From a virus, in the IMG/VR virus record IMGVR_UViG_3300030012_003676, positions 1 through 29,924 of that record: 29,924 nt of DNA; one strand, 5' to 3'. Made by a program: the position numbers and the translations under genes. Positions 1-29,924 of the stretch are shown here, in pieces. Numbering within the stretch: position 1 is the stretch's first letter; the number at the start of each line of letters is the position of its first letter. The notes beneath the pieces are model-generated. The model was not told where the DNA came from and ran no database searches. It worked only from the letters and a program-made list of their open reading frames with translations.

Positions 1-775
1 GATAATCTTCTGATTCTTTTGCATATAAATAAAAATTAGTATTGCCTGATGGCAAAACGTCTAACAATGAGGGAATTTTTGCAGTTTTAAAATTACCAAA
101 AGTTGGTTGTGTATCTATAAAAAATTTACAATATCTGTCTTGATTATCTACAGCAACAGGAATCAGAGGTGTTTTGTCTACACATCCAAATACCATAGGC
201 ATTACAAGTGGGTCACTTCCATAGTTTTGAAATATAGAGTTTTGTTCTTCAGGTGTCAATACCATATCAGTCGTATTATATGGAACTTGCTTATCGCCAA
301 TCTTCATCTGAGTTCTATCTTCAGCAGTAAAACTTATTTTTTTATCATCATATTTAAGCCTGCTAATTTCACCAATATAAACTTTTGCACAATCGTAATC
401 ATTTATATCGTCATCAAAATTAATTACATTTGTTGTAGGTGACTTATAAAAAACATGAACAAGTTTGCTTATTATGTTTGTGTTTATATAGTTTGTAAGT
501 TTTGTATTGACATCATAATAATTGTATAGAGTACATCTTAATCTATTTATTTTTAATTTTTTTGAGTCATAATCGTTTGAACTTTTTATATTTGATATTT
601 TGTCTAAACAATTTATTATATCTAATTTATTACCATCATTATCAAATATTGTATCTTGGTTTTGAGATAATACAAATTCAATATTATTATTTGTATCTGT
701 TATTACTATTATTGGACTAATTTTCTGTTTTGTATCTACAGTATCATTCTTAAAATATTTTGAAAATTGTTGCAT
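1..775 (-). CDS. Large tail (tail-tip/hub) protein, N-terminal part, runs off left edge
   Basis: The reading frame opens with ATG at 775 (MQQFSKYFKN...) and stays open to base 1, giving residues 1-258. Because bases 1-158 duplicate 29767-29924, the gene continues in frame at the right end of the window and stops at 26162. The joined gene is 4,380 nt (1,459 residues), and the frame closes exactly across the join. The start overlaps the tape-measure stop as TAATG, so the two are probably translationally coupled. Position directly after the tape measure is where siphophages encode distal-tail and tail-tip hub proteins. A stretch around residues 145-170 (IGEISRLKYDD, EDRTQMKIGDK) looks like tail-tip proteins of uncultured marine phages, from memory. 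No enzyme motif is visible in this part. The tail location is secure; the exact role is inferred. Confidence 0.8.
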   Translation of the reverse strand, partial: MQQFSKYFKNDTVDTKQKISPIIVITDTNNNIEFVLSQNQDTIFDNDGNKLDIINCLDKISNIKSSNDYDSKKLKINRLRCTLYNYYDVNTKLTNYINTNIISKLVHVFYKSPTTNVINFDDDINDYDCAKVYIGEISRLKYDDKKISFTAEDRTQMKIGDKQVPYNTTDMVLTPEEQNSIFQNYGSDPLVMPMVFGCVDKTPLIPVAVDNQDRYCKFFIDTQPTFGNFKTAKIPSLLDVLPSGNTNFYLYAKESEDY

Positions 776-2649
776 TATAGTCCTATGTTCTCTCCAAGTC
801 TTAGACCTTCACGTATGCTTGGAATTATATTATCCTCAACAAAGCTTTCATGCATTACGTTTCCGGATATGTTAACATTTATAGCTTGTCCTTGTGGTCC
901 TTCTAAATTTGGGTCTACGAGAGGAGTAACTTGTACTCGTTCCGGACCAGATCCCTCACCTACCATCATTAATTGAGGTCCTGATGTAATAAAATCTGCA
1001 CCATATTGTGCTTTTTTAATCTCATCTGCATTCTTTAAACCTCTACTAACAGCTGCTGCTGCTGCTGCGATACCAAGTATAGTACCTGTAGGAGCAGGAT
1101 ACTTCTTTGAATATTTCATAAACTCACTATTAGCTGCCTCATACGCATTAGATAAAGCACTTGTAACCGATGCAACTTTTTCATTCTTTTGCAGTTTACC
1201 TATTGAATCTATAACACTTAAAGTTGTTTTAGTGCCTTTGGATTTTTCTTCTGCGTGTTTCTTTTCTTTGCTTGTCATAACATCTAACATTTGTCCTTGC
1301 TCACGCATTTTTAATATATATGCATCATTTAAATCTATTTGTAATTGTGTTGCTGCTGCGTCATTTTCTTTTTTCTTAATAAATTCATCTAATTTCTTAT
1401 TAAATTCATCTATTGTATCAGTACCATCATCACCATCAGTATCTGTATCAGTATCATCATCACCACCATTGTTATTAAATTCTTCTTCTGAACTCATTCG
1501 GTCTAAAAATGCTTGATGATTTGCTTTTATTTGTTCTTCTTCCTCTTTTAAATTATTAATAATAGCGTGTTGGCTACCTATTCTATCTTTACTTACATTA
1601 TTTTGAACTACTGCCATACCACCTAAGTTCATAGTAAATGATTCTGATGCATTTTGTTCAAGGTCAAACAATTTTCTTTCAGCTTTAATTCTTTTTTCTG
1701 TGATTTCTTCTAATTCTTCTGCTAATTGTTTTTGCAAAATACCTTGTTCCATTGCTTTTACTTGCTCAGTTTGCAATTTTACTATATCTTCAAGTGATGC
1801 TTTTTCTAAATCCAGATCGCCTAAATAACCTGAATATTCTTCTTTTAATTGTTGTATTGCAAATTTTCTTGACGTTTCAGCAGAATTTACATTAGTTAAT
1901 ACACCTAATAATTTTTCAAATTCTATTTTTTCTTTTATTGCTTCTTCAGAAGGATTGAGTGTAATTAAATCTGTAAATGATTTTGTCAAATCATTAAGTA
2001 CAGGAGCAAATCGTTCTCCTACTTTTTCTTGCAAGTCACCAAAGGCATTTGATGCTTGTGTTAATGCTCCTGTTAATGTTTGTGCTTCTTCTTTAGCAGT
2101 TCCTCTGAATTGATTTCTTATAAATGTTATACCTTCACCTGCTTTTAATTGTTCTGCTGTTAATTGTTTAAAAGCAGCAGGCAATTTTTCTCCTATCTCA
2201 CCTTGCATACCACTTAATGTTTTAGTAGTATTAATGACAGCAGATTGTAAAGAAATTCCTAAAGCAGCAGACAAATCAACCGATGCAGCTATAATCTCTT
2301 TAGTCTGTTCAGTTGATACACCTAATGATTTTACATATGCTTGTTGTGCAATTATTGCTTCATCACCAAATACTGAATTTTGTTGTAAAGCAGAAGCCTG
2401 TCTGATTAATTCATTTGTAGATGCACCTGCTGCAAATCTTAATTTTTTTTCTGCTAATTCTTGCTGTGCAAATAAATCAATGGATGAACGTATAGCACTT
2501 AACAATGCTTGTGAACCAAAATATGCTGCTGCTGCTGCTCCTGCCTGCTTTGCCATTTTGCCTAAAGCTGCATTTACTCCTTTAACTTGCTTTTCTGATT
2601 TTTTAGCACCTTTGGTCTTAACTTCTATAATATGTGTATTATCTGCCAT
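775..2649 (-). CDS. Tail tape measure protein
   Basis: This 624-residue protein should set tail length and thread the tube before DNA ejection. Supporting features are a long alanine- and glutamine-rich helical N-terminal half (residues about 15-230, with Ala runs near 36-42), a coiled-coil middle (about 240-400), and a hydrophobic Ala/Gly helix near 550-565 (GTILGIAAAAAAVS). It also follows the tail tube and frameshifted chaperone genes directly. Near residues 400-420 lies an acidic low-complexity linker of Asp, Thr and Gly (GGDDDTDTDTDGDDGTDT) that could be a flexible hinge or a variable repeat. The usual rule of about 1.5 angstroms per residue would give a tail near 95 nm. The start at 2649 overlaps the end of the chaperone extension by 11 nt. 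Family assignment rests on composition and position. Confidence 0.88.
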   Translation of the reverse strand: MADNTHIIEVKTKGAKKSEKQVKGVNAALGKMAKQAGAAAAAYFGSQALLSAIRSSIDLFAQQELAEKKLRFAAGASTNELIRQASALQQNSVFGDEAIIAQQAYVKSLGVSTEQTKEIIAASVDLSAALGISLQSAVINTTKTLSGMQGEIGEKLPAAFKQLTAEQLKAGEGITFIRNQFRGTAKEEAQTLTGALTQASNAFGDLQEKVGERFAPVLNDLTKSFTDLITLNPSEEAIKEKIEFEKLLGVLTNVNSAETSRKFAIQQLKEEYSGYLGDLDLEKASLEDIVKLQTEQVKAMEQGILQKQLAEELEEITEKRIKAERKLFDLEQNASESFTMNLGGMAVVQNNVSKDRIGSQHAIINNLKEEEEQIKANHQAFLDRMSSEEEFNNNGGDDDTDTDTDGDDGTDTIDEFNKKLDEFIKKKENDAAATQLQIDLNDAYILKMREQGQMLDVMTSKEKKHAEEKSKGTKTTLSVIDSIGKLQKNEKVASVTSALSNAYEAANSEFMKYSKKYPAPTGTILGIAAAAAAVSRGLKNADEIKKAQYGADFITSGPQLMMVGEGSGPERVQVTPLVDPNLEGPQGQAINVNISGNVMHESFVEDNIIPSIREGLRLGENIGL

Positions 2650-3303
2650 GCTTATCTCTCTTTATGTTTACCATTATATTTTCTATCTCTAAAAACTCAT
2701 CTACAACTTTAGCAGGTGTTTGTGCTAATGAAGGGTAAGGTGGACAATTAAAACTCTTACAATAATTATATTCTTTAATTCTTTGCTGTATCTTGCTGTC
2801 TAACAACTCACTTGTATTACAAAAAAAGAAATGTTCTGCATATAATTGTTCTGACCCATTTTGTGTTCCATTTTCTAAAATTGCGTTATAACATTGAATT
2901 AACTCGTTATGTACATCTTCAATAGACATAAACACTTTTTTCTTGTTAGATACAGGGCTTAGAGCTTTATAAGGGTATTTAAAGCCATTGTTTCCATCAT
3001 TTGATAAACCTTTAATAGAAACCCAAACATTAATAAGAAATATTACTTCTTCAATTTTTTTTTATTTGTTTCTGAAATAACCTTAGCACCAATTGAATAT
3101 ATTTCTTCATTAGAGTAGTCGTTTATATCTTCATCTGTAAGAGTTGTTCCCATTTTAATTATTCTTATCCAAAAACTAAAATTCTTTTTATAGTTTTCAT
3201 CAAATATTAAATCATTGAGTTCTGCTCTTTCTTCTAAGTTTAATTGCTTAAACTCTACCTTAAAACTCTTTATACCTTCTGCTTCTATTTTTACTTCTTT
3301 CAT
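2639..3303 (-). CDS. Tail assembly chaperone, long frameshifted form (GT-like)
   Basis: This is a fusion made by -1 frameshifting from the upstream short chaperone gene. Zero-frame codons run from 3303 to the A9 run (mRNA sense) at 3063-3055. Slipping back one base at 3055 gives ATT GAA GAA GTA..., which stays open to the stop at 2639. The product is about 221 residues: 83 from the first frame and 138 from the second. The second frame alone has only a GTG (2935) with no good ribosome binding site, and it would leave 2936-3042 unexplained as coding sequence. The shift direction matches the lambda G/GT arrangement, in which the long form bridges the tail tube and the tape measure. The C-terminal part contains several Cys residues (YNYCKSFNCPPYP). 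It overlaps the tape-measure start by 11 nt. Confidence 0.82.
3043..3303 (-). CDS. Tail assembly chaperone, short form (G-like)
   Basis: An 86-residue charged protein beginning MKEVKIEAEGIKS. I chose ATG 3303 rather than the in-frame ATG at 3315, because the bases between them (GGGAGAGGAT) form the Shine-Dalgarno sequence for 3303. It sits between the tail tube gene and the tape measure gene, the standard place for tail assembly chaperone G. It ends with a run of lysines coded by AAA AAA AAA, which doubles as the frameshift site for the long form. The zero-frame stop follows three codons later. The sequence is too divergent for me to name a family; the call depends on position, size and the frameshift. 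Confidence 0.8.
   Translation of the reverse strand: MKEVKIEAEGIKSFKVEFKQLNLEERAELNDLIFDENYKKNFSFWIRIIKMGTTLTDEDINDYSNEEIYSIGAKVISETNKKKLKK
3055..3063 (-). promoter_or_regulatory. Programmed -1 frameshift site, A9 in the mRNA
   Basis: Nine consecutive T on the plus strand give AAA AAA AAA exactly in zero frame, so any A AAA AAA heptamer allows a tandem -1 slip. The -1 frame is open for 139 codons downstream, while the zero frame stops after three. A short AT-only hairpin (AAGAA/TTCTT) lies a few bases downstream and is the only candidate stimulator I see. Confidence 0.8.
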
Positions 3304-3318
3304 ATCCTCTCCCATTTA

Positions 3319-4320
3319 TTAAGCTGCTGTGTTAATAGTAATCACATCATTAGCTGTATTTGCTCCATCATAAGTAAATCTCAATGGTATGGTTTGTTTC
3401 CACCCATCATCATCAAAACTTATTCCTGCTTCATCAACAAAAACTTTATCACCTATAATCTGAAATACTCCTGTGTCCAGATCAAGTGCCATTCCTGCTT
3501 CATTGTTTATAGCATCATCAACTTCGCCATCTCTTTTACAAGTTAAATTACCTGTAACTTCATAAGGTCCTACAGCATATCCCATTGGTCTGAAATCATT
3601 ATTTTGGTCGAATCCGATTCTATTTACTGTTCTTGATATGTTTACATCAAAAGAATAAAGTAATAAATCTTCACCGTCTAATGTTGTAGTTGTTAAATCA
3701 TGCATGTTAAATAATCCTGTTGCAGCCTGAGTAGCCAATGTTGTTTCTGTACCACTTGAAAAGTTTAATGCTGCTTCAGTTGGTTTATAAGCCGTTTGGA
3801 ATGTAGCTGTGCAGACAACTACTCCACCATTACTCGAAATATCACCTGCCATGCTCAAAGAAGTACATAAACAAGATGTAAAGTGCATGTCTACTGTATC
3901 ACCATCATGTGAAGAATTTTCAAAGAATAGTGTTACAGGCACATTATTACTCGTGCCATGTGAATATGCAGTTATATCAGGCATAGACCCAAGTAATGCA
4001 TTAGCACCATCACCATCACCAAATAAATGTAAGCATACTTTATTAATAGCTTGTGGTGTAGAATGAAATGTAATTGAAATATCCCACATTACATCATGCT
4101 TTTGCCATTTTACCATGTCGTCTGATTGTGTCATTCCACCTTTACCTACTCTTGTTGGTGCTACACTCAATGTATGTTTAAATGCATCTGAGAATGTGAA
4201 GTCAGTTACAGGCATTACAATTCTTGTAGCATCTGTTGCTGCTGCTGTCCCTACTGTTGTTTCGTTAGCTATAATTACGCTAACATTCTGTTTTGACTGA
4301 AAAGTTCCACTTTTTGCCAT
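3319..4320 (-). CDS. Major tail (tube) protein
   Basis: A 333-residue beta-rich protein without membrane segments (MAKSGTFQSKQNVSVIIANE). The layout is typical of tail-tube monomers: an N-terminal strand region with FTFSDAFKHTLSVAPTRVG, a Ser/Gly/Thr-rich middle, and a C-terminal part with PYEVTGNLTCKRDGEV and DGWKQTIPLRFTYDG. The gene lies directly upstream of the frameshifted chaperones and tape measure. Its start overlaps the preceding stop as TAATG. I infer that it polymerises around the tape measure to form a non-contractile tube. No sheath gene is present, which supports siphovirus morphology. Confidence 0.8.
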   Translation of the reverse strand: MAKSGTFQSKQNVSVIIANETTVGTAAATDATRIVMPVTDFTFSDAFKHTLSVAPTRVGKGGMTQSDDMVKWQKHDVMWDISITFHSTPQAINKVCLHLFGDGDGANALLGSMPDITAYSHGTSNNVPVTLFFENSSHDGDTVDMHFTSCLCTSLSMAGDISSNGGVVVCTATFQTAYKPTEAALNFSSGTETTLATQAATGLFNMHDLTTTTLDGEDLLLYSFDVNISRTVNRIGFDQNNDFRPMGYAVGPYEVTGNLTCKRDGEVDDAINNEAGMALDLDTGVFQIIGDKVFVDEAGISFDDDGWKQTIPLRFTYDGANTANDVITINTAA

Positions 4321-4508
4321 TATTTTTTACCTCCTTCATTGGTATCTTTTATTTCTATTAAATGTTCTTTTAATGCTTCAGGTACATCGCCTTTAATTTC
4401 TATTTCTCTATCATCCATAAGCCATAAATGTTTTGACGTTGAGTCAAACGCAATGTAGTTTTTGTCTCTTGATAGTTTTTTATAACTTGCTTTTGCTTTT
4501 ACTTTCAT
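4320..4508 (-). CDS. Small protein between tail terminator and tail tube genes
   Basis: A 62-residue protein (MKVKAKASYKKLSRDKNYIAFDS...) with a basic N-terminus and an acidic C-terminus, no Cys and no membrane segment. An AGGAG motif 6 nt before the ATG and TAATG coupling to the tail-tube gene support it as real. I do not recognise a family. Its place in the neck/tail block suggests a tail-completion or assembly role. Confidence 0.7.
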   Translation of the reverse strand: MKVKAKASYKKLSRDKNYIAFDSTSKHLWLMDDREIEIKGDVPEALKEHLIEIKDTNEGGKK

Positions 4509-4515
4509 TTTTCTC

Positions 4516-4950
4516 CTAACCTAAATTACTAAGATGTTCACAAGACAATTCCCAACCTGTTATCAAATAATCTTCATATCCATCTTCTTCTACATTAAAT
4601 TGCATATTACCTATTAATACGTTATATGCTAATGTTGAATCTGATAATGTTAAAGTTGGATTGTCATGTATTAATGCTTCTAATATACTCGTTTGATTCA
4701 AAACATATTTTTGGAATTGCTTATCATTTCTATTTAAGATATAATAATTTAAATCCATATTAAATGTTCTATGTTCTGAAAACTTTGTTACGTCACCTTG
4801 TGTAGATGACGTAGGAATTATTCTAATAAAATGGTTAGACTTACTTTCATTATACCAATCACTAAAAACAGGGCATTTCATTTCTGCCTTCACTTTGCTC
4901 ATTAATGCAGTTAGTATATTTTGCCAATTGTTCTGATAGCTTACTGCCAT
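4516..4950 (-). CDS. Probable tail terminator / neck protein
   Basis: A 144-residue protein (MAVSYQNNWQNILTALMSKVKAEM) lying between the head-tail connector and the tail-tube gene, the usual place for the tail terminator or tail-completion protein (gpU/gp17-like). The size, an N-terminal amphipathic helix and a following alternation of predicted strands (HFIRIIPTSS, FNMDLNYYILN, TLAYNVLIGNMQFNV) fit the alpha/beta fold of that group. I see no conserved motif that would prove it. TAATG coupling joins it to the connector gene. Confidence 0.6.
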   Translation of the reverse strand: MAVSYQNNWQNILTALMSKVKAEMKCPVFSDWYNESKSNHFIRIIPTSSTQGDVTKFSEHRTFNMDLNYYILNRNDKQFQKYVLNQTSILEALIHDNPTLTLSDSTLAYNVLIGNMQFNVEEDGYEDYLITGWELSCEHLSNLG

Positions 4951-5939
4951 TATCTCACCATCTCAATAGTTGAATTGCTTTTATTGGTTTGTTTTCTATG
5001 GTTACCATAAACCTCTACATTCCAAAAATCAGCTGCGTCAGCTGATGAACCTTGAAACCTTCCATACAAACCGTTGTGAATTTCTTGTAATCCACCTGTA
5101 ATTATTTGAGGTGCTTTTGTTGCTCCTTCTAATTTATCATTTGAAAGGTATTTAACTGTAAATGTAGCTGTTCCATAAACACCTGCTGTATCTATGTCAA
5201 TTCTAAGCAAATCATAATGTTCACCTTCATACTCCCCTGCTAATTCAACCAGATCCAATCCTGCTGAAACAACACTTTTATATAGTATTTTTCCTACAGC
5301 ATCTTTAGCATCGACTTCATGTGATAGTTTATATATTCCATCATTCAGCTTATCAACTATACCTGTTCTTGCTTCATTAGTAACTAATCCATGATAATAG
5401 TCTGCTTCTTCAGACATTCCTTCTTTTGCTCTAATTAAGTTAGCTGCTGCTATATAGCATACAGATTTAATTATAATAGGGTCATATTCCTCAACTCTGT
5501 TAGTAACAATTGGTGAGTCCAGATCGATTTGTTTTTGCTTTTCAAATGGTGTTGCATATCTTGCATCTACATAATTATGCAACTCTAAGCTTGCGTCTAC
5601 TAATGTCTGATTTAAGAAATTAGTAAAATCTTGACCAACTTCAAAAATCTGCTCATTGATTGTAGTGGCAGTATATGCGTCATTGTAATACTCTAATTTA
5701 TTTTCTGATGCTGTATATAACCACTCATTGTTTGCGTTAGGAGTATCATCTGCACTATTAGATGCTCCCTGCTCATCTCCATTTATAAAGAATACATCTA
5801 CAAATCCTACATTATGAAACGTATGTAAATTTGAGTTAGTGCTTGGATTATATACTTGTCTTTTAGAATCAAATTCATTTACTCTATTAAAGTATTTGTT
5901 AAAATCAGCAATACTTGCATAACTAAAATCTGTAGCCAT
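4950..5939 (-). CDS. Head-tail connector / adaptor protein
   Basis: A 329-residue protein. Residues about 105-190 include LHNYVDARYATPF, VEEYDPIIIKSVCYIAAANLIRA and EADYYHG, resembling the small head-tail adaptor family (HK97 gp6 / DUF1320 type: short helices with an LDxYLxxRY-like motif). It also carries extra N- and C-terminal domains (FHNVGFVDVFF; TATFTVKYLSNDKLEGA). That is longer than the usual 100-150 residue adaptor, so this may be an adaptor fused to a decoration or neck domain. The neighbouring tail terminator and tail tube fit the neck assignment. The start at 5939 follows the tiny gene's stop immediately. Confidence 0.6.
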   Translation of the reverse strand: MATDFSYASIADFNKYFNRVNEFDSKRQVYNPSTNSNLHTFHNVGFVDVFFINGDEQGASNSADDTPNANNEWLYTASENKLEYYNDAYTATTINEQIFEVGQDFTNFLNQTLVDASLELHNYVDARYATPFEKQKQIDLDSPIVTNRVEEYDPIIIKSVCYIAAANLIRAKEGMSEEADYYHGLVTNEARTGIVDKLNDGIYKLSHEVDAKDAVGKILYKSVVSAGLDLVELAGEYEGEHYDLLRIDIDTAGVYGTATFTVKYLSNDKLEGATKAPQIITGGLQEIHNGLYGRFQGSSADAADFWNVEVYGNHRKQTNKSNSTIEMVR

Positions 5940-6017
5940 CTACTTATTTTTCCTTTTCATTTTACCTTTTTTCATAGTTTTCTTTCTACCATGTTTTTTA
6001 CCGTAATGATATGGCAT
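5940..6017 (-). CDS. Tiny basic peptide, 25 residues
   Basis: ATG at 6017 is preceded by a strong TAGGAG site and starts a 25-codon frame (MPYHYGKKHGRKKTMKKGKM, then RKNK) ending TAG at 5940, which abuts the connector ATG. Thirteen of the 25 residues are Lys or Arg. The strong ribosome binding site and exact packing between two genes argue that it is real despite its length. Function is unknown. It may bind DNA or be packaged, like the basic cluster near 16 kb. Confidence 0.6.
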   Translation of the reverse strand: MPYHYGKKHGRKKTMKKGKMKRKNK

Positions 6018-6027
6018 AATTTTTCTC

Positions 6028-7776
6028 CTATCCTAACAATGTTAGTCTTAATTTAGTTTTCATTTTCTCGTTTACACTTCTTGCATATATTGTTTGTATG
6101 CTATTATAACCTGTACCTACATAACTTACACCACCTGAGTGTGCTGAATGTGATTGTCCATGAACCTCAAATTGTCCCTCACTTACATGTGAAAATTGAC
6201 AATGTCCACGTTCATAGTCTATGCTTCCTACTATTGCGTCATTATGTAAAAGGTTTCCATTACCATCATCAAGCAAAAATGCACTTTTGTTTGGTATTGT
6301 TTTTCCTGTTACAGGGTCTTCTATTTCTTCTAATGGTTTACTTGAAGCAGGTCCGTATGATATACAATCTGTGTTATTTGTAGTAGTACCAACTAAAGTA
6401 CCCTCTACAACAGGAACATTGTTACTATCTTTTGCAGGAAACCTACCTACACCAAATGGTGTAGTTCCTGTGACATTACCTATTCCAACTCTTGTGTTTA
6501 CGTTATTAGATAAAGATGAAATTCTTATATCTCCATTTACTATTCCTATATTAACTCTCTTATTATGTAAACCTGAAGATGAATCGTAATATAATGCATC
6601 AAATCTGTCTTGTATCTTAGCTAATACTGCTACGTTAGAGCCTGCAAATGTTGTATCAGAAGAATCAACAGTAAATGCTATGTTTGTTTCGCTACTTACT
6701 GAATCAAATCCATCTACATGAAATTCATCTACAACTATAGTAAACGTATAAGTTGTGCCTGCAACTAATCCTGAATCATCTGATGCTTTTATATTATTTA
6801 AACCAAAATCTAAATAACCACCTTCTGTGTAAAAAGGTCCTATTGCTACAGATCCGGCAACAAGTCCATCACCAACTTTATCTGTTGTTCTTGATTTACC
6901 AAAGAATGCACCTGATTGCTTAAAATTTCCTGCAGAATCAGTCATACATAAACTGCTATTATGCACTAAGTTCTCATTACCAAACCAAAAACTAATAGCT
7001 GAATCGTCTGCATGAGCAGCTATTGTGCTACCAAATAGACCTCTGTCTACTGTTAAATTAAAGCCTGATATTGCTGTTATTCTCATTACTTCTGAACCAA
7101 CTAATATTAAATCATTTACTTTAAAAAGACTTGAGTTATCGGTTGTTCCACTAATATCTACTGCAAATGTTTCAGGATTTAAAACTGTATTTAAATCAGA
7201 ACCATCTACTGCTGCTGTACTTGGTGCTGCTACAGATACTCCTGAAGGTAAGAAAGAGTGTGTTCCGTCAGCTGCAAAAGCTGCTGATTCTACTGCACCA
7301 CCTGCTACATTTGCAGGAGTGTAAGATAAAAATCTTGAGTGTGGTAATGCTAAAAAATGTCCTGCAGGTAGTAAGCCACTAATAAATCTTGAGTCAGAAG
7401 TTCCTGAAGAATCTAAGTCAGTTGCTAAGTTTCTAACATCTGTATCACTATCATCTTTCCAATCTTTCAAAAGTATTTGTATTTCTGCTGCTATATTACT
7501 TTCGTTCTTGATCTGGATAACTTTGGCATTGTGTGCAGTTACTTGTCCAACATCTTTGTTAAATGAAGACAATGTATATAATTCATTTGATGAACCTGCT
7601 GTTCCATTATCAAATTCTTGTGTAATATCAAACATCTCTGTATACTGCTTATTTGTTTCACATACATACTCACCATCAGGAGTTGTAATAATCATCTTTA
7701 TATTAGCATTTTTGGCTAATGAGCCTGTACTAAGCTGTGATGAAGTGTTTATAGTTCTTGTTGGTCCGTATGCCAT
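6028..7776 (-). CDS. Large virion structural protein, possible tail fibre or appendage
   Basis: A 582-residue protein rich in Ser, Thr, Gly, Asn and Asp, with predicted beta content and no membrane segment. The N-terminus (MAYGPTRTINTSSQLSTGSLAKNANIKMIITTPDGEYVCETNKQ is its opening region, residues 1-44) may be the virion-anchoring part. The middle has alternating short strands (DLILVGSEVMRITAISGFNLTV), and the C-terminus contains His and Ser-rich segments (VHGQSHSAHSGGV). It is transcribed between the fibre genes and the neck genes, behind a clear TAGGAG site. No enzymatic motif is visible. A capsid appendage, decoration protein or fibre are all possible. Confidence 0.6.
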   Translation of the reverse strand: MAYGPTRTINTSSQLSTGSLAKNANIKMIITTPDGEYVCETNKQYTEMFDITQEFDNGTAGSSNELYTLSSFNKDVGQVTAHNAKVIQIKNESNIAAEIQILLKDWKDDSDTDVRNLATDLDSSGTSDSRFISGLLPAGHFLALPHSRFLSYTPANVAGGAVESAAFAADGTHSFLPSGVSVAAPSTAAVDGSDLNTVLNPETFAVDISGTTDNSSLFKVNDLILVGSEVMRITAISGFNLTVDRGLFGSTIAAHADDSAISFWFGNENLVHNSSLCMTDSAGNFKQSGAFFGKSRTTDKVGDGLVAGSVAIGPFYTEGGYLDFGLNNIKASDDSGLVAGTTYTFTIVVDEFHVDGFDSVSSETNIAFTVDSSDTTFAGSNVAVLAKIQDRFDALYYDSSSGLHNKRVNIGIVNGDIRISSLSNNVNTRVGIGNVTGTTPFGVGRFPAKDSNNVPVVEGTLVGTTTNNTDCISYGPASSKPLEEIEDPVTGKTIPNKSAFLLDDGNGNLLHNDAIVGSIDYERGHCQFSHVSEGQFEVHGQSHSAHSGGVSYVGTGYNSIQTIYARSVNEKMKTKLRLTLLG

Positions 7777-7786
7777 AAATTTTCTC

Positions 7787-8575
7787 CTATGTTAAATGGT
7801 ATTTTACTGTAATGTTTAATGAGTAATCTGAATTAACACTATCACTTTCAAAAAATGCTAATACTACTTTATTTGCTGCTACACTTGCACTATCTATGGT
7901 CCAAGTTGATAAGTATGCTTGTTCACTACCTGCATTAGTTACATCGTTATTATGTGCTAATAATGTTCCATTAGTTAATGCAGATGTACTGCCTGAAGTA
8001 AAGTCATAGCTTAATAAATGCATTCTTGTTGTATCTCCTGTTGCAGCATCTGCACCTTCTATGGAGTAAACTGCATCTATTGATATGTTATCAGGAATAA
8101 ACCACATAACAGGAACTATTGCTGCTGCATTAGTAGCACCTCCTGCTGCTGTTGTAAATGATGTAGCAGGGTCTGTTCCTGTTCCAAAATTAAAATCATC
8201 TTGAACTGTTGATGAATGATTGTTACCCATAAAAGGAACAGCAAAATGAGTGTTAGCTGCCCAACCACTTGATATACTACCTGAAATGCCAAAATTTACG
8301 TACATCGTATTTACATGATGTCCTAATGCTTTAACAGTATCATTTGACGTGTCAACAAGAAGCTTTGAATTACCTGCACTATTTTGCACATCTAATGTTT
8401 GAGTATTATTGCTATCAGGTTGTACTAAAATACCTTTATTGCCAATTTTTGCTCCTGCATTATTGCCATTGCCTGACTTGACTTGTCTGTAGGTCGAATC
8501 AACCCCTGAATTAGAATTATCTACATATAGTAAATCTGCAAATGTTTGTGATGGTGTTTTACCTGTTAAACTCAT
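7787..8575 (-). CDS. Probable fibre / adsorption structural protein
   Basis: A 262-residue beta-rich protein. Its N-terminal 90 residues (TPSQTFADLLYVDNSNSGVD; KLLVDTSNDTVKALG) resemble the repetitive stalk of marine phage fibre proteins, in which data-like 'value in array' beta repeats trimerise. The C-terminal half (VPVMWFIPDNISIDAVYSIEG; TVKYHLT) looks like a globular head domain also seen in the neighbouring 8646-9833 product. Both proteins end in a short strand with an alternating hydrophobic pattern. The ribosome site (AGGAC) is weaker than those of its neighbours. I infer host-surface binding; the receptor is unknown. Confidence 0.55.
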   Translation of the reverse strand: MSLTGKTPSQTFADLLYVDNSNSGVDSTYRQVKSGNGNNAGAKIGNKGILVQPDSNNTQTLDVQNSAGNSKLLVDTSNDTVKALGHHVNTMYVNFGISGSISSGWAANTHFAVPFMGNNHSSTVQDDFNFGTGTDPATSFTTAAGGATNAAAIVPVMWFIPDNISIDAVYSIEGADAATGDTTRMHLLSYDFTSGSTSALTNGTLLAHNNDVTNAGSEQAYLSTWTIDSASVAANKVVLAFFESDSVNSDYSLNITVKYHLT

Positions 8576-8645
8576 TTATTTGTCCTAATTTTTCTGTTAT
8601 AATATAATATAATATTTAAATTTTTAAACATATATTTTTAAGATG
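8576..8645 (-). promoter_or_regulatory. AT-only intergenic gap, possible promoter
   Basis: This 70-nt spacer between the two fibre genes is almost entirely A and T and contains TATATTATATTATAAC on the minus strand. It offers several -10 look-alikes but no convincing -35 box. It is one of few spacers in a genome otherwise packed by overlaps. A late promoter or an RNA-processing site is possible. Confidence 0.25.
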
Positions 8646-9833
8646 TTAATCAATATCCATTGTTACTGTTGAGTGTATCCAAAAACTTGTTCCGTCTGTT
8701 CCTGTTGTTTTTCTTACAGTTATGAACATAAAATCGCCTTGTGTAACAGATGTAGCATTAAAAGATGTTGTTTCTTTATGTAAAAATCTACTTGCAGAAC
8801 TAAAGTCAAATGTCATATATCCTAAATTATCTATTGTCATATTTGTGGTACTTGCTAATTCTGTATCTAATGTTGGTTTACTTGCTATCCATACACCAAC
8901 TTCTACATCGCTATCTGCTGATGCTCCTGATGATTCAACGTGAGCCATAAACTTTGTAACAGTACCACTATATGGTATTCTTTTACCTGCATATCTTATT
9001 ATTCTCCACATATCCTCTGCTGTGGTGTCATTATAATCACTAATATTTGTATTTGCTATACTTGTAACTCCAAATTCATCGTGATGTAGCGATACATAAA
9101 AAACATTATTAGAAGATAAACTTGCTTGAAAATAATACCAATCTAAATATGTTTTTGCTTTTGGTGCATTAAGTACACCATTGTTAGTTATAGGTATATC
9201 CTGCCCTGTGTCATCTGTAAAATATAAATTATTAGGTGTATCATTTTTAACCCATATTTGCCCTTTACCTGCTGTATCGCTACTTGCAGAAGATGCTTCA
9301 GTAATTTTTAAATATTTACTTAAAGTTACTATTTCTGATTCAAATTCTAATAAATCATCACCGTCATAATTAATTAAATCATTTCTGTATGTTGCTTCAC
9401 CAACTGCAATTCCACCATTAAAAAAATGTATTAATTGACTACCATTATCTAAAATATATACATCTCCACCATTAGCATCTAATGCTATATCACCTTCAAC
9501 ATCTAATGTTAAATTACCACCTGCTACAATAGTATCTAATGAGGTTATAGTTAAATCACCACTTGAATATGTTACATCTGATAATTCATCAAGAGATGAT
9601 GCACCACCAGATCCGGCTTCATCAGGTTCTGTTGATACATCAACTCCGTTTACTTTAAGTGTACCATTAATATTGACATTACCATTAGCAACCTGTAAAG
9701 GCGTTGGTTTTCCTGTAATTGTTATAGGTTTTAAGGTAGTATCTAAATTACTATCATTGCCAAGCGATATAGGATTTACTTTCTTCTTTTCAAATATCTG
9801 TAATAACTTTTTTAATATTTGAGTGAATGTCAT
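8646..9833 (-). CDS. Tail-fibre-like structural protein
   Basis: A 395-residue protein. After a short basic N-terminus (MTFTQILKKLLQIFEKKKV) comes a repeat-rich stalk (residues about 45-215) built of strand pairs such as ITSLDTIVAGGNLTLDVEGDIALDA and VYILDNGSQLIHFF. A C-terminal domain (residues about 225-395) includes KTYLDWYYFQASL and DVEVGVWIASKP. Stalk plus globular tip is the general plan of phage fibres. The N-terminal amphipathic helix may be the attachment peptide. The start overlaps the stop of the 49-residue membrane protein as TAATG. Receptor binding is inferred from architecture only. Confidence 0.6.
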   Translation of the reverse strand: MTFTQILKKLLQIFEKKKVNPISLGNDSNLDTTLKPITITGKPTPLQVANGNVNINGTLKVNGVDVSTEPDEAGSGGASSLDELSDVTYSSGDLTITSLDTIVAGGNLTLDVEGDIALDANGGDVYILDNGSQLIHFFNGGIAVGEATYRNDLINYDGDDLLEFESEIVTLSKYLKITEASSASSDTAGKGQIWVKNDTPNNLYFTDDTGQDIPITNNGVLNAPKAKTYLDWYYFQASLSSNNVFYVSLHHDEFGVTSIANTNISDYNDTTAEDMWRIIRYAGKRIPYSGTVTKFMAHVESSGASADSDVEVGVWIASKPTLDTELASTTNMTIDNLGYMTFDFSSASRFLHKETTSFNATSVTQGDFMFITVRKTTGTDGTSFWIHSTVTMDID

Positions 9834-9982
9834 TACTTCTTGCCTGTCACTTTATAAATTAATCCCTTTACTGAAGACCAGATCAAATCATCCATCTCAG
9901 TTGGTGACATAGCTACTGCTTTATCTACTACTAATATGATTATAGTTACTATCTGCCAATTGTCCATTAATAAGTCTATCAT
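9833..9982 (-). CDS. Small single-span membrane protein, holin-like
   Basis: A 49-residue frame starting at ATG 9982 (MIDLLMDNWQIVTIILVVDK, then AVAMSPTEMDDLIWSSVKGL...). AAAGGAG lies upstream, and TAATG junctions occur on both sides. Residues about 8-24 form one hydrophobic helix. The SPTEMDDLIW segment after it resembles small lysis-region proteins of marine phages (from memory). Position downstream of lysozyme and two other membrane proteins suggests a holin or spanin-type accessory. Confidence 0.6.
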   Translation of the reverse strand: MIDLLMDNWQIVTIIILVVDKAVAMSPTEMDDLIWSSVKGLIYKVTGKK

Positions 9983-10248
9983 TACTTCTCCTTTATTTTA
10001 CATTTACAATCATTGCATTTTACAAATTCTCTTTTTGGATGAGAATCTGCTTTTAATATAGCAATATTCTTTTCTATTTCTTCCATGTTTTTTGCAAATT
10101 TGTTCATTGTTTTTTGAATCTGTTTCACTTGTATATCAAGTTCATTTTCTTCTTCTACATACTTTTTAAGTTTGTTAAGCTTATGTTTAGTTTCTATCTT
10201 TTTAAATACTACTTTCAATACTTGTTTAATTATTATTGCTTGTATCAT
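9982..10248 (-). CDS. Small coiled-coil protein with C-terminal Cys pair
   Basis: An 88-residue protein. A hydrophobic N-terminal stretch (MIQAIIIKQVLKVVF) is followed by a long charged heptad region (residues about 20-68), and the tail CNDCKCKIKEK carries three closely spaced Cys that could bind a metal or form disulfides. It sits in the lysis block between two predicted membrane proteins. The pattern of N-terminal anchor plus coiled coil would suit a membrane-associated lysis accessory, but I recognise no family. Confidence 0.6.
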   Translation of the reverse strand: MIQAIIIKQVLKVVFKKIETKHKLNKLKKYVEEENELDIQVKQIQKTMNKFAKNMEEIEKNIAILKADSHPKREFVKCNDCKCKIKEK

Positions 10249-10249
10249 T

Positions 10250-10510
10250 TTAATCCTTTTTTTTATAAAGCTTTATTATAATGTTCACTAATGACTTATA
10301 ACTGCTTTCAATTCCTTTTTGCCCTATTTGCATTATCTTTTGTTGGTCTATTAATTTTATTATTATAGATTCAACCCTCACAAAAGACTCTCGTAATTCT
10401 TTAGATAATTCTTCTTGTATATACTTATTTTGTTTCTGAATGAACCACCAAAAAGCAGCAGCTACTACTAAAGGCACTCCATATCTTTCTAACATTTCTA
10501 ACCAATCCAT
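10250..10510 (-). CDS. Membrane-anchored coiled-coil protein, holin candidate
   Basis: An 86-residue protein with one clear N-terminal membrane helix (residues about 12-24, VPLVVAAAFWWFI) followed by an amphipathic, charged helix to the C-terminus. TAATG coupling links it to the metallophosphoesterase gene. The topology and the nearby lysozyme make it a candidate holin or antiholin, but several lysis-region membrane proteins are present and I cannot say which forms the lesion. Confidence 0.6.
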   Translation of the reverse strand: MDWLEMLERYGVPLVVAAAFWWFIQKQNKYIQEELSKELRESFVRVESIIIKLIDQQKIMQIGQKGIESSYKSLVNIIIKLYKKKD

Positions 10511-11703
10511 TACACTACCACCTTAAATATCGTTGTACCTGTATTGACCTTTGCATGACTTTTTGCGTTATATGCTTCAAGTGAAGATTCTATATTATAG
10601 CCATCTTTATAATTTTGCAAATCAATTTTAATACCATCTCTGTTACCATCTTCGTAGAATATATAACAATTTTGAGATGCCCTACCTGCCAAGTTTAATG
10701 CTTTTTCAGAATAATCATTAGCACCTACCATAGATGAAGACCTTGCAAATATATCTCCAACTCTTGCTGAATGCACATGTCCAAAAATAACGTAATCGAT
10801 TTTACACCCCCTTAGTCTATATCTTCCAATGATCTGGGCAACTGACTTTTCTATGCCTGCCTTTATAGAGCCATTACCATGAATTACTAATAAATTTTGA
10901 CCTGCTACCTCTACTACCATCTCTAATGGGTCGCCATCAATAAACTTGACATTGCTATCTTTAAATAGATACTTCAATGTTTGAAATATAGTATAATCAT
11001 AATTGTCAATAGCTAATGCATCAGACCAACCCCATTCTTGTTTTACTCTTGATTCATTACCTGTAACCATACACACAGACACATTAAAATGTTTGTTTAA
11101 ATGCACTATAATCTGTTGAAATATATCTACTGCTAAGAATGTAGCCATTGCTCTATTTGTAGCCATAGAAAGTAATTCATCAAGTCTTCTATCACTATTT
11201 AACATATCTCCTGATTGCACAAGTAGTATATTAGTTACATCAAATGCTTTGAAATACTTAATAGCTTTTTCGACAAACATTTTACATCTTGCTGAAGCAA
11301 CTTTAAAATCATACTTATTATGTTCTAAGTTAACAAGTTCATTGAAGTGAATATCAGAAAATTGTATTACACCACAAGCCTTACTATTTTCTTGGTGTTT
11401 TACAGTAACAGAAGATAACTCATAACTCTTAAATATCTTTTTTAATTCTTTATTATATTTAGAAACTGCGTTTTCAATTCTTGCATGTTCTCTAAACGTC
11501 TTACGTTCTATCCTGTTAAGGTCTTGTGCTGATTGTTTTTGTTTGGCTAATCTTACGTTTTCGGTAAGTAAATCAATATCTTCTATTATTTCAGTTGCTC
11601 TATGCCCACATACTTTGCATTGGTATCGTTGCTTGTCCTTATACCAACCACTTTTAATCATACCAACGGAATAGCATTTAGGACACACTATATTATTAGG
11701 CAT
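10510..11703 (-). CDS. Metallophosphoesterase with N-terminal zinc ribbon
   Basis: A 397-residue protein. Residues 7-32 hold a zinc ribbon (C7-x2-C10 ... C29-x2-C32). Residues about 40-105 are a charged helical linker. From 110 on is a calcineurin-like phosphoesterase: D117-I-H119, G155-D156, G205-N206-E207, H265 and G288-H-V-H291. These match the metal-binding motifs DxH, GD, GN(H), H and GHxH, except that the catalytic His after GN is Glu here, so activity may be altered. Family enzymes hydrolyse phosphodiesters or phosphomonoesters using two metal ions; the substrate here is unknown. The gene is embedded in the lysis block. The zinc ribbon suggests nucleic-acid binding. Confidence 0.85.
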   Translation of the reverse strand: MPNNIVCPKCYSVGMIKSGWYKDKQRYQCKVCGHRATEIIEDIDLLTENVRLAKQKQSAQDLNRIERKTFREHARIENAVSKYNKELKKIFKSYELSSVTVKHQENSKACGVIQFSDIHFNELVNLEHNKYDFKVASARCKMFVEKAIKYFKAFDVTNILLVQSGDMLNSDRRLDELLSMATNRAMATFLAVDIFQQIIVHLNKHFNVSVCMVTGNESRVKQEWGWSDALAIDNYDYTIFQTLKYLFKDSNVKFIDGDPLEMVVEVAGQNLLVIHGNGSIKAGIEKSVAQIIGRYRLRGCKIDYVIFGHVHSARVGDIFARSSSMVGANDYSEKALNLAGRASQNCYIFYEDGNRDGIKIDLQNYKDGYNIESSLEAYNAKSHAKVNTGTTIFKVVV

Positions 11704-11704
11704 T

Positions 11705-11929
11705 TCACTCCTTCATAAAGAATCCAATGATTGTAGATATAATAAATGCAAAAGTAACCCCTATGCCTCTTATCCATGAAATAGCATTTTCATTTTTTCT
11801 CACTCTACCATTCAGGTTATCTAAGTGCTTTTCTACTCTTGCTGAATTTTCTTTTATATGTTCTATGTCGGTTTTTATTTTAACCAACGATGATGTTACA
11901 AATTCTCTATGCTCACTAACTTTACTCAT
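11705..11929 (-). CDS. XhlA/holin-accessory-like membrane protein
   Basis: A 74-residue protein with an N-terminal coiled coil (VKIKTDIEHIKENSARVEKHLDNLNGRVRKN is the region, residues 16-46) and a C-terminal membrane helix (about 52-70, IRGIGVTFAFIISTIIGFF). This is the layout of XhlA-type hemolysin/holin accessories, in which the coiled coil faces the cytoplasm. It overlaps the lysozyme stop by 8 nt, so the two are probably coupled and belong to the same lysis cassette. Confidence 0.7.
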   Translation of the reverse strand: MSKVSEHREFVTSSLVKIKTDIEHIKENSARVEKHLDNLNGRVRKNENAISWIRGIGVTFAFIISTIIGFFMKE

Positions 11930-12335
11930 TGTACTGTACGCATTGTGCTATCTTGTTGCTGTTTCTCAATGCTCGATCTGGACATTGCCTTGCCCATAAA
12001 CTGTCTAACATTTCTTTACTTGCTTCGATATACTCAAATCTTTCTATATGTTTTAATGTTTTTTTGAATTGAAATAACTTGTAATGCAACTGATAAAACA
12101 TATCTTCTAAAACTTCTTGTGCTTCTATTGGTAGTTCCTCAAAGTTTTTTATTTTTCGTATTAAGATTTTTTTATTTTTTTCAAGCTTTCTTTGAACAAT
12201 AAGTTCACAAATATCTTCTTCGAGTTCTAATGATTTTATTAAAAAACCATATCCAATTGTGTCATTACCCAAATGGTCTTTATAAACAGTTTTACGATAA
12301 CCTTCGTTTCGCTTGATTTCGTCTAATAAAGACAT
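11922..12335 (-). CDS. Endolysin, T4-type lysozyme (GH24)
   Basis: A 137-residue muramidase that cleaves the N-acetylmuramic acid to N-acetylglucosamine bond of peptidoglycan at lysis. The catalytic triad E11, D20 and T26 is visible in NEGYRKTVYKDHLGNDTIGYG, at the same residue numbers as in T4 lysozyme. The C-terminal part (MLDSLWARQCPDRALRNSN) retains the helical pattern of the family's second lobe. There is no signal peptide, so a holin is needed for export; the adjoining membrane proteins supply candidates. It is slightly shorter than T4 lysozyme (164 residues). Confidence 0.9.
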   Translation of the reverse strand: MSLLDEIKRNEGYRKTVYKDHLGNDTIGYGFLIKSLELEEDICELIVQRKLEKNKKILIRKIKNFEELPIEAQEVLEDMFYQLHYKLFQFKKTLKHIERFEYIEASKEMLDSLWARQCPDRALRNSNKIAQCVQYNE

Positions 12336-12336
12336 T

Positions 12337-12534
12337 TTATGCAGATGTTTCTACAATGACTAATGTAAATACTTTTGAACCAAATTTTGCACATGAATGT
12401 GAAACCTTTGCAGGTGTAGTATCTAAGCCATCGATATAATCTTGTATGTCTTCTGCTAATGTTCCATCAGCATCACCATCTGTGCTTACTATTTTATCAT
12501 CTGTATGTAAGAAACCTTTTACCTTAATAGCCAT
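12337..12534 (-). CDS. Small unknown protein upstream of lysozyme
   Basis: A 65-residue acidic protein (MAIKVKGFLHTDDKIVSTDG...) with two predicted strands at each end and one Cys. It is coupled by TAATG to the preceding gene and lies one base before the lysozyme start. I recognise no domain. Position between the capsid and lysis genes is compatible with a head decoration or a small structural protein. Confidence 0.6.
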   Translation of the reverse strand: MAIKVKGFLHTDDKIVSTDGDADGTLAEDIQDYIDGLDTTPAKVSHSCAKFGSKVFTLVIVETSA

Positions 12535-12704
12535 TATTTACTCGCTTTCTTTTTAGATTTTTTTACTTCTTTCTTCACAACTTCTTTGATCTGGTTGCCA
12601 TGCTTATCACATTTAATAAACTTTCTGTCTAACGATTCTTTAACCATTCTTGATGGATTATATTCAATAACTTCACCACTTGGTTTTTTATAATATACTT
12701 TCAT
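12534..12704 (-). CDS. Small basic protein after the major capsid gene
   Basis: A 56-residue protein from ATG 12704 (MKVYYKKPSGEVIEYNPSRM, then VKESLDRKFIKCDKHGNQIK...) ending in a lysine-rich tail (KKEVKKSKKKASK). AAGGAATTAAA precedes the ATG, and the stop overlaps the next ATG as TAATG, which supports expression. A CxxxG/Cys-Asp-Lys-His-Gly segment occurs mid-protein. The basic tail suggests nucleic-acid contact inside the head. No family is recognised. Confidence 0.65.
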   Translation of the reverse strand: MKVYYKKPSGEVIEYNPSRMVKESLDRKFIKCDKHGNQIKEVVKKEVKKSKKKASK

Positions 12705-12727
12705 TTTAATTCCTTATTTTAAGAGGA

Positions 12728-12767
12728 GAAGGGCAGCTTGGCGAAAGGAATAACCTTACTGCCCTTC
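12728..12767 (-). terminator. Stable hairpin after the major capsid gene
   Basis: Perfect 9-bp inverted repeat GAAGGGCAG / CTGCCCTTC with a 22-nt loop, lying 22 bases past the capsid stop. There is no U tract after the stem on the minus strand (TCCTCTTAAAA follows). It could be a weak or factor-dependent terminator, an RNase-processing site, or a 3' stabiliser that raises capsid mRNA relative to later genes. Confidence 0.6.
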
Positions 12768-12789
12768 ATTCTGTTCACGATTATCTATC

Positions 12790-13692
12790 TTACGATACGT
12801 CTGAAGTCATTGAAACTGCGAATAAGTCTTTAATCATAGTTTCACCCCACATACCTGTGGCTACATATTCAGTTAATCTTTTGCTTGCATCTCTTTGTGT
12901 TTCAATATTCATTAAACCACCTGAGCCTGTTGCTAATCCAAATGCACCTCTACTAAAAGCACATCCTTCTTCATCATCTCCTGATATTTCTGTTACTTCA
13001 GGTGAAGTATACACATCGAATCCTGCAAAACGTGTTACGAATCCATTGTTTGCAAGTTCTTGTCCTTGCATATCTCCAAATGATGAATATGGTTTGTCAG
13101 CATCTTGCACATCTGTTACTAATGCTCTAAGACCCTTTGCACCATAAGTCTGCTTTACACCTAATACTAAATTAAGTGGAGCAGGTGCTTGGTTTGCATA
13201 TAATAATCTTAATGCATCGAAAATGTGTGATAATGCTAATGATGTTCCTGCACCACACACATCGTTTGTTAATGAACCTGCTGCAAATAAGTTTGCTAAG
13301 TCATTGTCTAATTTAGCTGCAACTGCGTTACCAATGATTGGTCCTGCTTGTCCACCTAAGCTACCACCTGCACCATATCCTTGCTCTGCTAAGTCAGATA
13401 TATTTACCTGAATAACATGCTCTGATAAAGTAGCAGTTCTTGCTGTTGTTGCTAATGCTTGAGCAGTTGTATCTGAAGCTTCAGTTGCTGCTGTTACATC
13501 TGCTGAACTTGCCATTGTCCAATCTGCAAATTCTACTGTTTTTGCTCCTGCAACTCCGGACTTTACAGTCACTAAAGGTGCAATCACATTTACTTTGTTA
13601 AACGCAATTACTGCGTCGCCTAATACCTTACCGACACCACCTGCTATTGTAGCTGATGCAGTTATATTAGTTCCACCATCACTTAATGCCAT
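12790..13692 (-). CDS. Major capsid protein (HK97 fold)
   Basis: A 300-residue protein, Ala/Gly/Thr-rich and Lys-poor. It has the organisation typical of HK97-fold capsid proteins: an N-arm, an E-loop region (VTVKSGVAGAKTVEFADW), a spine helix with SEHVIQVNISDLAEQ, and a P-domain helix (AVAAKLDNDLANLFA). A-domain strands follow (NLVLGVKQTYGAKGLRALVTD; RFAGFDVYTSPEV), ending with ASKRLTEYVATGMWGETM. It follows the scaffold gene and is preceded by a strong TTAGGAGAAAA site, consistent with high expression. No protease gene is evident, so maturation may not involve cleavage or may rely on the scaffold. Confidence 0.88.
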   Translation of the reverse strand: MALSDGGTNITASATIAGGVGKVLGDAVIAFNKVNVIAPLVTVKSGVAGAKTVEFADWTMASSADVTAATEASDTTAQALATTARTATLSEHVIQVNISDLAEQGYGAGGSLGGQAGPIIGNAVAAKLDNDLANLFAAGSLTNDVCGAGTSLALSHIFDALRLLYANQAPAPLNLVLGVKQTYGAKGLRALVTDVQDADKPYSSFGDMQGQELANNGFVTRFAGFDVYTSPEVTEISGDDEEGCAFSRGAFGLATGSGGLMNIETQRDASKRLTEYVATGMWGETMIKDLFAVSMTSDVS

Positions 13693-13711
13693 GATTTTCT
13701 CCTAATTAAAT

Positions 13712-13999
13712 TTATGATTTTTTTGATTTCAAAGTACCTTTACCCCAACCACCAAATAAACCAATTGACCTATCAGAAATCTTTTTGCCTTTTGCACTAC
13801 GTTCAGTCCTATGTTGCATTTCATCTATATAGTCTGTGTATTTCATCTTTGAACCTTTGTAGTATGCCTTTACAGAGCCATCTTCATTTGTGTTATGGAC
13901 CAGATCGCGTGAAGGGTCTAAATCTTTACCAAATGGTTTATGTCCACCATCATTTGGTTTCTTCTCGCTACTCTTGTTCATATTAATGTTATTAGCCAT
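13712..13999 (-). CDS. Small protein between scaffold and capsid genes
   Basis: About 95 residues from ATG 13999 (MANNINMNKSSEKKPNDGGH...). An alternative in-frame ATG lies 18 nt upstream at 14017 with no better ribosome site. The chosen start overlaps the scaffold stop by 8 nt and has GGAAG about 12 nt before it. The protein is hydrophilic, rich in Lys, Gly and Asp (FGKDLDPSRDLVHNT, FGGWGKGTLKSKKS), with no membrane segment. Position between scaffold and capsid suggests a head accessory. No family recognised. Confidence 0.6.
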   Translation of the reverse strand: MANNINMNKSSEKKPNDGGHKPFGKDLDPSRDLVHNTNEDGSVKAYYKGSKMKYTDYIDEMQHRTERSAKGKKISDRSIGLFGGWGKGTLKSKKS

Positions 14000-14576
14000 G
14001 TAAATTAGTGCTTCCACCCATTCCTGTTATGTCAACTTTTCCATTAGCTTCTTCATAACCTTTAGGGTCTTTGGTTGCCCATTCTGCATAAGAAGAATAG
14101 CCACCCATTTCACCTGTATTGCCTGAAGCTGCTCTTGCTGTTGAAGTTGAAGGTACATCTCTTTTTGTAACTCTATTTACAAAAGACTCTAATTTATTAA
14201 GGTCCTGAAGTCCCTCTGCAATCGATTTGTCATCATCGTTGGTAACTTTAGACATAAGAGTTTCTCGCTTACTTGTTTGATATGCTGACCATTGGTCTGC
14301 TTTAGATTTATAACTATCACGTTCCTGAGTCATTATGCCTAATGCTTCTTTAAGCTTTCCATCTTCTACTAACTTAGCTTCTGCCTTAGACTTATTGTCT
14401 GCGTTCATCTTATCTATTTGTGCTTGAAGTTTACCAAGTTCTGCTGCCATATCGTTTTTAGATTGTACAACTTCTTGAAACCTGTTATAAGGTACATTTT
14501 TTTCAGCTTCTGTGCTGTTATTTGTTACGTTGTTTGTTTCAACTGTCTGAGTCTCTACTTTATTTTCTTCTGACAT
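13992..14576 (-). CDS. Capsid scaffolding protein
   Basis: A 194-residue, highly charged, Cys-free protein. A disordered N-terminus (ETQTVETNNVTNNS) is followed by a long coiled coil (residues about 30-115, QSKNDMAAELGKLQAQIDKM ... QERDSYKSKADQW), and a flexible Gly/Ser-rich tail ends in ITGMGGSTNLHG. This is the classic scaffold layout, and the gene lies directly upstream of the major capsid gene. The ribosome site AAAGGAG before ATG 14576 is strong, as expected for an abundant assembly factor. It should leave the shell before DNA packaging. Confidence 0.85.
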   Translation of the reverse strand: MSEENKVETQTVETNNVTNNSTEAEKNVPYNRFQEVVQSKNDMAAELGKLQAQIDKMNADNKSKAEAKLVEDGKLKEALGIMTQERDSYKSKADQWSAYQTSKRETLMSKVTNDDDKSIAEGLQDLNKLESFVNRVTKRDVPSTSTARAASGNTGEMGGYSSYAEWATKDPKGYEEANGKVDITGMGGSTNLHG

Positions 14577-14650
14577 TTTTACTCCTTTAGTGGATATTTA
14601 TTGAAAATACTTCTTTGTAATATAACACATTTAATTTATAATAAAACAAA
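14577..14650 (-). promoter_or_regulatory. Possible late promoter upstream of scaffold/capsid genes
   Basis: A 74-nt non-coding spacer. On the minus strand TTGTTT (14649-14644) and TATATT (14624-14619) stand 19 nt apart, a poor but recognisable sigma70-like arrangement, followed by AAAGGAG before the scaffold ATG. Being one of few real spacers just before the most highly expressed genes makes it a reasonable promoter candidate. Confidence 0.3.
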
Positions 14651-15157
14651 TTATTTACCAATTTTATATCTTGTAATACTTTTCTTTGGTTTCATCTTTC
14701 TTTTAATATATCTTGTTGCTGCCTGTAGTAAATAATTAATAACACTTTTAGGTAATGCCTGTTTCTTAGATGTTAATACCCTGCCCATCTTAGCTAACCA
14801 TTTTACTTTTGCTCCTTGTATTGACCAACCAAACTGCAATCTATCATCTTTTGCATCAAAATGACTTCCAAAGTCTCTTAATAAATCACCGGATGCTACA
14901 GGGGCAGTTGAATTTCTATACTTAGATTGTTGCCTTCTTAACATATTACCTTTTTTAGCTTGTGCGTAAGAATAACCTTTCTTAGGTGCATTTTTTTTAA
15001 ATTCTTTTTTTACATTCATGGTCACCCACTTTGAACCTCTTGTAGAGTATTCTTTAAATGTTTTTCCAAATACATCTTTAGCTTTTATAAAGATATGCTT
15101 TCTATATAAGTCTCTTGCTACAGGTCCTACTCTTTGAAAGAATTTCTTGTCTAACAT
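14651..15157 (-). CDS. Basic head/tail morphogenesis protein, uncertain
   Basis: A 168-residue strongly basic protein (MLDKKFFQRVGPVARDLYRK...). The central part (PVASGDLLRDFGSHFDAKDD; LQFGWSIQGAKVKWL) has the 'sGdLr.S' style seen in tail-completion and virion-morphogenesis proteins (Mu gpG / HK97 gp10 types). The C-terminus is a Lys/Arg-rich helix. It overlaps the gpF-like head gene as TAATG, which supports a head-related job. The family match is weak and based on pattern only. Confidence 0.45.
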   Translation of the reverse strand: MLDKKFFQRVGPVARDLYRKHIFIKAKDVFGKTFKEYSTRGSKWVTMNVKKEFKKNAPKKGYSYAQAKKGNMLRRQQSKYRNSTAPVASGDLLRDFGSHFDAKDDRLQFGWSIQGAKVKWLAKMGRVLTSKKQALPKSVINYLLQAATRYIKRKMKPKKSITRYKIGK

Positions 15158-15876
15158 TATAGTTTTTTCGCCTCATCTATTTCATAAAACTCTGTGCCTG
15201 CGTTAGAAGCTATCTCCCACTTATGTCTACAATTAAAGCCACCACCTTTATTTAATACTTCTTCACCAAATCTTGAAACTATTTGGGATCTGGTCAATCT
15301 ACCTGCTCTTATATATTGCAAGCACTCAGGTCTTGTCTTTTCATCAGCAGGTCCTATATATACATACTTTGTATTGTCAGGTGCAATCTTCATCATTTCA
15401 TTTGTTACACTTCTTGAGTAATCATTTAATGTTGTAGTTACTAATGTTTGCATTTGTGAATTTGAAATAGATGAACTGCTAACTGTTGATATGATTGCCT
15501 GTACAGATACTCCTGCTGCAACACCTCTTACTACCTCGTTTCTTATATGTCCTGATATATTTGCTATAATTGCATTGTCAAAAAGTTGTTCATCTAATAT
15601 TGCATTTGATGTCAAGAAGTTGCTGTCCAGATCGGCAAATCCTATTGTACTTTCTAATATTTGTCTGTGTGCATCTGCATATATTTTTGTAGCATTAACT
15701 AATTTAGCTTTTAATGTTCCTTCAATATCTAAAGATAGTAATGTATTAGTCAGTTGATTTATATCTTGTGTGTTATTGCCTATATTATAAAGGTCCTGTA
15801 TTAACTCAGCAGTTGCTTTGTCAACCAAGTCTGCCATTTGTTTAGCAGCATCATCTATGTCATCTTGAATAGGCAT
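15157..15876 (-). CDS. Mu gpF / SPP1 gp7-like minor head protein
   Basis: A 239-residue protein with an N-terminal helical region (residues 1-140, rich in AAKQMADLVDKATAEL-type helices). Its C-terminal motif DEKTRPECLQYIRAGRLTRS ... GGGFNCRHKW places Cys and His as in the phage head-morphogenesis (gpF-like) C-terminus, where the pattern is DxxTRxxC...NCRC. It lies downstream of the portal in the same transcript, the standard place for this protein, which assists DNA packaging or ejection. The final Cys of the usual NCRC is His-Lys here. Confidence 0.75.
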   Translation of the reverse strand: MPIQDDIDDAAKQMADLVDKATAELIQDLYNIGNNTQDINQLTNTLLSLDIEGTLKAKLVNATKIYADAHRQILESTIGFADLDSNFLTSNAILDEQLFDNAIIANISGHIRNEVVRGVAAGVSVQAIISTVSSSSISNSQMQTLVTTTLNDYSRSVTNEMMKIAPDNTKYVYIGPADEKTRPECLQYIRAGRLTRSQIVSRFGEEVLNKGGGFNCRHKWEIASNAGTEFYEIDEAKKL

Positions 15877-16169
15877 TATAGTAAGTCAGAAACCTTTTTT
15901 GATTTTTCCCAAAAGCGACAACTCCAATATCTTCTTTTTGTTTTATCTTTTGGAGGATTTGTATCACATTTATGTCTTGCTCTAAATGATTTTCTTTTAG
16001 CATCGCTTGCTCTTTTTATAGAAAGATTAGCATCTCCAAAGTCTACTCTAACAACTTTATCTCCTGACTTTACAAACACTTCAAACTTCTTACGACCATA
16101 ACCTGCACTTCCTTTTGCTATACGTCTTGGTTTGTCTAAAGTAACTTTCTTACCTTGATATTCTGCCAC
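15876..16169 (-). CDS. Small basic Cys-containing protein of marine phages
   Basis: A 97-residue protein (MAEYQGKKVTLDKPRRIAKG...). It has a strand-rich centre (KFEVFVKSGDKVVRVDFGDA) and a C-terminal FRARHKCDTNPPKDKTKRRY followed by WSCRFW. The ARHKCD...YWSC signature recurs, from memory, in many marine phages and remains uncharacterised. The two Cys with His could coordinate zinc. It is coupled by single-base overlaps to genes on both sides in a cluster of four tiny basic proteins. Function unknown; packaged DNA-binding or assembly roles are guesses. Confidence 0.65.
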   Translation of the reverse strand: MAEYQGKKVTLDKPRRIAKGSAGYGRKKFEVFVKSGDKVVRVDFGDANLSIKRASDAKRKSFRARHKCDTNPPKDKTKRRYWSCRFWEKSKKVSDLL

Positions 16170-16354
16170 TATACTCCTACCTTTTTCATAGCTATTTTAT
16201 GTGACTGTGTAAATGTTTTACCACGTTTCATAGATTGTACCATTGACTTTAAATGTTTAGCAGTATGATGTGTCTTATGTCTACGCATTGCACCTTTTTG
16301 TCTTTTGTTTAAACCTTTCATACTTACACCTTTTACATAATCAGTTTTTGGCAT
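16169..16354 (-). CDS. Tiny basic His/Lys-rich protein
   Basis: A 61-residue protein dominated by Lys, Arg and His (LNKRQKGAMRRHKTHHTAKH, then LKSMVQSMKRGKTFTQSHKIAMKKVGV). I have seen the same HHTxKHxxxM...GxxFxxxHxxAMKKVG pattern in other marine phages, without known function. It is likely a helical nucleic-acid-binding peptide. It abuts its neighbours exactly, which supports a genuine gene. Confidence 0.65.
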   Translation of the reverse strand: MPKTDYVKGVSMKGLNKRQKGAMRRHKTHHTAKHLKSMVQSMKRGKTFTQSHKIAMKKVGV

Positions 16355-16599
16355 TATCTTCTCCTAACTTTCCTTGCTGTTGACCTACTATACTTTGCTC
16401 TTTGTTTACCTTTAGCTGAAGCAGCACGTTTCTTTCTGTTTTCGTATGCTTTTTGAGATGGTGTCAACTTCGCTCTTACAGACTTTGGCAAATATCTACC
16501 TCGCTTTGCTCTTGGTTTATTCTTATCTCTGCTACTTAAATAATCCCATTTCTCCTCACCCCAATTCTTTAGAGACCTCTGTGACTTTTTTAATGCCAT
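16354..16599 (-). CDS. Small basic protein, KSLKxW...GRYLPK type
   Basis: An 81-residue protein (MALKKSQRSLKNWGEEKWDY) with a GRYLPKSVRAKLTPSQKAYE core and a Lys/Arg-rich tail (ARKVRRR). The KSQxSLKxW and RYLPK elements resemble a widespread small phage family of unknown role (from memory). Almost a third of residues are basic. Single-base overlaps with both neighbours suggest strict co-translation. Confidence 0.65.
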   Translation of the reverse strand: MALKKSQRSLKNWGEEKWDYLSSRDKNKPRAKRGRYLPKSVRAKLTPSQKAYENRKKRAASAKGKQRAKYSRSTARKVRRR

Positions 16600-16796
16600 T
16601 AGTTTTTATATCCTCCACCTTTTGCTTTATATTGACGTGCTAACATCTGTGCTTTTCTTGCACTCCATTGTCCTGCTCTACCACCTTTGCTACCTGCTTT
16701 TATCTTATTGAACAATCTTTTACGCATAGTAGGTTTAGTATAGTTGCCTGCTGCGTTTACACCTGTCTTTCTTTTTTTTCTTTTTCTTCTTACCAT
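16599..16796 (-). CDS. Small basic protein, GSKGGxxGQWSARKAQ type
   Basis: A 65-residue protein from ATG 16796 (MVRRKRKKRKTGVNAAGNYT...), the first ATG after the portal stop. A longer in-frame reading from 16871 would lie inside the portal gene and has no support. The core KPTMRKRLFNKIKAGSKGGR and GQWSARKAQMLARQYKAKGG match a signature I know from marine phages and some large viruses, without established function. The N-terminal RRKRKKRK cluster suggests DNA or RNA contact. Confidence 0.7.
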   Translation of the reverse strand: MVRRKRKKRKTGVNAAGNYTKPTMRKRLFNKIKAGSKGGRAGQWSARKAQMLARQYKAKGGGYKN

Positions 16797-16797
16797 G

Positions 16798-18159
16798 TTA
16801 TTCTGTCTCTGTTGGTCTTTGTAATGCTGATAATAAAGTATTTTCAGCAACCTGCTCCTCTTGTTCATCATCTATTATTTCAGTCTCTTGTCTTTCAAAT
16901 AGATAGTCTTCTGCTTCTTCTCTTGTTAGGTCCGGATTGCGTTGCATCATTATATCTGCTAAATCAATCAATCCTTTAGACAGTTCCCAATCCCACTTTT
17001 CTCTTTGTTCTTTGTCTGATAAGATGTCTACAGTTTCACTATAATCAACGTCTTCTAAATCACCTGCATCTTGTCCTAACTCTACTGCTATTATTAACCT
17101 CTCCAGATCAAAGAGTTTATACTCAAAACTTCTCCATCTTGATATGTCTGACTTCCTATCATCTTGTAGTTCCTGATTTCTTAATCTTAATGCTACACCT
17201 GATTGTGCTGTTGTTCCATCAACAAAAGAAGTGGGCAGATGGTAGTTTTGCGATAGCATTTTATAAGATGACATGATTGAGGCATCGAGTGCAGGTATTG
17301 CGTTCGGAGGCGATACTATACTGATACTACCATCTACTCCCAAATAATTAATCTTGTCTTGCCCTATCTCCATAGTATCTTTATCAATTCCAACACCATT
17401 TACAAATAAATATCCAAATGACTGAAACATAACATTTGCGTTTTTATTAGTTTCTGCTACATTAATTGCAAGATTAGTAGATATTAAATCCATGCTTGCA
17501 TTAGTGTCCATGTACTCTGTTTCAGGTGGTCCTTCTCTCCAACATTCTACAAAAGGCAGTCTTCCATAAGGATTTACTCGATCTGGATTGTCTTCCATAT
17601 CATACATCTTGCCATTGGCATCAAAGATAAAATGATTTTCATTATCCCAATAAGCAAATAGTTCACCTGTGTCATCAAGGACCATAGACTTTCCTGATAT
17701 AGGATAAACAAATCCATAAGGTTTTAAAGGGTCATCATCAAACAAAGGCTCATAGTCGTAGATAATATCATATTCTATTCTTCCTTTACCATCTTCATCC
17801 GTTCTCCAACAGGCTTTCAAAAGTACACCATCAAGTAAATTTGTCATCCTTTCTAATCGTTGAAGCTTCATATCTTTTTCAAAGAACATGTCTGTGACAT
17901 CTTCTCTTGTATATTGTCTAACAGGAGGTGTCATATAAACCAAACTTATTCTGTCTATAATTCTTTTTGTAATATTCACATTGCCGATTGGTACTTTTTC
18001 TAATGTTTTATCATTAAAGTAGTTAGCAACATAATGTGAAGTGTCGCCTTTGTAAAAGTCTATAGCTTCATATCTTGATGCTTTCCATAGATTTTTACGT
18101 TGTTGATTTGCATCGTACTTTGACATAAGTACAGCAAGTTCGCCTAAGTTTGGTATCAT
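16798..18159 (-). CDS. Portal protein
   Basis: The dodecameric head vertex through which DNA enters and leaves. I start at ATG 18159, in ATGA overlap with the terminase stop and with AGGAG about 10 nt before it, giving 453 residues. An in-frame ATG at 18204 would bury 45 nt in the terminase gene. Portal features are an N-terminal wing with FYKGDTSHYVANYFNDKTLE, a helix-strand core (PIGNVNITKRIIDRISLVYM; FDLERLIIAVELG), a tunnel-helix region near PTSFVDGTTAQSGVALRLRN, and an acidic Gln/Glu-rich C-terminus. Position between the large terminase and head genes supports it. Confidence 0.87.
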   Translation of the reverse strand: MIPNLGELAVLMSKYDANQQRKNLWKASRYEAIDFYKGDTSHYVANYFNDKTLEKVPIGNVNITKRIIDRISLVYMTPPVRQYTREDVTDMFFEKDMKLQRLERMTNLLDGVLLKACWRTDEDGKGRIEYDIIYDYEPLFDDDPLKPYGFVYPISGKSMVLDDTGELFAYWDNENHFIFDANGKMYDMEDNPDRVNPYGRLPFVECWREGPPETEYMDTNASMDLISTNLAINVAETNKNANVMFQSFGYLFVNGVGIDKDTMEIGQDKINYLGVDGSISIVSPPNAIPALDASIMSSYKMLSQNYHLPTSFVDGTTAQSGVALRLRNQELQDDRKSDISRWRSFEYKLFDLERLIIAVELGQDAGDLEDVDYSETVDILSDKEQREKWDWELSKGLIDLADIMMQRNPDLTREEAEDYLFERQETEIIDDEQEEQVAENTLLSALQRPTETE

Positions 18160-19427
18160 CTGTCTTTTACTCCTATTGATGGTTTGTTTATGGGATATTC
18201 CCAATTAATGAAATAGCCAAAAGAATCTGAAAGGTGTGTAAGTTTCTGATTGCTTTTGTCAATCTCTCTTGTGTTTTCTTTGTTTGTGACTTGTTCTAAA
18301 TCTCTTATCAATCCTTTGCACTTTGGGTCTATAACTATATTGTCTTTAGATAGCTGATTATTAACAGCATTAACTCTATTAATTACTCTTGGATTTATAT
18401 GTGCTACTTTTACAATAAACTTATTCTGTCTTATGATACTTATATCGCTATAACGTGCAGATGAGTTTTTAGCAGCACCTGTAGCATCCGGATATGCATA
18501 GTAATAGTTGTTCGGATACATTTCTCTAATTGTTTCACACATTCTTTGTGTAGGTAAATCACCATCTCCTCCATGTGATAATGTTATTTCGTTGATAACG
18601 TGTATACTGCGATCTGGTCTAATCTGCATGATTGTAGTGGATAGAGGGTCTGTATTGAAATCCATTCCCAATCTGATTGGTAGACTTGGGTCATACTCAC
18701 ATTGTCTGACATGTTTATCTCTATCAAAGGCATAGTATGTTGCTCCTTGTGTTAAGTTGACAAATTTTCCATATAAATAAGCTTCTAATAACTTTTCATC
18801 ATAATTATCTATTAATGATTGTATATATGATTCAGGTAGATAATGATTATCTGTAGTCTTTCCATGTACTAATAACTTATCATCACTTTTCTGATTTACC
18901 ATGTACTCCCATGTGTAACCAAAACCTTCAGGAGTAGTCGTTATAAATAGTTCTGCATCTTCACATCCTCTAAGTCTTCCTAATGCTTTTTGTACAGTTA
19001 TTTCAGCTGTCTTGTAGTTTTCTATATCTAATTCATCTATCCCACAATAGGTATATGATGCACCTACAATCCTTTGTGGATAACGTGTTTGATAAATTTG
19101 TATGTTTCCGTATACAGTTTTAAATCTATGTTGAGATATGTTATAAGTATATGCAATGCCATTTCTTTCTAATATCTCTTTAAATGGTTCAACAAAAACT
19201 TGGTCTGCTAAGTTGTAAGTTGGATATAACACTAATCCATTGCTCTTACCATCTTTGTTTAGTTTAGTAATTAAACAATAAAAAACTTTACTTAATAGAG
19301 TAAAAGATTTACCACTCCCAAAGCCACCAACAAATGCACTTGATCTGGCTTTGTTTTTATTTGTAAGAAACTCCCATTGTGATGGAAAGTAATTCTTAGG
19401 ATGTAATGTCATTGGTTTAGATTTCAT
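18156..19427 (-). CDS. Terminase large subunit
   Basis: The packaging motor, 423 residues from ATG 19427 (a TTG three bases earlier is in frame but less likely). Walker A is GGFGSGKS (residues 34-41 of this start) and Walker B/acidic is TYCGIDELD near 130. The C-terminal RNase H-like nuclease has its acidic residues in RLGMDFNTDP (near 240), YAYPDATGAA (near 310) and LSDSFGYFINW (near 405). The ATPase pulls DNA into the prohead; the nuclease cuts the concatemer. It overlaps the small terminase by 11 nt and the portal by 4 nt. The length is on the short side of the family but all core motifs are present. Confidence 0.93.
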   Translation of the reverse strand: MKSKPMTLHPKNYFPSQWEFLTNKNKARSSAFVGGFGSGKSFTLLSKVFYCLITKLNKDGKSNGLVLYPTYNLADQVFVEPFKEILERNGIAYTYNISQHRFKTVYGNIQIYQTRYPQRIVGASYTYCGIDELDIENYKTAEITVQKALGRLRGCEDAELFITTTPEGFGYTWEYMVNQKSDDKLLVHGKTTDNHYLPESYIQSLIDNYDEKLLEAYLYGKFVNLTQGATYYAFDRDKHVRQCEYDPSLPIRLGMDFNTDPLSTTIMQIRPDRSIHVINEITLSHGGDGDLPTQRMCETIREMYPNNYYYAYPDATGAAKNSSARYSDISIIRQNKFIVKVAHINPRVINRVNAVNNQLSKDNIVIDPKCKGLIRDLEQVTNKENTREIDKSNQKLTHLSDSFGYFINWEYPINKPSIGVKDR

Positions 19428-19767
19428 CAAAGTTAATCTCAGAAATTGGTTTTACCACTTCAAACTCCTGCTTCTCTACATATCCTCTCTTTTTTCCTCT
19501 TGTCTTTAAATAAAATATTATACAAGTATTATCACCCTTTTTAATATTGTCTAATAGTTTACTCTCTGCTAAGTCTAACAATGACTCCTCAATTTCTTTA
19601 CATCTTATTTTAAATTCTTCATCTTTATCAATCCAACTATAATAGGTCCTTCTATGTATATTAGCAGCAATACAAGCCTCTGAAATGTGACCATGTTTGC
19701 TTTCCAAAGCTTTTAAGAAGTTTTCTTTTTTAGTTAAAGTTTGTGTATTTTGTGTATTTTTAGACAT
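19417..19767 (-). CDS. Terminase small subunit
   Basis: A 116-residue protein with an N-terminal helix-turn-helix (residues about 12-45, KENFLKALESKHGHISEACI and AANIHRRTYYSWIDKD) of the kind that recognises the packaging start. An oligomerisation helix (KIRCKEIEESLLDLAESKLL) and a C-terminal region that would contact the large subunit follow. It lies immediately before the large subunit and overlaps it by 11 nt. Its ribosome site is weak (AGG about 11 nt away). Confidence 0.82.
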   Translation of the reverse strand: MSKNTQNTQTLTKKENFLKALESKHGHISEACIAANIHRRTYYSWIDKDEEFKIRCKEIEESLLDLAESKLLDNIKKGDNTCIIFYLKTRGKKRGYVEKQEFEVVKPISEINFDEI

Positions 19768-19815
19768 ATATCTGTAACCTAATATAACATATTATAATAA
19801 TTTTAAAAATATTAT
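19768..19815 (-). promoter_or_regulatory. Spacer with perfect TATAAT, possible promoter for packaging/head genes
   Basis: A 48-nt AT-rich gap separating the early block from the terminase genes. The minus strand carries TATAAT at 19796-19791. The position 17 nt upstream reads TTAAAT, a poor -35 box. A middle or late promoter here would separate early from virion genes. Confidence 0.35.
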
Positions 19816-20424
19816 TTAAAATAATGTACCTTGTTTTGTTAGGTTATCTACTCTTTCTTTTGCCTTATTATAATATTCTTCATCTATCTCTATACCAACT
19901 AAATCAACCCCAAAGTAATGACAAGCAACAGCAATACTACCACTACCCAAATGAGTATCTAATATCTTTTGTCCTTTTTCTGAATAGTTATGCAATAGCC
20001 ATTCATATAGTTTTACAGGTTTCTGTGTAGGGTGTATTCTTTTTCCTTTTTGTTCTGACCTATGAAATCTAAAAAACCTAACTGCTTTATCAAAAGATGT
20101 CCAAGCCATTTCACCATCTGCAAAAGAAAACCCATCATTTTTTTTATCCCACACAATCCAACAACTGCTATCATAAGGAATTTTGCTAATAAAATGATTA
20201 GCACCCCATATTATTTGATTCTTACTTATTCTTATAAGTTCATTAAAATACTTTTTATTTGGTGATTTATTATCCCAATTTTTAATTTTATGTTTGCTAC
20301 CACTCCAATTATTATTGCCGTCCATTCCCAATCCATAAGGTGGGTCTACAATAGCCAAATCAAAATGGTTATCATCATAATCCTTCATAACATTCATACA
20401 ATCATCTAATATTAAATCTATCAT
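19816..20424 (-). CDS. DNA amino-methyltransferase (N6-adenine or N4-cytosine), DPPY type
   Basis: A 202-residue enzyme transferring methyl from S-adenosylmethionine to an exocyclic amino group in DNA. Catalytic motif IV is D27-P-P-Y30 (LAIVDPPYGLG). The S-adenosylmethionine-binding motif I comes later in ILDTHLGSGSIAVACHYFG, followed by LVGIEIDEEYY. The order IV before I marks the beta class. HPTQKPVKLYEWLL is the usual conserved bridge between the two. There is no partner nuclease, so this is an orphan phage enzyme, probably for evasion of host restriction. Its recognition sequence cannot be read from the protein. The CCAGATC signal in this genome makes it an obvious suspect. Confidence 0.88.
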   Translation of the reverse strand: MIDLILDDCMNVMKDYDDNHFDLAIVDPPYGLGMDGNNNWSGSKHKIKNWDNKSPNKKYFNELIRISKNQIIWGANHFISKIPYDSSCWIVWDKKNDGFSFADGEMAWTSFDKAVRFFRFHRSEQKGKRIHPTQKPVKLYEWLLHNYSEKGQKILDTHLGSGSIAVACHYFGVDLVGIEIDEEYYNKAKERVDNLTKQGTLF

Positions 20425-20443
20425 ACTTTTTCCCTGATAATTA

Positions 20444-20815
20444 TTACTTTCTTGATATAATCGTTTTATATTCTTTGCCTATTACTTGCTCAACTTTAAG
20501 ACTTAAATATTCAGGGCAATCATCAAATATAAAGTTTTCTTCGATAAGTGCATCAATTAAATGTTTACATCCACCAATTAAGTTGTCCAGATCAAGAAGT
20601 CTCTTTCTAATACTTATAATAACTAATCTGTATTTCTTTGGTTCTGCATCAGGTATTTTATTCAGCTTCATTTGATTTCTTATTAATAAAGCATATTCCT
20701 TTTTGTCTCTACGTTTTACTGCCCAATGCTCTCTATCGAGTACGTTTCTTGATTTAATTCTTACAGGTATGTCAATAATAGAAGGCATAAAGTCACGCAT
20801 CCGACGACACTCCAT
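20444..20815 (-). CDS. RusA-like Holliday junction resolvase
   Basis: A 123-residue endonuclease-like protein with the RusA signature: IIDIPVRIKSRNVLDREHWA at the N-terminus and D-x-D-N in KRLLDLDNLIGGCKHLIDAL, the metal-binding motif. Further acidic residues follow in FDDCPEYLSLKVEQV. RusA enzymes cut recombination junctions as symmetric dimers, here probably resolving branched replication or recombination DNA before packaging. The start is uncertain: ATG 20815, 20800 and 20788 are all in frame, and the last best matches the usual beginning of the family. Confidence 0.83.
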   Translation of the reverse strand: MECRRMRDFMPSIIDIPVRIKSRNVLDREHWAVKRRDKKEYALLIRNQMKLNKIPDAEPKKYRLVIISIRKRLLDLDNLIGGCKHLIDALIEENFIFDDCPEYLSLKVEQVIGKEYKTIISRK

Positions 20816-20860
20816 ACCTTCTACTATTTTTAGCTTCTACCAATAACATAATATAGTTAA

Positions 20861-21115
20861 TTATGCTTGTGCTTTCCATGGTTTTGTTTCCTTAAAAGTT
20901 AATTCTTTTACATCTATCTCTTTAAATTTTTTGTTTTTAGCTGACCTTAAATAAAATATCATTGCAGAAAAGTCTAAAAAATTAATATGATACATTTGTG
21001 TTTGATGTATAAATGTTGCAAACATACATATTGTTTTCTTTTCATGCTTTTGTAAAAATTCATCGTAGTCTGTAATGTTCATTATCACATACTCATGTAA
21101 TTGCATTCTATTCAT
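20861..21115 (-). CDS. Small unknown early protein
   Basis: An 84-residue protein (MNRMQLHEYVIMNITDYDEF...) in ATGA overlap with the cytosine methyltransferase stop, with GAGG about 8 nt before the ATG. It has predicted strands and a Lys-rich C-terminus (FKEIDVKELTFKETKPWKAQ), no Cys pairs and no membrane segment. I recognise no family. Tight coupling to a DNA methyltransferase suggests an early function, possibly related to host takeover or DNA modification. Confidence 0.6.
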   Translation of the reverse strand: MNRMQLHEYVIMNITDYDEFLQKHEKKTICMFATFIHQTQMYHINFLDFSAMIFYLRSAKNKKFKEIDVKELTFKETKPWKAQA

Positions 21116-21747
21116 ACAGATGCCTCTAATATTTCTTTACATAATTCATAAGGCACTTTACTTCTTTCATACGCATTTTTTTTTGTTGCTTGCATTCCTG
21201 CACTATTATCGCCTCTTGGTGCAGGTTCATGGTGACAAATCTTACTACTGTTTCTACATTCTGAACGTGGACACCAACCATCAGGATTAAATAGTGAATA
21301 TAAATTATTTGTAAATATATCAGTAGGTTTTGCCAAGCTAAAGCCATACTTACAATACCATACAGTTGTTTTTGGTATACCTTTCATAAAAGGCATTTTT
21401 CTTAATATTGCTCTTGGGTTTTCTATATAATATATACAATTAAAATGTTTAATTATTTCTATCGTTTTTTTCACAAGCCTGTCTGATTTCTTTGCAAAAT
21501 CACTATATGCTACTCTGTCTCTTGTTCTATGATGTCTGCATCCTGCTAAACTATAGCTTTGACATGGTGGACTTGCCCAGATCAAATCAGGTTTAAAAGG
21601 TATATCACTTATTTCTAACATCTCTACATCCTTAACTAAGTCTATTTTATCAAAAGATTCATTGTCAACAGTAAAAGTTTCATGTCCTAATTCCTCAGCA
21701 ACACTGCTAAAACTTCTTGAACCTGCAAACAATTCTAACACCTTCAT
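21112..21747 (-). CDS. Short C5-cytosine DNA methyltransferase
   Basis: A 211-residue enzyme that would make 5-methylcytosine using S-adenosylmethionine. Motif I is LELFAGSRS (residues 4-12). Motif IV is ASPPCQSYS with the catalytic Cys62, and the ENP of IYYIENPRAIL stands for motif VI (usually ENV). RSKVPYELCKEIL at the C-terminus occupies the place of motif X. The target recognition domain between motifs VIII and IX is nearly missing, so it is much shorter than typical 300-400 residue enzymes, but such compact versions occur in phages. TAATG coupling links it to the upstream gene. The target sequence is unknown. Confidence 0.85.
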   Translation of the reverse strand: MKVLELFAGSRSFSSVAEELGHETFTVDNESFDKIDLVKDVEMLEISDIPFKPDLIWASPPCQSYSLAGCRHHRTRDRVAYSDFAKKSDRLVKKTIEIIKHFNCIYYIENPRAILRKMPFMKGIPKTTVWYCKYGFSLAKPTDIFTNNLYSLFNPDGWCPRSECRNSSKICHHEPAPRGDNSAGMQATKKNAYERSKVPYELCKEILEASV

Positions 21748-22121
21748 TAATCAGGAAAGCCATCATATTTTGTTTTAACATTAAAACCAAATCCCTGTTG
21801 TGCATCATCTTCAGGTGCAAATGTTGCTTTTTCCATCCCACATACAGCATCATTAATAAACTTAATCCTGCTACGCATTTGTCTTATTGTATGCTCCATT
21901 TGATACTTATTCCTTGCATAAAAATAGCCATTACTATCTGAGCATATAGGTAAATGTAATACTGAACGACCATAATGTACAATGCTTCTTATCTCTGCTC
22001 CTGATAAACAAAACTCTAACTCTAAACTTTTTGACGTAGTTTTATTTTTAATGTTTCGAGTTTTTAAATACTCTATTACATCCCAAATTTTGTTTTGTGC
22101 TTTCTTTGTCATTTTAATCAT
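21747..22121 (-). CDS. Unknown early protein, possible DNA-binding
   Basis: 124 residues from ATG 22121 (MIKMTKKAQNKIWDVIEYLK...), which has AAAGGAG 6 nt upstream and overlaps the HNH stop as ATGA. A reading from 22169 would lack support. The first 70 residues look like a winged or plain helix-turn-helix (IKNKTTSKSLELEFCLSGAE, IRSIVHYGRSVLHLPICSDS, NGYFYARN), as in small phage regulators. The C-terminus is acidic and then aromatic. It may be an early transcription or replication accessory; no family is certain. Confidence 0.65.
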   Translation of the reverse strand: MIKMTKKAQNKIWDVIEYLKTRNIKNKTTSKSLELEFCLSGAEIRSIVHYGRSVLHLPICSDSNGYFYARNKYQMEHTIRQMRSRIKFINDAVCGMEKATFAPEDDAQQGFGFNVKTKYDGFPD

Positions 22122-22393
22122 AGATTCTCCTTTAAATATGTGCTTAAATAATAATGATTTTCTTTCCATACGTTAACATCAAACTTATCCTCAAAGTCTT
22201 TTAGTGTCATACTATGTCTCATAATATGATGTGTTCTACATAATGGAACACATGAGTAATGTTCTATTAAATCAGGCTTTTTTCTGTCTCTACCCATTCC
22301 GATCTGGTGCAAATGGTCTGCATCACATGGTCCTCTAAAACATACTATGCACTTTTGTTTTTTAATATAATCTATAAAGTCAATTGGCATCAT
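22118..22393 (-). CDS. HNH endonuclease-like protein
   Basis: A 91-residue protein with a compact zinc-bound HNH fold. C15-x2-C18 and C48 ... C52 flank the catalytic D26-H27 (CDADHLHQIGMGRDRKKPD) and the H55-H56 ... H60 helix (VPLCRTHHIMRH). The arrangement resembles the YbcO/DUF968 nucleases of phage recombination modules. It lies between the replication initiator and the methyltransferases in overlapping frames (ATGA at both ends), so it is more likely part of the early operon than a homing intruder. It could also assist packaging like other phage HNH proteins, but it is far from the terminase. Confidence 0.8.
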   Translation of the reverse strand: MMPIDFIDYIKKQKCIVCFRGPCDADHLHQIGMGRDRKKPDLIEHYSCVPLCRTHHIMRHSMTLKDFEDKFDVNVWKENHYYLSTYLKENL

Positions 22394-23184
22394 ATTTTAT
22401 TTGGATGTAATTGGTCTCCACAACAACGACTATCTTCTATATGTGGCTTTTTATAAAAATCTGATTTATTACATTTTTGACAATAAGCCAACTTATTATA
22501 TCCTGTTGTGTCAAACTTAAAATCTTCATAAACATATTTGGTAGATTTTGGAATATTCCAATCCTGTGTGTTTTGCAACCATTTGCTTAACCTGCGTTTA
22601 ATATCAAAAGTTTTTTGCATTTCGTATCTCATTTTTTGACCATTAACATTAGATTCTGTCCAATAATCGCAAAAGTTTTTTACCATAGTTTCATCAAATT
22701 TTTCTTTGTTTTCTTTTGAAATTCCAATAACTAAATTTATAAATTTTTCTTCTCTTTGTTTAATTGTTTCTTTTATTAAGTTATTATTGTTTGATTTTGA
22801 TTGCAGTTTGTTTTCAGTTTGTCTTTGATCTGGTCGCATGTTGTTTTCAGTTTGTATATTCTGATAACTATCATAATTACTTATAGTTATACATGTTGCT
22901 TTGGCTAATGGATTTACAACAATCATATCTTCAGTTTCCATTAATTTTAAATAGGACCTAAGCTTTGTTGTACCCCAATTAAATTGTTTACATAGTTGCT
23001 GTTGCGATGTGACAAAACTGCCTCTTTTTACATTTAACATGTGATTACCTAATAAAAACTTGCCCTCACTATGGTTTGCTCTTAATAGCATCCAGATCCA
23101 TGCTTCAAACTTAGAAAAGGTCCTGCGTTCTTTAAATATAGGATTTTCTATAATTTTTCTGTGTAAGCTTATCCAACCTTTCAT
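22390..23184 (-). CDS. Phage replication initiator / replisome organiser
   Basis: 264 residues from ATG 23184 (MKGWISLHRKIIENPIFKER), which has AAAGGA at the right distance. The ATG at 23199 lacks one. The first 115 residues form a winged-helix domain of the DnaD/replisome-organiser type: WISLHRKI, SKFEAWIWMLLRANHSEGKF, LKRGSFVTSQQQLCKQFNWG-style helices, then CITISNYDSYQ. A charged linker rich in Asn, Gln and Lys follows. A C-terminal zinc-finger-like end carries YCQKC ... SRCC. Such proteins bind the phage origin and recruit host helicase. Direct repeats within the linker region often mark the origin in this family, but I see none convincing here. Confidence 0.78.
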   Translation of the reverse strand: MKGWISLHRKIIENPIFKERRTFSKFEAWIWMLLRANHSEGKFLLGNHMLNVKRGSFVTSQQQLCKQFNWGTTKLRSYLKLMETEDMIVVNPLAKATCITISNYDSYQNIQTENNMRPDQRQTENKLQSKSNNNNLIKETIKQREEKFINLVIGISKENKEKFDETMVKNFCDYWTESNVNGQKMRYEMQKTFDIKRRLSKWLQNTQDWNIPKSTKYVYEDFKFDTTGYNKLAYCQKCNKSDFYKKPHIEDSRCCGDQLHPNKI

Positions 23185-23215
23185 TGTGTTTCCTTTCATT
23201 TTTTAGGGAAAGGAT

Positions 23216-23261
23216 GGACAGGAGTTGAGTAACATTACGAGGTTGTTGTGGTCTCCTGCCC
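23216..23261 (-). terminator. Hairpin between annealing protein and initiator genes
   Basis: On the minus strand GGGCAGGAG pairs with CTCCTGTCC (9 bp, one G-U), enclosing a 28-nt loop. It lies 16 nt after the annealing-protein stop. No U tract follows. The layout is like the hairpin after the capsid gene, so it may be an attenuator or an mRNA processing/stabilising element. A binding site for the initiator is another option. Confidence 0.5.
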
Positions 23262-23276
23262 ACCCATTTTTGTCAA

Positions 23277-23894
23277 TTAAAACGGAATTTCATCCTTTTT
23301 TTCTAATGGAACAAAGTCATCAGGCATTCCACCTTCTTCCGATTCTTCAGGTGTATTATTTTCTTCAGGACCTTTAGAACGTCTTTGTAGTTCTGAGTTA
23401 GCTTCTTCTCTTTGCCAATCCACATTAGAATTTCCTGCAACCCATTTCACATAATCTTCGTCAACATCTTTCCATTCTTTACCATTATGTTTACCAAAAT
23501 TAATGATATATTTAACAGTTCCATCTTTACCACTTTCTGTTGTGGTTTTTTCAGATTTTTTTGATCTGGACTTGTCAACATTATATGATTCAATCTCATT
23601 TGCAGAAGCAAATTCTGAACCAAACCAACCTGCTGCTGACAATGCTCGCCCTAATGCATGTGTTTCAGTTGCTTCAAGTGTCTTTGCTTTACCTAATTCA
23701 CCTAATGCATTACCTGTGTATGTTCTTGCAGTATTTTCGCTATAAATGGTCAATATTGCTTTTACTATAACAACACCACTTTCATACACTACATCTGTTT
23801 CTAATGAATAGTTCTTTCTTCCAACTTCATCAAGAAGCATATCCATCCTTTCAACTACTGTATAATAGTCTTTACCTTTTAGTTTTATTGGCAT
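23277..23894 (-). CDS. Rad52/Erf-like single-strand annealing protein with SSB-like tail
   Basis: 205 residues. Residues 1-105 show the pattern of phage single-strand annealing proteins (KLKGKDYYTVVERMDMLLDE; YTGNALGELGKAKTLEATET; HALGRALSAAGWFGS). Residues 128-172 (YIINFGKHNGKEWKDVDEDY; VKWVAGNSNVDW) match a small domain found at the end of ExoX-type exonucleases and other DNA-repair proteins. After an acidic linker the protein ends KKDEIPF, nearly the DDDIPF tip by which bacterial SSB recruits partner enzymes. The role is probably annealing and recombination during replication. The start is ATG 23894 with AGAGGA 7 nt before it. The three-part layout is what I see; the function is inferred. 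Confidence 0.75.
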   Translation of the reverse strand: MPIKLKGKDYYTVVERMDMLLDEVGRKNYSLETDVVYESGVVIVKAILTIYSENTARTYTGNALGELGKAKTLEATETHALGRALSAAGWFGSEFASANEIESYNVDKSRSKKSEKTTTESGKDGTVKYIINFGKHNGKEWKDVDEDYVKWVAGNSNVDWQREEANSELQRRSKGPEENNTPEESEEGGMPDDFVPLEKKDEIPF

Positions 23895-23979
23895 TTTTTA
23901 TTCCTCTCTTTTTTGTTTTGAACAGTTTTCTAAAATTCTTATTTATATTCTTATCTTTTATTATTAAATCAAACATCAT
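23872..23979 (-). CDS. Possible 35-residue leader peptide overlapping the annealing-protein start
   Basis: ATG 23979 has the strongest ribosome binding site in the window, GGAGGTG, 6 nt upstream. A 35-codon basic frame follows (MMFDLIIKDKNINKNFRKLF, then KTKKRGIKNANKTKR) and overlaps the annealing-protein start by 23 nt. It may be a small DNA-binding protein or a leader peptide that tunes translation of the annealing protein. Its length leaves doubt. Confidence 0.45.
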   Translation of the reverse strand: MMFDLIIKDKNINKNFRKLFKTKKRGIKNANKTKR

Positions 23980-24148
23980 AAAATTCACCTCCTAATGCGT
24001 ATGCCCTATATCCTTTGAAGTTCAATGCTATATGAACTATTGTTCTATCTACCTTAGCTACAATTTTAGTATCAGTTACAAAATATCCATTATACAAGTT
24101 TGTGTCTAATCCCAAATCGTTTAAATATTTAATGATTCTTTTGTCCAT
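23969..24148 (-). CDS. Small unknown early protein
   Basis: 59 residues from ATG 24148 (MDKRIIKYLNDLGLDTNLYN...), immediately after the stop of the preceding gene and with GAGGAG before it. Predicted as two helices followed by a beta hairpin (YFVTDTKIVAKVDRTIVHIA; YRAYALGGEFYDV). No Cys pairs, no membrane segment and no recognised family. It is one of four very short genes at the head of the early transcript, typical of host-takeover genes. Confidence 0.6.
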   Translation of the reverse strand: MDKRIIKYLNDLGLDTNLYNGYFVTDTKIVAKVDRTIVHIALNFKGYRAYALGGEFYDV

Positions 24149-24149
24149 T

Positions 24150-24299
24150 TTACAACTCCTCATTTATTTTAGTGAATGTTGTATGTTCTCTACAATTAGA
24201 ACATATCCCTGTAACTTCTATGTTGTCTTCTACATGTAAGTCAAATAATGACAAAGCAAAACAACATAAGCTGTATCTTTCATCTTCTAAGTTAATCAT
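24150..24299 (-). CDS. Small Cys-containing early protein, 49 residues
   Basis: ATG 24299 follows AAGGAGTAAC closely and opens a 49-codon frame (MINLEDERYSLCCFALSLFD, then LHVEDNIEVTGICSNCREHT...). Cys12-Cys13 and the C-x2-C near residues 33-36 could form a zinc site. It sits directly between two other short early genes with short spacing. Unrecognised; a small zinc-binding host-interaction protein is plausible. Confidence 0.6.
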   Translation of the reverse strand: MINLEDERYSLCCFALSLFDLHVEDNIEVTGICSNCREHTTFTKINEEL

Positions 24300-24319
24300 G
24301 TTACTCCTTTTTTCCCTTG

Positions 24320-24496
24320 TTATAATTTTAATGTAGCTAATCCAAGTGATTTGCTAAATTCTTCATCAATCATTTTAATAGTTTTATCTGATGTCAATCT
24401 ATCAAATCTTGTTTTTTGTGCTTTAATAAGTTTGATTATTATAAGTTCTAATTGTTCCTTATCTAACATCTCAACTCTTTTAATTGTCTTATTCAT
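24320..24496 (-). CDS. First gene of the early transcript, small unknown protein
   Basis: 58 residues from ATG 24496 (MNKTIKRVEMLDKEQLELII...), with AAAGGAG 6 nt upstream. A GTG at 24541 is in frame, but reading from it would translate the 5' hairpin, so I reject it. The protein is predicted all-helical (LELIIIKLIKAQKTRFDRLT; DEEFSKSLGLATLKL), charged, without Cys. As the first gene behind the putative promoter it should be the earliest expressed; its role is unknown. Confidence 0.65.
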   Translation of the reverse strand: MNKTIKRVEMLDKEQLELIIIKLIKAQKTRFDRLTSDKTIKMIDEEFSKSLGLATLKL

Positions 24497-24522
24497 TGTT
24501 ACTCCTTTTTTGTTTTTTCCCT

Positions 24523-24539
24523 GTTGTCTCCTTGACAAC
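24523..24539 (-). promoter_or_regulatory. 5' leader hairpin GTTGTC-AAGGA-GACAAC
   Basis: A perfect 6-bp inverted repeat whose loop contains AAGGA, about 30 nt before the first ATG and roughly at the predicted transcript 5' end. It could stabilise the RNA, act as an operator, or present a decoy ribosome site. Confidence 0.5.
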
Positions 24540-24544
24540 ACTAT

Positions 24545-24574
24545 ATATTACAAAATAAAAATATTTAAAAGCAA
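24545..24574 (-). promoter_or_regulatory. Candidate main promoter
   Basis: Minus strand TTGCTT (24574-24569) and TAATAT (24550-24545) stand 18 nt apart, sigma70-like. The start would fall near 24538, at the foot of the 5' hairpin. It lies in the only spacer that follows a terminator, just before the first early gene, which makes it the natural start of the genome-length transcript. Confidence 0.5.
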
Positions 24575-24584
24575 TAAAATTCGT

Positions 24585-24615
24585 ATAAAGAAAAATGCCC
24601 TGATAAATCAAGGCA
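24585..24615 (-). terminator. Rho-independent terminator ending the tail transcript
   Basis: On the minus strand TGCCTTGA, loop TTTA, TCAGGGCA forms an 8-bp stem (one G-U), followed by TTTTTCTTT. It lies 36 nt after the stop of the last tail gene (24651) and just before the early promoter, so it closes the circular gene order. Confidence 0.8.
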
Positions 24616-24650
24616 CTTAACTTTTAGGTTATGAGTGAGAGAGGATATAC

Positions 24651-25706
24651 CTAAATTTGCTCTTCCAATTCTATAGAAATGTTATAAAGGTTAGGAGTTT
24701 TTTGAACGATCTGGTAGTTGCTTTTCATTCTTACTAATGCAAAACCTTGTGGTGAAAAATCATCTTTATCTACTTGCAACATCATTGGCAAATGACCCCC
24801 AAGTGATTTATGAACACAATTACTATAAAAGTCTATCGCATTATTAATATTATATTGACTTTTGTTATCAACACCATATACTGCATGATTATCTTTTGCG
24901 TTCCAACCATTGCTATTCATCATCATTAGTTGATTCATAACTTTTTCAGGAGCAAGGCTGTCAAACTGTAGTTTCCATTTTCTTCTACCTGAACGTCTTT
25001 GAAAGTTATCGCCTTCTTCTGAGTTAGTAAGTCCCCATGGTTCTGTAATCCAATTATTAAGCTTGGACCAATTCAGATTAGATATGGTTTTACCTGTTAT
25101 TGTTTCTTTCTGTGTTACACCATAGTCTATAGAAAAAGTTTCAGATAAATTAGCATTTACAGGAAACTCAAATGCTTTACCCCACATAATTGAACCAAGC
25201 TTTAATTTGTTAAATGTAACACCATTTAAAGAATTTAAATTCAGTCTAAATGTTCTGTAGTCTTGATCTGGTTTATCTGTAATTGACATCAAACTCCAAC
25301 CATCATAGTCAGGTATGCTATTTGGTACATAATTGACCAATTGAGACATTGCTAAATTTATCGAGTTTTGGTCATTAAGTGCCTCTATGCTTGGTATTAA
25401 TCCTGATGTGTGCAAATTATGCCCTAATATCGCAAAAAAATCATAATTCCATAAACCTTGTTCAATAACATTTGTAAAATTATCAGAATTAGGTACAATT
25501 TTATAATCCATCGCAATATTTACATTACCTTGTATATCAACTTGCATAAATTTTGCAGGGTCTAATTGTAGTAACTTTATTAATTGTTCATCTGTTATGT
25601 CTGCTCCATCTACACTTATAGCATCTAATGCACCTGATGCATATTGCCATAATGGATAACTAACATATAATTTTGGTTGTGTTGCAATTTGGTAATAACT
25701 ATCCAT
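24651..25706 (-). CDS. Tail-associated structural protein, last gene of the late transcript
   Basis: 351 residues from ATG 25706 (MDSYYQIATQPKLYVSYPLW...), with AAGGA 7 nt upstream. An in-frame TTG just before is less likely. The protein is beta-rich, and its YPLWQYASGALDAIS start resembles tail-tip-region proteins of other marine phages (from memory). A central FSIDYGVTQKETITGKTISN, a WGLTNSEEGDNFQRRSGRRK segment and a C-terminal strand region (YQIVQKTPNLYNISIELEEQ) resemble distal-tail (Dit-like) proteins. It overlaps the previous gene by 8 nt and is followed by the terminator. Distal tail or tail fibre attachment are the likely roles. Confidence 0.6.
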   Translation of the reverse strand: MDSYYQIATQPKLYVSYPLWQYASGALDAISVDGADITDEQLIKLLQLDPAKFMQVDIQGNVNIAMDYKIVPNSDNFTNVIEQGLWNYDFFAILGHNLHTSGLIPSIEALNDQNSINLAMSQLVNYVPNSIPDYDGWSLMSITDKPDQDYRTFRLNLNSLNGVTFNKLKLGSIMWGKAFEFPVNANLSETFSIDYGVTQKETITGKTISNLNWSKLNNWITEPWGLTNSEEGDNFQRRSGRRKWKLQFDSLAPEKVMNQLMMMNSNGWNAKDNHAVYGVDNKSQYNINNAIDFYSNCVHKSLGGHLPMMLQVDKDDFSPQGFALVRMKSNYQIVQKTPNLYNISIELEEQI

Positions 25707-26160
25707 CAATTTTCCTTGTTTTATCTGTTATTGTTGTAATTCTACCCATATCGTCTCTATCTTTATCGCTTTTGTTTATATTTATTCTATAATTACTGTG
25801 GTCCTCATCATATTCTTGCCAATCTTTATCTAATAAATCCCAACTTGTTGCAATATTAACATAAGTTTGTCTTTTTCTGTTTTCAAATCTTAAAGGTGTT
25901 TTTATATTACTAAATCTCAAATAAATAAACGCATTAACAATTGTTAACTTACCTGTAAATTTGAACAATGATTTATACTCGGTGTCTTCTTCTTCTTTAT
26001 TAAGGTTCAAAATAATTATCTTAGTGTCTGATTTTGCAATAATATACCTATCTGTATTTCTTTTTATATTTACTTTTTCAGAAATGTTAATTTCTATTGC
26101 ACTAAAATTCACACCGGATTTTAAGATAAGTTCTTTTTTTTCTGTTATTAGCTTTATCAT
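25699..26160 (-). CDS. Small tail-tip-region protein, unknown
   Basis: A 153-residue protein (MIKLITEKKELILKSGVNFS...), with its ATG one base after the large tail gene's stop. It is predicted beta in the N-terminal two thirds (AIEINISEKVNIKR; KIIILNLNKEEED; GKLTIVNAFIYLRFSN), followed by an acidic, Asp-rich C-terminus (DKDWQEYDEDHSNYRI; KSDKDRDDMGR). No known motif. Sandwiched between two tail genes, it is likely a virion or assembly component. Confidence 0.6.
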   Translation of the reverse strand: MIKLITEKKELILKSGVNFSAIEINISEKVNIKRNTDRYIIAKSDTKIIILNLNKEEEDTEYKSLFKFTGKLTIVNAFIYLRFSNIKTPLRFENRKRQTYVNIATSWDLLDKDWQEYDEDHSNYRININKSDKDRDDMGRITTITDKTRKIDG

Positions 26161-26161
26161 A

Positions 26162-29100
26162 TTAATCTTGTAAAATTATATTTATCATTTCAAGTATTGT
26201 TGAAACATTTATAGCATCACTATTTAATTTTAATTTATTTTGGTCAGATATAGAAAGTGTTTCTGTCCCTAATACATGATTAACTGCTGTTGTTAAATCA
26301 TTTACGTTTATAAATCCGTCATTATTTAAATCATAATATGGAATCTCTATACCATTATCAACTGTTGCATTAGGATTATAATTATAATTTGGAATTTGTA
26401 ACCCTAAACCTTCATAATAAGTATTATATTGCTGCATGTTGCCTATAATCTCATAATTTTCTTGTTCAGGCATAACAAATCCATGATTGCCATCTATGCC
26501 TAAATAATGTAGTTGAACTGCCTTAATTTTCATGCTATTTATACCTAAGTCAGTTTCCATAATAATCCATAAGGGATACACAGGTTGTGAATTGACATAA
26601 CTAACAATACTATAATCTATATTAAATGCAAAATCATTATTAATTAGTGGAATATGTAGTATATCTCCAATTTGCAAGTTGCAATAATTAAGTGTTAGTT
26701 CTGCATTGATTACATTATGCACATTACAATTATTAAGTAAACTATACTTTAAAAAATTATCAACTGTATTATGGTCAGAATGATATTTTAAATTAATTGT
26801 TTTTCTAACATCTTCAGGAATTATATTATAATTTTCATAAGCAGTCAATTCATAATCAGGTAATAATTCATTTATTGACATTGTTCTTGTTTCTTCATAT
26901 CTGTTAAATCCATTGTCAAATCTAAAGAAAGCATCAACTTCTGTGTAAATATCTTCTCTTTTAGTTTGGTCAAAATTATATTTAATGATGTCATCCAGAT
27001 CAAGAATTACATCTATATCTTCATAAGTGTATGAATCTTTAATAGTTAAAAATCCAAATGTGCCATCCATGTTAAATTTAGGATAAGACTTTGACTCTTT
27101 ACATATGTCTTCTATCAGTCTTTTGCCTGATGTCTTTCTATTTAAACTAAATGACATTTTGAAATTATTATGTGCTTGCCTTGATTCTTGTATAGACTCT
27201 ATATCAAATTTTGAATAGTCAGGCATGCCTACTAATTCATTATTTGCTTTTCCGAAATGCATCTCATTAACTAAAATGTTCATTATTATGTCTGTTGGTT
27301 TTTCTATTAATCCATTTGTTGTTAATGTTAGTGCTTCGCCTTGAAGATAACTATTATATATAGTAATGATTTCATTAATAATAGGGTCAAAGCTATATAA
27401 ATTACTTTCAATTAAAGTAGAAAAATATGGAATTGGTCTAAATTCACCAAGATAATGTGTCCCATCTAAATCTAATTGTGTAAAGAATACAGCAGAATTA
27501 TTCACAAGACCTTGGTATGTAGCACCTTCATGGAAAGTGTAGTATCCTACTAATGTGCCTGTATCATTTCTAATTTCATCAAAACTTGTATCAAAGTTAC
27601 CATCAAAGTTTTGAATTATATGGTCTAAATACGTAGGTAAATTAATGAATATTTCTTCAAATGAATCTATTTCATTCATAGGTATTTCTGAAAATGTTAA
27701 ATTTCCTGCATGTGAATGATAAAATGGGTCTATATAATTTACATTAACTAAATGAGGTGTCCCTGAAACAGCAACATCAGGTGGTAAATTATCAGGTGTG
27801 TATCCATGTGCTGTGTCTGTTTCTGTTAAATTGTTTAGATTTACATGATATACACTTAATGCATTTTCCCAATTGTCCATATTTATAGTCCTATATGTAA
27901 AAGAAAAATCATAATCCCAATTTCCAAAATTTTCATTATTAAATATGTATCTATAAATAAGTTTGCCAAAACTTTTTAAAAAATGCTCAGTAAAAAAGCA
28001 TCGATGATTGTAAGCTGTAGGTTGTAATAAAGGGTCAATATTATACTTAATTTCAATATTTGAATTTATAGATTGAATAATCTCAGAAGATAAATTGCCT
28101 GAAAATTCTGCTGAAGCATCACGGTGTCCGTCACCATTATGAATGATATAAACTACTCTTAAAAAAGATTTCATTAATAAATCTGTAAGCATGTAATAAC
28201 TATTATAAAAAGGTGATGAATGTAATCCTTGCATATTATTTTCAATAGCAGCTTGCACTATTTCTTGATAATTTGAAGGTTCAAAAATTAATCCTAATTC
28301 TTCTTTGGTATATATGATAACATTACCATTACTGTCTTCATAAGGAATTACATTGTCAGCTATTTCTATCATTGCGTTTGCAAATCCGTTTAATAGTTGT
28401 TCGCTATCTTCATTTACTGCATCAGCGTTTAACAATAATGCTTGCTCGTATGAAATGTCATCAGTAATACTTAAATATGATTGGTAGCTTTCTGCATCTA
28501 TCTGCTCTGTAAAGGTATGATTTTTTCTACCTTTTACTGAACCAAATAATTTTTTTGTTCTTATGTCTTCTATTTGTAATGCGTGTACTAAGCCCATACC
28601 ACTTAATTGCAATCCTGAAGTCATAGTATTATTTTCATGCGATGTATTACCAAAAGAAAGTTTTGATTCATGTATTAATATCTTGTCTATATCTTGCTGC
28701 TCTTGTATTTCTGCATCATCACCATAATACTTGCCTTGTATAGGTGTCCAGATCGGATGCCTATCCTGACCAATAATAGCACTTCCCCTTGTTCCATAAA
28801 AGTTACATGTCATAAAAGATTCTTCATCAATATCACATTTTATAGGACATTTTGCATAAGGATTATTGTTATCAATAATATTTTCGCCTTCAGGTGCAGG
28901 ATCTGGTTCGAAAGTTTCAACTTCGTGTTCAAATGACGTTCCCTCCATAATTGTTATAAAACCTGTTGAAATTGGTGCAAAAGTAGACTCCTCATTATCG
29001 TTTCTTGCTAAAAGCCAATGCATAATTGTGTTTCTAAAAGAATCATCTTTTCTATAGGTTGCATTATTACTACCATCTTCAACTCTTAAAGATATGTAGT

Positions 29101-29924
29101 GTGCGTTTGAATCAACATCTAAAGAATCAGGCATTGAACTTATCGCATTTGCTTTATCTTGAAAAATAGGATATACAAACCAACCTATTTTATTCATAGT
29201 TGGTTCAAGTGTGTTCATAGCTGTGTTATTAGGATTTACTGTGCCATCATCAGATGTATACATTTTCCAATCACATGCTAAAAAAGTATTGCCTATAAAC
29301 TCATTAGAATCTGTGTTTCTAACCTGAACTAAAATATCACCAAGTGCTTTTTCAAAACTGATTAGTAAATACCTGCCCATAAATTGAGTTTCAAAGCCAT
29401 CATTTGTGTTTATTTGTTTTAAGCCTGTGTCAAAATATCCATCATTAATAATTGTGTCTGTATCCCTATAATATACATATCTGTTTTGTGAATTAAGTAT
29501 GAACTCCTCACCTTGTGCATTAGGCAATATTTGTAATTCAGACAATTGAGTATGATAAGTTCTAAAAAAAGAAACATCGCCATGAAAAAAACTTTTTGGC
29601 ATTCTTTGTTGGTAACCTACAAATGACCAATTTGTTGATGTTCTCCAATTACCATAACCTATATCATCAAATAAGTATGATTCAACTTCCTGATGATTAG
29701 AAATCTTTATATGAGACTTTTCTTGATTTTGATAATTTACTGTGTGCGACATGTGGTCTAATATTAGATAATCTTCTGATTCTTTTGCATATAAATAAAA
29801 ATTAGTATTGCCTGATGGCAAAACGTCTAACAATGAGGGCATTTTAGCAGTTTTAAAATTACCAAAAGTTGGTTGTGTATCTATAAAAAATTTACAATAT
29901 CTGTCTTGATTATCTACAGCAACA
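26162..29924 (-). CDS. Large tail (tail-tip/hub) protein, C-terminal part, with dockerin-like end
   Basis: This is the continuation of the gene that starts at 775 on the other side of the circular join. The ATG at 29842 is residue 234 of the full 1,459-residue protein, not the true start; the frame continues upstream to the window edge. Residues about 1125-1395 (NFKMSFSLNRKTSGKRLIED; KREDIYTEVDAFFRF; YCNLQIGDILHIPL) resemble baseplate-hub-like domains of marine phages. Residues 1404-1425 read D-L-N-N-D-G-F-I-N-V-N-D..., a calcium-loop dockerin repeat, and 1432-1459 a degenerate second copy (NSDAINVSTILEMINIIL). The protein probably forms the tail tip. The dockerin end may bind calcium or a cell-surface partner. 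Confidence 0.8.
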   Translation of the reverse strand, partial: VAVDNQDRYCKFFIDTQPTFGNFKTAKMPSLLDVLPSGNTNFYLYAKESEDYLILDHMSHTVNYQNQEKSHIKISNHQEVESYLFDDIGYGNWRTSTNWSFVGYQQRMPKSFFHGDVSFFRTYHTQLSELQILPNAQGEEFILNSQNRYVYYRDTDTIINDGYFDTGLKQINTNDGFETQFMGRYLLISFEKALGDILVQVRNTDSNEFIGNTFLACDWKMYTSDDGTVNPNNTAMNTLEPTMNKIGWFVYPIFQDKANAISSMPDSLDVDSNAHYISLRVEDGSNNATYRKDDSFRNTIMHWLLARNDNEESTFAPISTGFITIMEGTSFEHEVETFEPDPAPEGENIIDNNNPYAKCPIKCDIDEESFMTCNFYGTRGSAIIGQDRHPIWTPIQGKYYGDDAEIQEQQDIDKILIHESKLSFGNTSHENNTMTSGLQLSGMGLVHALQIEDIRTKKLFGSVKGRKNHTFTEQIDAESYQSYLSITDDISYEQALLLNADAVNEDSEQLLNGFANAMIEIADNVIPYEDSNGNVIIYTKEELGLIFEPSNYQEIVQAAIENNMQGLHSSPFYNSYYMLTDLLMKSFLRVVYIIHNGDGHRDASAEFSGNLSSEIIQSINSNIEIKYNIDPLLQPTAYNHRCFFTEHFLKSFGKLIYRYIFNNENFGNWDYDFSFTYRTINMDNWENALSVYHVNLNNLTETDTAHGYTPDNLPPDVAVSGTPHLVNVNYIDPFYHSHAGNLTFSEIPMNEIDSFEEIFINLPTYLDHIIQNFDGNFDTSFDEIRNDTGTLVGYYTFHEGATYQGLVNNSAVFFTQLDLDGTHYLGEFRPIPYFSTLIESNLYSFDPIINEIITIYNSYLQGEALTLTTNGLIEKPTDIIMNILVNEMHFGKANNELVGMPDYSKFDIESIQESRQAHNNFKMSFSLNRKTSGKRLIEDICKESKSYPKFNMDGTFGFLTIKDSYTYEDIDVILDLDDIIKYNFDQTKREDIYTEVDAFFRFDNGFNRYEETRTMSINELLPDYELTAYENYNIIPEDVRKTINLKYHSDHNTVDNFLKYSLLNNCNVHNVINAELTLNYCNLQIGDILHIPLINNDFAFNIDYSIVSYVNSQPVYPLWIIMETDLGINSMKIKAVQLHYLGIDGNHGFVMPEQENYEIIGNMQQYNTYYEGLGLQIPNYNYNPNATVDNGIEIPYYDLNNDGFINVNDLTTAVNHVLGTETLSISDQNKLKLNSDAINVSTILEMINIILQD
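29767..29924. repeat. Terminal overlap copy of bases 1-158 (circular genome)
   Basis: The last 158 bases repeat the first 158 with two substitutions: 74 A versus 29840 C, and 80 T versus 29846 A. A single gene reads through the repeat in frame, so it is an overlap of a circular or circularly permuted molecule rather than a functional terminal repeat. Confidence 0.9.

Follow-up and report, generated by a model that had tools for sequence, protein, structure and literature searches.

Both the deletion and the methylation of restriction sites are familiar in phages. Restriction-site avoidance, as described in excerpts of PMC6286503, purges words and enriches none. In marine viral methylomes the methylated motifs include CCWGG, GGCC, GAGCTC and GATC, and this methylation is ascribed mostly to earlier hosts and not to viral enzymes (PMC9516812, in excerpt). 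Chi sites, that is, short, asymmetric words that are read whole, are over-represented in phages, with a median observed/expected ratio (O/E) of 2.3-3.1 in the classes having Chi, and are concentrated near the replication origin or packaging site (PMC3784561, in excerpt). Pasteurellaceae prophages gather uptake signal sequences (USS) in two orientations and two dialects, with saturation near 750 per Mb and an accumulation reported to be slow (PMC6776037, in excerpt).

We analysed positions 1 to 29,924 of the IMG/VR virus record IMGVR_UViG_3300030012_003676 (hereafter the window, that is, the whole stretch of 29,924 nucleotides), a marine phage marked as a tailed phage by its terminase large subunit gene (18156..19430, minus strand). 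An initial annotation had counted 30 GATC in the window, 29 of them within the heptamer CCAGATC/GATCTGG, and our recount agrees. The sole GATC beyond the heptamer (6851..6854, no strand assigned; ACAGATCCGG) reads ACAGATC, so that all 30 GATC lie within CAGATC. The dinucleotide-based expectation is 75 GATC and 1.7 CCAGATC, in line with the roughly 80 and one or two estimated earlier. The 29 heptamers (sites 1 to 29, in order, with the strand of CCAGATC) lie at 947..953 (+), 1812..1818 (+), 3477..3483 (+), 5249..5255 (+), 5519..5525 (+), 7510..7516 (-), 9607..9613 (+), 9878..9884 (+, outside the listed genes), 10831..10837 (-), 11975..11981 (-), 12588..12594 (-, outside the listed genes), 13900..13906 (+), 15287..15293 (-), 15627..15633 (+), 17103..17109 (+), 17580..17586 (-), 18611..18617 (-), 19342..19348 (-), 20587..20593 (+), 21577..21583 (+, within a C5 methyltransferase gene), 22301..22307 (-), 22827..22833 (-), 23092..23098 (+), 23563..23569 (-), 24708..24714 (-), 25265..25271 (-), 26995..27001 (+), 28748..28754 (+) and 28900..28906 (-). 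The near-equal split between orientations (15:14) and the absence of T as the base 3' of CCAGATC (A 13, C 6, G 10, T 0) are likewise as first described. CCAG/CTGG is confined to the heptamer as well, in 29 of 29 occurrences against 104 expected. The initial annotation had not mentioned this second confinement. With CCAG and GATC both confined, the heptamer consists of two words that are banned elsewhere and share one base. Four further words are purged from the window (observed/expected: CTAG 0/84, GGCC 0/23, CACTG 1/43, GAGCT 1/37), and in its purging of all six words the window resembles restriction-site avoidance in phages. The Markov count that the initial annotation had called for ranks CCAGATC, by significance, as the top strand-balanced word of 6 to 8 bases in the window (29 versus 2.6 under an order-2 model), with an O/E of 11-17; it is this enrichment of the overlap of two avoided words that sets the window apart from avoidance. 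The results confirm that the earlier observation is real and stronger than first stated.

The heptamer uses all six codon phasings, as had been claimed (9, 2 and 3 copies for GATCTGG; 6, 3 and 4 for CCAGATC), and 27 of the 29 copies lie within listed genes. In phage operator and stoperator arrays sites are mostly intergenic or in one orientation to transcription, a pattern that these intragenic copies, split between orientations, do not follow. Codon-preserving shuffles of the window (n=1000), named in the initial annotation as a test able to refute the pattern, do not reproduce it: they yield 4.7 +/- 1.5 heptamers (maximum 11) against 29 observed, together with 68.6 GATC and 89.6 CCAG against 30 and 29 observed. 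Each tetramer thus falls well short of the number predicted from composition and codon use, as in avoidance, whereas the word that holds both is enriched. Models that included the two bans and synonymous changes only also fall short of 29: two runs of a synonymous model in which the heptamer was tolerated give 9.0 and 5.7 (maximum 12), and a mutation walk gives a mean of 7.1 (maximum 11 across 12 runs). The heptamer occupies 27 of 76 protein-compatible positions in the window, a use attained by none of 658 control heptamers matched for GC count and free of all six banned words (mean 2.7%, maximum 13/49, or 27%). Six of seven Pro-Asp-C positions hold the heptamer, as do 9 of 26 Asp-Leu-G positions, though CTG accounts for 22 of 706 Leu codons. 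In the terminase and an adjacent conserved protein (16798..18204, minus strand; termed portal by its position beside the terminase, with no PHROG or Pfam match), CCAGATC fills 4 of 10 compatible positions in the window and 7 of 274 in 42 other phage sequences. The copies are more evenly spaced than under uniform random placement (CV 0.57, p=0.0007), and 27 sites are more evenly spaced than chance given the protein-compatible positions (p=0.00035). The shuffles, codon phases and use of compatible positions all contradict a protein or codon explanation, which we reject. The results show that the frequency of the fused word is far above what either codon usage or both bans would permit, and, with the phasings and ban models, they bear out the claim that this word is a selected DNA signal and not a protein feature.

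Relatives, found with the portal protein as query, include a second lineage with the same pattern, in answer to the comparison with related phages that the initial annotation had proposed. In its member L015, 21 of 21 GATC lie in CCTGATC, a one-base variant of CCAGATC that fills 23 of 39 protein-compatible positions, a use attained by none of 539 control heptamers (mean 2.0%, maximum 4/15). Spacing is again even (p=0.0026); even spacing is firm in the window and less so in this lineage. A sister contig, L239, is 95.1% identical to L015 in the terminase region and 96.4% in the RusA region, and 82-92% identical over the rest of the alignment; its 12.9 kb contain 0 GATC. Word presence and absence thus separate phages that differ by about 5% around the terminase and by 8-18% elsewhere in the alignment. 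Some sites in L015 and L239 differ by the single change GACCAGG/GATCAGG, in one direction or the other. No window site coincides with CCAGATC or CCTGATC in the aligned parts of nine relatives (L015, L016, L020, L069, L013, L009, L017, L014 and L028), and conserved position is rejected as an explanation; the orthologous positions mostly hold neither tetramer. The results show that confinement, enrichment and turnover hold in both lineages.

Among 268 sequences of at least 3 kb (the window and loci L009-L278, several overlapping one contig), only the window and five CCTGATC-lineage loci contain 8 or more GATC of which no fewer than half follow a single 3-base context, a criterion blind to other frames, and we reject a family-wide signal. 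A possible third case, weaker than the other two, is L236 (10.6 kb), in which 7 of 9 GATC lie in GAGATCC (0.3 expected under an order-2 model; strands 4 + 3). Apparent GATC confinement in L200, L111, L031 and L230 was dismissed, there being no common heptamer. Distant relatives carry each ban alone (L263, 0 CCAG and 40 GATC; L273, 0 GATC and 52 CCAG), and the bans therefore have separate causes. Both tetramers are banned in L278 and nearly so in L272 (CCAG 3 versus 73 expected), each with no CCAGATC. The exempt CCAG context varies by phage, being CCAGC in L047 and L048, CCAGT in L040, and CCAGA in 17 of 20 CCAG of L139; across phages the surviving contexts of banned words are CCAGA, CCAGC, CCAGT, CCTGA and CCTGG.

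The window encodes two DNA methyltransferases, a likeness to phages with motif methylation (PMC9516812, in excerpt): an N6/N4 enzyme (19816..20424, minus strand; PF01555, 2.8e-19) and a 211-aa C5 cytosine methyltransferase-like protein (21112..21747, minus strand; Pfam PF00145, 2.4e-06; PHROG 757, 1.9e-25) in an accessory slot upstream of the terminase. L015, too, has a methyltransferase gene, as self-protection would call for. In the second lineage a 290-aa C5 enzyme is present in all three CCTGATC contigs that cover the slot (L015, L161 and L069; the L016 and L020 stretches do not span it), and L239, with another gene of 208 aa in the slot, lacks both enzyme and word; this link comes from one lineage pair that differs by 8-18% in those other aligned parts. 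A 203-aa N6 enzyme is disfavoured as the CCTGATC writer, being the same in L069 and L239, of which only L069 has the word, and not found in L015. The RusA-like and PDDEXK-like genes are near-identical in L015 and L239 and therefore are not the cause of the word difference. No homology between the window and L015 C5 proteins is detected at E<=1e-4, yet the two words are a single base apart, which would be fortuitous if the bans did not dictate the word. L139 carries a 62% homolog of the window C5 protein, with no CCAGATC and 12 unconfined GATC; L253, also with a homolog, has no CCAGA preference and no heptamer; and the L044 and L101 stretches tolerate CCAGA, with no such C5 enzyme detected in the portion covered. 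The AlphaFold model of the 211-aa protein is poor (mean pLDDT 58, three sequences), and a fold search with it returned nothing below E 0.001; the model carries no weight in what follows. No relatives of the 1226-aa protein were found.

That a related phage repeats the pattern with a one-base variant suggests a selected, possibly chemically modified DNA mark. According to the hypothesis that we favour, tentatively and at somewhat less than even odds, CCAGATC is a DNA-level mark under positive selection: both tetramers are restricted by the host, the shared cytosine is modified by the phage, and the modified site is beneficial. Host restriction would ban both tetramers; the cytosine of GAT-C-TGG (window) or GAT-C-AGG (second lineage) is common to both banned words, and therefore one modification, most simply 5-methylcytosine placed by the phage accessory C5 methyltransferase, would shield both. 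The 211-aa protein is thus the candidate writer in the window, with the reservation that C5 enzymes do not usually have an asymmetric 7-bp target. Shielding merely tolerates sites, and a tolerated site need not multiply, whereas compatible positions in the window are used above every control word; the modified site must therefore also confer a benefit, and would identify the DNA as self: every ~0.5-1 kb a defence of the scanning or exonucleolytic kind, or else a nuclease of the phage, would meet a roadblock or 'do not degrade' sign. Among the options in the initial annotation, a modification site fits best, given the phages with and without the C5 gene and the logic of the shared cytosine, the modification itself being presumed; its broader reading as a selected DNA signal stands, and the overlap of two banned words is new to that reading. 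A more specific proposal, which we regard as on the unlikely side, is that these phages carry a lineage-specific, self-written, methylated GAT-C-NGG address, that their genomes are recoded to place it, evenly spaced, at a large share of the positions permitted by the proteins, that a scanning nuclease or defence of host or phage reads it as self, and that it is gained or lost with its writer between phages only about 5% apart around the terminase. Our literature search found no description of such a fused-word mark.

The best-surviving alternative, which we consider rather unlikely, is a Chi-like signal: a host AddAB/RecBCD-type nuclease would stop at CCWGATC, and the phage would accumulate sites for recombination and for the rescue of DNA that is linear or broken. 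With the same low likelihood, the one-base dialect difference would reflect different hosts, and it is compatible with two alleles of a single reader. The word shares with Chi its short, asymmetric, over-represented form, and its two orientations, even spacing and very high use of permitted positions suit a Chi-like role; but its O/E far exceeds that of Chi in phages, its copies are evenly spaced where those of Chi concentrate near an origin or packaging site (PMC3784561, in excerpt), and its being built as the exact overlap of two tetramers banned elsewhere is unaccounted for. Moreover, L239 lacks it, as does another phage with 80% identity over 5 kb. No host was found by portal, N6 methyltransferase or heptamer-count routes: alignment of the portal against genome contigs gave no relative, and the N6 methyltransferase gave five distant relatives, none marine by title. 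We counted CCAGATC in 385 genomes, the class of one alphaproteobacterial relative, counts that are hard to interpret since CTAG, often depleted, occurs in the reversed control word, and fetched stretches from 48 (43 readable). Three genomes (6.2-6.5 Mb) match the window density, about 1 per 1.2 kb; in these and five other high-count genomes the stretches (GC 0.62-0.69) hold 8-23 copies versus 2.0-5.0 expected, an excess of about 3- to 6-fold relative to the dinucleotide expectation, as a Chi-like signal might show, with GATC unconfined. None of 40 further stretches (readable 18/20 and 17/20 in two rounds) showed GATC confinement; CCAGATC there often exceeded its dinucleotide expectation 1.5- to 5-fold, and a mild excess is therefore common. 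High counts came mostly from GC-rich genomes; no low-GC genome carrying the tag was seen among the 385 counted or the 48 sampled by stretch, and sampled bacterial stretches with GC below 0.36 (up to 20 kb) have 0-5 copies each.

A binding or nicking site for a phage protein (replication, packaging, nucleoid or a T5-like nick), needed about once per kb, seems improbable. The signal is DNA-level, strand-balanced and evenly spaced, and genes in the window specify an HNH protein, a RusA-like resolvase and a DnaD-like loader; L239, however, has no site despite RusA-like, PDDEXK-like and terminase genes near-identical to those of L015, and this reading leaves unexplained why both tetramers are confined. 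We also disfavour, as slightly less probable still, the reading that both tetramers are restricted and the fused site is merely immune, its pile-up being the sole legal way to retain those letters: the single-change GACCAGG/GATCAGG sites and the bans, widespread across the phage family, speak for it, but the ban models stay far below 29, orthologous positions in relatives mostly lack both tetramers, and even spacing is not predicted. Very unlikely is an uptake-type tag of a competent host, accumulated by transformation, which the density (29 per 29.9 kb, about 970 per Mb, of similar order to USS), orientations and dialects recall, but for which no tagged host was found among the genomes counted, the GATC/CCAG confinement has no explanation and no counterpart in USS as excerpted, and near relatives are wholly free of the tag, against the slow accumulation in Pasteurellaceae (PMC6776037, in excerpt).

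If the hypothesis of a self-written mark is true, a writable DNA mark becomes positively selected, a counterpart of Chi and uptake sequences that the phage may itself write. The two dialects and the close, mark-free sister phage make the idea directly testable, and the surviving context of a banned word suggests how methyltransferase specificities might be derived computationally for uncultured marine phages.

GATC occurs 30 times in the window, and 29 of these occurrences lie inside CCAGATC when both strands are read (strand split 15:14), exactly as read by eye in the initial annotation. We confirm that observation and extend it to a second word: 29 of 29 occurrences of CCAG/CTGG also lie inside CCAGATC. 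Because GATC and CCAG/CTGG are both confined to it, the heptamer is formed by two avoided tetramers that share one base. Dinucleotide-based expectations are 75 for GATC, 104 for CCAG, and 1.7 for CCAGATC, and an order-2 model predicts 2.6 heptamers. Codon shuffles covering 41 window genes yield 68.6 GATC, 89.6 CCAG, and 4.7 ± 1.5 heptamers (maximum 11 in 1000 shuffles), vs. 29 observed. Also avoided in the window are CTAG (0 observed vs. 84 expected), GGCC (0 vs. 23), CACTG (1 vs. 43), and GAGCT (1 vs. 37). The base directly 3' of CCAGATC is, as first noted, never T at the 29 sites, possibly because AGATCT is avoided (0 in the window). Two bases 5' of CCAGATC (sites spanning 947-28906), G is present in 15 of 29 cases and T in just 1 of 29. 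A separate word, CAGCAG, is present 46 times vs. 13 expected, with a strand bias, 9:37, as expected of coding repeats.

Two forbidden tetramers and a heptamer that is no more than tolerated would already lead to some accumulation of the heptamer. Under both bans, two runs of a synonymous Monte Carlo model give 9.0 and 5.7 heptamers (maximum 12), and a mutation walk that carries shuffled genomes to the banned state yields a mean of 7.1 heptamers in 12 runs (maximum 11), vs. 29 in the phage. The heptamer is present at 27 of the 76 window positions permitted by present proteins; for 658 window control words that are ban-free, have the same GC count, and have at least 30 permitted positions, mean usage is 2.7% (maximum 13 of 49), and none of the 658 matches the heptamer share. 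In the window, Pro-Asp followed by C is encoded as CCAGATC in 6 of 7 cases, and Asp-Leu followed by G is encoded as GATCTGG in 9 of 26 cases, even though CTG accounts for 22 of 706 leucine codons. In the portal and terminase genes, CCAGATC fills 4 of 10 permitted positions in the window vs. 7 of 274 in 42 other phage sequences. Just 2 permitted window positions lie one change from the heptamer, a paucity that is not independent evidence, because most such neighbors contain a banned word. Placement is more even than expected by chance, both for the 29 sites vs. uniform random placement (CV 0.57; p=0.0007) and for the 27 in-gene sites vs. random choice among permitted positions (p=0.00035). The proposal that the heptamer is a selected DNA-level signal is supported by the codon shuffles, the ban-only models, and the control words.

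A census of 268 sequences, none shorter than 3 kb (the window and viral loci L009-L278, not all independent) reveals five loci in which GATC lies in CCTGATC: L015 (21 of 21), L161 (17 of 17), L069 (9 of 9), L016 (8 of 8), and L020 (9 of 10). In the same five loci, in the same order, 32 of 33, 22 of 22, 13 of 16, 17 of 18, and 17 of 18 occurrences of CCTG/CAGG lie inside CCTGAT. CCTGATC fills 23 of 39 permitted positions in L015, where 539 ban-free control words average 2.0% and reach 4 of 15 at most. The 26 CCTGATC sites in 12.2 kb of L161 and L015 are spaced more evenly than uniform random placement would give (p=0.0026); given permitted positions, L015 alone provides weak evidence of even spacing (p=0.039). 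Because the five loci are closely related (93-99.6% mutual identity in the main alignments), they constitute one independent repeat, not five.

Heptamer sites turn over fast between relatives. No sites coincide in the aligned parts of the window and L015, L016, L020, L069, L013, L009, L017, L014, or L028. L140, which shares 79.6% identity with the window across 5 kb, has no heptamer and 13 GATC in varied contexts, and at 5 of these 13 the window has GAC in place of GAT. The sharpest comparison is between L015 and L239 (a single contig with L068 and L246), which are 95.1% identical over 1515 bases around terminase, 96.4% identical over 754 bases around RusA, and 85.5-91.7% identical elsewhere (L239 vs. 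L161 upstream, 81.6%). L239 has no GATC in 12.9 kb; where L015 has its four sites in the terminase stretch, L239 has GACCAGG at two, GGAAGTGG at one, and GATAAAG at one.

The bans on both tetramers may reflect host restriction. In the window, one cytosine belongs to both GATC and CTGG (GAT-C-TGG), and in the second lineage one cytosine belongs to both GATC and CAGG (GAT-C-AGG); judged from the letters, a single modified base would shield both banned words. Since protection accounts for tolerance and not for multiplication, we propose that the modified site also brings a benefit of its own. Many evenly spaced sites on both strands would be favored if the mark halted or quieted a processive nuclease or a scanning defence.

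In L015, L161, and L069, the accessory slot flanked by the DnaD-like gene and terminase encodes a C5 cytosine methyltransferase of 290 aa (Pfam, 2.1e-67) whose best solved relative is HhaI methylase; the slot lies outside the L016 and L020 sequences. In L239, the slot encodes a 208-aa protein instead of the 290-aa enzyme, and the 133-aa PDDEXK-like and RusA-like genes are nearly identical to those of L015; an N6 enzyme is present in L069 and L239 and was not found in L015. The window slot encodes a different, 211-aa C5-type protein (21112..21747, minus strand), for which structure modelling was unsuccessful and which is unrelated to the 290-aa enzyme at E≤1e-4, though CCAGATC and CCTGATC differ by one letter. 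Across 96 sequences, each 6 kb or longer and some of them overlapping, the five-base contexts in which CCAG and CCTG are banned differ among phages: CCAG survives only as CCAGC in L047 and L048 and only as CCAGT in L040, and CCTG survives only as CCTGA in L015. CCWGG is nearly absent in most of these phages; L025, opposite to most relatives, keeps CCTG as CCTGG in 36 of 37 cases. Each ban also occurs alone (L263, CCAG 0 and GATC 40; L273, GATC 0 and CCAG 52); L278 has both bans and L272 almost both (CCAG 3), and CCAGATC is absent from all four. L139, which encodes a 62% homolog of the window C5 protein, has CCAGA in 17 of 20 CCAG. Counting against a methylated mark are the unrelatedness of the two C5 proteins described above and three further results: L139 has no heptamer and 12 unconfined GATC, L253 has a homolog of the window enzyme and no CCAGA preference, and stretches of L044 and L101 tolerate CCAGA with no such enzyme detected there.

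The window, a virus record of 29,924 bases, belongs to a tailed phage whose main genes lie on the minus strand. They include genes for terminase, major head protein, tape-measure-like protein, DnaD-like loader, RusA-like resolvase, and two DNA methyltransferases. A SAR11-like host is plausible from sequence comparison, because the major head protein shares 27% identity with its counterpart in Pelagibacter phage HTVC026P (L280, MN698240), which was grown on a SAR11 strain, because the gene order is comparable (HNH and DnaD genes, then terminase, portal, and capsid), and because the two phages have two strongly avoided words in common (in HTVC026P, CACTG, 1 vs. 43 expected, and AGCTC, 4 vs. 48). 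No host was found by alignments against genome contigs or by word counts and stretches of bacterial genomes; many of the bacterial stretches read have a mild CCAGATC excess, and both results count against a methylated mark.

Other words stand out in related phages. HTVC026P is also nearly without GGTGA (0 vs. 32 expected), ACTGG (1 vs. 37), CCTTC (1 vs. 37), and CAGTC (2 vs. 38), and keeps CCAG almost solely as CCAGC (78 of 87), with CCAGCA, 46 vs. 13 expected, not evenly spaced. CCTGAT/ATCAGG is approximately threefold over-represented in L049, L024, L028, L036, L038, and HTVC026P (strands 21:20 in the last). L236 (10.6 kb), located via a 33% homolog of the L015 methyltransferase, has 9 GATC vs. 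37 expected, 7 of them in GAGATCC (0.3 expected; strands 4:3), possibly a third, weaker example of an enriched heptamer to which a rare word is confined. L273, L274, and L275 have no GATC, have CCTGA absent or single, and carry 7-8 copies of a palindromic octamer, GTTTAAAC, vs. 0.3-0.6 expected, possibly an operator. AAGCCCC, 13-16 copies vs. 1.2 and strand-balanced in stretches of the 176-181 kb contigs L203, L205, and L217, is likely another short signal, and L207 has 12 CGTATAAC vs. 0.5 (strands 6:6).

The literature searched yielded no mention of CCAGATC as a whole word, and, in titles and abstract openings among the matches listed, the pattern is undescribed for phage methyltransferases, Chi, SAR11 phages, pelagiphage motifs, and uptake. 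A Chi-like function, in which the unmodified word is recognized by an enzyme of the host, would account for multiplication and evenness as well as a modified mark would but leaves the overlap with the banned words unexplained, and we consider it unlikely. We tentatively favor the combination of restriction bans, a shielding modification, and a benefit of the modified site. Ban-free control words, GC-rich genomes dense in CCAGATC, and L236 left the relative odds of these readings unchanged. CCAGATC is a selected DNA-level mark, and its most likely connection is with cytosine methylation by the phage and restriction by the host.

Follow-up and report, generated by a model that had tools for sequence, protein, structure and literature searches.

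The nearest precedents for the locus described here are, by analogy, HIP sequences for an iterated mark and the accumulation of Chi motifs by phages for a selected benefit. In cyanobacteria, HIP1 and the alternate HIPs overlap methyltransferase sites, and other lineages with other methyltransferases use other motifs (PMC4390886); phages are not mentioned in the text of that paper. Chi motifs are over-represented in phages and are selected (PMC3784561). Why genomes accumulate iterated motifs over methyltransferase sites has been an open question since HIP1, for which the phage genome analysed below is a natural comparison, its size of 30 kb making every site countable.

The window (the whole stretch of DNA that was analysed) is a phage record 29,924 bases long, with a GC content of 31.6%. 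It carries a terminal repeat of 158 bases, so that the unique sequence amounts to approximately 29.77 kb. There are 29 copies of the heptamer CCAGATC, against a mean of 1.11 and a largest value of 5 in dinucleotide shuffles. At approximately one site per kb (29 in 29.8 kb), this is the strong over-representation that characterises HIPs. The sites are split evenly between the strands (15 plus, 14 minus), dispersed genome-wide and spaced more regularly than random (CV 0.56, p = 0.0004). Their positions from the motif count, together with the only GATC found elsewhere, are as follows:

947 to 953, plus strand, CCAGATC
1812 to 1818, plus strand, CCAGATC
3477 to 3483, plus strand, CCAGATC
5249 to 5255, plus strand, CCAGATC
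5519 to 5525, plus strand, CCAGATC
6851 to 6854, no strand assigned, sole GATC outside the heptamer (in ACAGATC)
7510 to 7516, minus strand, CCAGATC
9607 to 9613, plus strand, CCAGATC
9878 to 9884, plus strand, CCAGATC
10831 to 10837, minus strand, CCAGATC
11975 to 11981, minus strand, CCAGATC
12588 to 12594, minus strand, CCAGATC
13900 to 13906, plus strand, CCAGATC
15287 to 15293, minus strand, CCAGATC
15627 to 15633, plus strand, CCAGATC
17103 to 17109, plus strand, CCAGATC
17580 to 17586, minus strand, CCAGATC
18611 to 18617, minus strand, CCAGATC
19342 to 19348, minus strand, CCAGATC
20587 to 20593, plus strand, CCAGATC
21577 to 21583, plus strand, CCAGATC, within the C5 gene
22301 to 22307, minus strand, CCAGATC
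22827 to 22833, minus strand, CCAGATC
23092 to 23098, plus strand, CCAGATC
23563 to 23569, minus strand, CCAGATC
24708 to 24714, minus strand, CCAGATC
25265 to 25271, minus strand, CCAGATC
26995 to 27001, plus strand, CCAGATC
28748 to 28754, plus strand, CCAGATC
28900 to 28906, minus strand, CCAGATC

Several trivial sources of the excess were rejected. The terminal repeat does not inflate the count, as all 29 sites persist within 29,766 unique bases. Codon or protein bias was discounted by 1000 synonymous-codon permutations, which gave 2.7±1.5 coding heptamers (maximum 8) against 27 observed. Mutational drive was likewise discarded: the position-4 variants, in which both component words are destroyed, are undepleted overall (CCAAATC 4, CCACATC 0, CCATATC 9; jointly 8.7 expected), so there is no sign that near-sites convert to CCAGATC. 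The flanks show weak preferences for a purine at -2 and A/T at -1. At +1, T follows none of the 29 sites, though T makes up about one third of bases; in the related word CCTGATC of a sister clade, T occupies +1 in half of cases. Among the papers searched, none has 'motif' alongside either heptamer (CCAGATC, CCTGATC) written as a separate word.

The two tetramers that make up the heptamer are almost entirely confined to it. All 29 copies of CCAG lie within CCAGATC, as do 29 of the 30 copies of GATC (62 expected); outside the heptamer, CCAG is found 0 times against 86.5 expected and GATC once against 59.6. The inner word CAGAT is present at a normal level (79 vs 66 expected). Therefore, two overlapping tetramers are forbidden whilst their fusion is favoured. 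Avoidance of a single component was seen in other phages of the set (CCAG in G001, L077 and L293; GATC in L051, G016 and G020), which fits host restriction. Further words are absent from the window (CTAG, 0 vs 73 expected; GGCC, 0 vs 19; GCGC, 0 vs 11) or nearly so (CACTG, 1 vs 42; AGCTC, 1 vs 31). CATG is found 78 times, yet is absent from the closest relatives. The opposite of the window is seen in L179-L180 (G017, 30.8 kb), where GATC and CCAG are both in excess (181 vs 73 and 183 vs 89 expected, respectively). Among four marine phages (L293, L321, L314 and L305), some have no CCAG and approximately double the CCTG, and others have 0-1 CCTG with CCAG normal or raised, a pattern suggesting that each non-palindromic tetramer may be restricted separately.

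Relatives were recruited by TerL (73-93% identity) as IMG/VR contigs. In most of them CCAGATC is not in excess, and the list of avoided words differs from phage to phage. A sister clade (L002=L049, L003=L050, L007, L147 and L272) uses CCTGATC instead. Every GATC in these contigs falls within CCTGATC (L049, 21/21; L050, 10/10; L007, 9/9; L147, 17/17; L272, 8/8), and CCTG is nearly always part of CCTGAT (32 of 33 in L049), except in an apparently recombinant block of L007. Avoidance tracks the dialect, in that the window avoids CCAG and not CCTG, whereas L049 avoids CCTG and not CCAG. Nearly all CCTGATC sites are common to L049 and L050, which are 93-97% identical. Over 1.5 kb, L049 is matched at 95% identity by a further relative, L051, in which the heptamer is absent and GATC is found 0 times against 29 expected. 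No third full composite word was found among the family loci scanned, which included L269-L353. L066 might carry a weaker composite word, AACGTA, which occurs 19 times and accounts for two thirds of the ACGT copies and the majority of the CGTA copies.

Our preferred reading, held tentatively and at less than even confidence, is that CCAGATC is an actively selected, lineage-specific and probably modified iterated mark resembling the HIP sequences of cyanobacteria. The heptamer would be the overlap of CCAG and GATC, both otherwise avoided by the phage as restriction sites. Since both words are exempt inside CCAGATC, it is probably modified or covered, and modification or shielding would be the simplest way for them to be tolerated there. 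The number and even spacing of the sites suggest that each copy also brings a local benefit, about once per kb. The writer might be the C5 enzyme of a swapping cassette between the DnaD and RusA genes, perhaps together with a host enzyme, and would not be the N6 enzyme. A broader proposal, which we consider possible though rather doubtful, is that lineages within this phage family have their own 'password' heptamers (CCAGATC, CCTGATC), each composed of two restriction words that are otherwise forbidden. Such heptamers would be positively selected because their modified or bound form protects the genome or marks it as self, in a way as yet undescribed in phages.

The main rival to the modified-mark reading is that CCAGATC acts as a Chi-like site for recombination or against degradation, read by a host enzyme of the AddAB/RecBCD type, such that the phage accumulates copies against exonuclease and the host of the sister clade reads CCTGATC. 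Chi motifs of seven bases exist in other bacteria, and the presence of CCAGATC on both strands along the genome is consistent with this role. However, it provides no account of why the rest of the genome avoids exactly CCAG and GATC, or of why the sister clade avoids CCTG in place of CCAG, and L051 has no heptamer despite 95-97% identity in blocks to the CCTGATC phages. We consider a Chi-like role unlikely.

Alternatively, a phage DNA-binding protein (nucleoid-like, shielding or a repressor) could occupy CCAGATC and sterically hide CCAG and GATC. The even spacing, the weak sequence preferences of the flanks described above (including the lack of T at +1) and the tolerance of restriction words solely within the site all agree with such a protein. 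However, it would then be a coincidence, twice over, for the heptamer to begin and end with avoided words, and the orientation shows no bias with transcription (15 vs 14). Stoperator-type repressor arrays do show an orientation bias with transcription, unlike the 15 plus and 14 minus copies of CCAGATC in a genome whose annotated genes are on the minus strand. Moreover, no candidate binding protein exclusive to the heptamer phages was found among the phages compared. We consider a binding protein quite improbable.

The first-pass annotation had proposed that GATC sites were retained because they could be protected. As a full explanation, this would mean that restriction purges GATC and CCAG, and only copies protected in CCAGATC survive, without any benefit. 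Pure retention accounts for the confinement of both words, but it fails on number. In a simulation of neutral evolution in which every CCAG or GATC outside CCAGATC was lethal, 0-1 heptamers were present at equilibrium, compared with 29 in the window. Relatives could be aligned at 25 window sites, and at 21 of these the homologous codons contain neither CCAG nor GATC in any relative, although this comparison is weakened by the many relatives that avoid both words themselves. At several CCTGATC sites of L049, relatives read GAT AAA GAT or similar, with neither word present. The simulated yield and the codons of the relatives thus indicate that copies of CCAGATC and CCTGATC were gained and kept. 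Retention is too weak for 29 copies, active selection for CCAGATC is needed, and the annotation's own caveat that the enrichment required an additional benefit was well founded; we give pure retention very little credence. In columns conserved in all relatives, the codons of the heptamer deviate in 0 of 9 cases; the heptamers occupy tolerant positions. The idea that heptamers carry a protein cost through the sacrifice of conserved residues was dropped on the same count.

The gene products of the window include TerL, a TerS-like protein, a RusA-like resolvase, a DnaD-like loader and a major head protein. Named relatives such as Tenacibaculum phage JQ suggest that the host may belong to the marine Flavobacteriia. 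A search of genome contigs for the host with TerL as query returned zero relatives, and with the N6 enzyme as query it returned five distant genomes. The genes that bear on the writer of the mark are as follows:

19816 to 20424, minus strand, beta-class N6/N4 DNA methyltransferase of 202 aa (PF01555, 70.4 bits; phrog_67)
20444 to 20815, minus strand, RusA-like resolvase, one edge of the variable cassette (phrog_34)
21112 to 21747, minus strand, short C5-cytosine DNA methyltransferase of 211 aa (PF00145, 27.6 bits; phrog_757; SPPCQ, ENPR)
22118 to 22393, minus strand, HNH nuclease-like ORF adjoining the C5 gene (PF16784, 45.5 bits)
22390 to 23199, minus strand, DnaD-like helicase loader, other edge of the variable cassette (phrog_2514)

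Both methyltransferase genes had been recognised in the first-pass annotation, correctly and at the right coordinates; each lies on the minus strand and exceeds the cut-off of its profile (26.7 bits for PF01555 and 22 bits for PF00145). The RusA-like ORF is located between them. The annotation also described them as having no partner nucleases, which needs qualifying: both are apparently of orphan type, but the HNH nuclease-like ORF is found upstream of the C5 gene at a distance of approximately 370 bp. The N6/N4 protein has DPPY at residues 27-30, ahead of HPTQKP...DTHLGSGS, so that DPPY precedes the SAM-binding motif, the order of the beta class. The C5 protein contains LELFAGSRS as well as the catalytic PC motif (SPPCQ) and the EN motif (ENPR).

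It had further been suggested that these two enzymes write CCAGATC. For the N6 enzyme, an adenine-type methyltransferase encoded in the same genome as a word containing GATC, which has an adenine, this is contradicted by the relatives and we regard it as highly improbable: identical 203-aa N6 proteins are found in L007, of the CCTGATC clade, and in L051, which has no heptamer and no GATC; L049 lacks the gene altogether, with TerS adjoining RusA, yet carries CCTGATC; and the variable segment of the window enzyme that would set specificity (GMDGNNNWSGSKHK..., WDKKNDGFSFADGEMAWTSF...) is common to Tenacibaculum phage JQ and L057, in which CCAGATC is absent and GATC is found 0 times in 21 kb (22 and 49 expected, respectively). 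The enzyme is therefore dissociated from the heptamer and probably not its writer. The block of L007 that spans N6 and TerS (L007:2529-3910) is nearly identical to L051, whilst the remainder matches L049, with 98-99% identity between L049 and L007 in aligned blocks. This apparent recombination looks recent, because the block holds CCTG words that violate the rule of the clade.

The C5 enzyme remains a possible writer in the modified-mark reading. The slot between DnaD and RusA contains the short C5 gene in the window and the gene for a 290-aa C5 enzyme in the CCTGATC contigs. In L051 it is occupied by a different C5-like gene, and in further relatives by nuclease-like ORFs or by methyltransferases of other kinds. 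The same 290-aa enzyme is present in every CCTGATC contig that spans the slot, although this association of C5 type with heptamer type rests on two clades. Small PD-(D/E)XK-like ORFs, differing in each relative and with weak or no profile match, adjoin RusA (L047:916-1452, L045:4510-4959, L049:5343-5744). Homologues of the short C5 gene were found at 84 other loci (about 80 phages), mostly without the heptamer; their specificity regions reach 67% identity to that of the window enzyme. Among them, only L280, whose short C5 is 62% identical, has a mild excess of CCAGATC (8 vs 1.3 expected), with 8 of its 20 GATC inside the heptamer. L133 has a C5 of 61% identity with an N6 gene alongside and no heptamer, and G010 has a short C5-type gene and likewise no heptamer. 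The C5 enzyme is thus possible but unproven as the writer, and insufficient alone. The residue after the catalytic cysteine is Q in the window and T in 83 of the 84 homologues, a change that may or may not alter the target. A host-encoded factor would fit the pattern equally.

Lastly, we compared the heptamer with known systems. Like HIP (PMC4390886), CCAGATC is a short motif found about once per kb that would overlap orphan methyltransferase sites including GATC. GATC is otherwise under-represented in both cases, and alternative motifs occur in other lineages with other methyltransferases. Unlike HIPs, which are palindromic and occur in cyanobacterial chromosomes, CCAGATC is non-palindromic, is carried by a 30-kb phage and shows near-total confinement of both component words. 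Like the Chi motifs of phages (PMC3784561), it is short, over-represented, selected and genome-wide. However, phage Chi has no known link to avoided component words, whereas CCAGATC fuses two. The absence of CTAG and GGCC and the near absence of CACTG and AGCTC resemble the usual restriction-site avoidance of phages, but avoidance alone does not account for a fused word being present 29 times. By profile match, both methyltransferases are ordinary members of the phage orphan families (PF01555, PF00145), and the N6 enzyme is dissociated from the heptamer. What emerges is a phage genome that has gained, and not merely avoided, a short word fused from a pair of restriction-like words, with two dialects of it among closely related phages. 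The phenomenon is real and unusual, and the HIP and Chi precedents each explain some of its features and neither explains all.
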